From positions 1 to 61,366 of the forward strand of contig JARGPH010000003.1 of the NCBI GenBank assembly GCA_029213065.1: a DNA stretch of 61,366 nt. Direction: 5' to 3'. Under the pieces are notes generated by a model. The model was not told the DNA's origin and ran no database searches. It saw only the letters and a list, made by a program, of their open reading frames with translations. Of this stretch, positions 1 through 61,366 are shown one piece after another (position 1 is the stretch's first letter; every line of letters starts with the position of its first letter). Made by a program: the position numbers and the translations under genes. The stretch is from Verrucomicrobiales bacterium. GTDB lineage: Bacteria > Verrucomicrobiota > Verrucomicrobiia > Verrucomicrobiales > DEV007.

Positions 1-1
1 T

Positions 2-3000
2 TTGCTTGCGGGTGATGCTGCTCTCAAGGGGCTGTGGCGCATGGAAGAGACCGGCGGGACTGCGGTGACTGCCACCGACGATCAGGTCTGGGATGCATCC
101 GGAAACGACGGGCACGGCACCTTGATCAATGGTGCCGTCGCGAATGGTAAGTTGGAGCTCGATGGGAGCAATGATTATCTCGAGATAGGCACCGTGGGTG
201 ACCTGGGGATCAATGGAAGTTTTACCGCAACTGCTACGATTAACTTGAGTGACCTCAGTGGAGATCAAACGATCTTCGGAACGAATCGCGCATCGGCGAA
301 TGAGGGGCTCCATCTCGTGATCCGGGCAGGCCAGCCTCGCTTCGGGTTTTACAGCAACGACACCAGCAGTTCGATGTTGTTGAACATCGGACAGGAGTAT
401 CAGATCACGTTCCGTTACGATGCGATCGCTCAGACGCAGACGATTTTTGTCGATGGAGTGCAAATTGCACATGGAACCGGAAAGCCGGCGTTTTTGGGGC
501 CTGCGACTGACATCGTTCAGATTGGTAAGTGGAACGGCGGCAGCGAGTTCACCGGTTCGATTGATAATGCCGCCATCATCGGTCGGGCGATGACTGATGT
601 CGAGATTGCAGCGCTTTACAACTGTGTCGCCGCTCCGGTGGAGACCACCGCAACGTTGACGGTAAACAATGTCGCACCGGTGGTGACACTGGATCCGATG
701 TCTTCGATTGATGAAAATGGCATCGCGACTCTCAGTGGCACTATCTCCGATCTCGGACGTCTTGACAGTCATGAAGTGACAATCAACTGGGATGATCCTA
801 ACGACACCGCTGACGCCGTCTTTGATCTCGCGGCACTCTGGGTCGTTGATACGATCGACGGAAAGACAACTGCAAGTCTCGTCTCGGGAAGCGTAACGGC
901 GGCGAACGGGGATTTACTCGTGATTACAGTGGACAGCGGCACAGGTGAAATTTCCTTCAGTGTAACGCACCGGTATTACGACGACGATCCTTCGGGAACG
1001 TTTGGTGACGATGTTGTCGTCGGCGTGACGGTGAAGGATGATGACAATGCGAGCGTTTCCGATACGGTCGGTTTGCATATCAATGACGTCGCCTCGACCG
1101 TGACGCTGGATGCACCGGGTGCAACTACTGAGAACGACACGCTTACCCTGACAGGTAGCTACACAGATCCCGGATTGCTTGATACTCAGACACTCGTTTT
1201 GAACTGGGGAGATGTCAGTGATACGGCCCCGGCCACGTTCGCTATTAACAAGGCAATCAAACAGATTGCGAACGCCGGCAACGGAACCCTTGTGAGCTGG
1301 CTCGCGGTCAATGATACCTTTTCCAGCAGCACGGACGGTTCGGTTCTGACGATTACGGGGATTGATGATACGACGGGAACGGTGACGTTTTCGATTACAC
1401 ACCGGTATCTTGATGATGGCCCGAGTGAATCAATCTGGGCACCTGCCACTCCTGCGGGCAACGGAACCGCTTCAGATGATTTCGTGATTTCTGCAACAAT
1501 CGTTGATGATGATTCGGTGACGGCTGGGACGCTGGCACAGTGGAATTTCCCTGTCCTCGGGCAGTTTAACGCGGGCGGCATTGCCCCCGGGCTCACAGCC
1601 GGGGAAATAACCAACTCGGCGGGAACATCGATTTTCTCCGAGTCGCCATCGCCTGCTTATCCAAGTGCACCGGTACTTAGGGTCAGTCCCGGAAACGGCT
1701 CCACTACGGTAGCTGAGGCAGTGGCGGAGGGGCGTTATTTTGAATTTACGGTGACCCCGGACAGTGGGATGCAGATGGATTTGTCTGCATTGACCTTTGA
1801 TGCTGGACGCGGTGGTATCTCTGCATTACGCGGATGGGGAATTGCGACCAGTGTCGATGGATACGCAACGGTGATTGACAGCTCGGAGCCGGGGGGCGTC
1901 CCTGCTCAGCGTCCTGACATGACGCCTTTTTCCATCGATCTGTCGGGAGCCGAATATCAGGGCCTAAATGGACCGGTTACTTTCAGGGTTTATGTTTATT
2001 CACCGACTGGCGGGAACACAATCGAGTTTGATAATTTCAACCTCGAAGGAGTTGTTAAGTCTGGTTCGAATGAAGTGACCCTCACGGTCAACAATGCGGC
2101 TCCAGCCGTAACCCTTGATCCGATTTCCGGCATCGATGAAGCGGGGATCGCCACGATTACCGGTAGTGCCAGTGATGCCGGCTCACTCGACAGCCATCAG
2201 GTGACAGTCAATTGGGGCGACCCTAATGATGCCACTGATTCTGTGTTTGATCTCGGTTCTGTGCGGCTCGTTAACAGCAGCGATGGCACGACTTCTTTCA
2301 ATCCTCTGATGGAGGCCGGCGACACCTACACGTCTACGAGCGGCGATGGAGCCGTGCTCACGATTAATTCGGTGGCGCTGGACGGCTCGTTTACTTTCAG
2401 TGTGACCGGACACCAGTACATCGATGATGATGTGGCTGGAACTCCGAGTGATGACTACACGGTGACGGTAACGATTACCGATGATGATACCGGCGTCGGC
2501 AGCGACACCGAAGCTATCACGGTTAGCAATCTCGCACCTGAACCTGAGCCCGATTTTTACACGACAACGGAAGCGGCTGTGTTGACTATCTCTACACCCG
2601 CCGCCGGGGTTCTCGGGAATGACAATGACGCGGCCAATCCAAACGGTCCGCTTACGGCACCGCTTCACGATCCACTGAGCGTAGCCGGTATTGATACCTC
2701 GGCTACGAAAGGCATCGTGACGATGAACGCTGACGGCACTTTCAGCTACGATCCCAATGGTCAGTTCGAATACCTCGGGGTGGGGCAGAGCGAGAACGAT
2801 ACCTTTACCTACACGGTAGCCGACAATGACGGCGGCACGACGACGGAAACGGTGACGATCACGGTGACCGGAGTGAATGATGCTCCGGTGGCGGTTGAAG
2901 ATGTCGTGACTGTTTTTGAAGGTGGTCAGGGCGGTTCCGAGACCGTCTCGGGCAATGCACTGGGGAATGACTCCGATGTCGACCAGAGCGGGACACCGGA

Positions 3001-3805
3001 TGATGACGTCATCAGAGTGGTGAATATCAAATTTGAAGGAACTCCGTTCGGAGGGGCGACTCAAGCCGGTGGAGCGGTGAGCTCGTCTGGAACCCTCGTG
3101 AACGGTCTGTATGGAACCCTGTCGATCAATGCGAAGGGTGAGTTTGTCTACACCGTGGATGGCAATCTGCCGACGACGAGGGCGCTGGATACCGGCGACG
3201 TGGGAGTCGAAACTTTTACTTACCTGATCAGTGACGGAAACGGAGGCTTTGACGAAGCGCAGATCGTGGTTCGGGTCGTGGGATCGACCGGAGGCAAGAT
3301 CGGCGAATTCTTCGGAGCGGGCGGATCGGGGATTCTCGAAGGTTTCCGGTTTACGGAACGTCGCAGTGAGGGTGACGGAGGCGTCGGTGAGCCGTTGCTG
3401 ATGTTGATGCCAACGTATTCGGGGAGTGCTGAGCCCGGCTCGGTGATCACCTTGACGGTGATGGGACCTGATGGCTCGACGATGGCGGGAGGCTCGATGA
3501 CGGTGGTAGCGGATCTGTCAGGAAGCTGGATTGCGAAGTTCAGCGGCCTGGAAATCGGGAATTCATCCTACTTTGTGAAAGTGGAGACAGCGGCTCCAGC
3601 CTGGAGCACGGGAGTGAGGGGCTCATTTGAAGTGTTCTTTGCTCCGGCGATCAACGGTTCCCATTCTGAGAGTGATGTCTTGACGGTGGATTCGATTTTG
3701 GGACGTCGTTTGAATTCTGTGGCTTTTGATCAAATGATCGAAGCCAGTGCGCACCCCAATGGCTCGAATGCTGATTGGAGAAAGGCCAATGGCATTCCTG
3801 AGTAA
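2..3805 (+). CDS. Giant-family surface protein, C-terminal 1267 residues (5' end outside window)
   Basis: The frame is open from the left edge, so the true start is not visible. Domain order in the visible part: LamG/concanavalin-like domain (residues ~7-212), three PKD-like repeats (~222-846) with a separate beta-sandwich inserted into the second (~509-686), a cadherin/VCBS-like domain (~847-959), then the C-terminal cassette shared with the two downstream giant genes (~960-1267), ending NADWRKANGIPE. It is probably secreted and could bind carbohydrate or another surface through LamG; that role is inferred from the domain type. No PATR repeats, LPxTG, PEP-CTERM segment or autotransporter barrel is visible. 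It is the first of three same-strand paralogues, with 286 bp to the next start. Its missing N-terminus may carry the LEPR-XLL/peptidase cassette of its neighbours, but this cannot be seen. Confidence 0.9.
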   Translation: MLAGDAALKGLWRMEETGGTAVTATDDQVWDASGNDGHGTLINGAVANGKLELDGSNDYLEIGTVGDLGINGSFTATATINLSDLSGDQTIFGTNRASANEGLHLVIRAGQPRFGFYSNDTSSSMLLNIGQEYQITFRYDAIAQTQTIFVDGVQIAHGTGKPAFLGPATDIVQIGKWNGGSEFTGSIDNAAIIGRAMTDVEIAALYNCVAAPVETTATLTVNNVAPVVTLDPMSSIDENGIATLSGTISDLGRLDSHEVTINWDDPNDTADAVFDLAALWVVDTIDGKTTASLVSGSVTAANGDLLVITVDSGTGEISFSVTHRYYDDDPSGTFGDDVVVGVTVKDDDNASVSDTVGLHINDVASTVTLDAPGATTENDTLTLTGSYTDPGLLDTQTLVLNWGDVSDTAPATFAINKAIKQIANAGNGTLVSWLAVNDTFSSSTDGSVLTITGIDDTTGTVTFSITHRYLDDGPSESIWAPATPAGNGTASDDFVISATIVDDDSVTAGTLAQWNFPVLGQFNAGGIAPGLTAGEITNSAGTSIFSESPSPAYPSAPVLRVSPGNGSTTVAEAVAEGRYFEFTVTPDSGMQMDLSALTFDAGRGGISALRGWGIATSVDGYATVIDSSEPGGVPAQRPDMTPFSIDLSGAEYQGLNGPVTFRVYVYSPTGGNTIEFDNFNLEGVVKSGSNEVTLTVNNAAPAVTLDPISGIDEAGIATITGSASDAGSLDSHQVTVNWGDPNDATDSVFDLGSVRLVNSSDGTTSFNPLMEAGDTYTSTSGDGAVLTINSVALDGSFTFSVTGHQYIDDDVAGTPSDDYTVTVTITDDDTGVGSDTEAITVSNLAPEPEPDFYTTTEAAVLTISTPAAGVLGNDNDAANPNGPLTAPLHDPLSVAGIDTSATKGIVTMNADGTFSYDPNGQFEYLGVGQSENDTFTYTVADNDGGTTTETVTITVTGVNDAPVAVEDVVTVFEGGQGGSETVSGNALGNDSDVDQSGTPDDDVIRVVNIKFEGTPFGGATQAGGAVSSSGTLVNGLYGTLSINAKGEFVYTVDGNLPTTRALDTGDVGVETFTYLISDGNGGFDEAQIVVRVVGSTGGKIGEFFGAGGSGILEGFRFTERRSEGDGGVGEPLLMLMPTYSGSAEPGSVITLTVMGPDGSTMAGGSMTVVADLSGSWIAKFSGLEIGNSSYFVKVETAAPAWSTGVRGSFEVFFAPAINGSHSESDVLTVDSILGRRLNSVAFDQMIEASAHPNGSNADWRKANGIPE
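20..640 (+). other. LamG / concanavalin A-like lectin domain
   Basis: The encoded segment has the usual LamG_3 order: LKGLWRMEE and GNDGHGTLINGA at the start, then LELDGSNDYLEIG, a central IFGTNRAS strand, YQITFRYD followed by IFVDGVQIA, and a closing FTGSIDNAAIIGRAMT. LamG_3 domains are jelly rolls found in secreted proteins that bind or cut glycans. The beginning may lie just left of the window. Confidence 0.75.
665..2540 (+). repeat. Three PKD/Ig-like repeats (third-order tandem, second one interrupted)
   Basis: Three related units of about 140 residues begin at APVVTLDPMSSIDE (~677), STVTLDAPGATTE (~1091) and APAVTLDPISGIDE (~2099). Each has a VNWGDPND-type strand, an FSVTHRYxDDDP strand and an end of the form VTVxDDDxxxxSDTxxxxVNN. 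This matches PKD-like beta-sandwiches, which usually act as spacers in extracellular proteins. Units 1 and 3 are contiguous; unit 2 is split by a foreign domain at 1526-2059. Confidence 0.75.
1526..2059 (+). other. Beta-sandwich domain nested inside PKD repeat 2
   Basis: The segment from GTLAQWNFPV to FDNFNLEGVVK resembles the jelly-roll or lamin-tail-like domains common in Verrucomicrobia secreted proteins: RYFEFTVTPDSG, LSALTFDAGRGG, WGIATSVDGY, FRVYVYSPTGGNTIEFDNFNL. It sits between DDDSVTA and SGSNEVTLTVNN, which together form the closing strand of the PKD-like repeat seen uninterrupted in units 1 and 3. Its binding partner is unknown. Confidence 0.6.
2541..2879 (+). other. Cadherin/VCBS-like domain
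   Basis: The encoded segment runs from EPDFYTTTEAAVLTIS through GVLGNDNDA, KGIVTMNADGTFSYDPNGQF and DTFTYTVADNDGGT to VTGVNDAPV. This is the usual pattern of the bacterial cadherin-like (VCBS, Cadherin_5) tandem domains of large adhesins, which act as stalk modules and often bind calcium. Confidence 0.75.
2880..3805 (+). repeat. C-terminal cassette, copy 1
   Basis: This cassette of about 308 residues is present at the end of all three giant genes (also 32508-33434 and 58946-59878). In order it has a VCBS-like domain (VFEGGQGGSETVSGNAL to VDGNLPTTRALDTGDVGVET), a linker GKIGEFFGAGGSGILEGFRF, an Ig-like domain (SGSAEPGSVITLTVMGPDG to YFVKVETAAPAW) and a tail FEVFFAPAINGSHSESDVLT to DWRKANGIPE. 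The three copies differ mainly at third codon positions, which indicates selection on the protein. It may be a cell-surface sorting or anchoring end; that is inference. Confidence 0.85.
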
Positions 3806-4042
3806 GCTTTTGCTTTGAAACGAGCCATTCATTCTTCGAACGGGGCGATTCGGATTCACCGAGTTTGGTTGTAAGTGGTTCGAAACGGGGATTTTGCGTC
3901 AATTTTTCAGTCACAGAATCGCCCGATAGGGCAATAACTGGTGGTAAAGCCTGTCAAGGTTAGTTGCGATTTTGCGAATCATTCTTGATTGATGTGACGT
4001 ATTTGTTATGTATGTCGCTTCTGAACAAAACGCCTTGAATAA
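3806..4042 (+). other. Intergenic region between giant genes 1 and 2
   Basis: No gene is visible. The stop codon is followed by a weak 4-bp hairpin (AAGC TTTT GCTT, 3804-3815). A 9-bp inverted repeat, GGGCGATTC at 3843-3851 and GAATCGCCC at 3916-3924, has a 64-nt loop and could form a long-range stem. An imperfect direct repeat, TTCGAACGGGG (~3834) and TTCGAAACGGGG (~3880), is also present. None is a convincing intrinsic terminator. Confidence 0.35.
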
Positions 4043-4071
4043 TATTCAGGTTTATTGTTATTTTTCATAAA
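4043..4071 (+). promoter_or_regulatory. Promoter-like element of the 9780-residue gene
   Basis: TATTCA (4043-4048), a 17-bp spacer and CATAAA (4066-4071) resemble a sigma70-type promoter. The individual boxes are poor, but the same arrangement with the same 17-bp spacer precedes the third giant gene (TTTCCA 33624-33629, TATAAA 33647-33652). A gapless 38-nt alignment (4035-4072 against 33616-33653) has 25 identities. The expected transcription start is near 4078, inside the C tract and about 14 nt before the ATG. There is no Shine-Dalgarno sequence. Confidence 0.5.
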
Positions 4072-4073
4072 AT

Positions 4074-4088
4074 CCCCCCACCCCCCCC
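4074..4088 (+). repeat. Poly-C tract (C6 A C8) directly upstream of the start codon
   Basis: Six C, one A and eight C fill the place where a ribosome binding site would be, ending 3 nt before the ATG at 4092. The corresponding position upstream of the third giant gene has only CCCC (33658-33661). Homopolymer C tracts of this length are slippage-prone and are known phase-variation switches for some surface-protein genes, for example opc in Neisseria. Confidence 0.8.
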
Positions 4089-4091
4089 TAT

Positions 4092-7000
4092 ATGAAGCAA
4101 ACGACTTCCTCCCGTCGTAAGCGCTGGTTTTTTGCCCGTTCCATGGCTCGCGCCTATCAGGAATGGCTTGAGAAACGCACTCGAAACGGCAAACGTATCG
4201 GCCTGAAATCCGTCAAGGCGAAATCTCGGCCATTATTCGCAGAAGCCCTCGAGCCGAGGGTATTGTTTTCAGGGACACCGGTGCCGGTGGAACAGATTGA
4301 GGGTCAGGACGAGGCCGCGCAGCAGGAGGTTGCCGCTCAGACAGCAGAGTTGCTGGAATCGGACATTGAAGGGATCGCTGAATTCTCGTTTGACGAGAAT
4401 ATTGAGGCTGATTTTACTGAAGAGGATTTGGACCGTCTTGCCGCTGAGGCATTAGCTCGATGGGAGGAAACAGGGCTGACGGCAGAGCAGCTCGAGGCAC
4501 TTGAGAATATCACATACGTGGTGACCGATTTGGAGGAGTCGGAGATCGGCGCGGCGAAGGGGAATTCGATCTATCTGGACTACAACGCGGCGGGGGCGGA
4601 TTGGTTCGTCGATGATACGGAGTGGCTCGATGAGGAATTTGTTGAGATTGGCGGCATTCTTCGTGCCGCAAGCGGGGCCGATATAGACGGATTGGCCTCA
4701 GATGGAGTCGACATGCTCAGCGTGCTTATGCACGAGCAGGGCCATATTCTCGGGTTGCTCGATGAGTATGAGCTGGGGCTGAGGGATTCGTCGATGTATG
4801 GGCTTTTTGATGAGGGTGAACGGCGGATTCTGAGTGAGGGGCAAGCCGAAGGAAGTGAGGCGTTGAGTTTGGAAGGCGCGCATTTTGCTCATACCGGGTT
4901 GGCTCAGGTAACTGTCACCAATCAAACGGAATGGAATACCTTTGCCGCAACAATCGGCGCTGATCCCGTTACCGGGGCATTGCAGGAAGTTATCTTCGAC
5001 GGTGCGGGCACAATCAATGTGACCGGCAACGTCACGGTCGGTGCTCTTCATTTTAAAACCGCCACGACCTTGAATGGCGGCACGATTACCTTAGCCGGTG
5101 CCGTGAATGGTGCGATTCAGGCTGATGCTGAATCGACGATCAACACTACCTTGGCAGGAGCGGTGGGACTCACCAAGACAGGTGACGGTGTCCTGACACT
5201 CTCCGGAGCAAACACCTACACTGGTACCACTACCATCGCTGCCGGAATCGTTCAGGCTGATGAAGCAGACGTGGCAGGCACTTCGGGAGCGCTCGGCAAC
5301 GGCGGCGATATCACTTTTACAGGCGGAACACTTCGATACACTGCCAACAGTGCGGGGACCGACTACGGCTCCCGGATTGCGGATAGCACCAACGCTATCA
5401 CATTGGACACTAATGGGCAGAACGTTACGTTCGCTACCACCCTCGCGACCTCCAATACCGGCGGCGCAGTCAAACTGGGCGATGGAGAGTTGGATCTTAA
5501 AATGGGGGACGCTGGTAACTACGACGGAACTACTGCTGTTGATGGAGGCACTCTGCGGTTTACCACTTTGGTGGTTGACTCAAATATCACCTCCGATTCG
5601 TTCTTTATTAATAATGGTTCGACTTTGGAATTTCTATCCGCCCAGGGTCGCACGTTCCTCAACACCAAAGCCTTCACGTTTGACAGTAATGGAGGCGGGA
5701 CCCTCAATCTTGACGATGGCAACTTTATCTTCAGGAACGGTTCGATAACAACTTCTGGCGGGGCCAAAAATGAAGTCTCCTCGACGAACGGAGGAATTTT
5801 CAACATGCAGGGAAGGAACGTGACCTATAATGTCGCAGACGGTACAGACCCCGTCGACCTTGAAATATCGGCAAGATTGTTTAGAGGCGAAATTACGAAA
5901 AATGGGGATGGCACAATGGCGATCACCGCATCTACTACTGGAAACGCTGAGAAAATTGCAATCAATGCAGGCGCCCTTGAAATCGGAGCAGGCGCAAATC
6001 TTTCGGCTGGTTCCTTTGACGCCGGCATTACCAACAATGGCATTTTCAGGTATAACAGCACCGCAGACCAGGCAATTACCGGTGTCATCAGCGGCGCAGG
6101 CTCTCTTGAGAAGGGCAATACCGGCAGTCTGACCTTGAGCGGCGCAGCTGCCAACACGTATAGCGGTGGCACATTACTCGCAGGAGGAACGCTGCAGGTG
6201 GAACACAACGCTGCGCTTGGCAGCGGGACGGTGACGCTTACCGACGACGGTGGCGGAGCGAATGAAGATCCGGTGCTTTCCCTGGTTGGCGGACTCACTA
6301 TCGCGAATGATTTTGTGATCAGCGATGACGGCGATAACAAAACGATTGAACTGATCGACGCTGGTGCGGGTTCCACGACCCTGACGGGAGATTTCACGAT
6401 TGATGAAACAGTTCCGGCGAATTTTGATATCGTAACTGGGGATCAGGATGTGTTGACCCTCTCAGGGGACATCAGTGGTGTCGGTGGAATTACCGTTCTC
6501 AAAGTGGACAGCGATGCCGGAACACTCGTGTTGTCAGGAAATAATACTCACGGGGGGACAACTCTCCAAAACAACCGCACGAAAGTACGTGCGGAAAGCG
6601 CCACCGCGCTGGGATCGACCCTGTTTTTTGAAGGCGGTGCGACCGTTTTGGAAATCGCCGATGGAGTGACTTTGGCTGGATCGACATCCATTCAAGTGAC
6701 TGATGCCGGGAATTCCAAGAAAATCCGCCTGACTGATATCGGAGGAAGCACCGGTGGCATCGCCGGTGCAATCACCATTTTAGAAGAAGACAGCGGGAAT
6801 TTTGAAATCGAAGTGGTCAGCGATGCGGTTTTGACCGTGTCTGGAGTGATCTCGGGAGCGGGAGCAGCCGGTGTTACCAAGGTCGGTGACGGAACTGTGA
6901 TTTTGTCCAGTGCCAACACCTACGACGGCGTCACCACTATCAGCGGTGGTATTCTCCAGATGGGGAATACGCAAGCCCTGGGATCAAACACTGGCAAGAC

Positions 7001-10000
7001 AGTCATTACCGATGGCGGAACGCTGGATATCAAAGGATTCCGTACCGGCAGTCCTTTCGAAGTGATCGAGGTCGAAGGCGAAGGCGCGGAAGTTACCGGT
7101 GTCAAGGTGGGTGCGATTATCAATAGTGGTGGTCAACAAACAAACGCCTTGAACAACCTTACCCTCACAGGTGACGCGACCTTGGGTGGTTCAGGTTCCC
7201 GATGGGACTTAGTAGGCGGTTTGGACATGAACGGACATACTCTGACGAAGATCGGAAGTTCATCTTTTTATGTGAAGAATCTCACGATTACCGACCCCGG
7301 AAGTGTCGACATCAAAGCGGGCACGCTCGTGCTGGAGGCAAGAACTGATTTCGACGGGACCGGAACGATCACAGTTCGTACCGGTGCTACACTGCTCCTG
7401 AACAAGAGCGTGGGTTCGGGTTCGACTCCGATCGTGCATGAGGTAGGTTTGATTCTGGAAGACGGCAGTCTTTTGAAAGCGGGTACTTTCGTTGATGGAG
7501 TGGTTTCCCCCGAGTTTTCCGGTGACGTTACGATCTCCGGTACCGTGACGCTCGAAACCGCCACGGGTTCGAACGGAAGTATTTCAAACTTGATTCTCTC
7601 CGGAGATATCAGCGGGATGGGTGGGATCAGAAAAACCGGTACCGAAATGCTGGTTTTGAGTGGTGCGAATACCTACACGGGGGCGACCAATGTCACGAAC
7701 GGCACGCTGCGATTGGACGGCAGCCACACCGGTGGAGCCTTGTATTCCATTGGAAATAACGGGTCTCTCACGGGTGATGGGAGTACGGAATCGGGGGTGA
7801 CGATCGCTCTCGGAGCCACTCTTGCTGCGGGCAAAATGACAGATCCTGTTGGCTCTCTGGAAACGGGTTCTTTGACGTTCACAGGTGGCTTCTTTCAGGT
7901 GGACGTCGGTGCGGACACTGGCGCGACTGCTGGAACCAGCAATGATGTTACTTTGGTAACCGGTGCGGTCATGCTCGGTAACGACTTGGTGACCTTGACG
8001 ATCACGTCGCAGGGTTTCGACCCCGCCACTCCGAATAGCGTCTACACACTCATAGGAAACGATACGGCACTCGATGCTACGACAGGGACTTTTAAAGACG
8101 GGAGTGGTGCGAACATAACGGACGGGGCTGTGTTGACCATCAACGGCGTTGACTACCGCATTTTTTACAACGGTGGTGATGGCAATGATGTGGTTCTCGT
8201 TGAGAATTCGCAGCCCGTAACCGTCTATGTTGATGACAGCTTTACCCAAGAGATCGGTGAGACGATTTCGGACGCAGACCTGGGAACGGACTTGGATCAA
8301 CCCGCCGTTTTTGGCATTAATGCTTTCGCCACGATGGCTGATGCACTTGCTGCAGTGACGGCCAACGGCACCATAATCGTTAATGGTGGTGATTACAATG
8401 AGACGGTCAACTTGACGGGTGGTCAAACGCTCGAGGTCACGGGTCCGAACACCGATGCGACCGTGGAAATTCAGACTCTGACGGTGGATGCATCTTCGTT
8501 TGTCGTGATCGAGGGCGGCTCCACTTTGGTAATTGAAACCGGGGATATTGCCGGGGTGATTTCAGGGTCCGGAAATCTTACGAAGGAAGGTGTCTCCTCA
8601 AGCAATACGCTCATTTTGAGCGGGGATAACACTTACACGGGGACGACGACCGTCAGTCGTGGAACGATCAGGATCGCGCATTCGAATGCTCTCGGAGCAA
8701 CGGGAGCGGGCAGTAAGACAATCGTTAAGGGAGCTGACGGGTCGACTGGCGCAAAGATTCAAATACTCTCGTCCACTCCGCTTACGATTGCGGAATCGAT
8801 TGATTTCAATGCGGATACGAACGGGCGGGCCACTTTGGACGTTAACAGTTCAGCGGTGCATACCTTCACGGGGGCGATCGATGTATCCAGCTCAAGCAAT
8901 CTTGTCCAGTTCTTCTCCCACGGTTCAGGTGCGTTGAAAATTAGCGGAGATATCACGGGCACGATGACGAACAACACCCAGTTTTATGTGCGTGGTAACT
9001 CCACTAATTTACAGAATCAAATCGCCGGCAGCCTCGAACTTTCAGGAGGGCGTTTGTCGAAAACTGACACGGGAACGTGGACGGTCGGAGCCGCGGGGAA
9101 GAGCTACGATTGGGATAATGGAACTTTGATCTCGCTCGGAACACTGCGTATGGGAGTCTCGAGCGTCATCCCTCCCGGAACGGTCTATATCGGGCAAAAC
9201 GAATCCAGAGATGCCACGTTCGATCTGAACAATACAGATCAAACCGCGACGTTCATTCAGATTCGTTTCGACGATACGAGCGCACCCATTGTTGCGGCCG
9301 GTAAGGGAACGATCACAACCGGAACCGGCACGCTGACGCTGGCGGGTAATTTGCAGTATTTTGGAACTGCTGGTCTCGTTAATGACGTCAGTTCGATCAG
9401 TGGCAATATCGATCTCGGTGGCGGCAATCGGACTTTCACGATTAATGATGGCGGTCAGGAAGTTGATTTTCAAATCGATGCCAAAATCACAAACGGGACT
9501 TTGACTAAGTCCGGGGCTGGAAATCTCGTTCTCGGCGGTTCTGATGACAATACCGGTCTGACGGTGTCTGTCAGTGCAGGCACCTTGACTCTCGCGAAAA
9601 CCAGCAGCAGCTCGGTTCACGCGGTGCAGGGGATTTCCAATATCAGCAGTGGCGCGACTGTCGTGCTCGCGGGTACCGGTGGAGATCAGATCTTCGGTGG
9701 CAGCACTGCGGGTGATCTCGGTAAAGTGACGATTGCGGCAGGAGGCACTCTCGATCTCAACGGGCAGAATGAGAGGTGGTCGCGTTTGGCTGGAGATGGC
9801 GATATCACGAACTCGGCAGCGGGAACGACTTCAGTTGCGACGCTCGGGGAAACCAATGGTCTCAGCGTCTACGAAGGGACGATTTCAAATGGTGCTGGCA
9901 CAGTAGCGCTCACGAAAGTGGGGACTCAGGTTCTGGTTCTCACAGGTGAAAATGGTGCCAACAGTTTCACAGGTCTCACGACGGTCGAGGGTGGAACTCT

Positions 10001-13000
10001 CGAACTCGGCAGTGGTTCGAATTTTCCAACCGACGGGGCGATTCCGGGTGATATTTTGATCAAAGATACGGCAGTCGTGAAGATGCAGCAAAGCGAGATC
10101 ATCGCGAATGGCAGCACCCTCACGGTTGAGAGCGGCGGTCAGTTCAATCTCAATTATAAGTCGGAAGCGATTGGAAATATCGCCGGAGACGGCAACGTTC
10201 ATATCAACGGAAATTTCACCCTCGATGATCTCGATGGTTCGGAGTTTTCCGGGGTGGTTTCCGGTCCTGACGGAAATCTAATTCTGCGTGGGGCGATTGC
10301 CTCAGGGGCTCAGATTTTGAGCGGAGCGAATACCTATGGTGGAGACACGCAAATCGATGCAGGAACATTACTCGTAAACGGTACCCACGCTGATGGCGGA
10401 AACTACACGGTAGCGTCCGGAAGCACTCTGGGAGGCACAGGCACGATCACTCTGAAATCATACAAGCGAGTTTCCACGGTTCCGGGTGCGACGATTGAGG
10501 TGGGAGACCCATCCGTTGCAGGTGGAGTCGGCTCTCTCACGATCACCGGTGGTGCTGATGGAGACGATACACTTAAGGTTAACTCGGACATCATCTTTCA
10601 GATCGACGGTGCAATCGGAGATCAACTGGTCGTTAATGGAGAGGTCAAATTGGATGGCAATGCTGATCTGAATCTCGTCACTGTATCAGCTCCGATAGCG
10701 GGCGCTGCCTACACTCTCATTAGCAATGATGGCACCGAAGCTGTCGATGGAAACTTTACCGGTATTGCTGAAGGTTCTGTTGTGACTCTGGATGGTCACA
10801 GCTACCGCGTTTTTTACGGCGGAGATGACGGAAATGATGTCGTTCTGGTAGAGAACACTGCACCTTCGGTGGTCTACGTCGACGACGATTTTACCGGCAA
10901 CGGCGGGCAGGTTATTGCTGATGGCGATCTCGGAACTGACAATCCCCAGGCGGCTATATTTGGCGTCTCGGCATTTGCGAATCTCACCGATGCGCTGGCT
11001 GCGGTCGCGGCGGGTGGCACCGTAATAGTCAATGATGGAACTTATCTGGAAGATATTACTATCGCCGATGGGACAACGATCGAAATCACTGGACCCGACG
11101 CGGATGTGGAAGTCACGATCCGGAGTATTACCAATACCGATGCAACGGCAAAAATTATTATCGAAGGTGATTCGACTTTAGTGATAGGAGACACCGTCGG
11201 AGCAGTGAACTCAAACATTGCCGGGGTTATTTCCGGGAGTGGAAGTATAGAGAAAATAGGGCTGGCTAATAATACCGACGCCAACCTCAACAAGCTCACT
11301 TTATCGGGAACCAATACCTACACCGGCTCGACGACCGTGACCGATGGAGTGATCCATATCGAAAATTCATCGGCACTCGGAGCGGGCGGGGCGACCAGCG
11401 AAACCGTGGTATCAAACCAAGGGCAAATCCGGATCGATGGAGATAACCTGACCATCGCGGAAAACATTACGATTGGCGGACGCCAAAATAACGGGGCGGC
11501 GAACTGGAACGGTCCACTCGTCAATACCGGATCCGGAAACACATGGAGTGGAAACATTTCTCTATCGGAGAGCAATACGCGAATCACCAACACTTCTAAC
11601 GCAGCAGCCAACGAATTTACGATTACGGGTGAAATCGATGGAACCGGCATCTCCGGAACCGAAAATTATAGCCTGAATTCAAATCGCCGTATCTCCTACG
11701 AGAATACGATTGATCTGGGAACAGGGAGGTTGCTGGTGATAAACGGTGAAACTACCGTTAGCGTCAGCGGAAATACCTGGGGAGAGACGGAGATAGGGAA
11801 TTACGGAGTATTGACCATCGGTGTCAACAATGCCCTCCCGACCGGAACCATTGTCCAGATGGGGACGAATAATGACAGCGTCTCAAGATCGACAGCAACG
11901 CTGAATCTGAATGGGTATAACCAGACTATTGGTGCTTTGGAAACCGCCAGTGCGATACTGAGTGCCGCGACTCCAATTGGCACCCGGACAATTTCGGGCG
12001 GGGGCAGGCTAACCGTAAATCAGGCAACCGATACGGAGTATGACGGAAGGTTTACGGGTGTTTTGAATTTGGTGAAAACCGGGACGGGAACGTTGGAGCT
12101 AAGCGGCGACACGAGTGACTACACCGGGACGACCAAAGTCTCCGGCGGATCGCTTCATGTAAACGGTGATAACGCCGGCGCTAGAGGAGCCGTTACCGTG
12201 GAAGCAGGAGCCATTCTTGGAGGAACCGGTACGGTCGGTGGCAATGTCACGGTTGAGAGCGAAGGCGATTTGCAGCCCGGTGTCGGCAGCGAAGGGACAC
12301 TTACGATCGATTCAGACTTGTCAATCGCCGGGGAATACGATTTTGATATCTCGGGTACCGCGGTGTCGACGCATGACCTTGCTTCGGTAAGCGGAAATGT
12401 CACCTTGAGTGGCACCTTGAATATCGTTGAGGCTGCGGGAACTGATTTTTCAGGCCTTAGCGTTGGAGACGAGATTACGTTGATCGATCTCACTGGCGCA
12501 GGAAGCGTTAGCGGGAATTTTGCGGGACTGGTGGAAGGTGCCGCTGTGACCGTAGGTGGTTCGGTATTTACGATCAGTTACACCGGTGGAACGGGAAATA
12601 ATGATGTCGTTCTGGGATTCGTCGGAGACGTCGAAACCAGCGTAACGATATCGGGCGGAGCGCTCGTGATTACGGACACACTGGGAGGAGATTCTGATGA
12701 CGAACTCAAGCTGACGATTAGTGCGACGGGTTACACGCTTACGGAAATCTCCGGAACAATGCCGATCGGAAACGGTGTCGATGGCGCGGTGCAGAACAAT
12801 GCCTACGAAGTATTCATTCCCTTTTCCTCTCTCGGAGGAGTTACTGAAATCGATATCAGCACACTGGACGGGGTTGATGTCGTAACGATAGACTTTGCCG
12901 GCTTGGATGGCACAGCGCTCCAACAGAAGCTCGTTTTCGATGGTGGAGACGGTAGCGGGGATAAGCTCGCCTTTGAAAATGTGAACTTCGCGACGGTGAC

Positions 13001-16000
13001 GCATACGATGATTGATCCGAGCAGCGGTGAAATCAATTTGGATGCCGATGCGGCTATCGAAGTGGAATACACTGGTTTGGAGCCTGTATTGATCAACAGC
13101 GGAACGGTGACGGACTTTGTGTTCAACCTGCCTTCGGGAACGGCAGACAGTGCTACGTTGAGCCAGGTGGTCGGAGGGATGCTGACTTTGGACGGGGCGA
13201 CCTTTGAGTCGACGACTTTTGCGGCCCCAACCGGGTCGATTACGATTAACGGTCAGGCGGGTGATGTTCTCACCGTTTCCACTGCACTCGATCTTTCGAC
13301 CGCTGATGCCAATGGCACCGGACTCACCGTTAATGTCGAGACGATCAATCTCGATGCCTCTATTGACACGGGAACGAGCAACCAAACCTACGACGGCGCA
13401 GTGACATTCAATGCGGCGGCGGATGTGACGCTCACGGGAGCTGACATCGTTGTCACAGGTGTGACCACTTCGGTAAACGGACGTAATCACACCATTGATA
13501 CGAGCGGTGCCAGTTCGTTTCAGCGCATTAATTTTGGGCGGATTATCAAGGAGGGCACGGGCAGCCTTTCTCTCGAAGGGACCACTGACAACAGCAATCT
13601 TGGTGTGACCGTGAATGACGGAACGCTTTTTCTCGCGAAGGCCCCCAGCGCTGCCAGCGTCCACGCTATTGGCGGAGGTGGTTTGACGATCAACAATGGA
13701 GGCACGGTCGAGGTCGCCGGATCGGGTGGCGATCAAATTTACAGCCCTGCCAACGTCACCGTGAATGCGGGCGGGCAATTGAATGTGAGGGTTTCCGAGG
13801 AAATTAATGGGTTCAGCGGGGCTGGTAGCACGGCTCTGGATGCCGGGACGGTTTTGAGTGTTGGTAGTAATAATGCGAACACGACCTATTCCGGAGTTAT
13901 TTCCGGTGATGGCGGATTGACGAAGCTTGGCACGGGGACGCAGACGCTTTCCGGAGCGAACGGACTCACCTACACGGGAGCGACCACCGTTGCAGCGGGA
14001 GGCACGCTCAAGTTCCTCGATACTGAATTGCTCGCTACCACTTCGATTGCGAATGCCGGAACGGTTGAGATCGCAGCGGTGACGAGCAATGGTTGGAGGG
14101 TTCTCGGGACAGCACTCTCGGGTGCCGGTGATTGGGTTAAAACCGGTACGATGCTCGCTACTTTTGGCAATGTCACGGTGACGACAAGCGGTCAGTTTTC
14201 GATTCAGGCGGGAACTTTGCGGAACAATAATAATTCGAGTGACTGGAGCGGCAATACCGCCGACATGGATATCAGTGCAGGCGCGATACTCGATCTGTTT
14301 GCTGATGCCATTTATGTGAATGAACTGACCGGAGCGGGGATTATTCAGAATGGATTCGGCAATGGGGGCGGGCAGTCCGGAACGCAGCCTTTTTATGAAC
14401 AATTGGTGGTCGGTGTCGCTGGTGGAACGTCGACATTCAGCGGAGTGATCCGCGATAACACCGGGGGAACGACGCCGGCTGCAGGCAGTAGCGGCGGTGG
14501 TATCGAACTGGTGAAACTGGGCGCGGGAACCCTGACACTTGCGGGAACTGCGGCGAATACCTACACAGGACTTACGACGGTGAGTGCCGGCAGTTTGGAT
14601 TTGAACAAAACCGCCACTGTCAATGCCATCGCGGGTGACGGCAATACGGCGACGAACGATGTTCTCGTTGAAAACGGAGCGACCCTGACGAACTCCGCGG
14701 CTGATCAAATCGCGGACACGGTCAAGATCACACTTGAAGTGGGAACCTGGGATCTCGGCGGAAACAATGAAACGATCAATTCAATCGAGGGCAATACCAA
14801 CGGAGCTGCCAATCTCAGCGATATCGTTTTGAATGGCGCAACCGTTTCGCTTAATCGTCTCGATTGGGACAACAGTGGCGCGAATACCAATGTTAACATC
14901 ACTGATGCCACAGGAACCCTGCGTTTTATCGCGGATGGCGCGACTCAGCCGATCTTTGAGATGGCACATGGTGGCAATGTTAATGTCTTATCCGGGGTGG
15001 AGATCGCAGCTACCGATCTGACTTTTCGTGCCACTACCTTTGGGACTGTTTTGCATGGCGAGGTGAGCGGTACGGGTAAATTGATTTTTGATCCGACTGC
15101 AGGAGCTGGAGGTTTGACTTTAACCAACGGGGCAAACAGTTATTCCGGAGGGACCAAATATGTGTCCAATTCCACAGGGAACTGGGACCTGTTCAGTGTC
15201 ACTGCTTCCGGAGCGCTTGGTAGTGGAGACGTGGAAATTCAGGGGGGCAGTCAGACTTCCTGGGCGGGAACGGGGGGAACCCCGTCGGGATTCATTTTCC
15301 GAAACGGCACGACGCATTCCAATAATTTTATTCTGACCGGAGATGCCACGATTTCGGTTGGTAATGCGAATTCTGTGACAGCAAACGGGGAGACGGTCGA
15401 TCTGACCGGCACGGTCGCTCTTGGTGGCAATAATCTGTTTATTCGCGGTATCGGCACCGGCACGATCACCGGTGCGATTTCCGGAACCGGAGGCATCACG
15501 AAGATCGACGATCCGGGGACCTGGATTCTCGCAGGTGACAGCGACTACACAGGCAACACGAATGTGAACAATGGCACCCTCATCGTGAATGGTGACAATA
15601 CGGCGGCGACAGGAGCGGTTAACGTGGCCAGTGGCGCTGATCTTGGCGGCACCGGCACGATCGGCGGAGTTGTCGTCGTCGCGACTGGCGGAGATATTCT
15701 CCCGGGAATGAGCGCTATTGGTGAGTTGAATATTATCGGCAATACGACGATCAACGGTGATCTCGAATTTGATATCACCGACGCGACGGCTGACCTTCTC
15801 GATATCAGCGGGACGACGACGCTCGATGCGGTCAACGGAACCCTTACGATCACGGGATCGTCTCCTGATTTGGATGTCTATACATTGATTGATGCGGATG
15901 GCGCACTGACCGGAACATTCAGTAATTTCAACATGACCGGTGCGATTGTAGCGGTGGATGGAGTTGATTACAAAATTATCTATAACAGTGGAACAGACGG

Positions 16001-19000
16001 TAATGATGTATTGTTAGTCAAAGATGCTCCGACGACGATATACGTGAACGAAGATTGGGCGGGCACGGCGAGCGGTATCCTTGTCGATGGTGATCTTGAA
16101 GTCGCGGGACAGCAGGATGCCGTATTCGGTTACACCGCTTTTGCAACGGTTCAGGATGCGGTCACGGCGCTGGGAGCGAACAACGGCACTATTTTTGTGA
16201 ATGCGGGCAACTACGCAGGCCAGACTGTCGATCTTACCGGGGCTGCGGGCGACATCACGCTCCAACTTATTGAGGATACCGCAGATGTTGCAGGTGATCA
16301 GGGTAAAGTGGTTCTGGGATCTATCACAGCGGATGTGGATGATCAGATCATTCTTGGAAATGGTGATGTTGATCACCCGACGGCAATCAATCTTGAATTG
16401 GACAGTGGTGCCATCGCCGGAGTGATTTCCGGGACAGGTGGCCTTGTTAAGCAAACTGCCGGAACTCTTTTGCTTCAGGGGGAGAATCTCTTCACCGGAG
16501 ATCTTACTCTCAATGCAGGAACAATCCGCGCTGAAAATCAAACTGCGGGAAATACCAGCACCGTTCTCGGAGTCGGTGATTTGCACCTGAATGGCGGCAC
16601 TCTTGAGTTGGCAGCCGGGGTCAGTACGAATTTCTCGAATTCCAATTCTGCCACTGTGGGTGGAGACGTCACTGTTGTCACGGATCGTCTCACTGCAGGC
16701 GGTAATTTGACTCATACCTTGGCTGATTCATTAACAATCGGTGTGAACACTTTCACTTTAGAAGGAGGGAGTTTTGTGACCAGCCAGTTTGTTGGTCTCA
16801 ATGTTAACGAAGTGATCTTGACCGGGAATGCGACCTTCAACCCCAATGGCTCCCGGAACGCTGTTATCAATGTAAAAGGAGTTTCGGAAGGGGATGGAAA
16901 CGGCGTCGACAATTTCACGATTACCAAAATGGGAAATCGAATCCTGGTGTTCCAGGGCGGAGCGACCTACGATTTCCTCGGAACAAATTTGCAGTCAGGA
17001 ACGTTGCGAGCTGTCGGAACCGATTCTCTTCAGAATACGACCACCATTTCAGGCGGCACTCTGGAGCTGAGAAACAGCACCAACGGAGCTCGCGTGAGCG
17101 ATTTGGTATTTACCGGCGATGCGAATCTGCGTTTGCCCAGCAACAATACCCGAACCTTCAGGACGAATTCTATTACGGTGGAGGATGGTGTCACAATGGG
17201 GGTGCAGGCGAGACGGATCAATTCCGTGGTCGCCGGCATTTCCCACACTCTCGAAGTTACCGACGGAATTACCACGGGTAACGGATCAATCATTCTCTTC
17301 TCTCAGGCGGACGGTTACGATACCATTGTCGACTCTGATCTTACGACGAACGGAGAGGTGACGCTCAATACGAGCGGTGCGAGTATGGACGTCACGATCC
17401 TCGGGGAGATTGACGATGGAACCACTGCCGGTGGTGATGTCATCAAGACGGGGGCGGGTAATCTGACTTTTTCAGAAAATAATACTTACACGGGAGATAC
17501 CCTCGTGAATCAGGGAGCCTTGTTGCTCAGTCACGGAACCGACAACAACATCATCGACACTTCACCCACTGTCACGGTGGCGAGTGGTGCAACGATTGAC
17601 GTAACCGGTCTTCCCAGTGGAGAAATCGTCGTCGCCAACGGTCAGACGCTTCAGGGCGAAGGCACTGTTCTCGGAGAAATCAGCGGAGTGGCTGGATCGA
17701 CGGTCAGTCCGGGACTGACGGGAACGGTTGATCCCGGGACGCTGACAGTTGGCAAGCTGGACCTCACAGCTGATAATACTTTCACGGTCGACCTCACGGG
17801 AACCACAGTGGATACGGAGTACGACCAGCTCGTAGTCAATGATACCACTGCGGGAAATGTGGTTTTGACAGGCTCGACGTTGGACGTTCAACTTTCATTC
17901 GCTCCTGCGGATGGAGATGTTTTTACGATCATTGATAACGATGACGCCGATGCTGTCTCAGGGACATTTTCCGGGCTTCCCGAGGATCAAACTTTTGAAG
18001 TCACCTCAGCGGCGGATGGATTGGTTTACGTCTTCCAGATTCATTACAACACGGAAGATGGGAGCGCGGCTGGAAATAATGTTGTCTTAGAGAGTCTGGG
18101 CGTTGCCGAGACCAGTGTCGAACTTGACGTGAACGGCAATCTTGTGATCACGGATATTAATGGCGGGGTGTCTGATGACGACATCACGATCACTGAAGAC
18201 GGTTCGGGTAATTACATCATTTCCGATTCTAATCTCGTTCTCTCCACATCGATTGTGGGAGCGACCCGTGTTGACGGGAATACGATCAGCGTGTCGAAAA
18301 CACTGGTTTCAGGCGGACTGATCGTGAACACGGAAGGTGATGACGGGTCCGATCCGGCGACGGATGTGGTTACCTTCGGCGGAACCAACCCGATCAGTTT
18401 CGCAGGCGACATCGTGATCAATGCAGAGACTGAGGAAACGGTCTTGAGTCAAAATGTGACGAGCACGACTGGCGATATCACTTTCAATGGACCGGTTACG
18501 GTTGGGGCTACCTCTATTGTCAGCTCCACGAGCGGAGATGTCATTTTCGAATCGACAGTCGCTCTTGGTGCTGCGGCGAATACTCTCACAGTGGAGGTTG
18601 CCGGAACTGCGAGTGAGATGAAGGATGTCATCAGTGGCAGTGGTGCTCTTGTAAAAGAGGGGACCGGAACTCTGACTCTTTCCGAGACGAACACTTACAA
18701 CGGCGGAACGACGGTCAATGACGGCACCTTGGATTTGGTGGGGATTAACCGCATCCGCGGCGCGCTTGTCATCGACGGTGATGGAGTGGTGAAATTGTCC
18801 GGCACCGGTAATAACGCGATTCAAAATATCAGCTCGATTACGTTGCAGAATGGCGGGACCTTTACCGACAACTCGCAGGGAACTTTTGTGCAGTCCGTGC
18901 CTGCAACGGTCACCTTCAACAACGGCGGAACGATTACATCGGAGGCCGGTGCCGATGGTAATGGCGGTTTCGGGAACTTTTTGTTCATCAGTGGGATCGA

Positions 19001-22000
19001 TGTAACGGGAACGGGGTTGGCAACCATCAGCGCCAACGGAATCGGATTTAACTTCGATCAAACAATTACGGTGGCAGATACCGTGACGGGTGCTGGCACG
19101 GATCTCCTGATTTCATCCAGTATAAGGAGTTCAAGGGCGGGTATCATTACCAAGGCTGGTGACGGCACATTGACAATGACGGGAACCAATGCGGATCCCA
19201 GTGATCTTGCTATCACTGCCGGGGCCTTGGAGATAGGCGGGGCGGGCACGCTGAACAGCGGAAATTTCGCCGGCGCGATTTCCAATAACGGAACGTTTAT
19301 TTATAACAGCAGTGCTGCCCAGATTCTCAGCGGAGTGATCAGCGGAAACGGCAACCTGATTAAGGACAGCACGAGCACTCTGACTCTGACCGCCGACAAC
19401 ACCTACACCGGTGGAACGACGATCACGGCAGGTGCACTGCAAGTGGGAGCGAATGGAACGACCGGAGACATTGAAGGGGATGTGGTCAACAACGGCTCGC
19501 TGGTTTTTGCGCGGAGTGATGACTACACGTTCGAAGGCGACATCAGTGGTGCCGGCTCGGTCAGGCAGACGGGAGACAACGTCGCGCAAGGTGGATTCGG
19601 TGGAGAGCAGTTAGTCTTGAGTGGAGACAACTCCTATTCGGGTGGCACTACCGTCGACCCTGGATCTGAGATCGTGGCTACGAACAATAATTCCTTCGGA
19701 ACCGGAACGGTCCTTCTCGATGGATCAGACGCCGGAATCATCCTCGGCGCCGAGGGCCTGAACATTGCGAATGATCTGGAAACGCTGACGCCGATCGTGG
19801 ATGTGGCGCGTCTCCACATCGAGTTGGACGCGGCTTTCACTGCGGGCACGTTTTCGGGTGATATTACGATCAACACACCCAATTCCTTCGACTTCCAGCT
19901 TCGTCCTCAAGGAGGCACGCTGACTCTGTCGGGTGTGATTGACGGGGCAGGCTCAGTGACTCATCAGAATGGAGGCACTGTCATTTTGACGGAAGCGAAT
20001 ACCTACACGGGAGGAACTTTCCTCGCCAATCCTGATTCCATTCTCCGTCTCGAAGACAATGCTGCCGCCGGGACGAATGAAGTCAATATCTCGCGGGGGA
20101 TACTTGAATTGGCCAACGGGCTCAATGTTGCCAACGATGTCGAGATCAATGACAATCAGGACGGGCTTTCCTCGATTCGGGTGGAAGCGACCGGGACTGC
20201 TTCGGCAACTCTGTCGGGTGATCTGGACATTCTCGAGAATGACGTTCCCGGCAGTTTCACTTTGGAAGCGGGAGCGGGAGATACGCTGACGGTTGCGGGT
20301 ATGGCTACGGGAGCCGGTGCGGTGGGCATCACGAAAGCCGGGGCGGGAACCCTCGTTCTAGACAGGGCGAATACTTACGAAGGTATTACCACAGTGAGCG
20401 AAGGTCTGCTTGTCATGGGAGATATCGCAGCACTTGGTGCTACGGGAACTGGCACAACGGTTGCAGATGGTGCCGCAGTGGACCTGAATGGAGTTCAAGG
20501 TTTTCTCGGCGAGACATTCACGATCAGTGGTGATGGAATCCCCGGCGATGCCGACACCGGTGCGATCTTCAATGGCAGCGCGACCAGCATGACCAACGAT
20601 GGCGAGTTCGACATCATTCTCGCAGCGAATGCCTCGATAGGAAATAACGGACAACGCTTCGATGTCACCTCGGTGGTCGATAACGGCGCCGGTTTCACGC
20701 TCACGAAAGTGGGAAGCAACGATGTGTGGGTTGATGGAAGTGTCAATGTCGCGAATCTGATCATCGACAACGGAGGTTACGGAGTCGAAATAACGAACGG
20801 ACCAATCAATGACGTTCGAGGAACCGTGACAATCAATGCCAACGGAACTCTTGCGACCTGGTCGGGCCGGAATCTTGACGCAGACATTATCATGAACAGT
20901 GGAGCCTTCCGGACTGCTCATGCCACTTCGACAATCGGGCTTGCGGGAACGATCACGCTGAACGGAACCGGTAACAGCTTCTCGGTTCGGCCCGATGCCA
21001 CGGTTAACCTGACAAGCACGCTCTCGGGGGCCGGGGCAATGGTGAAACTGGACGGTGGCATTCTCAACGTCTCGGGAACTAACAGTTACACCGGGACGAC
21101 TTCGATCGACGCGGGAACTCTTAACCTGACCGGCACGCACACGGGTGGTGATACCTACACCGTAGCGAGCGGAGCTGTCCTCGGCGGTACCGGCACGACT
21201 GATGCGGATGTCGTCATCGCCACAGGAGGTGGGCTTTCACCGGGAGTCGGCGGAATCGGCACGCTCACGGTGCAGGATAATCTCGCGATCAATGGAACCT
21301 ACACCTTTGAGATCAATGGGGACGTCAGTGCTGATCTAACCGATGTAACCGGCAGCGTTACTCTCGGCGCGGCTTCGATTCTTGATTTGGACGAGCTCAC
21401 TGCGGGAACGGATTCTGTGACGTTCGGAGATACGATCACTTTGATCGCAAATGATGACACCGATGTCGTCATGGGAACTTTCTTCAACGTAGCTGAGGGT
21501 TCAACGGTTACAGACGACGATGGTGATGAATACACGATCAGTTATGCCGGTAATGACGGGAACGATGTTGTTCTTTTCGCCGGAGTAGCGGAAACGAATG
21601 TGGATCTGTCAGGCGGCGTGCTTACGATTTCTGATATTCTTAGCGAGAACGCGGATGCGATCACGATCAGCTACGACAGCGTGAATGATGAGTATGTTAT
21701 CTCTGATCCTAACCTCGTCCTAACGACCAGTAATTTGACTGCCGGGCAGTTCAGTCGACCCGATGCGAATACGGTGCGGGTGGATGCATCACTCGTGACC
21801 TCTTTGGTTGTTGAAACAGCGAATCCGACTGCTGCGACGGAAGCGGACACCGTGACGATTGCGAGTCTTCCTGCTGATATTGACGGTGCCGTTACCATCA
21901 ATGCAGAGAACATCAATGTGGGTGGCGATATCGTAGCGGATGCGATCACCTTGAACGGCAATGTCGTGCTGACTGCCGATGTCGTTTTCGACACCGAAGA

Positions 22001-25000
22001 CGTAAACGGGAACATCAATGTGAATGGAACAATTGACGGAACCTTTGGTCTCACGATCAACAACGGAACCGGCACCACGACGGTGACCGGTGCGGTGGGA
22101 GGATCAACGGCGCTTGATGAATTTACGGTTCTTAAAGGGAGCACGACGCTCCAGGCGGGACTGACGGCTGATGATCTCGGAGTTGCGGTAGTGACCGATG
22201 CCGATCCGGTCCCTGCGACGGCTTCACTGACGGTTTCGGCCGGAGCGGTTGTGATTGGAGATGGAGATGGTGAAGTGAATATTGCGACACGGGATGCCAG
22301 CTACACGGCGAACAGTACTGCCATTTCGGGGACGGTCGATTTCTCCGGAGCGAGCGGGGTGACGATTGATGTGACCTCTGTGAAAATGGGAACGATTACC
22401 TCAACGTCCTCGTTCGAGGGAAGTGCTCTCGGAAGTCTCGAGCTTTCTGATGCCGGAAATAATGAGATTTCAGCAACGAGCTTTATTGTAGCTGATTCTC
22501 CGGCACGCGGAAACGGGGGCGTGAGCACGATCGGTCTTGGCGGTGCCGCCAACGATTTCAATGTCGACACCTTTACTCTGGGTGGGCAGAAGGGGCAGGC
22601 GACGATGACGATTGAGTTGGGAGGCATTCTGACGCTGACAGGTGATGCCAATGTCGCGACGGATCTTAACATCGGGATCAATGTCACAGGCAATACAGGA
22701 ACGACCTCCCGGGGGAATCTCGATCTTACCGGAGGTACTTTTAACGGAACAATTAACGATCTGAAAATGGGCGGTCACTCAACCGGTGCTACAGGGATCG
22801 GTGAAGGCACCCTTACTTTTGAAGCGGGAACCGTCACCGCCGATACCGTTGCGATGGGCGTTGGTAATCTCAATGCGACCGCGACGATCAATCAGCGGGG
22901 CGGAACGTTCACGGTGGCGAACGGAGTCACCGAAGACAGTGATGATGGCAGCTTTTTGAATATTGAAAATGGCACTTTTACCGTGACTGCCGGTGGCCTC
23001 GAAGTCGATCGACTCACGGTGGGATATACCGATGCCAGTGATATTGGAGAGCCAACGAATACGGGTAACCTTACCGTGTCAGGAGGCGATGTCAGAGTCG
23101 GTGTTGGCGCGGCAAGCGGAATTGACATGGAGGTTGGTTTCAATGCCGCCTCCAGCGCCCCGCCCGCAGTGGGCAACGTTGATTTTACGGCTGCTTCAAC
23201 TGTCACTATCGATGTCGATGAACTCAAGATCGGTGAAGTAAGCACTACCAATGGCGCGGGGACGTTCGGGAATCTGGACCTCTCAAATGTCGGGACTAAC
23301 ACGGTCACTGCAAACGTGATCTCGGTCGGAGATTCTCCGAGTCCCTCAAATACGGGAGTAACGAGCACGATTACATTCGGTTCGATGACGAACGAGGTGA
23401 ATGTCGATCTTTTTGAAGTCGGTATTCGCAAGAGTCGGGGCACGGTTGATATCGCTGCGGGAGGAACGCTCAATCTTTCAGGTAACGTCAATGCTGGAGC
23501 GGATTTGAGGATCGGATATAACTCGGCCAGCGGAACCGGAACCGGATCCGCGGGACGTTTTGATATGTCGGGAGGCACTTTCAACGGCACGATTGATGAA
23601 CTGACCCTGGCGCATCACTATGGTAACAACGGGGTGAATGACGGCCAGGGCGATGGCTTCCTTATTATCGATGCCGGAACGACGACGGTAACCACCGGGA
23701 CGATCAGCGAACCCAATGGTATTGGATCGACTTCGAGACCTCTTCTCAGCCGGGGCGAAGTGACGATCAACGGGGGCTCAATTACCTTCGCGACTCTCGA
23801 TATGGGAACCGGAACCTCGGTTTACAATCAAAATGGCGGCACGACCACGGTTACGGCCGCACTGAACCTCGCGGGCGAAGGGGGAACCTCCGGAACGGTG
23901 GGTGATTCGACCTTCAATCTCGTTGCCGGCACACTCGATATGAGTGATGTCGATGTCGTTGATCTAGCGGGAACTGAGACTTTCAACTTCGCCGGAGGCA
24001 CCCTGAAAGACGCGGATGATTTCGGTATCCCGTTGACTCAGGGAGGCGGGACCTTGCAGATCGGTGATGGTTCGGAAGTGGATGAAATGACGGTCCAGGG
24101 TGATTTCACGACCACCGGCGGAACGATGGAGTTCACCTTGAACGGTGATACCTCGAATGATATTTTGCACGTCGTCGGCGAAGTCACACTCGGCAATGCT
24201 CTCAACCTCGAAGAGATTACCGCAGGATTGGATTCGGTCACCTTGGGAACGACGATTACCTTGATCGAAAACGACGGGACGGCGGATGCTGTGACCGGAA
24301 CTTTCACGGGGCTCCCTGAAGGTTCTGTCGTCACTGATGATGATGGTGACAGCTATGTGATCAGTTACATTGGGAACGACGGAAACGATGTCGTCCTTTT
24401 TGCGGGACTTCCGGAAACCAATGTGGATCTGACAGGCGGGGTCCTCACGATCTCTGATATTAACAATGAAAGCGCCGATCAGATTTCATTTACTTACGAC
24501 TCAGCGGCGAACGAGTATGTGATCAACGATCCCAATTTGGTGATTTCGACGACCGGTTTGAGTGGCGCTCAACTCGGTCGCCCCGACGCCTTCACCGTCC
24601 GGGTTGATGCAGCGTTAGTCACTGGTGGTGTCGTTATCGAAACGGCGAATCCAAGTGATGCCGGTGCTGCTGACTCTGTCACGATTGGCGGTGCAGGCAC
24701 GGACGCGATTTTCTTCCCGGGCGCTCTCACGGTCAATGCTGAGACCATTCTGGTTGAAAGCGATATCAGGCTTGGTGCTGCCAGCAATCTCTCAGGAGGA
24801 TCTGCGACCTTCAACGCGAACGTTGATCAGAACGGGCAGGACATGATTATGGATCTGACCGGCGGTGCCACGAACTCTGCGGGGCAGCTCTACGATATGA
24901 GCGGTGGGCGACTTCGCTTACTGGGGGCTACAAGCTTCACCAACGATGGTGATTTTCAAATCGGGCTCAACTCATCGGTTGCGATTTACGGAAACACCGG

Positions 25001-28000
25001 AATCTCCTCATTCATTAATAACGGCAACTTCATCCATGACGCCGCGCAATTGCGTCTCTACATGGAACTGGTCAATAACGGGACGTTGACGATGAATAAT
25101 GCCAACGGAAGCAGTGAGATTCAGTTCAAAGCGCCGGGCGGCAATGGTCCGGGAGGGTTTGTTACTAACAATGGCACATTTGAAATTACTGAGGATACCG
25201 CCCGCTTTGATGAGTCCGGTTCGATTGTGAATGCCAGCGGCGGAGTGATCAATTCCTCCGGTGCCAGTGTTACTTTCGCTGAAAACCTGACCGTAACTAA
25301 TCAGTCGGGCGGAACCGTGAATTTGACCTCGGGGACCGTGACGGTAAACGACACGAGCTTCAACAATCAATCCGGCGGAACGGTTGATTTCGCGGGAGCC
25401 AATTTGACTCTTAGCACTTCAGCCGCAGTGACCAATGAGGCTGGTGGTGATTTTGATCTGTCAGGTGGTGTTTTTACAATCAATATTGATGCTGCATCCA
25501 CTCTGACGAATGCGGGAACGACCACGTGGGAAGCGGCGGCCGATGGAAACAAAACCATCACCGGATCCGGAACCTTTGTGAATGACGGGACCTTCAATCA
25601 CGATCGAACCGGCGGAAATGACAATCTGATTGTGGACGGTAGTGTCACGTTCGAGAATAACGGCACCTTTGATTTCAGACATCAGGGGGACATCAATTTG
25701 GAGAGCAATGCGATTTTCGAAAACAATGGAACTCTGACGAAAACGGGCAACGGAACAGATCCGTCTTTCATCTTCACTTTTGGAACGACTGGCGGGACTT
25801 TTATCCAGAAGGCTACCGGTGTCGTTCAATCTGATATCGGAGAGATCCGTATCGCGGTTGAGAATACGACATCGGATGCGGCGGGAACCTGGAATGCCAA
25901 TGGAGGAAATATTGAGTTGGCGGGAACCGTCACTGGAACGATAACGGGAACCGCTTCCGGAGCCGGAGCGATTCGAATTGAGAACGAGGGTAACTCAGCC
26001 ATTCTGGATGACCTGATCGTCGGAGGAGGCGGTCTCAATTTTGACGTCAGTGGAAATGGAGTTGTCTGGGCAAGTAAGGATATCGACACCACGCTAGGGA
26101 ACCTGACCAACCTGAATACGATGTCGATTGTTTCAGGTGTCGGGAAAACGCTCAGTGGGGACGGGATCCTCATTACCGGAATCGGCGGGACCACGACGCT
26201 CGCGAATGGAGCGACCGTGACGACCCCCGGCGCAGCGACGATGCAGGTCGACGCCGGCGGGACTCTGAATGGAGGGGGAACCTTCGAAGGAGAGGTTAAC
26301 GTTATTTCCGGAACGGTGGCGCCGGGCGACCCCGGAGTCGACATCACACAGACTCTCAGCACCGACTCGATTGACTTGGGATCGGGAACCTTTGTCGTCG
26401 ACCTCGACGGGATCACCGACGGAGATTTGCTCAATGTCACTGGCGAAGTGGATCTTGGTTCCTCTGCTCTGGATATCGATTCGGCAGCCAATCTCGTGAA
26501 TGGGAGCACGATCGTTATTATCGAGAATGATGCTTCCGACGCGGTTGTTTCGACTTTCACAGGGCAGTTGGAAGGCTCCGTCGTCACGACAGGTGGAAAC
26601 AGTTATGTGATCTCCTACGTCGGAGAGGATGGGAACGATGTCGTTCTCTTTGCCGGTGCCCCTGAGACCCATGTGGATCTGACAGGCGGAGTGCTTACGA
26701 TCAGCGATATTAACAATGAGAGTGCGGATCAGATTTCGTTCACCTTCGATGCGGCGAACAATGAATATGTGATCCACGATCCGAACTTAGTGATTTCGAC
26801 GACCGGCTTGAGCGGTGCTCAGCTCAGTCGCCCCGATGCCTACACCGTTCGGATTGATGCGTCAGTTGTTACGGATGTTGTTATTGAAACCGCGAATCCG
26901 ACGGACGCAGGGGCCGCCGACTCGGTCACGATTGGTGGAGCTGATGCGATTGTTTTTCCGGGCGCGTTGACCGTGAATGCGGAAACAATTGTGGTAGCTG
27001 GTGACGTTACTCTGGGGGCAAATAGTTCCCTGAGCGGGGGCACGGCAACGTTTAATGGGACAACCGATCTGAGTGGAGACACTCTCACCCTGGATCTCAG
27101 TAGCGGTGCGACCAACTCAGTTGGCGCCAATTTTAATTTCAAGGATGGCACGTTGACTTTGGCGAATAGCACAACGTTCGCTAACAACGGGACCGCCCTT
27201 TTTGATGGCGGAGGAGGCGATTTCTTAAATGGAAGCGGAACGTTTACGAACAACGCCACGTTTAATTCGATCACCACGACCGGCAGCGACAACTTCATCA
27301 TCGGAGCTACCGCAACGTTCGTGAATGCGGCGACTGGCGAATACATCATCGATGGGGGTGGCGACATCCAGCTCACGGATGACTCTCTCTTCGACAACCG
27401 CGGTACACTTCAAAAACTGACAGGAACCAACGGAGCGAGCGGCGATCCTTCCTATATATTCAGTCAGGGCGGAAACTTCACGAACTCGGGCACGCTTCAG
27501 GCGGATGCCGGAACCCTCAGTGTTGCCGGCGGAAACAGTTCAGACGGTTATTCATCGACCGGAGGTAATCTGGTCACTACCGGAACAGGAACGATTCAGA
27601 TTTCAGGAAAATGGACTGAGTTAACGGCTCTCGCTGATATCAGCGGGGGAGATATTGAATTCAGTAATGAGGATCCTGCCGGCACGACCGGTGGACAATT
27701 CAGCACCGTCGCCGGAGGAACCCTTCTGAATGTGACGGGTGACGGCATTCAATGGAAGAGCGCGGAGATCGATACGACAGCCGGCAATCTGACCAACACC
27801 GGTTTGCTCGTCATTCAAGCGGGTGGACCGAAACCTCTCACCGGAGGCAATGAGTTGATCAATACGACAGGCACGGTCGCTTTTGAATCAGGGGAAATTG
27901 ATCTCGATGGCACGGTTTTCCGAAACCAGTCCACCTTCACTATTTCCGAAGTCGCATTCAGTGCGCTGAAGGGAGACAGCAGCCTCATCAACGATGCCGG

Positions 28001-31000
28001 AGCGACTATCGATTGGATCGGCGGCGGGGTTCTCCGTCTCAGGGAGACCGCGACGATTCAGAACGATGGCACCTTCAATCAGAGCGGCATTGCTGACCTC
28101 GATATCGAGTCGGCTGCCGGAGGCGGCTTCGTGAACAACGGGACTTACGAATGGAACGGGACCGGGAACGTCGATATCGACTCCGCCGGTGTCGGGTTCG
28201 ACAACAACGGCACTCTCAACTGGAATAACAATGGTGACTTCGACATCTCTACGAGTGGAGTCGGCTTGATCAACGATGGCGATATCAATTGGAAATCCTC
28301 CGGAACGATCGATCTCAATCTCGCCGATACCGTTCTCGACAACAATGGAACGACCACTTTCGCGAACAATGCGAACCGCTCCATTATTGGTCTGGGCACT
28401 TTCCTGAACGACGGAACGTTCAATCATGCCTTTGGTGGCAGTGGAGATAATCTCATCCTCAACAACAGCGTCACGTTTGAGAATAACGGGACCTTCGACT
28501 TCCAGGGGCAGGGAGACTTGCAATTCGCGGACAATGCGACTTCGACCTTCCTGAACAACGGCACCTTCATCAAATCGGCGGCGGGAGGGGATCCCTCTTT
28601 CGTATTCTCGTTTAACGGAACCTCGGGTACCTTTATTCAGGGAGCCGCTGGAACTGTGGAATCAAATGCCGGAACATTGCGCATAGCCGCGGGCGATAAT
28701 ACCTCAAATGCTGCCGGAACTTGGACAGCTCATGGCGGTGATATCGAGCTCGGTGGAACCTGGTCGGGAACCCTTACTGGAGACTCTCTCGGCACCAGTC
28801 TCGTCGAGATCACCTACTCCGGAAATGCAGGAATCGAGAGTGATATCGACATCGCCGCGGGCGGTTTGAGCTTCGACATTGGTGGAAATGGCGTCGAATG
28901 GAATCAGCGGGATATCGACACCACGCTCGGTGATTTAACCAACCTCAACCTCATGGTGATCGATGACGGTGGAGTTAAAACCTTGAGTGGTGACAACAAA
29001 CTGATCACCGCAAATGGAGCGACGACGAGTTTCAAAGCAGCTGGTGCGGTGACCACTCCCGGTCTCGCCAGCCTCCAAATCGACAGCGGTGGCACCGTCA
29101 ACGGTGCGGGGTCGTTCGAAGGCGAAGTCTTTGGCGCAGCCGGATCGCTCATCGAAACGATTGGAGATCTCACTTTGGGAGACCTCGGAACGAATGCCTT
29201 CAACACCGAAGGTAACATCATTGTGAATAATCTCGATCTTCTCACTCTGAATGATTTGGGGCTGGCTCAAATCGGAGCAAGCACTCTTGTGAGATCCGGC
29301 GGAGTTCTTAACGCACCAAACAATCTTACCATGAGCGCCGGAGACGAAATTTCCGGCGGTGGTGATATCAATGCAGATATCAGTGTGAACTCTGCGACAG
29401 TGGCTCCGGGTGAGTCGGGTGCGGATATCACGCAGACGCTGAGCACCGATTCGATTGACATGGGATCGGGAACTTTTGTGGTCGATCTTGATGGAGTCAC
29501 GGATGGCGACTTGCTAAACGTTACCGGAGAAGTGGACCTTGATTCCTCGACACTGGATATCGACTCTGCAGCCAATCTCGTGACCGGAAGCACGATTGTG
29601 ATTATCGAAAACGACGACACCGATGCAGTGGTGTCGACTTTCACCGGTCAGGCGGAAGGTTCCGTCGTTACAACAGGCGGCAACAGCTACGTGATTTCCT
29701 ATGCAGGTGACGACGGTAACGACGTTGTTCTTTTCGCCGGAGTACCTGAGACTCAGGTCGAACTGACAGCGGGAGGCATTCTCGAAATCACCGATATCAC
29801 GAACGACTCAGTTGATACGATTACGGTGAGCTACGACGCTGCGACGAACACCTACACGATTCAGGAGGCTGACGGGACTTTCGTGATCAGTACTTTGGGG
29901 CTTTCTGCCGCGCAGGTAACACGGCCAAATGCTCAAACAGTGATCATTGATGCGAATGCGATTCCCGGCGGAATTACCGGAGTGACCATTGATACGACAG
30001 GCCCTGATACCACCAACACCGGTGTCGAGAATAATGATGCGGTTACGATTTTGACGACGAATGGAGCTCTTGCCATTGACGGCGATATCTCCATCACAGC
30101 CGATGATATTTTGCTGGGAGACGGAACCACAGCCAGCATTCTTGATACCAGTGCCGGAGCTGGCTCGGTGACTTTGAACGCTAAGCAGCAGATTGATTTG
30201 CTGGATGATTCTGCAATCATCACTGACTCCGGCACAGTGACTTTGAATGCCAATGTCGCCGACAATGCCAATGGAGGCGGACAGGGAATCGACGTTCGCA
30301 ACGGTGCTTCGATTACGACGGGGAGTGGTGACATCACACTCAATGGTACCGGCAACGGCAATATTAACGGGAAATACGGAGTCTGGCTCCGCACCAATGC
30401 CGAAGTGATATCGACCAGCGGGGCAATCGATATTGACGGGGTCGCTGCTGGTAATGGAAATAATAACCGGGGTGTTTTCACCAATGATAACACGACTATT
30501 CGCACGGGCGGAAACATCAGTATTGATGGGACCGGCGGAGGCGGATCAGGTGGCCCCGCTTCCGGTGGAACCAATGACAGCGGAAATGACGGCGTCGAAC
30601 TCCAGGGATTGATTGAAACGACAGGAGCCGGAAGCATCTCTGTCACCGGAACCGGTGGCGGTGAATCGGCAGCCGCTGCCAACAGTAATCAGGGAATTCA
30701 GCTCAATGGATCAGGTGCCGTGATTCGCAGTGCAGGAACCGGAACGATTACGCTGACCGGAACCGGAGGAGACGCCAATACCTCAAACCGGGGTGTGTTC
30801 GTTAGCGCTGGTAGCCGGATAGAGTCGACGACCGGAGATATTCTCGTTACGGGGCAGGGTGGCGCTCAGCAGAACCGGAACAACACGAACAACAACGTCG
30901 GTATCCTTGTCGACGGGACGATTGAATCCCTTGGGGTTGCCACGATCACCCTGGATGGTGATGGTGGAGGCACTCAGGGCACCAATAACGATGGCAATCG

Positions 31001-33434
31001 CGGCGTTGAAATTTCCGATGCGACTGCGTTGATTCGTTCTCTTGACGGGGCGATCCTTATCAGGGGTGATGGAGGTGGAACCGGAAGTGCCGCAGGGGGC
31101 AATAATGATGGTGTCTACATAGGGGACGGCTCCACGATCGCCTCTACCGGAACCGCGACGATTACGATCAACGGAGTCGCCGGTGCCGATGGCGGGACGA
31201 TCGCTGATGACGATGACGGTGTCTTCATCACCGGAGCTGACACGAAAATTACTTCAGTCGATGGCAAGGTAACGATCAAAGGCACAGGCGAAGACGGTGT
31301 GGAAATCGAAGCCGGGGTGAATGCCGCCATTACCGTGACCGGCAGTGGGGACATCGAGATTTGCGGTGAATCCACCGTCGGTGACCTGGGAACTGATCAG
31401 ATTGGCACTGACATTAATGGACCAATCGCAAGCGGAACCGGTGCAGTCACCGTGGAATCGGTTGACCATCTCGTGATTGGAGCCGGCGGTGATATCACTT
31501 CAACCTCCGGAGCGGTTACGCTTCGTGCCGACAAAAATGATGTCGATAACGGAGGGGAAGTGAGCATGAACGTTGATTCTTCTGTGGACGCCGGAGCCGG
31601 CACCATTGAAGTTGACGGTGACGGCGATGTCACTCCGGGCGATCTGACGGCGGATGGTCTCATCGAAATCAGCAGTGAGAATGGCGACGTTGAAATCAGG
31701 AATGACATCGTTGTCGAATCCAGCGGAGACGGCATCGACATCGATGCGGGGGATGATTTTACTCTCGCAGCAGGTGGTGAACTCGACGCAGACGGCAGAA
31801 TCACGATCGACGTCGATCAAATCGGAACACCGGATGCCGAAGGCGGCACCGTGGATCTTCTCGGCGAAGTTACTGCCGGAGACGACGTTTACATCGAAGG
31901 CGGAGCGGACGCGGACACCTTCAACATCAAGCCAAGCACCAACAGCGAGATGAACATCGACGGTAACGGTCCAACGACCGTGCCGGGCGACGTCATCAAC
32001 CTCGTTGATGCGATTGATACCAACTTTGAGCCTACCCCCGGGGCGACTCCGGGATCGGGCAGTTACACCTTCGGCGGAGGTCAGCAGCGGATCGATTTTC
32101 AGGAAATCGAGTTCGATAACCACGCCCCTGAGATTGAGGTGGAACCCGGAGATTCCGCGAGCGAAAACCTCACCGAAACCGACTCGCCGTTGAGCGTCGA
32201 CGGGACCCTTACGGTAGAAGATCTCGGTAATGTCGATGCGACGATAGAGCCGGTAGTGGGCGTGTCAGGATCTGATAACTGGATGACGAATGCTGAATTT
32301 CTCGCGATGTTCAGTCTTACGAATCCGAATCCTGTGATCACGGCTCCCGATACGAGAGGGACGATAGCGTGGGCCTTCGACAGCAACTCGACGACCTTTG
32401 ACTTCCTTGCTCTGGGTGAAACCCTGACATTGACCTACACGATTACGGCGACAGACCCGGCGACTGGAGCTGACAGTCAGACCGTGACGATCAAGATCAC
32501 GGGAACGAATGATGACCCGGTGCTCGGCGTTGATACGGGGACGGTGTATGAAGGTGGTCAGGGTGGCGCTGAAGTCACCACTGGAAACGCGTTGTCCAAC
32601 GACAGTGATGTCGATATCAACGGACAGGGCATCGATGATTTTCTCACGGTGGTGAATGTGGAGTTCGATGGAACCGCATTCCAGGGATCAACGAATTCCG
32701 GAGGAGCCGTTTCCGGATCCGGGACCTTGGTGGACGGACTCTATGGTTCCCTCTCGATCGATGCTGCCGGCAATTTCATCTACACCGTCGATGGTAACCT
32801 GCCTGAGACGAGAGCGCTGAATGACGGAGACGTCGGTGTCGAAACCTTTATCTATCGTGTCAGCGATGGTAGCGGCGGACTCGTTGAGCAGCGGATCGTA
32901 ATTCGCGTCGTCGGTAAGACCGGTGGCAAAATCGGCGAATTCTTCGGAATCGGCGGCTCGGGAATTCTCGAAGGGTTCCGCTTTGCGGAGACCCGGGATC
33001 GAGGTGGCGACGGAGAAGGCGGGCCATTGCTGTTGCTCATGCCTACTTACTCGGGATCAGCAGAGCCCGGTTCCGTGATTAGATTGACAGTGATCGGGCC
33101 GGACGGGTCTATGCTTCGCGGTGGTTCTCTGACCGTGGTAGCCGATCTTTCCGGAGCGTGGATCGCGAAATTCAGCGGTCTCGAAATCGGTAATTCCTAC
33201 TATTTTGTGAAAGTCGAAACATCAGCCCCTGCCTGGAGCACGGGGGTGAAAGGTTCATTCGAAGTGTTCTTTGCGCCGGCAATCAATGGATCGCATTCTG
33301 AGTCAGAGATTCTCACGGTCGACTCGATTTTGGGACGTCGATTGAGCTCTGTCGCGCTGGAGAACCTGATCGAGGCCAACTCACACCCGGGCGGCTCGAA
33401 TGCGGACTGGAGAAAAGCCAACGGAATGCCGTAA
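4092..33434 (+). CDS. Giant LEPR-XLL / PATR-repeat surface protein, 9780 residues
   Basis: One uninterrupted frame of 29.3 kb. The N-terminal cassette (1-266) holds a basic start, LEPRVLFSG (53-61) and a metzincin-like HEQGHILGLLD (214-224). The interior is beta-helical. About 21 PATR-type units (LSGANTYTGxTT) lie within residues ~270-5700. VYVDD-type pectate-lyase-like entries occur at ~1376, 2260 and 3980, and six ETxVxLxGGxLxISD entries lie between ~2845 and 8560. Nine GNDVVL-type closures separate segments. A Gly/Asn-rich solenoid lies at ~8732-9095, a VCBS repeat at ~9358-9472, and the shared C-terminal cassette ends the protein. No Sec signal, LPxTG, PEP-CTERM or autotransporter barrel was seen. 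Only one Cys (9091) was noticed. The start at 4092 is supported by the paralogue's aligned start and promoter-like DNA. A role as adhesin or matrix protein is inferred from architecture only. Confidence 0.93.
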   Translation: MKQTTSSRRKRWFFARSMARAYQEWLEKRTRNGKRIGLKSVKAKSRPLFAEALEPRVLFSGTPVPVEQIEGQDEAAQQEVAAQTAELLESDIEGIAEFSFDENIEADFTEEDLDRLAAEALARWEETGLTAEQLEALENITYVVTDLEESEIGAAKGNSIYLDYNAAGADWFVDDTEWLDEEFVEIGGILRAASGADIDGLASDGVDMLSVLMHEQGHILGLLDEYELGLRDSSMYGLFDEGERRILSEGQAEGSEALSLEGAHFAHTGLAQVTVTNQTEWNTFAATIGADPVTGALQEVIFDGAGTINVTGNVTVGALHFKTATTLNGGTITLAGAVNGAIQADAESTINTTLAGAVGLTKTGDGVLTLSGANTYTGTTTIAAGIVQADEADVAGTSGALGNGGDITFTGGTLRYTANSAGTDYGSRIADSTNAITLDTNGQNVTFATTLATSNTGGAVKLGDGELDLKMGDAGNYDGTTAVDGGTLRFTTLVVDSNITSDSFFINNGSTLEFLSAQGRTFLNTKAFTFDSNGGGTLNLDDGNFIFRNGSITTSGGAKNEVSSTNGGIFNMQGRNVTYNVADGTDPVDLEISARLFRGEITKNGDGTMAITASTTGNAEKIAINAGALEIGAGANLSAGSFDAGITNNGIFRYNSTADQAITGVISGAGSLEKGNTGSLTLSGAAANTYSGGTLLAGGTLQVEHNAALGSGTVTLTDDGGGANEDPVLSLVGGLTIANDFVISDDGDNKTIELIDAGAGSTTLTGDFTIDETVPANFDIVTGDQDVLTLSGDISGVGGITVLKVDSDAGTLVLSGNNTHGGTTLQNNRTKVRAESATALGSTLFFEGGATVLEIADGVTLAGSTSIQVTDAGNSKKIRLTDIGGSTGGIAGAITILEEDSGNFEIEVVSDAVLTVSGVISGAGAAGVTKVGDGTVILSSANTYDGVTTISGGILQMGNTQALGSNTGKTVITDGGTLDIKGFRTGSPFEVIEVEGEGAEVTGVKVGAIINSGGQQTNALNNLTLTGDATLGGSGSRWDLVGGLDMNGHTLTKIGSSSFYVKNLTITDPGSVDIKAGTLVLEARTDFDGTGTITVRTGATLLLNKSVGSGSTPIVHEVGLILEDGSLLKAGTFVDGVVSPEFSGDVTISGTVTLETATGSNGSISNLILSGDISGMGGIRKTGTEMLVLSGANTYTGATNVTNGTLRLDGSHTGGALYSIGNNGSLTGDGSTESGVTIALGATLAAGKMTDPVGSLETGSLTFTGGFFQVDVGADTGATAGTSNDVTLVTGAVMLGNDLVTLTITSQGFDPATPNSVYTLIGNDTALDATTGTFKDGSGANITDGAVLTINGVDYRIFYNGGDGNDVVLVENSQPVTVYVDDSFTQEIGETISDADLGTDLDQPAVFGINAFATMADALAAVTANGTIIVNGGDYNETVNLTGGQTLEVTGPNTDATVEIQTLTVDASSFVVIEGGSTLVIETGDIAGVISGSGNLTKEGVSSSNTLILSGDNTYTGTTTVSRGTIRIAHSNALGATGAGSKTIVKGADGSTGAKIQILSSTPLTIAESIDFNADTNGRATLDVNSSAVHTFTGAIDVSSSSNLVQFFSHGSGALKISGDITGTMTNNTQFYVRGNSTNLQNQIAGSLELSGGRLSKTDTGTWTVGAAGKSYDWDNGTLISLGTLRMGVSSVIPPGTVYIGQNESRDATFDLNNTDQTATFIQIRFDDTSAPIVAAGKGTITTGTGTLTLAGNLQYFGTAGLVNDVSSISGNIDLGGGNRTFTINDGGQEVDFQIDAKITNGTLTKSGAGNLVLGGSDDNTGLTVSVSAGTLTLAKTSSSSVHAVQGISNISSGATVVLAGTGGDQIFGGSTAGDLGKVTIAAGGTLDLNGQNERWSRLAGDGDITNSAAGTTSVATLGETNGLSVYEGTISNGAGTVALTKVGTQVLVLTGENGANSFTGLTTVEGGTLELGSGSNFPTDGAIPGDILIKDTAVVKMQQSEIIANGSTLTVESGGQFNLNYKSEAIGNIAGDGNVHINGNFTLDDLDGSEFSGVVSGPDGNLILRGAIASGAQILSGANTYGGDTQIDAGTLLVNGTHADGGNYTVASGSTLGGTGTITLKSYKRVSTVPGATIEVGDPSVAGGVGSLTITGGADGDDTLKVNSDIIFQIDGAIGDQLVVNGEVKLDGNADLNLVTVSAPIAGAAYTLISNDGTEAVDGNFTGIAEGSVVTLDGHSYRVFYGGDDGNDVVLVENTAPSVVYVDDDFTGNGGQVIADGDLGTDNPQAAIFGVSAFANLTDALAAVAAGGTVIVNDGTYLEDITIADGTTIEITGPDADVEVTIRSITNTDATAKIIIEGDSTLVIGDTVGAVNSNIAGVISGSGSIEKIGLANNTDANLNKLTLSGTNTYTGSTTVTDGVIHIENSSALGAGGATSETVVSNQGQIRIDGDNLTIAENITIGGRQNNGAANWNGPLVNTGSGNTWSGNISLSESNTRITNTSNAAANEFTITGEIDGTGISGTENYSLNSNRRISYENTIDLGTGRLLVINGETTVSVSGNTWGETEIGNYGVLTIGVNNALPTGTIVQMGTNNDSVSRSTATLNLNGYNQTIGALETASAILSAATPIGTRTISGGGRLTVNQATDTEYDGRFTGVLNLVKTGTGTLELSGDTSDYTGTTKVSGGSLHVNGDNAGARGAVTVEAGAILGGTGTVGGNVTVESEGDLQPGVGSEGTLTIDSDLSIAGEYDFDISGTAVSTHDLASVSGNVTLSGTLNIVEAAGTDFSGLSVGDEITLIDLTGAGSVSGNFAGLVEGAAVTVGGSVFTISYTGGTGNNDVVLGFVGDVETSVTISGGALVITDTLGGDSDDELKLTISATGYTLTEISGTMPIGNGVDGAVQNNAYEVFIPFSSLGGVTEIDISTLDGVDVVTIDFAGLDGTALQQKLVFDGGDGSGDKLAFENVNFATVTHTMIDPSSGEINLDADAAIEVEYTGLEPVLINSGTVTDFVFNLPSGTADSATLSQVVGGMLTLDGATFESTTFAAPTGSITINGQAGDVLTVSTALDLSTADANGTGLTVNVETINLDASIDTGTSNQTYDGAVTFNAAADVTLTGADIVVTGVTTSVNGRNHTIDTSGASSFQRINFGRIIKEGTGSLSLEGTTDNSNLGVTVNDGTLFLAKAPSAASVHAIGGGGLTINNGGTVEVAGSGGDQIYSPANVTVNAGGQLNVRVSEEINGFSGAGSTALDAGTVLSVGSNNANTTYSGVISGDGGLTKLGTGTQTLSGANGLTYTGATTVAAGGTLKFLDTELLATTSIANAGTVEIAAVTSNGWRVLGTALSGAGDWVKTGTMLATFGNVTVTTSGQFSIQAGTLRNNNNSSDWSGNTADMDISAGAILDLFADAIYVNELTGAGIIQNGFGNGGGQSGTQPFYEQLVVGVAGGTSTFSGVIRDNTGGTTPAAGSSGGGIELVKLGAGTLTLAGTAANTYTGLTTVSAGSLDLNKTATVNAIAGDGNTATNDVLVENGATLTNSAADQIADTVKITLEVGTWDLGGNNETINSIEGNTNGAANLSDIVLNGATVSLNRLDWDNSGANTNVNITDATGTLRFIADGATQPIFEMAHGGNVNVLSGVEIAATDLTFRATTFGTVLHGEVSGTGKLIFDPTAGAGGLTLTNGANSYSGGTKYVSNSTGNWDLFSVTASGALGSGDVEIQGGSQTSWAGTGGTPSGFIFRNGTTHSNNFILTGDATISVGNANSVTANGETVDLTGTVALGGNNLFIRGIGTGTITGAISGTGGITKIDDPGTWILAGDSDYTGNTNVNNGTLIVNGDNTAATGAVNVASGADLGGTGTIGGVVVVATGGDILPGMSAIGELNIIGNTTINGDLEFDITDATADLLDISGTTTLDAVNGTLTITGSSPDLDVYTLIDADGALTGTFSNFNMTGAIVAVDGVDYKIIYNSGTDGNDVLLVKDAPTTIYVNEDWAGTASGILVDGDLEVAGQQDAVFGYTAFATVQDAVTALGANNGTIFVNAGNYAGQTVDLTGAAGDITLQLIEDTADVAGDQGKVVLGSITADVDDQIILGNGDVDHPTAINLELDSGAIAGVISGTGGLVKQTAGTLLLQGENLFTGDLTLNAGTIRAENQTAGNTSTVLGVGDLHLNGGTLELAAGVSTNFSNSNSATVGGDVTVVTDRLTAGGNLTHTLADSLTIGVNTFTLEGGSFVTSQFVGLNVNEVILTGNATFNPNGSRNAVINVKGVSEGDGNGVDNFTITKMGNRILVFQGGATYDFLGTNLQSGTLRAVGTDSLQNTTTISGGTLELRNSTNGARVSDLVFTGDANLRLPSNNTRTFRTNSITVEDGVTMGVQARRINSVVAGISHTLEVTDGITTGNGSIILFSQADGYDTIVDSDLTTNGEVTLNTSGASMDVTILGEIDDGTTAGGDVIKTGAGNLTFSENNTYTGDTLVNQGALLLSHGTDNNIIDTSPTVTVASGATIDVTGLPSGEIVVANGQTLQGEGTVLGEISGVAGSTVSPGLTGTVDPGTLTVGKLDLTADNTFTVDLTGTTVDTEYDQLVVNDTTAGNVVLTGSTLDVQLSFAPADGDVFTIIDNDDADAVSGTFSGLPEDQTFEVTSAADGLVYVFQIHYNTEDGSAAGNNVVLESLGVAETSVELDVNGNLVITDINGGVSDDDITITEDGSGNYIISDSNLVLSTSIVGATRVDGNTISVSKTLVSGGLIVNTEGDDGSDPATDVVTFGGTNPISFAGDIVINAETEETVLSQNVTSTTGDITFNGPVTVGATSIVSSTSGDVIFESTVALGAAANTLTVEVAGTASEMKDVISGSGALVKEGTGTLTLSETNTYNGGTTVNDGTLDLVGINRIRGALVIDGDGVVKLSGTGNNAIQNISSITLQNGGTFTDNSQGTFVQSVPATVTFNNGGTITSEAGADGNGGFGNFLFISGIDVTGTGLATISANGIGFNFDQTITVADTVTGAGTDLLISSSIRSSRAGIITKAGDGTLTMTGTNADPSDLAITAGALEIGGAGTLNSGNFAGAISNNGTFIYNSSAAQILSGVISGNGNLIKDSTSTLTLTADNTYTGGTTITAGALQVGANGTTGDIEGDVVNNGSLVFARSDDYTFEGDISGAGSVRQTGDNVAQGGFGGEQLVLSGDNSYSGGTTVDPGSEIVATNNNSFGTGTVLLDGSDAGIILGAEGLNIANDLETLTPIVDVARLHIELDAAFTAGTFSGDITINTPNSFDFQLRPQGGTLTLSGVIDGAGSVTHQNGGTVILTEANTYTGGTFLANPDSILRLEDNAAAGTNEVNISRGILELANGLNVANDVEINDNQDGLSSIRVEATGTASATLSGDLDILENDVPGSFTLEAGAGDTLTVAGMATGAGAVGITKAGAGTLVLDRANTYEGITTVSEGLLVMGDIAALGATGTGTTVADGAAVDLNGVQGFLGETFTISGDGIPGDADTGAIFNGSATSMTNDGEFDIILAANASIGNNGQRFDVTSVVDNGAGFTLTKVGSNDVWVDGSVNVANLIIDNGGYGVEITNGPINDVRGTVTINANGTLATWSGRNLDADIIMNSGAFRTAHATSTIGLAGTITLNGTGNSFSVRPDATVNLTSTLSGAGAMVKLDGGILNVSGTNSYTGTTSIDAGTLNLTGTHTGGDTYTVASGAVLGGTGTTDADVVIATGGGLSPGVGGIGTLTVQDNLAINGTYTFEINGDVSADLTDVTGSVTLGAASILDLDELTAGTDSVTFGDTITLIANDDTDVVMGTFFNVAEGSTVTDDDGDEYTISYAGNDGNDVVLFAGVAETNVDLSGGVLTISDILSENADAITISYDSVNDEYVISDPNLVLTTSNLTAGQFSRPDANTVRVDASLVTSLVVETANPTAATEADTVTIASLPADIDGAVTINAENINVGGDIVADAITLNGNVVLTADVVFDTEDVNGNINVNGTIDGTFGLTINNGTGTTTVTGAVGGSTALDEFTVLKGSTTLQAGLTADDLGVAVVTDADPVPATASLTVSAGAVVIGDGDGEVNIATRDASYTANSTAISGTVDFSGASGVTIDVTSVKMGTITSTSSFEGSALGSLELSDAGNNEISATSFIVADSPARGNGGVSTIGLGGAANDFNVDTFTLGGQKGQATMTIELGGILTLTGDANVATDLNIGINVTGNTGTTSRGNLDLTGGTFNGTINDLKMGGHSTGATGIGEGTLTFEAGTVTADTVAMGVGNLNATATINQRGGTFTVANGVTEDSDDGSFLNIENGTFTVTAGGLEVDRLTVGYTDASDIGEPTNTGNLTVSGGDVRVGVGAASGIDMEVGFNAASSAPPAVGNVDFTAASTVTIDVDELKIGEVSTTNGAGTFGNLDLSNVGTNTVTANVISVGDSPSPSNTGVTSTITFGSMTNEVNVDLFEVGIRKSRGTVDIAAGGTLNLSGNVNAGADLRIGYNSASGTGTGSAGRFDMSGGTFNGTIDELTLAHHYGNNGVNDGQGDGFLIIDAGTTTVTTGTISEPNGIGSTSRPLLSRGEVTINGGSITFATLDMGTGTSVYNQNGGTTTVTAALNLAGEGGTSGTVGDSTFNLVAGTLDMSDVDVVDLAGTETFNFAGGTLKDADDFGIPLTQGGGTLQIGDGSEVDEMTVQGDFTTTGGTMEFTLNGDTSNDILHVVGEVTLGNALNLEEITAGLDSVTLGTTITLIENDGTADAVTGTFTGLPEGSVVTDDDGDSYVISYIGNDGNDVVLFAGLPETNVDLTGGVLTISDINNESADQISFTYDSAANEYVINDPNLVISTTGLSGAQLGRPDAFTVRVDAALVTGGVVIETANPSDAGAADSVTIGGAGTDAIFFPGALTVNAETILVESDIRLGAASNLSGGSATFNANVDQNGQDMIMDLTGGATNSAGQLYDMSGGRLRLLGATSFTNDGDFQIGLNSSVAIYGNTGISSFINNGNFIHDAAQLRLYMELVNNGTLTMNNANGSSEIQFKAPGGNGPGGFVTNNGTFEITEDTARFDESGSIVNASGGVINSSGASVTFAENLTVTNQSGGTVNLTSGTVTVNDTSFNNQSGGTVDFAGANLTLSTSAAVTNEAGGDFDLSGGVFTINIDAASTLTNAGTTTWEAAADGNKTITGSGTFVNDGTFNHDRTGGNDNLIVDGSVTFENNGTFDFRHQGDINLESNAIFENNGTLTKTGNGTDPSFIFTFGTTGGTFIQKATGVVQSDIGEIRIAVENTTSDAAGTWNANGGNIELAGTVTGTITGTASGAGAIRIENEGNSAILDDLIVGGGGLNFDVSGNGVVWASKDIDTTLGNLTNLNTMSIVSGVGKTLSGDGILITGIGGTTTLANGATVTTPGAATMQVDAGGTLNGGGTFEGEVNVISGTVAPGDPGVDITQTLSTDSIDLGSGTFVVDLDGITDGDLLNVTGEVDLGSSALDIDSAANLVNGSTIVIIENDASDAVVSTFTGQLEGSVVTTGGNSYVISYVGEDGNDVVLFAGAPETHVDLTGGVLTISDINNESADQISFTFDAANNEYVIHDPNLVISTTGLSGAQLSRPDAYTVRIDASVVTDVVIETANPTDAGAADSVTIGGADAIVFPGALTVNAETIVVAGDVTLGANSSLSGGTATFNGTTDLSGDTLTLDLSSGATNSVGANFNFKDGTLTLANSTTFANNGTALFDGGGGDFLNGSGTFTNNATFNSITTTGSDNFIIGATATFVNAATGEYIIDGGGDIQLTDDSLFDNRGTLQKLTGTNGASGDPSYIFSQGGNFTNSGTLQADAGTLSVAGGNSSDGYSSTGGNLVTTGTGTIQISGKWTELTALADISGGDIEFSNEDPAGTTGGQFSTVAGGTLLNVTGDGIQWKSAEIDTTAGNLTNTGLLVIQAGGPKPLTGGNELINTTGTVAFESGEIDLDGTVFRNQSTFTISEVAFSALKGDSSLINDAGATIDWIGGGVLRLRETATIQNDGTFNQSGIADLDIESAAGGGFVNNGTYEWNGTGNVDIDSAGVGFDNNGTLNWNNNGDFDISTSGVGLINDGDINWKSSGTIDLNLADTVLDNNGTTTFANNANRSIIGLGTFLNDGTFNHAFGGSGDNLILNNSVTFENNGTFDFQGQGDLQFADNATSTFLNNGTFIKSAAGGDPSFVFSFNGTSGTFIQGAAGTVESNAGTLRIAAGDNTSNAAGTWTAHGGDIELGGTWSGTLTGDSLGTSLVEITYSGNAGIESDIDIAAGGLSFDIGGNGVEWNQRDIDTTLGDLTNLNLMVIDDGGVKTLSGDNKLITANGATTSFKAAGAVTTPGLASLQIDSGGTVNGAGSFEGEVFGAAGSLIETIGDLTLGDLGTNAFNTEGNIIVNNLDLLTLNDLGLAQIGASTLVRSGGVLNAPNNLTMSAGDEISGGGDINADISVNSATVAPGESGADITQTLSTDSIDMGSGTFVVDLDGVTDGDLLNVTGEVDLDSSTLDIDSAANLVTGSTIVIIENDDTDAVVSTFTGQAEGSVVTTGGNSYVISYAGDDGNDVVLFAGVPETQVELTAGGILEITDITNDSVDTITVSYDAATNTYTIQEADGTFVISTLGLSAAQVTRPNAQTVIIDANAIPGGITGVTIDTTGPDTTNTGVENNDAVTILTTNGALAIDGDISITADDILLGDGTTASILDTSAGAGSVTLNAKQQIDLLDDSAIITDSGTVTLNANVADNANGGGQGIDVRNGASITTGSGDITLNGTGNGNINGKYGVWLRTNAEVISTSGAIDIDGVAAGNGNNNRGVFTNDNTTIRTGGNISIDGTGGGGSGGPASGGTNDSGNDGVELQGLIETTGAGSISVTGTGGGESAAAANSNQGIQLNGSGAVIRSAGTGTITLTGTGGDANTSNRGVFVSAGSRIESTTGDILVTGQGGAQQNRNNTNNNVGILVDGTIESLGVATITLDGDGGGTQGTNNDGNRGVEISDATALIRSLDGAILIRGDGGGTGSAAGGNNDGVYIGDGSTIASTGTATITINGVAGADGGTIADDDDGVFITGADTKITSVDGKVTIKGTGEDGVEIEAGVNAAITVTGSGDIEICGESTVGDLGTDQIGTDINGPIASGTGAVTVESVDHLVIGAGGDITSTSGAVTLRADKNDVDNGGEVSMNVDSSVDAGAGTIEVDGDGDVTPGDLTADGLIEISSENGDVEIRNDIVVESSGDGIDIDAGDDFTLAAGGELDADGRITIDVDQIGTPDAEGGTVDLLGEVTAGDDVYIEGGADADTFNIKPSTNSEMNIDGNGPTTVPGDVINLVDAIDTNFEPTPGATPGSGSYTFGGGQQRIDFQEIEFDNHAPEIEVEPGDSASENLTETDSPLSVDGTLTVEDLGNVDATIEPVVGVSGSDNWMTNAEFLAMFSLTNPNPVITAPDTRGTIAWAFDSNSTTFDFLALGETLTLTYTITATDPATGADSQTVTIKITGTNDDPVLGVDTGTVYEGGQGGAEVTTGNALSNDSDVDINGQGIDDFLTVVNVEFDGTAFQGSTNSGGAVSGSGTLVDGLYGSLSIDAAGNFIYTVDGNLPETRALNDGDVGVETFIYRVSDGSGGLVEQRIVIRVVGKTGGKIGEFFGIGGSGILEGFRFAETRDRGGDGEGGPLLLLMPTYSGSAEPGSVIRLTVIGPDGSMLRGGSLTVVADLSGAWIAKFSGLEIGNSYYFVKVETSAPAWSTGVKGSFEVFFAPAINGSHSESEILTVDSILGRRLSSVALENLIEANSHPGGSNADWRKANGMP
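4248..4274 (+). other. LEPR-XLL motif
   Basis: LEPRVLFSG at residues 53-61 follows a Lys/Arg-rich segment. The LEPR-x-L-L signature is known near the N-termini of very large, repeat-rich secreted proteins in Verrucomicrobia, Planctomycetes and other bacteria. Its role is not established; an unusual targeting or processing signal is often presumed. The same motif in the paralogue lies at 33836-33862. Confidence 0.8.
4509..4841 (+). other. Metzincin-like zinc peptidase domain
   Basis: The pattern ITYVVTDLEES, SIYLDYNAAGADWFVDD, then GVDMLSVLMHEQGHILGLLD and SSMYG fits a compact matrixin-like fold. His214, His218 and Asp224 are possible zinc ligands in HExxHxxGxxD, Glu215 is the general base, and Met235 may be the Met-turn. 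Asp as third ligand is known in snapalysin-type metzincins. All of these residues are retained in the paralogue. Activity, and whether it acts in cis on the protein itself, are not known. Confidence 0.6.
8218..8472 (+). other. VYVDD pectate-lyase-like entry module 1
   Basis: VTVYVDDSFTQ, then INAFATMADALAAVTANGTI, IVNGGDYNETVNL and LEVTGPNTDATVEI. The order (YVDDD, a DAL helix, a GTY strand, then a rising strand series) is how many parallel beta-helix proteins of the pectate-lyase superfold begin. It directly follows a GNDVVL closure at 8181-8198. Confidence 0.65.
10867..11120 (+). other. VYVDD pectate-lyase-like entry module 2
   Basis: VVYVDDDFTGNGGQVIADGD, VSAFANLTDALAAVAAGGTV, IVNDGTYLEDITI and IEITGPDADVEVTI. 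It is a clear paralogue of the module at 8218 and again follows a GNDVVL closure (~10830). Confidence 0.65.
16030..16290 (+). other. IYVNEDW pectate-lyase-like entry module 3
   Basis: TTIYVNEDWAGTASG, YTAFATVQDAVTALGANNGT, IFVNAGNYAGQTVDL and ITLQLIEDTADV. It is more divergent than modules 1 and 2 and closer to the module at 39136 in the third giant gene, which shares NNGT/NSGT and the ITLQ strand. Confidence 0.6.
22200..24200 (+). repeat. Internal near-duplicate of a non-PATR solenoid block
   Basis: Two successive copies share the same order of phrases. The first (~22215-23010) has LTVSAGAVVIGDGDGE, VDFSGASGVTIDV, FNVDTFTLGGQKG, DLNIGINV and GGTFNGTINDL. The second (~23065-23920) has LTVSGGDVRVGVG, VDFTAASTVTIDV, VNVDLFEVGIRKS, DLRIGYNS and GGTFNGTIDEL. 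Related blocks recur in the third giant gene at ~37960-38700 and ~45900-47500. Confidence 0.7.
24960..29330 (+). repeat. NNGTF-type solenoid region
   Basis: PATR motifs are replaced by short rungs built around (V/L)xNNGTFxxxG, for example FINNGNFIHD, LVNNGTLTMNN, FVNDGTFNHDRTGG, FENNGTFDF and FLNDGTFNHAFGG. Two larger units (~25500-26300 and ~28350-29110) repeat the series NHD/NHA, FENNGTFDF, TWNANGG or TWTAHGG, FDVSGNGVVW or FDIGGNGVEW, and DTTLGNLTNLN or DTTLGDLTNLN. A related unit is in the third giant gene at ~55320-57070. Confidence 0.7.
30285..31376 (+). repeat. Gly/Asn-rich solenoid, about 11 rungs
   Basis: Successive rungs of about 26-43 residues start with G(V/I)xxxxG and contain IxSTG or IRTGG followed by xITIxGxGG. 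Gly/Asn-rich loops of variable length come next, for example GGGGSGGPASGG and QQNRNNTNNN. The likely fold is a beta-helix with flexible loops all protruding from one corner. It includes the only cysteine noticed in this protein (codon at 31362). No related block of this length was recognised in the other two genes. Confidence 0.65.
32163..32507 (+). other. VCBS repeat
   Basis: ENLTETDSPLSVDGTLTVED, TNAEFLAMFSL, IAWAFDSNSTTFDFLALGET, LTLTYTITATD and VTIKITGTNDDPV. This is the classic VCBS repeat found in long bacterial adhesins (Vibrio, Colwellia, Bradyrhizobium, Shewanella). The aligned copy in the third giant gene is at 58601-58945. Confidence 0.85.
32508..33434 (+). repeat. C-terminal cassette, copy 2
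   Basis: Same order as copy 1: VYEGGQGGAEVTTGNAL, GKIGEFFGIGGSGILEGFRF, the SGSAEPGSVIRLTV Ig-like domain and FEVFFAPAINGSHSESEILT. The final Glu of copies 1 and 3 is absent; the protein ends DWRKANGMP. Confidence 0.85.
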
Positions 33435-33439
33435 CTGGA

Positions 33440-33470
33440 ATTTTCATAACGGCACCAAGTTATTGAAAAT
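33440..33470 (+). terminator. Hairpin just after the 9780-residue gene
   Basis: ATTTTCATAAC (33440-33450) pairs with GTTATTGAAAAT (33459-33470) across an 8-nt loop GGCACCAA, giving 11 pairs with a single bulged base. It begins 5 nt after the stop codon. The stem is A/T-rich and no long U run follows, so it may be a weak terminator or a 3'-end stabilising structure. Confidence 0.45.
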
Positions 33471-33623
33471 CAGGTGTTTACTTCCTCTGATTCGGTCACG
33501 AAGGGACGGTTTCAAGGCAATGTTATACGTTGATAGTGGAGAAAAGACACCGATCTTGCGAATCTCTCTTGTTTGCGACCGCATTTCTGATAAAAGCATG
33601 CAGGAATATTTTTGCTTGAGTAA

Positions 33624-33652
33624 TTTCCAGCAGTTTAAGTAATTTCTATAAA
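33624..33652 (+). promoter_or_regulatory. Promoter-like element of the 8736-residue gene
   Basis: TTTCCA (33624-33629), a 17-bp spacer and TATAAA (33647-33652) match a sigma70-type promoter at 4/6 and 5/6 positions. Its position relative to the ATG and its sequence match the element upstream of the gene at 4092. The predicted start of transcription (~33659) lies about 9 nt before the ATG at 33668, in a CCCC run, so the mRNA would be nearly leaderless with no ribosome binding site. Confidence 0.5.
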
Positions 33653-33667
33653 AATTGCCCCAAATTT

Positions 33668-34477
33668 ATGAAGAAAACGACATCCGATCGTCGTAAGCGC
33701 TGGTTTTTTGCCCGTTCGCTGGCACGAGCCTATCAAGAATGGCTTGAGAAACGCACTCGAAATTATACCCGCAGCGGGGGCCGCAGCGCGGCAAAACCTG
33801 TCAAGGCGAAAGCCCGGCCTTTGTTTGCGGAAGCGCTTGAACCGAGAGTCTTGTTTTCGGGGACGCCTGTTCCGGTTGAGGAGGTTCAAGGACAGGATGA
33901 TCAGGCGCAACAGGCGGCTGCGGCACAGTCGGCTGAGTTGCTCGACGCGGGTATCGCGGGACTCGATGAGTTTTCGTTCGATGAGGGAATTGACGCCGAT
34001 TTCACGGACGAGGATCTTGAACGGCTTGCGACGGAAGCGGTTGCCCGCTGGGAGAAATCAGGGCTCACTGAGGAGCAGCTTGAGGCGCTGGAGAATATCA
34101 CTTATGCGGTGACTGATCTCGAGGGGGCGAGAATCGGAGCAGCGGAGGGGAATACGGTTTACCTCGATTACAACGCAGCGGGATGGGACTGGTTTGTCGA
34201 TGACACCGAGTGGCTCGATGAAGAGTTTGTCGAGATCGATGGAATCCTTCGTGCCATCAATGGAGATGATATCGACGGGCTTGCCCGTGATGGAGTGGAT
34301 ATGCTCAGCGTGCTCATGCACGAGCAGGGGCACATTCTAGGTTTGCTCGATGAGTATGAGGTGGGTCTTCGGGATTCGACGATGTATGGGCAGTTTGATG
34401 AGGGTGAACGGCGGATTGTTGAGGACGGTCAGGCTGAGGGAAGTGAGGCGTTGAGTTTGGAAGGGGCGCATTATGCA
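33668..34477 (+). repeat. N-terminal cassette, copy 2
   Basis: About 270 residues aligned with copy 1 at 4092-4889, with a 4-residue longer basic linker before the LEPR motif (RSGGRSAAKPVKAKARP). The zinc-binding HExxHxxGxxD (34319-34351), the DWFVDDTEWLDEEF segment and the SEALSLEGAH end are all conserved. After this point the two proteins diverge at once: this one continues YATYTWDGGGADTDW, the typical opening of PATR proteins. Confidence 0.85.
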
Positions 34478-37400
34478 ACATACACTTGGGATGGCGGCGG
34501 AGCTGATACCGACTGGGGCACTGCGGGAAACTGGAATCCGGATGTGGTGCCTGATGATTTTAATGAATGGGATTCCTTCGTTTTTGAAGGAACGGCAGGA
34601 TTGTCTCCTAATGTGAACTACGCAGGAGACGGACAGGGATACAACGTAAACGACATCACTTTTCAATCGGATGCGGGGGCTTATACGATTACGGGAAATA
34701 AGACAGGTGGTGGGACGATTACTTTCGATATGCTCGGTGGTGAATCAACGAGTAGCCAGGGTGTCGCTGAAATTAATAACTATTCTGTTGAAACGCAGAC
34801 TCTGGACATAGGATTGCGACACAGGTCGGAATACGGTGAAGGGATGCTAGTAAATGCGGCTGCCGGAGATATTGTAATCTCAGGAAATATTACCAAATTA
34901 AACACCACGGAGCGCCCCATCACGATCGCCGGTTCTCATACTGTGACATTTAGCGGAAATAACGTTTATAGTGACCCGACAGTGGTCGGCGAAACAATTT
35001 TGGATGATTTTCAAAGTTACACAGTTGCGAATCTCAGTTCGGGGAATCCGACCGGTGGGGTTTGGAATCATGGCGCTACGGCAACGGATCAAATCGAAGA
35101 TGATGGTGGAAATCAATTTCTGGCATTCGGATGGGAAGGCGGAAATGGAACGACAACCTCACGTGGTGCTTATCGGGAGATTCCCGCGATTGTTGATGGT
35201 GGCACGGGAGTGATTGCTTTTGATGCACGCGTTGATACCGATGCCGCGGCAGGAATTTGGACCTACGGGGTGACTGATGTGAATGCTCCGGGCCTGAGTG
35301 GTGGACCATCCGGTGCCAATATCAGAGCGAGTGTCTCATTAGTTTCCGGAACTGTAGGTGATGGTAAAATGGATCTCGTAGCCGGTGGAGCAACGCTTGC
35401 TACCGGGCTGGACATTAATCAATGGTATCGTGTGGAAGTGGCAATTGATCATTCCGACAATACCTTTGATGTCTACTTGGATGGAGTGAGGCTGAACCAA
35501 AGTTCAATCGGTTTCGATAGTTTAACCTCCGCAGATCTGGACAGGTTCGTGGTCGTGGGCGGTGGCGGAGGAAGTCAAGCTCAAGGGCGATTTGCGGGGC
35601 ATGTTGACAATTTCATCGCTGCCCCCAGTTCAAATCTTGTCCTCAATGGGGTACACACTGGAGGAGGTACCTATGTTGTGAGTCCCGGTTCTACTCTTAG
35701 TGGGACGGGATCGACAGATGGAACGGTGACGATTGCATCGTTGGCGACGCTTGCACCGGGTGACCAGTCTGTAAACGGAGGTATTGGGACGTTGACGGTT
35801 GATGGTGATGTAACTTTTGAAGCCGGTGCTATTTTGGAAATCGAAATTAATGCCGACGGGACATCAGATCTGCTGAAGGTAACCTCTGGAAGTGCGGCGC
35901 TGGCAGGGACACTTGTGCTGAATGTAGATTCCGCTTTCGCCGGAGCTAAAATCGGAGATGAAATTACGATTGTTGAAGGTGCAACATCTGGTGGTTTTTC
36001 AAATGTTGCTGAAGGGGCCGAAATCACGAGTGAAGGGCAGGCTTTTACTGTTTCCTACAGTTCAGGTGGAGACGTCGTGCTGACATACGCTGGACTCGAA
36101 AACGCTGAGACAGCGGTATCTCTAACGGGTTCGACTTTAACCGTAGCTGACTCGAATACGGCGAATTCTGACAGCCTCACGATTTCTTACGATGCCGCGG
36201 AAAACGAATTTGTGATATTTGATGAAACGTTAGCGGTAAGCTCTGACATTGTTGGCGCGACGCAAAGCAGCATGAGTGAAGTCCGCGTTTCTGCGGCGGG
36301 AATCACACAGATTGTGATCAATTCCGGAGATGGTGATGACACGGTGACGTTGGATTACTCTGATAGTACGCTGCTGGGTGTGTCAGTTCTGTTCAACGGC
36401 GGTGGTAACGCGGCTGTCGGTGATACACTTGTTATCGATAATGGCGCTTTTGGCGCAGTGACGCACAATCTCACGGCTGGAGATTCCGGGAATCTCGACC
36501 TCGATGACGATGGGGTGGCTGACGTCACCTACACCGGGTTGGAACCAGTCGACCAAACGGGTTCCACGATGACCAGCCTCGTTTTGAATCTTCCAGCGGG
36601 AACGGACAATGCGCAGCTGAGCATGCTCGACGCGACAACGTTGCGTTTAGAAAGCACGGATGGAGTCCCGACTTTTGAGTCCTACAATTACGATATTACG
36701 GGGGTGACTTCGATGATGATTAACGGTGATACCAACGATGTTCTCACCGTTTCCAATGCGATTGATTTGAGCGCGGATAATGTGGATCTCACGTTCAATG
36801 TGGGCACGATTAATCTAAACGGTGGCTCCGTGAACTCGGGAACTGGCGATCAAATCTACAATGGTTCCGTAAACACGGGAGGCGATGTTGAACTGTTAGG
36901 GCAGGATATTTATTTCCAGTCACAACTTGTGGGCTCGAGCACGGTAACGGTCGATGGAACCGAAACTCTAACAGTAACCGGTAATCTCCTTTTTGGTGTT
37001 CCCGATACGAACAGCGAGACAACCACCGTGACGATGACGGGGGGCGGAGCACTCGTTGTCAATGGAACGAACGTTGATGTTGGTGTGCGCAGCAATGATG
37101 GATCACTGTATAATACGACCACGGTGGATATGTCAGGATTGGCGTCGGTCAACGCGAACGTCACTAATTTTAGAGTCGCCCATGATCAACAGAATCAAGG
37201 AACCCTGAATCTTTCTGACACCGCGAACACTATCGTAGCGGACATAATCAGTGTGAGTGATTCAGCGGGCTGGAACTATCGGAACGGAATTCTCAGGTTG
37301 GGTGGAGGAACGAATATTCTGAATGCAGATACGATTACGCTGGGAGGAAGTAAAGGAACTGGGCTTTTGGAATTTGCGGGTGCAACGGGAACCTTAATGG

Positions 37401-40400
37401 TTCGCGGGACTGATGGAAGTGGTGCGATTGATCTCAATCTGGGTGTGAATATCAATGCCGGGACTTCAGCAAATACCACAGGAACAATGAATTTGGTGGG
37501 GCACGACGTCGATATACTGGTGGATCATTTGGTTATGGCTCATCGGACCGTTGGGCACCCAAGTGGAGGTAGAGCCACGGGGACGCTATCTTTTGATCAG
37601 GGAACCGTCGATGTGAATACCATCGACATGGCAAATCGGAGTGGCAATTTCATAGACGAAGCGACTGCGACCATCAATGTCGGAGGTGGAACGTTCACGG
37701 TTAACAATACGATCACGATGACGACGATTGGTGATTCCGGATCGGCAACGGCAACCATCAATCAGACCGGTGGGATTGTAACGGTGGCTGGTGGCATTTT
37801 TGATGATGATACGAGCGGATCTCTCGACGCGAACACCAATGGCGTTCCCGATGACGGCAGTTTCCTAAATATTGAAGGCGGAACCTTTACCGTGACTGCC
37901 GGCGGATTGGAAGTGGACAGCCTTCGGGTGGGAGAAGGCGGGCAAACCGCCACGTTAACGGTTGAGGCCGGAGATGTCGTCATCGGCGAAAGCGGCGTGG
38001 GTGAGTTCAATGTTGCCTATAACACAAACAACTCAGGATCTCTAACAAAGGCAACCGTGGATTTCTCGCAAGCGAGTTCGACCACGATTGGGGCACGTGA
38101 TGTGAGAATCGGTTATTCGACAAACTCAGGGGGGCAGCTGGATGGTGATGTTCTGCTTTCAATAGCGGGAACGAACAGCCTGACTGCCGATCAAATTCAG
38201 ATAGGGAGGACGAATTCCGGTTCAGATCAAGGTGCAAGCGCCACGAGTGAACTCCATCTCGGAGGAGCGGCGAATAACTTTAGTGTCGATACTTTTGTGG
38301 TGGGTGATTTGAAGAGTGTTGGTCTTGTCGATATTGCTGTCGGGGGAACGCTTACTCTCGGGGGAAAGACGGGGAGTGCGACAGATTTAAAGGTCGGTTT
38401 CAACAATGCCGGGGGAACGGGAACTCGTCCTGATATGAGCACCTTTGATCTCACTAACGGAACCTTCAATGCCACCCTCGATGAGATTATTGTTGGTTTG
38501 CATGCCGGGGGCGGAAGTGGGGCGGGAAAAGGAACCGTTTCATTCGATGAAGGAACTGTGACGGCCAATTCTGTTCTCTTGGCGGATCTAGGTACTAGCA
38601 GTGCTGCGAATTTAACTCAGGGTATTCTTAATCTTGGCGGTGGGACTCTTAATCTGCAGGATGGTAATATTACAAAAGGGCCGGGATCGGAAACTTTCAA
38701 CTTTACAGGCGGCACGCTGAAGGATGTTGAAATTATCGGATTCAGCACGGTTCAGCAGGGAGGCATACTTCAAATCGGGTCCGACAGTGAAAGTGATGAC
38801 ACAACGGTTCAGGGTGACTTCACCAGTGATGGAACGATTGAATTTAATCTGAATGGAACGGGGGGCGCGGGAGTTGCGACTACCGGACACGATCAGCTCA
38901 TAGTCGATGGGACAGCGGATATCGGCGGTGCAACGCTGGAAGTTCACCTTGGATACCTGGCCAATCCTTCAGTGGATAGTTTCACAATTGTCTCAGCAAC
39001 GACTGCTGTGAGTGGTCTCTTTAAAGATTCGCTGGGCAATGATTTGGCAGATGGGGCTACCTTTGAGTCGAACGGGGCTCGTTACACAATTGGCTACACC
39101 GCGACGGAAGTGAATTTGACAGTCGCGGCTCCGACTACGGTTTATGTGGATGGTGACACTTTCACTGTCAACGGAGCCAGTGTGGACGGTGACCAGGAGA
39201 CGGTTGGAATCACGGAGTCCGCGATTGTTGGGTACAACGCTTTTGCGACAATCAATGACGCGATTGCTGCGCTCGGAACCAACAGTGGAACGATCATTAT
39301 TAACTCCGGCGATTACAGTGCAGAGGCAGTGGACTTAACGACTGCAGGAACTGATATCGATATTACCCTGCAGTTTGTGGAAGGGGATTCCGAAATTGGA
39401 TCACTCGCGACGGGAGTGTCGGATGCGGTGGTCCTTGGTGGCTTTGATGGTGATCACACGACAGGTGTGACCCTAACCCTGGGCGCCCTCGATAATGGCC
39501 TCAAAGAAATCAAAGGCGTCATTTCGGGCACGGGTGGAATCACAAAGGTGGGCACTAGTTATCTGAAGCTGAGCGGAGACAATACCTACTCCGGAATCAC
39601 GACGGTGGATCAGGGGCGCTTGTATGTTGGACATAACAATGCGTTGGGCGCGGCAGGCGGAACGAGTAAGACGATTGTGAACGGTGCCGACGGCGTTACC
39701 TCCACCTTCTTGTATCTGGATTCGGCGACGCCGCTGACAATCAACGAAACCCTGGAATTGAAGGCGACGAATGCCGGGCGAGTCACCTTGTATGCCAACA
39801 GCACTCAGGTTCACACCCTGGCCGGACCGATCGATGTTTCGAGTTCCGGTCTGTTGGTTCAGTTTAATTCCAACGGGTCGGGTGGAATGACGATCACCGG
39901 TGATGTCACGGGAACGATGACAGGTGGATCCTTGTTTTTGCGAGGTGGTTCCAACAGTGCTGCCAACCATTTGCAGGGAAGTGTGAATCTCTCGGGTTCC
40001 AGTCTTTTAAAGACGGACGACGGGACCTGGACGGTCGGCGCCTCGGGATCGGGTCAAACCTACAGCTGGAATGACACTTCGATTGCCAGAGGTACCGTGA
40101 AGCTTGGTGCCGCGAATATTTTGGATCCCGCGAGAACTATCCGGCTGGACCAGAATGATGATAAGGGAGCGACGCTTGATCTGAACAATTTCGATCAGAC
40201 CACCGCAGGTATTATCTTCAACAATGGCGGGGATCCAAGTGCCGGCACCATTTCAACAGGGACAGGAACACTCACTCTCAACGGAAATATCACGTATAAT
40301 ACCGTCAGTAATACGCTGGGCGGTGAGATTTCGGGGAATTTGAATTTGGGCGGGGGAACTCGTACGATAACGGTCAACGACTCCACTGGATCGGACGCGG

Positions 40401-43400
40401 AGCTGACGATCAGTGCCGCGATATCCAATGGTGGAATTATCAAGGCGGGCGACGGAAATCTCATTCTCGGCGGCAGTGAAAACAATACTGGTCTCAGCGC
40501 GACGGTCAATGCCGGAACCCTGACGCTGGCAAAAACCAGCAGTGGCACTGTACACGCGATTGATGGAATGGGCACGGCGCTGACGGTGAATACCGGTGGC
40601 ACCTTGGTCGTGGCCGGGAGTGGAAACGATCAGATTTCTGACACGGCGGATGTCGTTATAGATGGGCAGCTGGATGTTACTGTATCGGAAACGATTGACG
40701 CACTGGACGGCAGCGGTGGCGTTGCCTTGTCTACAGGAGTCACCCTGACGGTGGGCAGTGACGATGGCTCGGGCAGTTTCGCTGGCGTGATTTCCGGCGA
40801 CGGGGCCTTGACCAAGGTCGGCACGGGGACATTTGCGTTGGACAGTCTTACAGGGAATACCTACACCGGCGGGACGACGGTGGATGGTGGAACGCTGTTG
40901 GCGAATAATATCAGCGGTTCGGCTACGGGACCGGGTTCAAGTTTGAGTGCCCCGGCATTTGATTGGGCTGTTAGTGGAGGCGGAACGCGTTCGGAAGAAG
41001 GTCGCGCAGTAGCTGTGGACGGAAGCGGGAACGTGTATGTGACGGGAATTTACTCCGGGACAGCGACATTCGGGTCGACAACGCTGACGAGCGCAGACAG
41101 CAATGATGATACGTATATAGCGAAGTTGGACAGCGCGGGGAATTACGTGTGGGCTGTGAGCGGCGGCGGAACGGGGATTGACGATAGTCAGGGAATAGTC
41201 GTGGACGGGAGCGGAAACGTTTATGTGACGGGAAGATACTGGTTACACGCGACATTTGGGTCGATAGCGATTACGAGTGGGGGAGATTATGGCACGTATA
41301 TAGCGAAGCTGGACAGCGCGGGGAGTTACGAGTGGGCCGTGAGCGGAGGCGGAGCGAATTATCAAACAAGTTACGGAATAGCCTTGGACGGGAGCGGGAA
41401 CGTGTATATGACGGGAATATACAACGCGGAAGCAACATTCGGATCGACCACGCTGAGGAGGTATGGGGATGGTTTTAAAATATTTATAGCGAAGCTCGAC
41501 AGCGCAGGGAATTACGTGTGGGCAGTGGGCACGGATGGAACGGGTGATGACCGTGTTAGCGGAATATCGGTGGACGGGAGCGGGAACGTGTATGTTACGG
41601 GAAATTACTCCGGGACAGCGACATTCGGGTCGACAACACTGACGAGCGCAGGCAGCAATGATGACACGTATGTAGCGAAGCTGGACAGCGCGGGGAATTA
41701 CGAGTGGGCAGTGGGCGGAGGCGGAACGAGTGATGACCTTGGTAGAGGAATATCGGTGGACGGGAGCGGGAACGCGTATGTGACGGGCGCTTACCAAGGG
41801 ATAGCGACATTCGGGTCGACCACGCTGACGAGCGCAGGAGATTATGACACGTATATAGCGAAGCTGGACAGCAGCGGGAATTACGAGTGGGCTGTAAGCG
41901 GCGGCGGAACGAGTGGAGACGGGGGGCTGGGTATCGCTGTAGACGGGAGCGGGAACGCGTATGTGACGGGGGTTTTTGATGGAGATGTGACGTTTGGAGA
42001 TACTGCACTGACGAGCGCGGGAAGTGGTGACACGTATATAGCAAAGCTCTTAGCGGGAGAGGTCGCGGTGACTGTGAACACCAACGGCACGCTCGGCGGC
42101 ACCGGTTTCATCGCCAGCAATGTCACCCTCAACGGCGGCACGCTCGCACCGGGGCTGAACACCGGCGCGGACACGACCAACGACATCTCCAGCGGCAATC
42201 TCAGCCTCACGAGCACCTCGACCTTCACGGTCGAACTCGGCGGCACCACGGAAGACACCGACTACGATCAGGTCGATGTCACTGGAACGGTCGATCTCAA
42301 TTCCGGCAGTGCTGCGGGCGGCGGAGCGCTTCTCGAACTGTCCTTTACCAGCGGCTTCACCCCATCGCTTGGAAACACCTTCCGCATCGTCAACAACGAC
42401 GATAGCGATGCGATCACGACGACATTCCGCTACGACACCGGAGACGGGATTATCGAACTGACCGAAGGGGCTGTTTTTGCGGTGGACGGTCGAATCTTCT
42501 CGATCACCTACGCGGGAGGCACCGACAACAATGATGTCGTTCTCACTGATGCAACCGATCTGTCGGTGATCTATGTCGATGATGACTGGGCAGTCGGTGG
42601 TGGAAATCCACAGAATCCCGATCAGATGATCGCGGATGCGGATGCAGGAACCACGGGAGCCCAAGGCGCCTTTTTCGGGATTAATGCCTTCGCGACATTG
42701 GCGGATGCGCTCGCGACCGTCGACGCGAACGGCACCGTGATCGTGAACACGGGGACCTATGATGAAGCCGAGACTCTTTCCGACGGGATAACCATGGAGA
42801 TCACCGGGCCGAATGCAGCCGGTGCGGTCACCATCACCGGCCTTTCCGCCAATGCGGGAACTGCTATCGATATCGAAGGTAATTCCACTTTGACCTTGGG
42901 TAATGCGGCGAATCAAACCATTGTCGCTGTCTTTTCCGGATCAGGGGATCTCGTTAAGGAGGGAACCGGGACTCTGACGCTTTCCGGAGTGGACAGCGAC
43001 GCAACCGGCGACACGCTGGTCAAGGCGGGGATTCTTGCCTGGGGTGCGAAGGACGCATTGCCAAGTGGTACCGTTACGGTCGAGAGCGGGGCTACTGTTG
43101 ATTTGACCGCGCTCAGCGGGAGTGGAAGTACGAACAGTGCCCGAGTCTATCATATTGCCGGCACAGGTTCTGCGGGACAAGGCGCTTTGATCAACAGCAG
43201 TGGTGATATTGTCGGGAGTAGCGCCGCAGTGAACGGTCTCACCCTTACCGCCAATGCGACGATTAACACGCCTGCCCGGTTGGATATCGGCGGTGTGATT
43301 GATTTCTCAACTCACACCCTGTCTAAGATCGGCGGAAGCACGCTCGCTTTTCGCGCCGCCGTCACCAGTCCGAACGGATCCCTCGTCGTCGATGCGGGAC

Positions 43401-46400
43401 GTGCTTACATCGAGAACAACAACATGACGCTGGATACCATCACCGTGAATGATGGTGGCCGGTTCGGGATGTATAATTACAATGACAACACTCGAACTGT
43501 TTCCGCTGACATCACCTTCAATGGAAACAGCCGACTTTCGTCGGACACCAATGTTGAGGGCAATGCTCAGTTTGCGGGAACGATCCATGTGAACGGAGGC
43601 ACCCTGACAATTGAGGACAATTTTGGCTCAGCAGGTAATGATGCGGATATCATTATTAACAGCGTGATTTCGGGATCGGGAACGATCATTCTCGACGGTT
43701 CGAACACAAACAGTGTGGGTGACTTCCTGGAACTTAATGCCGCCAATACATTCAGCGGCATCGTGCAGATGACGGGGAACGGACCCCTCACACTAGGCAA
43801 TGCGCTGGCGCTCCAGAACGCAACGTTGGATACCGGAGCTTCCGCCGGTGACTCGCTGGATTTCGGAACTTTGACTGCGGCGACGTTTGGCGCTCTCACC
43901 GGATCAGATGATCTCGTCTTGGAGAATGCTTCTTCTACAGCGGTAGCTCTTTCTGTTGGCAACAATGATACCGATACCACGTATTCCGGCGTGCTGAGTG
44001 GAAGTGGATCACTGACTAAGATTGGAGCCGGCACTTTCACGGTCTCGGGAATGAATACTTATAGCGGTGACACCACGATCAATTCCGGAATTCTGAAAAT
44101 GGGTGACAATTCCGCTCTCGGAGACGAAGTCGGAAAAACGGTGATCAATGGTGGCACGCTCGATATCGATGGATTCCGTGCTGGAGCCACCGGTAACGAA
44201 CTGATCGAAGTGCAGGGCACCGGCGCTGGTGGAGTCGGTGCGATTGTTAATACAGGAAGTTCGCAGACTAGTGCTTTCCGCAGAATCACGTTAACTGATG
44301 ACGCTACCTTCCGGGCCGATAGCCGGTGGGATATGCGGGATACCGACGGGGCGTCGGCGTTTGACATGGGAGGTTTCACCCTGACAAAGGTTGGCCTAAG
44401 AGAATTATCGCTCGTCAGTACGGCTATCCTCAATCCAGGCTCGGTGAATGTTACTCAGGGGATTTTCAGATCTGAGGGCAGCACTGACTTTGATGGTACG
44501 GGAACAATCACCGTATCAAGCGGAGCCAATCTGGACTTTTGGTCCAACAATCAAACTCACGAGGTAAACGTTATTTTGGAAGGGGGAGCGATTCTGACTT
44601 CCAGCAGTGCGGCAACCTATGCGACAACGCTCAATGGAACTGTGACACTCAACGGAGTCGCCAGCATTGGGGCGAATCAGGGCAACACAGTCAATCAACG
44701 GGATCTTGTGATCAGCGGGAACGTCGTTGGCTCAGGAGCGTTTAACAAAATCGGAGTTAAGTCCGTGACCCTTACCGGAAGCAACAACACATACGCAGGT
44801 GTCACGACGATCACCGCTGGAAGCCTGTTCCTCGATGGCACTCATACTGGCGGCGATACTTATACGGTTCAAAGCGGAGCTGTGCTCGGAGGAACCGGCA
44901 CGACGGATGCCGATGTGGTTATCAATACAGGCAGCGGACTTTCTCCGGGCGTTGGCGGGATCGGCACACTCACGGTGCAGGACAATCTCGCGATCAATGG
45001 CACTTACACCTTTGAGATTAACGGTGATATCAGTGCCGATCTCACCGATGTGACTGGAACCGTTACTTTGGGTGCTGCTTCCATTCTCGACCTCGATGAA
45101 TTGAATGCGGGATCTGATGACGTTAATTCGACCATCACTTTGATTGCCAATGACGGCAGCGATGTGGTGATAGGGACTTTCTTCAATGTCGCTGAAGGTT
45201 CTACCGTAATGGACGACGATAATGAAGCCTATACGATCAGTTATGCTGGCGGAGACGGAAACGATGTTGTTCTCTTTGCCGGAATCGCCGAGACTGAAGT
45301 GGCTTTGTCAGGTGGAGTGCTGACAGTTTCGGATATCAATGCGGAGAATGAGGATTCGATCACAATTTCGTATGATGGCGGGACGGATGAGTATGTGATC
45401 AGTGATCCTAATTTGATTCTGACAACGACAGGATTGTCCGCTGGCCAATTTTGGCGTCCTGATGCGAATACGGTGCGGATGGATGCTGGTTTGGTGACTT
45501 CAGTCGTGGTGAATACGGCAAATCCGAATGCTGCTACCGAAACGGACATGGTGACCATTTTAAGTTTGCCTGCTGATATCAATGGCGCAGTCACAGTGAA
45601 TGCTGAGAATATTAATGTCGGAAGCGACGTGAATGCAGATGCGATTACGTTTAATGGAGCGGTGACTCTTTCCACTGATGTGGTTCTGGATACTTCCGAT
45701 GCCAATGGTGCTATCAGTATCACAGGAACGATCACTGGAGGTTCCAACGATTTGACCTTTACGACCGGGGCGGGGAACGGAGCGATTACCGGAGCCGCGA
45801 GTGGAATCGGGCATTTGTTACTGACCGACACGGGAACGATTGATTTTCAGGACGGCCTGTCTGCGGATACCGCGCGAGTCGGGTCAGATTCAGGAACTGC
45901 AAACCTGACGGTTAGCGGAGGTGCCGTAGTCGTGGGTGATGGGGACGGAGATTTTGAGGTAGGACGTCGAACTTCCGGCGGTGGCGATACAACAGGTATA
46001 GTGGATTTCAGCGGAGCTACAACCGTAACGGTCAGTGTTACGAACGTATTGTTAGGCACTGACACCACGGGTAACGGAGCGAGTACAGGGACTCTTACCC
46101 TTTCTACTGCCGGAGCCAATTCGATTACAGCGACGATAATCCAGCAGGGATTGACTCCGTCGGGGAGCAATCAATCCAATATCAGTGATTTGATTCTCGG
46201 AGGATCAACTAACACGATCAATGTTGATACCTGGACAGTAGGCGATGCGAAAAGCGCAGGTAGCGTCGGGATCGTCGCGGGAGGCTCTCTTACCTTGCGT
46301 GCAGCGGATGGAGCTTCGCGGGCTGATCTGAACATTGGCGTGAATACTTCGGGCACGGGAACCAATCCTCAAACCAGTTTTGTGGATTTGACAGGGGCTT

Positions 46401-49400
46401 CAACGATCGATTTACTCATCGATGATCTTCTTATCGGAAGGCACCTATCCACCTCGGGGAGCGGAAATGGGATTCTGAGTTTTGATTCAGGAACGATCAA
46501 TGCTGATACGGTTACTTTGGGATTGTCGACGGGGACTAACCCGGCGAATACCACCGGTACGATTAATCAGCTCGGTGGTGCCTTTACGGTAATCAGCGGG
46601 GTATCCGATGGCGGAGGTGGCAGTGCTATTAATCTGGAAGATGGAACCTTCACGGTGGATTCCGGTGGATTTGAGGTTGATGATCTCCTCGTTGGTAAAA
46701 ACATGGGGGCTGGAATCCTCACCGTGAATGGTGGCGATGTCGTTGTCGGGGATGGCGGAAGTCAGCTCCTCATCGGATATCGTGATACTGCCACCGATCC
46801 AGGAACGACGACAGGAGTGGTGAATTTCGCCAACGCCGGTTCGGTAACGATTGACGTCACCGACGTTTGGGCCGGTTACAGCAATCTGGCGAGTCAGGCA
46901 AGCAATGGCAGCAGTGCGGGCAATTTGACTCTGTCTTTCGCGGGGAACAACAGTGTTGTTGCCGACAACGTCAGGCTGGGATACACGCTTTCTGCCTCCA
47001 ATCAGGGAGGCGTGCGCACTTTCCTTCACCTCGGAGGCGCGATGAACACCTTTGATGTCGACACCTTCGTCGTCGGTGACCTCAAGAGTGCTGCGACCGT
47101 GGATATCGTCGCCGGAGGAACGTTTGAGTTGACCGGAAATGTGAACGTGGAAACAGATCTTCGAGTGGGCGATAACGATACTTTCAACGTTGGTGCTACC
47201 ACAGGAACCGCTCCTCAGTCCAGTTTGCTGGATCTTACCGGAGGCATCTTTAATGCAACTCTGGATGAGGTTTTGATCGGCCTTCACTACGGTGGTTCGG
47301 GCAGTGGTAAAGGGGAGCTGAGATTTGATGCAGGAACGGTCACGGCGGCTTCCGTTGTTTTGGCAGATTCCGATCGAAATGGAGGGAATTCCACCGCTGA
47401 CGCGAATACGATAGGTATTCTTCAATTGGGCGGAGGCGTTTTGGATCTTCAGGGTGGCACCTTCACTGAAGGTGGTGGTACAGACACATTCACCTTCACT
47501 GATGGCACTCTCAAAGATGTCGCGATCATCGGTTTCAACACCACTCAGCAAGGCGGAGTTCTTCAGATTGGTGCTGATGGTGAAATTGATGAAACCACGA
47601 TCCAGGGGGACTTCACGAGTGATGGCACCATCGAAATTGAGCTGAACGGGATCGGAGGAGCGGGTGTCGCAACTACGGGGCACGATCAACTGGTTATTGA
47701 CGGTGCTGCGGGACCGGGAGCGATCGATGGAGTGGTTGATCTTGATGGAAGTATCCTGGATCTGACTCTTAATTTTGAGGCAATGGTAGGGCAGACCTTT
47801 GTTATCATTGATAATGACGGAACGGCGGATGCCATTGTCGGTACTTTCACGGGAATGCCGGAGGACCACATTTTCGAACTGGATTACATGGGGGCGCGTT
47901 ACGTCTTCCAGATTCATTACAACACTGAGGATGGTTCGGCCGCGGGGAATAACGTTGTCCTCGAAAGCCTCGGTGTCGCGGAAACGAGCGTGGAAATTGA
48001 TGGCTCGGGCAACCTTGTCGTGAGCGATATCAACAACGAGTCTGCGGATCTCCTCGATATTTCGGTGCAGAATATTTCGGGAACTGATTACTATGTGATC
48101 AAGGACACGAATACGACCCCGCTGGTGCTGACGACAGGTCTGACGGCAGCGGATGCAACCCAGGTCAGTGCCAGTGAAATTCATGTGAAAGTAGCATCGG
48201 TGACCGGTGGAGTCATCGTGGGGACAGCGAATCCAACCGCAGCCACGGCAGCCGATGCTGTCACCGTGAGCAGTCTTCCTGCATCTATCGCGGGGGATTT
48301 GGAGATTCACGCGGAGACGATCAATATCGGGACCGATATTACGACCACCGGCGAACAAACCTTTGATGGCAAGACGACACTGACTGCGGATGTGACCCTG
48401 ACAGGAACCGATGTCACCTTCGGCGATCACCTGAATTCAGATTCCGACGCGACGAGGCGCGCTCTGGTGGTGAACACGAGCGGAAGTGGTGTGACCACTT
48501 TTGGAAGTACTGCGGGGGGCGTCTTTGATTTGGCCTCGTTGATTACGAATGCGGACGGCTCGGTCGTTCTGGGAGGAAGTATTACGACGAGCGGCAGCCA
48601 GACCTACAACAACGCGGTATCCCTCACCGGAAATCGCACCCTCTCCGGGAATACGATTACCCTTGTGGAAGCGGTGACGATTGGAGGAAGCAACTTCACT
48701 GTATCTGGCAACGAAATTGATGTTTTGGGCGGTATTGACGGTGGAGGGGGCAACGTAACCTTTACCTCAAATTCTCGCGGAATTTATGTAGCGAAAGATA
48801 TTACGACTTCGGGAGCGGGCACGATCAAGATGGGCAGCATCGCCGGCTCGACACCTGCGATTCTGCTTGAGGGGGATCTGACTACCGAGTTCGGCGTGAT
48901 TGAATTGGTGGGAAGATCCAGCTCCGGGATTGCGGTGCAGCTTTCGGATTCCGATGTAACGACTTCCGGTTCGGGAGGGAACATCCGAATCACGGGACGA
49001 ACCAGTGGAAGCAGCAGTGCTGTCCAGTTGGATATTGATGCGACTTCCTCTGTGATTGCCGCGGATGGATCGATCTCCTTGAAGACGATTTCGGGTGATG
49101 CCAATATCGGCGGGGAGATCAATTCCGGTGCTCATACCCTGATTCTGGAAAGCGGTGCGGACCTCAATTTGAATGACGTCACCGTCGTCGGTGGAGCGAT
49201 TGATTTGCTGGCCGATAACGACGTAAACATTACTTCGGGAACTTCAATCACGGGTCCTGCGGCGACATTGGGTAATGTTGTATTGCTCTCGGAGAATTTT
49301 GAAGGCTTTACTCAGGGCAGCACGACTCCTTTCTTTAACGAAGTGGCCCTGGACAATGGTTGGGTAAATCTTCACCGCGAAACGTTAGATTTCGTTTCTG

Positions 49401-52400
49401 ACAAAGGCGGGACCCCAAGTGGTCATACCGGGCCGTCTTCGGATCATACCACGGGGACCTCCACGGGGACCTATTTGTATGTGGAAACGTCGTCACCGGG
49501 AGAAGGGGAATTTGCGAGGCTGCTTTCTCCCGTGCTGGATCTCACCGGTGAGACCAATACCTCGGTGGAATTTTTCTATCACATGTACGGGGAGCATATC
49601 GGTGAGCTGATCGTGGAAGGAAGTTCTGACGGAGGCGCGACCTGGACAGCGTTTCGTGTCTTCTCAGGTGAGCAGGGTAACGAATGGAAAAAGGCAACGA
49701 TTGACCTTTCGCAGTTCGACAATGAAGGCGCTTTTCAGCTGCGGCTCACCGGAGTGCGCGGCGATGGGTATCAGGGCGATATATCGCTGGATGATTTCCG
49801 TTTCTTCGCTGACAGCGGAGATTTGCTGGTTGAGGATTTCGAGAACGATACGGAATTCGGGCAGGGGCCGACGAGCGGTGCGCGACCTCAGCAGACTCTG
49901 GGTGCCGGTTGGGTAAACGTCACGACGAGCGCGGCGGACGAAATCGACTGGATTCCGGATAGTAACGGCACGCCAAGCCCTGATACAGGTCCTGGAGGTG
50001 CCGCCGGTTCCGGAACTGATCACACTACGGGGACTGCGAATGGCATGTATCTCTACATTGAGACATCGAGTGGTGTCGGGGGATCGACTTTGCCTCGTCC
50101 GACCGCTCAGTTGTACTCTCCGGCGATCGATCTCAGTGAACATTCCACCGCGAGTGCGGAGTTCTACTATCATATGTTCGACAACGGTCGGAATGAGATT
50201 GGAACGCTCAATGTCTATGGCAGTGCCGATGGCGGGGTGACCTGGTCAGCAGTTCTTTTCACCGAATCGGGGAGTCAGGGCAATCAGTGGAATCTTGCGA
50301 CGGTCGATTTGAGCAGTTTTGCAGGGAGTGAGAACTTTGTTCTCCGGGTCGAAGGCATTGCCGGAAGCGGCTACGCCGGTGACATCTCGATCGATGATTT
50401 CCGTATCACAGGTGACCCTGTCAGTAACACGACCATCAATATCATTGCGGATACCGATGGTGATAAGAATGGTATTGGCGGAGCTATCACGATGGCTGAC
50501 GGGTCAACGGTTGATGCCGGAAGCGGGAGGGTGACCTTGAGCGCTGATGGAAATATTGTGGTATCGAGCGTATCGACCACGACAACGATTACGGCCACGG
50601 CAACGAGTGGATCAATTCTCGACGGTGGCGACTCCGGAACCGATCTGACAGCGGATATTCTGATCGCAACTGCCGGCAGCGGAGTCGGTGGGGGAGATCA
50701 ACTGGATACCGCCGTCAACAATGTGGAAGCCGATGGAGGAAGTGGTGGCGTAGCGATTGCCAATACCGGGAATCTGACGATCGGTGAATCCGGCGCCGCT
50801 CTCGGTGTCACTGCGGGAGGGACCGTGAACATCACGAGCACGAATGACCTCACTGTTGCTGCAAGCACAACGGTCACAGGTCTCGGCATCAACATGAGTG
50901 CCGGCAATGATCTGAATATTCTCGATGGCTCAACGATCACAGGATTGAATTCAGGGACGCTGGTGCAGGAGGATTTTGAGACCTTTGTTCAGGGGCCTAC
51001 CGGAGCAGGAGCAACCAATATCGCTTTGGGTAACAGTTGGGTGAATGTTCAGGGCACAGATGAGATCGACTGGACTCCGGATGTTGGCGGTACCCCAAGC
51101 GGGAGCACCGGACCGGGAACGGATCATACCACCGGGACCGGTTCCGGAAAATATCTCTACATTGAAACCTCGGACCATGTTTTAACCGGTTCAACGGCTC
51201 AACTTCATTCTCCGACTCTTGATTTGAGTGCGATGGAGAGCGCGAGCCTTGAGTTCTACTATCACATGCTGGGGGTTGATCCGGAAATGGGTTCACTGAA
51301 GGTCTTTGTCAGCACCGACGGAGGAATGACCTGGTCGGGCGAGTTGTTTTCGGTAGAGGCTAATCAGGGGAATGTGTGGCATCAGGCCACTGTTGATCTC
51401 AGCTCTTTTGTCGGGAACTCGCAGGTAGTGGTGCGTTTTGATGGAATTGCGGGTCAGGTCACAGCGGGTGGGGGCGTCGACCCCGGGTATCGAAGTGATA
51501 TTGCGCTCGATGACATTACGATTACGACAGTTCCCTTCGTGAAACTGGAAGCCGGGGGTGGAGCCCTTGCGATGGCGGCAAATTCATCGGTCGATGGTGG
51601 AGACGGTGATGTGCTTCTTTCTGCCGATGGAAATATCACGGTTAACAGTCTTACGACGTCAGGTGATGTCGTGCTTACCTCCGGCAGCGGGGAGATCCTC
51701 GATCGGGGAGTCACTCCGGATATCACAGGAGGAACCGTCACTTTTAATGGAAATGTTGCGCCCGGATTGTCCGGGGTGGGAACCTTGCGGGTTGCCGGAG
51801 ATCTCGATCTCGCGAGCGATGATGTCCTTAGTTTGGCGCTGGACGGATCTGTGCCGGATTCGGGATATGATCAGGTGGTTGTCGAGGGGGCGGTCAGTAT
51901 CGTTGACGCGACCCTGGAATTGAATTTCGGATTTGTTCCGGCGGTTAATTCTACCTTTGTCGTTGTCGACAATGATGGAGCTGACGCGGTGAACGGCACC
52001 TTTCAGTTCACCGATGAAGCGCGCGGACTCGTCGAATTGATTGAAGGCAGCGCTTTCACATCAGGTGGTCTCGTCTACACCATCAGCTATGTGGGTGGCA
52101 CGGGCAACGACGTCGTTCTCACAGCACACGGTGAAGCCGAAACTGAAATTTCAATCGATGGCAGCGGCAACCTTGTGATCAGTGATATCAACAATGAGTC
52201 AGCTGACAATATCCAGATTACGATCGAGAACATCGGGGGCACCGATTACTACGTTATCAAGGACATCAATGCGACACCTCTGGTTTTGACGACGCCGATT
52301 GCCGCTGCGGATGCGAGTCGAATCAGTGAAAGCGAGATTCATGTTCGCGTCGGTGCTGTCACTGCCGGTCTCGATGTCAACACGGCGAATCCGACAGAGG

Positions 52401-55400
52401 GTGGCGCAACCGATTCCGTTACGATTTCCAGTGTCCTTGCTTTTGCGGGGGCGGTTGAGATTAACGCTGAAACGATCAACCTGAATTCCAACCTCACCGG
52501 AACGACGCAGACCTACACCGGAGCGATTGTTCTGGGCGCGTCAGTGGAACTTGATGCGACGACATTGACCGTCAACGGTTCTATCGATCTCGGTGCACAC
52601 ACCCTGACTGCTGACGTTTCCACTGGAACCAGCAGCATCAACGGTTCTGTCAGCGGCACAGGGAATTTTACCAAGCAGGGCGCCGGCAGGCTTGACCTCG
52701 CGGGAACGGTGGGCAATACCTACAGCGGTCTCACGACCGTGAGTGCCGGTCGTCTTCACCTGAACAACAGCGGTGGCAATGCTATTGGAGGAGACCTCGA
52801 CATTACCACCGGTGGGGATCTGACTTTCGGCCGCAGTCATCAGATCGTCGACACCGCTGCGGTTACGATGAGTGGTTCAGGCAGTGTCTTCAACGGAACG
52901 GCATCGAACAACGGGGCGAACGTGACGGAAACCTTTGCCAGCTTCACCGTTACCGGGGGGATCTTTAATACCACAAGTGGAAGCAGTTGGACGATCACGG
53001 GGGCGGGAAGCTTCACCGGAGGTGCAGACAACACCATCGTTCTCGGAAACAGGGGAACGAGACTGCTCTCATTTGGCAGCCTTGAGTTGGTGGACATGAC
53101 CTCAACCAGTGGTCTGACAGCGAATAGCTTCGCTATGTATGGTAATCACGCCAGCATTCTCTCGACACTGCATGTCGGTGCCGGAGGGTTGACGCTCAAT
53201 AACAGTAACTTGAACCTCCGCCGGGGAGGCGGCGGCACTTTGGGGAGCCGATTGATTCTCGAAGGGGATGTCACCACTGTGGGGTCTTCGCCGTCTGAAA
53301 TTCGGGAGGACACTGCCGGCGGAACGAGTGGGATCGCTGAGATACAACTGGGCGGCGTTGCCGGCGCTGCTGAACGAATCTTCAATGTCGCGAGCGGGGC
53401 CGATCTCACGGTGAGCACCGGGATCAGTAACGGGGCGGCAACACCTGGAGCGGTGAGGAAGACCGGAGCCGGAAATCTCACTTTTGCAGGACGAATTGCC
53501 AACACTTATACCGGCGATACTAATATCGACGCGGGGAGACTTACCCTGGATCAGACTGCAGGGATTAATGCTGTCGCCGGGGATATTTTTGTCAATACTG
53601 GCGGTATCCTGACGATGCTCAGCGACAACCAGATCGCCGACACTGCAGGGATCACTGTGGACGGTGGAGCGATATCGAGTTGGCATACCGACGAGACTTT
53701 CGCCTTCTACACGCAAAATAGTGGCGGTCTGCCAAGCAGTGGTAATGACGGTCAAGTCGTTGTCACTGGAGCGATGACGCTCGCGGGTGGAAATCTGTTT
53801 GTTATTAACAGCATCCCATCCTCCACTCCTGCATCGTGGACCGTGGGTAGTGCCTCGCTCACCGGGGCTGATATTCTTATCGGGGGAAACAATGGCACTG
53901 GTAATCCCACGACCAAGTTGATCGTTGGGTCGGGTGGTTTGAATATGGATGGTCGCACCATCACGCTGTATAGGGGCAGTTCAGGGGCGGAGTTGATCCT
54001 CAATGGAGATTTTACCGGCACCGGAACGAATCAGATCCTCACAGGCAACTCGGGGGCTATCGATCCGAAGTTGGACATCGGCTCCACCTCCCACACCTTT
54101 GATGTCATTTCCGGAACGACCACCGTGGGAATGGAGATCGTCGGAGCGGGCGGCTCAATGGTGAAATCCGGCGCAGGGACTTTGGTTCTGACGGATGATA
54201 ATACCTACACCGGCACGACTTCAGTTAGTGCGGGGATTTTACGGATTAACGGAACCCACACCGGTGGAGACAACTACAGCATCTCGGCGACGGGAACTTT
54301 GGACGGAACCGGAACGATCACTCTCGCTTCCGGCAAAACGGTTGCCTCGACCGGGACAGGAAGTGTTGCGCCGGGAAGCAGTGGGATTGGCACATTGACG
54401 ATTCAAAGCGACGATACCGACAGCAGCATGGCTCCCAATACGGTCACTCTGGGTGGTGAACTCGATTTCCAGATTAATGGAAATACCAATGCTGATCTGC
54501 TCGATGTGAACGGGACTGTTACTCTCGGTGGAACCCTGGAGCTCGAAGAATTGACTGCGGGCACCGGTTCAGTTATGACCGGGTCAACGATCCTTTTAAT
54601 CGATAATGATGGATTGACCGACGCCGTTGACGGCACGTTTACCGGACTGCCGGAAGGGGCTGTGGTAATGGATGATGATGGTGACAGTTATGTTATCAGC
54701 TACACCGGTGGCGATGGAAACGATGTGGTTCTTTTTGCGGGAGCGCCTGAGACAAATGTTGGTTTGTCAGGAGGTGTTCTCACGATCTCTGATATCAACA
54801 ATGAAAGTGGCGATCAGATTTCGTTTACCTTCGATGCCTCGAATAATGAATACGTGATCACAGATCCAAACCTCGTTATTTCGACGACTGGATTGACCGC
54901 GGCTCAGGTGACACGTCCTGACGCTTATACCGTGAGAGTCAAGGCGAGTGCTGTAACCGGGGGAGTGGTCATCGAGACAGCGAATCCAACTGCGGCTACG
55001 GCGACAGACTCGGTCACGATTGGCGGTGCCGGAACGGATGCTATCGTCTTTCCGGGGGCGCTTACGGTGAACGCTGAATCGATTGTGTTTGATAGCAATG
55101 TGACCCTTGGCGCAAACAGTTCTCTGACCGGAGGCACCGCGACTTTCAATGCGGCGACGGATCTGAATGGAGATACTCTTTCTCTTGATTTAACAGGGGG
55201 AGCCACCAACTCCGCGACGGGCAATTTCGATATCACCGGAGGAAGAATCACTTTCCTTAACGGCAGTGAATTCATTAACGAAGGAGTCGTCGTTCATGCC
55301 ACCGGTGATACCGCCGATTTCTCCGGAACAGGAACGGTGACTAACAATGCAACCTGGACCCAGTCTGCAACTGGTGGTGGAGACGATAACCTTCGGTTCA

Positions 55401-58400
55401 ACGGAGCCGTCACCTTCAATAACGCGGGAACTTACGAACTCACCGGCGGTGGGGATATCACGTTGGGGAATGCTGGTGCGGTCTTTAACAACTCGGGCTT
55501 GTTACTGAAAAGTGGTTCTGATGGAAGTGATCCCAGTTTTGTTTTTGACGCTCGCGGTACATTTAACAACCTCGCTGGTGGTGAAGTAAGGGTGACTGCA
55601 GGACGCTTGCGCGTCGATACCGGGGGCACGAGCGACGCGGCATCACAGTGGAACGCTATCGGAGGAGATATCGGAATCGGAAGCGGTGCAAGCGCGACGA
55701 CGGCCGCGTGGACGGGCACTTTTGCCGGAACGGCTACCGGAACGAGCCAGATTGAATTGGCCAGTCCCGGAAATTCTGCTGTAGGTGATGGAAACTTCGT
55801 GATTGGGACCGGGGGCGTCACTTTCGACATATCCGGGAATGGCGTTGAATGGAGAGATGCTTCAATTATCACTCAGGGGAATGCGTTCACCAACGAGGGT
55901 ATTATTCGCATCATTGGAACAGGAACGAATTCAATTACAGGAGGAGGCAGTGTCACCAATGCCGCGACCGGCGATATCGATTTTGAAGTTGGCATTCTGG
56001 CTCTCTCCAGTGACCTAATTAACAACGGAAACATCGATATCGAGACCGCCAGCGCAAAGACACTCAACGGCGGAAGCGATATCGTTAACGCATCCGGCGG
56101 AACGATTAATCAAACCGATGGAGGTTCTCTGACTCTCGACGGAGGTAGTGATATTGCCGGGCAGAGCGGATCTACCTTGAATTTGATCGATGGAACTTTG
56201 GTTCTCACTGCCGGAAATGTTGTGAGCGCGGGGCAGACCAATCTGATTGACGTCAATTACTCGATCAATGGAGCAGGGACATTTACAAATGAATCGGGCG
56301 GGACGCTGGATCTCACTCCTGACGCCGCCTCGAGTCGAAGCCTGACGATCAACAATACGGGTGGTGTTGTGAACGATGGCCTCACCAATTATCTTGGAAA
56401 CGCCAATGTGACCCTTACCGGAACCGGATCCTTTACGAATAACGCAGACTTTGATCATCAGGGAGGCGGCAACGACAACCTTGTTCTTAATAGTTCTCTT
56501 GTATTCACCAACTCAGCGACGGGCACCTATGACATCCTCGCTGAAGGAGACATCCAGATTCTTGGAACTGCACAGTTTAATAACAGCGGGCTCTTCATCA
56601 AGACCGGCGGCGGGACCGGAGCGGGGCCAACCTCAGGAATCTTCTCAGGCTTTGCTCCTACTCTAGGGACTCAAGGCTCTTTCAACAACCTTACCGGGGG
56701 AACTGTTCAGTCCAACGTCGGCACGCTCCACATCGCTTCGACCGGTTGGAACTTCTCGGATGCAGGTGCTACCTGGACAGCGAACGGTGGAGACATTCAA
56801 CTCGGGTCGGGTTGGGAGGGAACCTTCACAGGATCCTCTGCGGGCGGCGGGTATGTCACTGTTACAACAACGACCAACGGTGCCTTCGTCGATGACTTCA
56901 CCGCAGGGGCGGCGGGGGTGAATTTCGATATTTCCGGCGGCGGAGTGCTCTGGGACAATAGAACTATCGATACCGCTCTCGGGAACATTACCAATCTTGA
57001 CACGCTGCGAGTCGGACCGGGAGGGACTCCAAATCTCGATGGTGGCGGACTGCTCATCACAGCGATCGGCGCAACGACAAGCTTTGACACCGGTGCGATT
57101 GTGACGACACCCGGCACGGCCAGCCTTCAGATCGACAATGGAGGCACAGTGACCGGAGGAGGCACCTTTGTCGGCGAAGTCTACGGAGCTTCGGGATCTC
57201 TTGTCACTACTTCAGGGAATCTGACTCTGGGTGATAGCACGACGAATGCTTTCAACACCGAAGGTGATATTGTTGTTAACGCCGGTGATACCCTGACATT
57301 AAACGATTCGGGATTGGCTCAAATCGGGGCTGGCACTCTGGTGAAGCTCGGAGGCACTCTCAATGCCCCAAACCATCTCACGATGAGTGCCGGTGATGAA
57401 ATTTCCGGAGGCGGAGATGTGAATGCGAATGTCTCGGTGAATTCGGCGACGGTGAGTCCCGGCGAGCCCGGTGTGGACAACACTCAGACTCTGAGTACAG
57501 ACAGCGTCGATATGGGCACAGGAACGTTTGTCGTCGATCTCGACGGGGTGAGTGACGGAGATCTCCTTAATGTGACAGGGACGGTGGACCTCGATGATGC
57601 CACGCTCTCCATTGCAACCGCCGCTAATCTGGTAACAGGAAGCACGATCGTAATTATCGAGAACGATGGGAGTGACGCAGTCGTCTCGACGTTTAACGGG
57701 CAGCTTGAAGGCTCGGTCATCTCCACGGGAGGTAACGATTATGTGATCAGCTATGTGGGAGATGACGGGAACGACGTTGTGCTTTTCGCGGGGACTGCTG
57801 AGACTCACGTGGAATTGTCTGCAGGAGGTGTACTTGAAATTACCGATATCGGAAGTGATTCAAAGAATCAGCTTTCGGTGGCCTATAATGCCGCTGCGAA
57901 TACCTACACGATCAGTGAGGTCGACCCGGCCGCGGTCATTTCAACAACAGGTGTCACGGTTATCGGGCGAACCGCGAACAGTGTCACGATCAGTGGTGTC
58001 GGTATCACCGCAATCGATATTGATACGACGGATCCCGGCTCCTCGATTGTCAGTGTGGATGATAGTGTTACCGTGACCACGAATGGATCGCTCGTCCTTG
58101 CGGGCGAAATAGCGATTACGTCGGATGATATTACGATCGGGGATGCCAATATCTCTTCAGGAGCAGATATCATTTTGAACGCGGGCGATCACTTTGTTCT
58201 GGACCCCGATGGCGAACTGGCAGCGGCCAGTGGGAAGATTGAAATCAACGTTGATCAGGTGGGGCCTGTTGACACGGCAGGAGGCACAGTTGATTTGTCA
58301 GGAACGGTGACCGCCGGCAACGAAGTCTTTATTGAAGGCGGTAGTGAGGGTGACACTTTCAACGTGACGCCCAGCGAGAACTCAGAGATGAATATCGAGG

Positions 58401-59878
58401 GGAGTGGTCCGGGGAGTTTGCCCGGGGATGTTCTCAACCTGGTCAATGCGGTCGACGCCGACTTTGATCCGACCCCGGGAGCTACACCCGGCGCTGGAAG
58501 CTACACCTTCGGGGGCGGGCAGCAGCGCATCGATTTCGCTGGAATCGAACATGACAATCTCGCACCGGATATCATCGTTACAGGAACCGATTCAGATCGC
58601 GAGGACCTCACTGAGACCGATGCTCCGTTAACTGTTTCGGGCACACTGACAATACACGATCTGGGGACCGTAAATGCGGCAATCGATTCTGCAGTGGGTG
58701 TCGTGGGAACACCGGATGTTCTTACGAATAGCGATTTCCTTGCGATGCTCACTCTCACGAGCCCGAATCCAATCATTCTTGCCCCGGATACAATTGGCAC
58801 GATTGACTGGACGTTTGACAGCAATACAACGACCTTTGACTTCCTTGCACTGGGGGAAACGCTGACTTTGACCTACACGATTCGGGTAACCGATATCGAT
58901 GGCCGCGAGGACACACAAACCGTGACGATCAAGATCACGGGCACGAACGATGATCCGGTGCTGGCTACTGACGTCGTCACCGTGTTCGAAGGAGCGCAGG
59001 GCGGATCGGAAACGGTGAGTGGGAATGCGCTCGCGAATGACACTGACATTGATATCAACGGTCAGGGCAAAGATGATGTGCTCAAAGTGGTGAACACCCG
59101 CTTTGATGGAACCCCGTTTGGCGGCTCGACTAATCCCGGAGGCGCGGTGGTGCCCGGATCGGTCAGGCAGGTCGATGGTCTCTACGGAACCCTTTCAATC
59201 GATGCCGACGGAAACTTTGTCTACACGGTGGATGGTAATCTGCCGACAACCCGCGCATTGGATACTGGCGACGTGGGAGTGGAAACGTTCATCTATCTGG
59301 TGAGCGATGGAAGCGGTGGTTTCGTCGAAGAGCGGATCGTGGTTCGGGTCGTTGGATCAACCGGAGGCAAGATTGGCGAATTCTTCGGAGTGGGCGGATC
59401 GGGCATCCTTGAAGGGTTCCGGTTTGCGGAGCGCCGCGGCACCGGTGACGGAGGAACAGGCGAGCCGTTGCTCTTGCTGATGCCGACGTATTCCGGCACA
59501 GCGGCGCCGGGATCTGTGATTACGCTCTCCGTGATGGGCGCTGACGGTTCAACCTTGCGGGGCGGGTCGTTGACAGTGGTCGCCGATCTCTCCGGAGCGT
59601 GGATTGCGAAGTTCAGCGGGCTGGAAATCGGGAACACCTTCTACTACGTGAAAGTGGAAACGGCCGCTCCCGCCTGGAGCACCGGGGTGAAAGGCTCTTT
59701 TGAAGTCTTCTTCGCTCCGGCAATTAACGGATCGCATACCGAGACGGATGTATTGACGGTCGATTCCGTCATGGGGCGTCGTTTGAACTCAATCGCACTG
59801 GATGAGCTTATCGAAGGCAATGCTCACCCGAATGGCTCGAATTCCGATTGGAGAAGAGCCAACGGTATCCCGGAATAA
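33668..59878 (+). CDS. Giant LEPR-XLL surface protein with lectin, propeller and MAM-like domains, 8736 residues
   Basis: One open frame of 26.2 kb, paralogous to the gene at 4092. Order: N-terminal cassette (LEPR 57-60; HEQGHILGLLD 218-228; Met239), a YTWDGGGADTDW opening (~271), ConA-like domain (~444-653), beta-helix with an ETAV entry (~812), VYVDG entry (~1823), six-blade SBBP propeller (2432-2796), IYVDDDW entry (~2967), ETEV and ETSV segments, three MAM-like domains (~5208-5960), further PATR units, an NNGTF region, VCBS (~8312-8426) and the C-terminal cassette. About nine PATR cores are visible, far fewer than in its neighbour. No cysteine was noticed. The protein is probably exported and multi-adhesive; partner and secretion route are unknown. 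It converges on the Nudix gene with 23 bp between stops. Confidence 0.93.
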   Translation: MKKTTSDRRKRWFFARSLARAYQEWLEKRTRNYTRSGGRSAAKPVKAKARPLFAEALEPRVLFSGTPVPVEEVQGQDDQAQQAAAAQSAELLDAGIAGLDEFSFDEGIDADFTDEDLERLATEAVARWEKSGLTEEQLEALENITYAVTDLEGARIGAAEGNTVYLDYNAAGWDWFVDDTEWLDEEFVEIDGILRAINGDDIDGLARDGVDMLSVLMHEQGHILGLLDEYEVGLRDSTMYGQFDEGERRIVEDGQAEGSEALSLEGAHYATYTWDGGGADTDWGTAGNWNPDVVPDDFNEWDSFVFEGTAGLSPNVNYAGDGQGYNVNDITFQSDAGAYTITGNKTGGGTITFDMLGGESTSSQGVAEINNYSVETQTLDIGLRHRSEYGEGMLVNAAAGDIVISGNITKLNTTERPITIAGSHTVTFSGNNVYSDPTVVGETILDDFQSYTVANLSSGNPTGGVWNHGATATDQIEDDGGNQFLAFGWEGGNGTTTSRGAYREIPAIVDGGTGVIAFDARVDTDAAAGIWTYGVTDVNAPGLSGGPSGANIRASVSLVSGTVGDGKMDLVAGGATLATGLDINQWYRVEVAIDHSDNTFDVYLDGVRLNQSSIGFDSLTSADLDRFVVVGGGGGSQAQGRFAGHVDNFIAAPSSNLVLNGVHTGGGTYVVSPGSTLSGTGSTDGTVTIASLATLAPGDQSVNGGIGTLTVDGDVTFEAGAILEIEINADGTSDLLKVTSGSAALAGTLVLNVDSAFAGAKIGDEITIVEGATSGGFSNVAEGAEITSEGQAFTVSYSSGGDVVLTYAGLENAETAVSLTGSTLTVADSNTANSDSLTISYDAAENEFVIFDETLAVSSDIVGATQSSMSEVRVSAAGITQIVINSGDGDDTVTLDYSDSTLLGVSVLFNGGGNAAVGDTLVIDNGAFGAVTHNLTAGDSGNLDLDDDGVADVTYTGLEPVDQTGSTMTSLVLNLPAGTDNAQLSMLDATTLRLESTDGVPTFESYNYDITGVTSMMINGDTNDVLTVSNAIDLSADNVDLTFNVGTINLNGGSVNSGTGDQIYNGSVNTGGDVELLGQDIYFQSQLVGSSTVTVDGTETLTVTGNLLFGVPDTNSETTTVTMTGGGALVVNGTNVDVGVRSNDGSLYNTTTVDMSGLASVNANVTNFRVAHDQQNQGTLNLSDTANTIVADIISVSDSAGWNYRNGILRLGGGTNILNADTITLGGSKGTGLLEFAGATGTLMVRGTDGSGAIDLNLGVNINAGTSANTTGTMNLVGHDVDILVDHLVMAHRTVGHPSGGRATGTLSFDQGTVDVNTIDMANRSGNFIDEATATINVGGGTFTVNNTITMTTIGDSGSATATINQTGGIVTVAGGIFDDDTSGSLDANTNGVPDDGSFLNIEGGTFTVTAGGLEVDSLRVGEGGQTATLTVEAGDVVIGESGVGEFNVAYNTNNSGSLTKATVDFSQASSTTIGARDVRIGYSTNSGGQLDGDVLLSIAGTNSLTADQIQIGRTNSGSDQGASATSELHLGGAANNFSVDTFVVGDLKSVGLVDIAVGGTLTLGGKTGSATDLKVGFNNAGGTGTRPDMSTFDLTNGTFNATLDEIIVGLHAGGGSGAGKGTVSFDEGTVTANSVLLADLGTSSAANLTQGILNLGGGTLNLQDGNITKGPGSETFNFTGGTLKDVEIIGFSTVQQGGILQIGSDSESDDTTVQGDFTSDGTIEFNLNGTGGAGVATTGHDQLIVDGTADIGGATLEVHLGYLANPSVDSFTIVSATTAVSGLFKDSLGNDLADGATFESNGARYTIGYTATEVNLTVAAPTTVYVDGDTFTVNGASVDGDQETVGITESAIVGYNAFATINDAIAALGTNSGTIIINSGDYSAEAVDLTTAGTDIDITLQFVEGDSEIGSLATGVSDAVVLGGFDGDHTTGVTLTLGALDNGLKEIKGVISGTGGITKVGTSYLKLSGDNTYSGITTVDQGRLYVGHNNALGAAGGTSKTIVNGADGVTSTFLYLDSATPLTINETLELKATNAGRVTLYANSTQVHTLAGPIDVSSSGLLVQFNSNGSGGMTITGDVTGTMTGGSLFLRGGSNSAANHLQGSVNLSGSSLLKTDDGTWTVGASGSGQTYSWNDTSIARGTVKLGAANILDPARTIRLDQNDDKGATLDLNNFDQTTAGIIFNNGGDPSAGTISTGTGTLTLNGNITYNTVSNTLGGEISGNLNLGGGTRTITVNDSTGSDAELTISAAISNGGIIKAGDGNLILGGSENNTGLSATVNAGTLTLAKTSSGTVHAIDGMGTALTVNTGGTLVVAGSGNDQISDTADVVIDGQLDVTVSETIDALDGSGGVALSTGVTLTVGSDDGSGSFAGVISGDGALTKVGTGTFALDSLTGNTYTGGTTVDGGTLLANNISGSATGPGSSLSAPAFDWAVSGGGTRSEEGRAVAVDGSGNVYVTGIYSGTATFGSTTLTSADSNDDTYIAKLDSAGNYVWAVSGGGTGIDDSQGIVVDGSGNVYVTGRYWLHATFGSIAITSGGDYGTYIAKLDSAGSYEWAVSGGGANYQTSYGIALDGSGNVYMTGIYNAEATFGSTTLRRYGDGFKIFIAKLDSAGNYVWAVGTDGTGDDRVSGISVDGSGNVYVTGNYSGTATFGSTTLTSAGSNDDTYVAKLDSAGNYEWAVGGGGTSDDLGRGISVDGSGNAYVTGAYQGIATFGSTTLTSAGDYDTYIAKLDSSGNYEWAVSGGGTSGDGGLGIAVDGSGNAYVTGVFDGDVTFGDTALTSAGSGDTYIAKLLAGEVAVTVNTNGTLGGTGFIASNVTLNGGTLAPGLNTGADTTNDISSGNLSLTSTSTFTVELGGTTEDTDYDQVDVTGTVDLNSGSAAGGGALLELSFTSGFTPSLGNTFRIVNNDDSDAITTTFRYDTGDGIIELTEGAVFAVDGRIFSITYAGGTDNNDVVLTDATDLSVIYVDDDWAVGGGNPQNPDQMIADADAGTTGAQGAFFGINAFATLADALATVDANGTVIVNTGTYDEAETLSDGITMEITGPNAAGAVTITGLSANAGTAIDIEGNSTLTLGNAANQTIVAVFSGSGDLVKEGTGTLTLSGVDSDATGDTLVKAGILAWGAKDALPSGTVTVESGATVDLTALSGSGSTNSARVYHIAGTGSAGQGALINSSGDIVGSSAAVNGLTLTANATINTPARLDIGGVIDFSTHTLSKIGGSTLAFRAAVTSPNGSLVVDAGRAYIENNNMTLDTITVNDGGRFGMYNYNDNTRTVSADITFNGNSRLSSDTNVEGNAQFAGTIHVNGGTLTIEDNFGSAGNDADIIINSVISGSGTIILDGSNTNSVGDFLELNAANTFSGIVQMTGNGPLTLGNALALQNATLDTGASAGDSLDFGTLTAATFGALTGSDDLVLENASSTAVALSVGNNDTDTTYSGVLSGSGSLTKIGAGTFTVSGMNTYSGDTTINSGILKMGDNSALGDEVGKTVINGGTLDIDGFRAGATGNELIEVQGTGAGGVGAIVNTGSSQTSAFRRITLTDDATFRADSRWDMRDTDGASAFDMGGFTLTKVGLRELSLVSTAILNPGSVNVTQGIFRSEGSTDFDGTGTITVSSGANLDFWSNNQTHEVNVILEGGAILTSSSAATYATTLNGTVTLNGVASIGANQGNTVNQRDLVISGNVVGSGAFNKIGVKSVTLTGSNNTYAGVTTITAGSLFLDGTHTGGDTYTVQSGAVLGGTGTTDADVVINTGSGLSPGVGGIGTLTVQDNLAINGTYTFEINGDISADLTDVTGTVTLGAASILDLDELNAGSDDVNSTITLIANDGSDVVIGTFFNVAEGSTVMDDDNEAYTISYAGGDGNDVVLFAGIAETEVALSGGVLTVSDINAENEDSITISYDGGTDEYVISDPNLILTTTGLSAGQFWRPDANTVRMDAGLVTSVVVNTANPNAATETDMVTILSLPADINGAVTVNAENINVGSDVNADAITFNGAVTLSTDVVLDTSDANGAISITGTITGGSNDLTFTTGAGNGAITGAASGIGHLLLTDTGTIDFQDGLSADTARVGSDSGTANLTVSGGAVVVGDGDGDFEVGRRTSGGGDTTGIVDFSGATTVTVSVTNVLLGTDTTGNGASTGTLTLSTAGANSITATIIQQGLTPSGSNQSNISDLILGGSTNTINVDTWTVGDAKSAGSVGIVAGGSLTLRAADGASRADLNIGVNTSGTGTNPQTSFVDLTGASTIDLLIDDLLIGRHLSTSGSGNGILSFDSGTINADTVTLGLSTGTNPANTTGTINQLGGAFTVISGVSDGGGGSAINLEDGTFTVDSGGFEVDDLLVGKNMGAGILTVNGGDVVVGDGGSQLLIGYRDTATDPGTTTGVVNFANAGSVTIDVTDVWAGYSNLASQASNGSSAGNLTLSFAGNNSVVADNVRLGYTLSASNQGGVRTFLHLGGAMNTFDVDTFVVGDLKSAATVDIVAGGTFELTGNVNVETDLRVGDNDTFNVGATTGTAPQSSLLDLTGGIFNATLDEVLIGLHYGGSGSGKGELRFDAGTVTAASVVLADSDRNGGNSTADANTIGILQLGGGVLDLQGGTFTEGGGTDTFTFTDGTLKDVAIIGFNTTQQGGVLQIGADGEIDETTIQGDFTSDGTIEIELNGIGGAGVATTGHDQLVIDGAAGPGAIDGVVDLDGSILDLTLNFEAMVGQTFVIIDNDGTADAIVGTFTGMPEDHIFELDYMGARYVFQIHYNTEDGSAAGNNVVLESLGVAETSVEIDGSGNLVVSDINNESADLLDISVQNISGTDYYVIKDTNTTPLVLTTGLTAADATQVSASEIHVKVASVTGGVIVGTANPTAATAADAVTVSSLPASIAGDLEIHAETINIGTDITTTGEQTFDGKTTLTADVTLTGTDVTFGDHLNSDSDATRRALVVNTSGSGVTTFGSTAGGVFDLASLITNADGSVVLGGSITTSGSQTYNNAVSLTGNRTLSGNTITLVEAVTIGGSNFTVSGNEIDVLGGIDGGGGNVTFTSNSRGIYVAKDITTSGAGTIKMGSIAGSTPAILLEGDLTTEFGVIELVGRSSSGIAVQLSDSDVTTSGSGGNIRITGRTSGSSSAVQLDIDATSSVIAADGSISLKTISGDANIGGEINSGAHTLILESGADLNLNDVTVVGGAIDLLADNDVNITSGTSITGPAATLGNVVLLSENFEGFTQGSTTPFFNEVALDNGWVNLHRETLDFVSDKGGTPSGHTGPSSDHTTGTSTGTYLYVETSSPGEGEFARLLSPVLDLTGETNTSVEFFYHMYGEHIGELIVEGSSDGGATWTAFRVFSGEQGNEWKKATIDLSQFDNEGAFQLRLTGVRGDGYQGDISLDDFRFFADSGDLLVEDFENDTEFGQGPTSGARPQQTLGAGWVNVTTSAADEIDWIPDSNGTPSPDTGPGGAAGSGTDHTTGTANGMYLYIETSSGVGGSTLPRPTAQLYSPAIDLSEHSTASAEFYYHMFDNGRNEIGTLNVYGSADGGVTWSAVLFTESGSQGNQWNLATVDLSSFAGSENFVLRVEGIAGSGYAGDISIDDFRITGDPVSNTTINIIADTDGDKNGIGGAITMADGSTVDAGSGRVTLSADGNIVVSSVSTTTTITATATSGSILDGGDSGTDLTADILIATAGSGVGGGDQLDTAVNNVEADGGSGGVAIANTGNLTIGESGAALGVTAGGTVNITSTNDLTVAASTTVTGLGINMSAGNDLNILDGSTITGLNSGTLVQEDFETFVQGPTGAGATNIALGNSWVNVQGTDEIDWTPDVGGTPSGSTGPGTDHTTGTGSGKYLYIETSDHVLTGSTAQLHSPTLDLSAMESASLEFYYHMLGVDPEMGSLKVFVSTDGGMTWSGELFSVEANQGNVWHQATVDLSSFVGNSQVVVRFDGIAGQVTAGGGVDPGYRSDIALDDITITTVPFVKLEAGGGALAMAANSSVDGGDGDVLLSADGNITVNSLTTSGDVVLTSGSGEILDRGVTPDITGGTVTFNGNVAPGLSGVGTLRVAGDLDLASDDVLSLALDGSVPDSGYDQVVVEGAVSIVDATLELNFGFVPAVNSTFVVVDNDGADAVNGTFQFTDEARGLVELIEGSAFTSGGLVYTISYVGGTGNDVVLTAHGEAETEISIDGSGNLVISDINNESADNIQITIENIGGTDYYVIKDINATPLVLTTPIAAADASRISESEIHVRVGAVTAGLDVNTANPTEGGATDSVTISSVLAFAGAVEINAETINLNSNLTGTTQTYTGAIVLGASVELDATTLTVNGSIDLGAHTLTADVSTGTSSINGSVSGTGNFTKQGAGRLDLAGTVGNTYSGLTTVSAGRLHLNNSGGNAIGGDLDITTGGDLTFGRSHQIVDTAAVTMSGSGSVFNGTASNNGANVTETFASFTVTGGIFNTTSGSSWTITGAGSFTGGADNTIVLGNRGTRLLSFGSLELVDMTSTSGLTANSFAMYGNHASILSTLHVGAGGLTLNNSNLNLRRGGGGTLGSRLILEGDVTTVGSSPSEIREDTAGGTSGIAEIQLGGVAGAAERIFNVASGADLTVSTGISNGAATPGAVRKTGAGNLTFAGRIANTYTGDTNIDAGRLTLDQTAGINAVAGDIFVNTGGILTMLSDNQIADTAGITVDGGAISSWHTDETFAFYTQNSGGLPSSGNDGQVVVTGAMTLAGGNLFVINSIPSSTPASWTVGSASLTGADILIGGNNGTGNPTTKLIVGSGGLNMDGRTITLYRGSSGAELILNGDFTGTGTNQILTGNSGAIDPKLDIGSTSHTFDVISGTTTVGMEIVGAGGSMVKSGAGTLVLTDDNTYTGTTSVSAGILRINGTHTGGDNYSISATGTLDGTGTITLASGKTVASTGTGSVAPGSSGIGTLTIQSDDTDSSMAPNTVTLGGELDFQINGNTNADLLDVNGTVTLGGTLELEELTAGTGSVMTGSTILLIDNDGLTDAVDGTFTGLPEGAVVMDDDGDSYVISYTGGDGNDVVLFAGAPETNVGLSGGVLTISDINNESGDQISFTFDASNNEYVITDPNLVISTTGLTAAQVTRPDAYTVRVKASAVTGGVVIETANPTAATATDSVTIGGAGTDAIVFPGALTVNAESIVFDSNVTLGANSSLTGGTATFNAATDLNGDTLSLDLTGGATNSATGNFDITGGRITFLNGSEFINEGVVVHATGDTADFSGTGTVTNNATWTQSATGGGDDNLRFNGAVTFNNAGTYELTGGGDITLGNAGAVFNNSGLLLKSGSDGSDPSFVFDARGTFNNLAGGEVRVTAGRLRVDTGGTSDAASQWNAIGGDIGIGSGASATTAAWTGTFAGTATGTSQIELASPGNSAVGDGNFVIGTGGVTFDISGNGVEWRDASIITQGNAFTNEGIIRIIGTGTNSITGGGSVTNAATGDIDFEVGILALSSDLINNGNIDIETASAKTLNGGSDIVNASGGTINQTDGGSLTLDGGSDIAGQSGSTLNLIDGTLVLTAGNVVSAGQTNLIDVNYSINGAGTFTNESGGTLDLTPDAASSRSLTINNTGGVVNDGLTNYLGNANVTLTGTGSFTNNADFDHQGGGNDNLVLNSSLVFTNSATGTYDILAEGDIQILGTAQFNNSGLFIKTGGGTGAGPTSGIFSGFAPTLGTQGSFNNLTGGTVQSNVGTLHIASTGWNFSDAGATWTANGGDIQLGSGWEGTFTGSSAGGGYVTVTTTTNGAFVDDFTAGAAGVNFDISGGGVLWDNRTIDTALGNITNLDTLRVGPGGTPNLDGGGLLITAIGATTSFDTGAIVTTPGTASLQIDNGGTVTGGGTFVGEVYGASGSLVTTSGNLTLGDSTTNAFNTEGDIVVNAGDTLTLNDSGLAQIGAGTLVKLGGTLNAPNHLTMSAGDEISGGGDVNANVSVNSATVSPGEPGVDNTQTLSTDSVDMGTGTFVVDLDGVSDGDLLNVTGTVDLDDATLSIATAANLVTGSTIVIIENDGSDAVVSTFNGQLEGSVISTGGNDYVISYVGDDGNDVVLFAGTAETHVELSAGGVLEITDIGSDSKNQLSVAYNAAANTYTISEVDPAAVISTTGVTVIGRTANSVTISGVGITAIDIDTTDPGSSIVSVDDSVTVTTNGSLVLAGEIAITSDDITIGDANISSGADIILNAGDHFVLDPDGELAAASGKIEINVDQVGPVDTAGGTVDLSGTVTAGNEVFIEGGSEGDTFNVTPSENSEMNIEGSGPGSLPGDVLNLVNAVDADFDPTPGATPGAGSYTFGGGQQRIDFAGIEHDNLAPDIIVTGTDSDREDLTETDAPLTVSGTLTIHDLGTVNAAIDSAVGVVGTPDVLTNSDFLAMLTLTSPNPIILAPDTIGTIDWTFDSNTTTFDFLALGETLTLTYTIRVTDIDGREDTQTVTIKITGTNDDPVLATDVVTVFEGAQGGSETVSGNALANDTDIDINGQGKDDVLKVVNTRFDGTPFGGSTNPGGAVVPGSVRQVDGLYGTLSIDADGNFVYTVDGNLPTTRALDTGDVGVETFIYLVSDGSGGFVEERIVVRVVGSTGGKIGEFFGVGGSGILEGFRFAERRGTGDGGTGEPLLLLMPTYSGTAAPGSVITLSVMGADGSTLRGGSLTVVADLSGAWIAKFSGLEIGNTFYYVKVETAAPAWSTGVKGSFEVFFAPAINGSHTETDVLTVDSVMGRRLNSIALDELIEGNAHPNGSNSDWRRANGIPE
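34997..35628 (+). other. Concanavalin A-like jelly-roll domain
   Basis: ILDDFQSYTVANLSSGNPTG, GVWNHGATATDQIEDD, GAYREIPAIVDGG, VIAFDARVDTDA, INQWYRVEVAIDHSDNTFDV, YLDGVRLNQ and FAGHVDNFIAAP follow the strand order of secreted lectin/glucanase-like jelly rolls. The PATR-type phrase VTFSGNNVYSDPT runs into it, and LVLNGVHTGGGTYVVSPGST resumes after it, so it interrupts a beta-helix coil. A glycan-binding role is inferred. Confidence 0.6.
39136..39390 (+). other. VYVDGD pectate-lyase-like entry module
   Basis: TTVYVDGDTFTVNGASVDGD, YNAFATINDAIAALGTNSGT, IIINSGDYSAEAVDL and ITLQFVEGD. It opens the beta-helix segment that carries the propeller insertion and resembles the module at 16030 most closely. 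Confidence 0.6.
40961..42058 (+). repeat. Six-blade SBBP beta-propeller inserted into a PATR coil
   Basis: Six tandem units of 61-62 residues (183 or 186 bp) begin with WAV at 40964, 41150, 41333, 41519, 41705 and 41888. Each reads WAVSGGGTxxDxxxGIxVDG, SGNVYVTGxYxGTATFGSTT, LTSAGxxDTYIAKLDSAGNY. This is the SBBP beta-propeller family. The DNA units are very similar to each other. ATA isoleucine codons, GGG and GCG are frequent here and look rarer in the rest of the gene. The block separates GSATGPGSS from VAVTVNTNGTLGGTG, which together read as one ordinary PATR rung. Confidence 0.85.
42568..42840 (+). other. IYVDDDW pectate-lyase-like entry module
   Basis: VIYVDDDWAVGGGNPQNPDQ, INAFATLADALATVDANGTV, IVNTGTYDEAETL and MEITGPNAAGAVTI. 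It follows a NNDVVL closure at ~42528 and is close in sequence to the modules at 8218 and 10867. Confidence 0.65.
49289..49810 (+). other. MAM-like domain 1
   Basis: ENFEGFTQGS, GWVNLHRETLDF, GPSSDHTTGTSTGTYLYVET, ARLLSPVLDL, SVEFFYHMYGEHIGELIV, GEQGNEWKKATIDLS, FQLRLTGVRGDGYQGDISLD and DFRF reproduce the diagnostic MAM pattern (DHT, YLYVET, L.SP, F.YHM.G..G.L, GdIalDD). MAM domains are adhesion jelly rolls known mainly from animal surface proteins and occasionally from bacteria. Confidence 0.75.
49823..50413 (+). other. MAM-like domain 2
   Basis: EDFENDTEFGQGPTSG, GWVNVTTSAADEIDWIPD, GTDHTTGTANGMYLYIET, AQLYSPAIDL, AEFYYHMFDNGRNEIGTL, GSQGNQWNLATVDLSSF and GYAGDISIDDFRI. It is separated from domain 1 by only a few residues, so the two form a tandem pair, and is followed by a return to beta-helix phrases (INIIADTDGDKNGIGGAIT). 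Confidence 0.75.
50960..51540 (+). other. MAM-like domain 3
   Basis: EDFETFVQGPTGAG, SWVNVQGTDEIDWTPD, GTDHTTGTGSGKYLYIET, AQLHSPTLDLSAM, LEFYYHMLGVDPEMGSLKVF, NQGNVWHQATVDLSSF and SDIALDDITI. It sits after NDLNILDGSTITG, equivalent to NDVNITSGTSITG before domain 1. It is followed by ALAMAANSSVDGGDGDVLLS, equivalent to AITMADGSTVDAGSGRVTLS after domain 2. Confidence 0.75.
58601..58945 (+). other. VCBS repeat
   Basis: EDLTETDAPLTVSGTLTIHD, TNSDFLAMLTL, IDWTFDSNTTTFDFLALGET, LTLTYTIRVTD and VTIKITGTNDDPV. It corresponds to 32163-32507 and leads directly into the C-terminal cassette. Confidence 0.85.
58946..59878 (+). repeat. C-terminal cassette, copy 3
   Basis: VFEGAQGGSETVSGNAL, GKIGEFFGVGGSGILEGFRF, SGTAAPGSVITLSVMGADG, FEVFFAPAINGSHTETDVLT and the end DWRRANGIPE. 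It contains a 2-residue longer loop (GGAVVPGSVRQVDG) than the other copies. Confidence 0.85.
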
Positions 59879-59901
59879 TGTAGCGGAGCGCTTCGACGGC
59901 C

Positions 59902-60456
59902 CTACTTCACAACCGCCAGTTTCAGAAGTCCTATCACAGACATCGAATCGGTGATGGTGCCATCGAGTGCCATCCCGATCGCCTCCGTGAGTGGCAACTT
60001 TCGAACCGCGAGTTCTTCGGTGTCTTCGGGAGTCGCCGTCGTAAAGGTGAGTTCGCGCGCTACGTAAATCGTGGCCCGTTCGTCGCATACTGAATTGGAC
60101 AGGGCAATGTTATCGGCGAGAAGCTCGTAGTCGGAGGCAATAATTCCGGTCTCCTCCTGAAGCTCGCGTTTCGCTGCTTCGAGGTGGGATTCCCCTTGAG
60201 GGCAGCCGCCTTCAGGAATCTCCCATTCGTAGGTGTCGAGCGCGTAGCGGTACTGCCCGACGAGCCAGGTGTTTCCCCCGGCGTCCACGGGGATCACGCC
60301 GATGGCCCGGTTTTTGAAATGAACGAGTCCATAGATTCCGGGGCTGCCGCCTGGAGTGGTGACGTCACTTTCGGTGACTTTGATCCACGGGTTCTCGTAG
60401 GCGAGACGGGTCTCGTGTGTTTTCCAGGGATTCGTCTGTTCTGGTGATGATTTCAT
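59902..60456 (-). CDS. Nudix hydrolase, ADP-ribose pyrophosphatase-like
   Basis: A 184-residue cytosolic protein with a perfect Nudix box Gx5Ex7REUxEExGU: GGCPQGE, then SHLEAAK, then RELQEETGI (residues ~83-105). The Glu cluster REUxEE binds the divalent metals used to hydrolyse a nucleoside diphosphate linked to another group. The upstream VGQYRYALDTYEWEIPEGG resembles ADP-ribose pyrophosphatases (NudF/YffH-like), whose substrates include ADP-ribose and related sugars; the exact substrate is not determined. The start ATG (60454-60456) has no Shine-Dalgarno sequence; a C-rich CCCGCCCT precedes it. It converges on the giant gene and diverges from the pseudopilin gene, so it is probably a separate transcription unit unrelated to its neighbours. 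Confidence 0.93.
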   Translation of the reverse strand: MKSSPEQTNPWKTHETRLAYENPWIKVTESDVTTPGGSPGIYGLVHFKNRAIGVIPVDAGGNTWLVGQYRYALDTYEWEIPEGGCPQGESHLEAAKRELQEETGIIASDYELLADNIALSNSVCDERATIYVARELTFTTATPEDTEELAVRKLPLTEAIGMALDGTITDSMSVIGLLKLAVVK

Positions 60457-60563
60457 AGGGCGGGAACCTGGCGGTAACGAACTGGTAACATTTAAGGCTC
60501 ACGATCAGCGGGTAAATCAACTGTTCGGGAAATCCGATCGCCAAATTGAACCCCATATATATC
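60457..60563. other. Divergent intergenic region, Nudix / pseudopilin
   Basis: The 107-bp region must hold both 5' control regions. Two GGTAAC direct repeats (60473-60478 and 60484-60489) are spaced 11 bp, one helical turn. No strong sigma70 promoter was found on either strand. An in-frame TTG at 60546 would extend the pseudopilin by six residues but lacks a ribosome binding site. Confidence 0.3.
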
Positions 60564-61238
60564 ATGAATCATAATCCTGTTCGAAAAACCTCCGCCTTTT
60601 CTCTCATCGAGTTGATGACGGTGATCTCAATCATGGCCGTACTTGCCACGGTCACTTTTCCCGTCGTGAAAACGGCGATGACGAGCGGGCAGATGGCGCG
60701 CGCAACCGCCGACGCCCGCAGCATAGTGATGGGCTTGCGAGCCCGCGCCGCCGACAACGGCGGGATGTTTCCCGCCGGCGAGAATGATTACGAAGAGGAC
60801 ATCACCTCATCAAACGATGCCTTCCGCTCACTGCTGCCTGATTACATCGATTCCGAGCAAATCTTCGTTCAAACCCGATCCGCCCGTGGAAAAAGCGCTG
60901 ACAATCGCTTTGATGAGCCCGCAGACATTCTGCAACCGGGAGAGAATCACTACGCTTACATCTCGGGTTTGACCGACACCAGTCGAACCGGCTGGCCACT
61001 GGTCGTCGATGGCACGAACGGTTCGGGCTACTACGTGAAAGACGTGGGGCAGAAGGGCGGCTGCTGGGAGGCTAGAAAAGCGATCGTTGCCTATGTCGGC
61101 GGTAGCGCCGAGGCGATTCGGCTTCGGGGTGACCGCGATGGCGAACGTTTCATACCCCGGGAAGGTTACCCTGACGAGAATGCCCTTGAGACCGCCTACA
61201 TGGGGGAGGGAATCGAATTGCTTGAGGCAGATGAGTAA
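60564..61238 (+). CDS. Prepilin-type N-terminal cleavage/methylation protein (pseudopilin)
   Basis: A 224-residue protein starting MNHNPVRKTSA and then FSLIELMTVISIMAVLATVT. This is a type III/IV prepilin leader: a short basic leader, cleavage before Phe, Glu at position 5 of the mature protein and a hydrophobic helix (~mature 1-22). Ala rather than the usual Gly precedes the cleavage site. The rest resembles the many Verrucomicrobia pseudopilins, with RAADNGGMFPAG after the helix and GGCWEARKAIVAYVGGSAEA near the end. It would be processed by prepilin peptidase and placed in a type II secretion or type IV pilus-like assembly. ATG 60564 was chosen because it gives a normal leader length; CCCC lies 10 nt upstream and there is no Shine-Dalgarno sequence. 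A secretion-related gene next to giant export substrates is suggestive, not proof of a link. Confidence 0.88.
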   Translation: MNHNPVRKTSAFSLIELMTVISIMAVLATVTFPVVKTAMTSGQMARATADARSIVMGLRARAADNGGMFPAGENDYEEDITSSNDAFRSLLPDYIDSEQIFVQTRSARGKSADNRFDEPADILQPGENHYAYISGLTDTSRTGWPLVVDGTNGSGYYVKDVGQKGGCWEARKAIVAYVGGSAEAIRLRGDRDGERFIPREGYPDENALETAYMGEGIELLEADE

Positions 61239-61281
61239 TGAATTGATTCCCTTTGTCCCTGAACTTTGATACGCTTTTATT

Positions 61282-61366
61282 GTGAAGTCAGGAATGTGGT
61301 TGAGTCAGCGACAGGTGAGAATGCTCATCGTCCTCCTGGCTCTTCTACCTTTGATCCCCGGAATCC
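61282..61366 (+). CDS. Start of a probable membrane protein (3' end outside window)
   Basis: GTG at 61282 (or ATG at 61294 in the same frame) begins an open frame to the window edge: MKSGMWLSQRQVR, then LIVLLALLPLIPGI. A basic start followed by a hydrophobic stretch indicates a signal anchor or signal peptide. It is 43 bp after the pseudopilin stop on the same strand, so the two may be co-transcribed. Too little is visible to name a family; a sensor kinase or secretion component would fit. Confidence 0.5.
   Translation, partial: MKSGMWLSQRQVRMLIVLLALLPLIPGI

Follow-up and report, generated by a model that had tools for sequence, protein, structure and literature searches.

Giant adhesins of the LapA/BapA type are secreted by type I systems with their N-end retained, and SecA, HlyD and OEP proteins work in export in known systems. 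The LEPR-XLL domain (NCBIfam NF012209, LEPR-8K), met at the N-end of the proteins considered here, has a model name that carries no function. A module of secondary SecA encoded with HlyD, M50-like and GAF-HlyD proteins, and sometimes OEP, has been described by Kamneva et al. (2015; PMC4452313, cited throughout from parts of its text); some genomes carry the parts of this module apart, and Methylobacterium extorquens AM1 is named among its carriers. It has been proposed there that SecA is the ATPase, replacing the ABC transporter, and that the M50 proteins form the membrane part; in the passages cited the broader role of the module is called "completely unknown" and no substrate is named, and the words LEPR and cadherin are absent from the main text. 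Giant PVC proteins are treated in PMC12057145, in passages that do not mention SecA, and no paper joining LEPR giants and short SecA was found in the one open-licence library searched. New here is that, in many genomes, giants with LEPR and tail ends lie beside the SecA2/M50-HlyD/HlyD/TolC module.

The window, by which we mean the whole 61,366-nucleotide stretch analysed, is the first part of a contig of 278,656 bp (G000:C52:1-61366) in a genome, G000, of 5.91 Mb (80 contigs, 96% complete). It holds three giant ORFs, all on the same strand, with gaps of 286 bp (gE-gF) and 233 bp (gF-gG); because it begins at contig base 1, the N-end of gE is not readable.

2..3805, + strand: gE, giant gene truncated at its 5' end where the contig begins; 1267 aa can be read, with Big_9/cadherin domains (ORF and Pfam)
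4092..33434, + strand: gF, complete giant gene, 9780 aa, interior rich in PATR (ORF and Pfam)
33668..59878, + strand: gG, complete giant gene, 8736 aa, with PATR, beta-propeller and three MAM stretches (ORF and Pfam)

gG is followed by a NUDIX-like gene on the opposite strand and then by a pilin-like gene, both named from reading the sequence.

The first-pass annotation of this DNA described three same-strand neighbours with a common C-terminal cassette, two complete genes with a common N-terminal one, and bookends that were identical. Both sets of shared ends are borne out, with gE and gF 79% and 77% identical to gG over ~310 aa at the C-end and gF 80% identical to gG over ~270 aa at the N-end; the bookends are thus similar, not identical (77-80% identity in the window). 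The edge of the N-cassette in gF and gG is sharp, identity dropping from 77% to 27% between adjacent 30-residue bins at residue ~270. The cassette comprises two parts, a basic tip of ~75 aa with LEPR-XLL and then a metzincin-like protease domain.

4092..4316, + strand: gF N-tip, with the basic stretch RRKRWFFARS and LEPR-XLL
4248..4274, + strand: gF LEPRVLFSG motif
4392..4889, + strand: gF metzincin/matrixin-like domain, by alignment with gG
4731-4763, + strand: gF HEQGHILGLLD
33668..33892, + strand: gG N-tip with LEPR-XLL
33836-33862, + strand: gG LEPRVLFSG motif
33953..34477, + strand: gG metzincin/matrixin-like domain, from the predicted structure
34319-34351, + strand: gG HEQGHILGLLD

Searched in long pieces, gF and gG score 18.0 and 18.1 bits with NF012209 at residues 51-65 and 55-69; these N-end scores exceed the curated cut-off (17 bits) and place both proteins in LEPR-XLL; the score rises to 23.2 bits when the gG tip is searched alone. 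The model matches all 19 N-tips of alignment A3 at E<=1 (A3 omits G025_C3_29653, though its C-end is in the tail alignment A4). The tip has a net charge of +14 over its first 50 residues and shows no Sec-type hydrophobic stretch, the peak mean hydropathy over 19 residues being just 0.79.

The N-cassette was modelled with AlphaFold, the best of five models reaching a mean pLDDT of 76 (mostly 85-97 in the second part, from residue ~101) and the other four being poor (mean pLDDT 43-56). In the best model the second part resembles matrixins, with VIA Z scores of 11.4 (MMP-11) and 11.3 (karilysin) across 121-126 residues (rmsd 3.8 over 126 aligned residues at Z 11.4), and Foldseek retrieves karilysin at E 7e-4 with modest TM-scores (0.35/0.55). 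The HExxHxxG motif is found in 45/46 copies of the domain, with mostly D and in two copies H at the third ligand position, and a downstream Met (M239) is invariant across 15 alignment rows. Fold, HExxHxxGxx(H/D) and Met-turn together, in the best of the five models, place the domain among the metzincins/matrixins, so that on one good model it is predicted to have a matrixin-like fold and is a putative protease.

At the other end, each of the three genes has a cadherin-like part followed by a tail, the conserved last ~175 residues, which have no clear Pfam name.

2876..3802, + strand: gE C-cassette, cadherin-like part and then tail
3275..3802, + strand: gE C-tail (model A4)
32505..33431, + strand: gF C-cassette, with the tail from ~32907
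58949..59875, + strand: gG C-cassette, with the tail from ~59348

In a search of the genome, the last 174 aa of gG retrieve the other two C-ends of the window at E 1.6e-96 and 1.1e-90. A shared C-cassette of ~310 residues had been claimed; the sharing stands and the length does not, as the constant C-end measures ~320-350 aa for gE, ~560 aa for gF and gG, and reaches ~750 aa in a pair of sister genes from contig C80. The tail has no sequence relative in the PDB at E<=0.01 and is matched weakly by Big_13 in 3/20 members, and an AlphaFold model of the C-cassette from five rows (pLDDT 38) assigned it no fold.

Between these ends, Pfam (E<=0.01) detects PATR in gF and gG, beta-propeller SBBP and MAM in gG (the best of three MAM stretches at 49361..49804, + strand), and cadherin/Big_9 in gE. 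The PATR, propeller and MAM domains named in the first-pass annotation are therefore present; the LamG and PKD that it gave to gE and the lectin that it gave to gG are absent from the Pfam hits at that threshold. Its claim that the interiors differ is right as to composition, but they are not unrelated, since repeat modules are held in common: HSPs of >=30% identity to gF span 42% of gG, ends included. At >=50% identity, again with the ends counted, any one gene covers only 0-16% of another that is complete or long; gC2 and gE, short fragments that are largely end, exceed this coverage. The PATR hits would fit Sec-dependent autotransporters (type V), in which PATR would form the passenger repeats and the C-end the translocator. 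This is, however, a highly improbable reading, because Pfam (E<=0.01) detects no Autotransporter beta-barrel in gE, gF or gG, and an N-end with hydropathy 0.79 and charge +14 is neither hydrophobic nor like a Sec signal peptide.

Across the genome there are seven N-cassettes and seven C-cassettes, with one more C-cassette cut by the end of C80. That contig carries four further genes of this type, all on one strand, in the following order.

C80: gA, 8432 aa
C80: two ordinary genes after gA, of sulfatase and tryptophan-halogenase type
C80: gB, 8933 aa
C80: gC, 7197 + 1424 aa flanking a scaffold gap of Ns
C80: gD, cut within its C-cassette

Contig C71 has an N-end (gH) and C76 a C-end (gI); the ends of the two contigs share a 68-bp overlap that contains one mismatch, and gH and gI may be a single gene of ~14,700 aa. 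The N-cassette is present in gA, gB, gC, gD and gH, all of which start on their contig and were recruited by that same search; that all readable starts have the N-cassette and all readable stops the C-cassette is likewise a count only, over genes chosen by these searches. Pairwise identity among the N-cassettes is 43-76%, and the C-cassette of gG shares 76-88% identity with the others. In most pairs synonymous sites are saturated or nearly so, with dN/dS of 0.06-0.23 for N- and C-cassettes where computable. Because near-saturated synonymous sites go with low dN/dS, the ends are old and held by purifying selection rather than fresh copies. Two gene pairs have exchanged C-ends recently. Between gB and gC, the N-ends are saturated (pS 0.79) and the last 100 codons have a pS of 0.06, with 0.35-0.45 in the 300 codons before those; between gD and gE, the tail dS is 0.17 and 865 bp are 94% identical in DNA, the upstream DNA being unmatched.

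2411..3275, + strand: 3' part of gE, with 94% DNA identity to the gD 3' end (C80; DNA comparison)

Joining C80 to C52 through these 865 bp, so that gD and gE would be one gene, was considered and rejected, as the upstream DNA differs.

The bookends could be leftovers of tandem duplication without a role in export, the middles having grown by repeat expansion and the ends not. The tandem order of the genes, the repeat modules common to their interiors and the recent C-end exchanges of gB/gC and gD/gE would suit this account, which is nevertheless very unlikely: for most pairs the ends are near-saturated synonymously yet conserved as protein (dN/dS ~0.1), and they recur in other species and sort with SecA2 clades (see below).

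In relatives, 31/141 genomes match a search with the N alignment and 28/141 a search with the C alignment, many of the latter in the cadherin part only; the ORFs examined were those chosen for an N or C match. Where the first-pass annotation proposed that the two cassettes would co-occur, this holds within the genus. Among complete ORFs with the full basic tip (A3 >80 bits), 12/13 have the tail at the C-end or within ~70 residues of it, including two adjacent genes of G004 encoding 18,540 and 16,800 aa; the exception, with full tip and no tail, is G001_C528 (4254 aa). Complete ORFs with LEPR and the protease but without the basic tip (n=19) divide into eight with the tail and 11 without. The latter include G029_C126 (two), C128 and C88, whose ends are tail-like by eye only, and ORFs in G023 and G043 with other C-ends, one of them beside Ns. 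The cassettes occurring independently of each other, which the same annotation had named as contrary evidence, is accordingly seen in part: the two are mostly paired in full-tip ORFs, whereas in G023, G043, G001 and part of G029 LEPR and protease are also joined to different C-ends. LEPR giants of Alphaproteobacteria have other C-ends as well. Variants of tip and tail pair by eye, WFFAR with DWR, LYSAAP with GDIIG-type and LFDA with MDWN..YEF. Beyond the order the tail is rare, with matches in 21/387 genomes of the phylum that are clear outside the order only in G455 and G457.

No secretion genes were found among those scanned in the flanks of the arrays in the genome of origin. The module in question consists of a short SecA paralogue (SecA2), an M50-HlyD protein, HlyD adaptors and a TolC-like/OEP channel, and this genome has all of its parts, namely HlyD, M50-HlyD, HlyD-GAF and OEP genes together with a short SecA_DEAD paralogue beside housekeeping SecA. 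Three SecA_DEAD matches were found, SecA2 being that at C2:271831-273780 (916 bits with model A8), within an OEP-SecA2-HlyD stretch (C2:270956-276486) whose OEP- and HlyD-like genes score 423 and 140 bits by phmmer to G025 genes. HlyD-GAF-like and M50-HlyD genes occupy C80:111263-115416, with 15 kb separating them from the array's first gene. The module is thus divided between C2 and C80 rather than encoded together, and is not directly beside the array. The C80 genes match HlyD_3/HlyD_D23, with Peptidase_M50 at 7e-5 and 22.7 bits (cut-off 27.2) and GAF at 0.0062, also below the family cut-off; the M50 and GAF similarities are equally weak in the module as reported in parts of PMC4452313.

More compact arrangements are found elsewhere. 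G011:C14 has, contiguous and complete, HlyD-GAF, M50-HlyD, a LEPR/tail giant, OEP, SecA2 and HlyD; in G025 an OEP-SecA-HlyD trio sits between two giants, and in G455 a tail-bearing giant is followed by HlyD-GAF- and M50-HlyD-like genes and a 620-aa SecA paralogue. All or part of a giant-OEP-SecA2-HlyD stretch is present in eight more genomes, at loci reached via a tail match: it is whole in G005, G044, G023:C157 and G056; HlyD was not seen or is off the contig in G059, G051 and G054; and G064 has a longer antisense ORF at the position of OEP, which went uncalled. In G001:C528, HlyD, SecA2, OEP and M50-HlyD adjoin a full-tip giant, and G028, G011:C19 and G110 are similar; module genes thus adjoin giants in G025, G001, G028, G011:C19, G110, G455 and G457.

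The genome also encodes the parts of ordinary ABC-type type I secretion (HlyB/HlyD), which might instead export the giants. On its contig C16 one HlyD exceeds the family cut-off and adjoins a C39/ABC transporter gene, and such an HlyD occurs in 5/7 strong-tail (>100 bits) genomes (G000, G008, G024, G025, G029). However, the C16 locus adjoins a large ORF of its own with a different C-end, as do those of G025 and G029; no HlyD exceeds the cut-off in G004 or G026, both of which are 95-96% complete and have strong tails; and Pfam (E<=0.01) finds no RTX family in gE, gF and gG, which thus also fall outside RTX adhesins. Export by this route is therefore quite unlikely.

Co-occurrence and phylogeny connect SecA2 to the giants more widely. 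The tail is present in 22/141 genomes and SecA2 at >=700 bits in 31/141, all 22 lying within the 31 (Fisher 6.7e-19); this and the Fisher value below ignore kinship, related genomes being non-independent, and the 700-bit cut-off was set post hoc in a gap of the list (700 versus 642 bits, fragments aside). SecA fragments below 700 bits (G015, G012:C395, G018:C105) lie outside the 44 places in 31 genomes and inside the tree. The distance from SecA2 to a match of an end cassette is <=5 kb in 14/44 places and <=12 kb in 18/44, some of these 18 resting on weak LEPR matches (25-30 bits; G012, G028, G110); the other 26/44 have no cassette match within 12 kb, some being on short contigs. Three housekeeping secA places on cassette-bearing contigs are 17, 30 and 116 kb away.

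The SecA2 phylogeny sorts by the end type of the cargo. In the tree (n=49), one clade with 99/98 support contains all 10 full-tip genomes (A3 >80 bits) together with G006 and G018, in which no full-tip cargo was found. The full-tip label is given at genome level in 9/10 genomes, and by adjacency only in G001:C528. SecA2 genes adjoining LFDA/MDWN cargo and those adjoining LYSAS cargo each form a clade of their own, G029 and G023 (LYSAAP-type cargo) share one further clade, and cargo labels were equally clustered in 0/200 shuffles. SecA2 of the tip clade is found in 10/10 full-tip genomes and 2/131 others (Fisher 1.1e-13, assuming that all 141 genomes lie among the 288 searched for tips).

The association extends to plasmids of other phyla, and Alphaproteobacterial plasmids have LEPR giants adjoining the same module. 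From 125 plasmid records with a SecA match, 10 were examined, mostly picked because annotation or match length was unlike housekeeping SecA; six of these carry the module, each with a giant ORF upstream. The module was called by annotation, and in the unannotated Rhizobium WSM1274 by ORFs resembling those of Rhizobium strain TP5, which was itself excluded from the count, its module pieces being at the record start.

Pseudosulfitobacter (sp. DSM 107133) plasmid: giant of 12,918 aa from coordinates, annotated LEPR-XLL
Rhodobacteraceae M382 plasmid: giant of at least 4238 aa
Rhizobium WSM1274 plasmid: giant of at least 4770 aa
Methylosinus, Mesorhizobium ciceri and Alisedimentitalea plasmids: module and giant

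LEPR-x-LL is present in all four giant N-ends that were read, lying upstream of the annotated start in Alisedimentitalea, and the tail model matches none of the four C-ends searched. Because these C-ends have no tail match while the N-ends carry LEPR, the N-tip rather than the tail is the more general companion of the module. Plasmids of Pseudomonas FeN3W, Leaf58 and Miltoncostaea have neither module nor giant gene beside SecA.

Taken as a secreted or cell-surface family, the giants of the window would have ends that handle one export route, the SecA2 module, and interiors that are variable cargo, a reading to which we assign a probability of about 0.65. The constant ends, LEPR foremost, would most likely act as address labels of a SecA-driven, ABC-less exporter. 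SecA2 would bind the basic, non-hydrophobic LEPR-XLL tip and drive the chain, for which M50-HlyD, HlyD adaptors and TolC/OEP would form the conduit. The C-tail may act at the far end as a folding cap, stop or anchor, and the metzincin-like domain may cut near the N-end, either freeing the giant from its tip or processing it at the surface, where PATR solenoids, cadherin, MAM and propeller would be variable extracellular cargo. As to the single export and processing route for varied giants proposed in the first-pass annotation, constant ends, differing interiors, tandem arrays and a plausible SecA2 module route speak for it; surface display and processing we infer. The module might alternatively be linked to LEPR giants in processing or assembling them at the envelope, with no part in export, since no role in export is known for its M50 (site-2 protease-like) and GAF parts and the predicted metzincin domain would suggest processing. 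Against this, known systems use SecA, HlyD and OEP for export, as is also argued in parts of PMC4452313, and the envelope role is unlikely.

Export through the SecA2 module could take a more specific form, tentative and somewhat short of even odds, in which a giant-dedicated system, driven by a SecA paralogue in place of an ABC transporter and opening outward via HlyD/M50-HlyD/TolC parts, reads the LEPR tip, lineage-specific subtypes of tip, tail and SecA2 co-evolve as lock and key, several parallel channels operate in one cell and arrays swap extracellular cargo between constant ends by recombination. If true, two orphans, the LEPR-XLL motif and the secondary SecA/HlyD/M50 module of 2015, would gain a function; polypeptides as long as ~18,500 residues would have a tripartite route that does without an ABC transporter; and sequence would predict which SecA2 serves which giant, a prediction testable in cultured Alphaproteobacteria.

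The giants and their module can be set beside four described systems. Adhesins of the LapA/BapA type are likewise giant and modular, with constant ends and cadherin/VCBS repeats, whereas the window proteins have no RTX family hit, gE scores 55.5 bits with the BapA/Bap/LapF large adhesin model NF045619 (cut-off 180) and so falls outside that family, and SecA is proposed in place of an ABC motor. Matrixins (M10; karilysin, MMP-11) have in common with the N-domain the predicted fold, HExxHxxG and the downstream Met, but here the third ligand is mostly D rather than H and the domain sits in the N-end of giants. The motif of the LEPR-XLL model NF012209, with which the giant adjoining the module in Pseudosulfitobacter is also annotated, lies here within a longer tip, often with a metzincin-like domain after it and often with the C-tail as partner. 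The secondary SecA_DEAD/type I-related module, as described in parts of PMC4452313, has the same short SecA, HlyD with weak M50 similarity and HlyD-GAF, sometimes with OEP, at loci without an ABC transporter homologue; in comparison with that description, LEPR-ended giants are here proposed as its cargo, and SecA2 clades match the end type of that cargo.

Variants of two words, TTGCGAATC and CTTGAGTAATT, are common to the 260 bp upstream of four of the giant genes, gB and gC in the sister array on contig C80 and gF and gG in the window, and their sharing suggests that the array genes are transcribed separately, with a common promoter or leader. Between gA and gB, within the C80 array, lie a sulfatase and a tryptophan-halogenase-like gene (G000:C80:67734-71181). 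Two long antisense ORFs in the window are probably by-products of repetitive coding sequence:

12450-14708, minus strand, 752-aa ORF in gF
46487-48430, minus strand, 647-aa ORF in gG

The ends of contigs C71 and C76, which carry the N-terminal piece gH and the C-terminal piece gI, respectively, share a 68-bp overlap that contains a single mismatch. This overlap sits in repeats; if joined, the two contigs would yield a single gene of ∼14,700 aa. Upstream of gH are genes of exopolysaccharide type (Wzz, sugar transferase).

The same genome contains a second, more distant SecA-type module:

G000:C74:66000-78280 (L196), M50-HlyD, HlyD-GAF and SecA (678 aa)

It is adjoined by a large ORF of its own that begins with a LEPR-like motif, MEQRLLLTA, and together they could possibly constitute a second, parallel giant-protein channel.

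The protease part of the N-cassette also matches contigs labelled Aquabacterium and Lewinellaceae (L075, L076), which represent either the protease domain in other phyla or contamination. In a LEPR-XLL giant on a Pseudosulfitobacter plasmid (L239, near 14816), the metzincin-like domain seen in the N-cassette of the window occurs again near the C-terminal end (81 bits), with HEFNH replacing HExGH. In public plasmid records (L235, L239), the short SecA is labelled ‘prepilin peptidase’ and the adjacent M50-HlyD-like gene ‘PqqD family protein’ or ‘site-2 protease family protein’, so that the module, the proposed exporter of LEPR giants, is hidden by its annotation. The annotated start of the Alisedimentitalea giant (L238) appears to have been placed too far downstream, since its LEPR motif is found in frame ahead of it.
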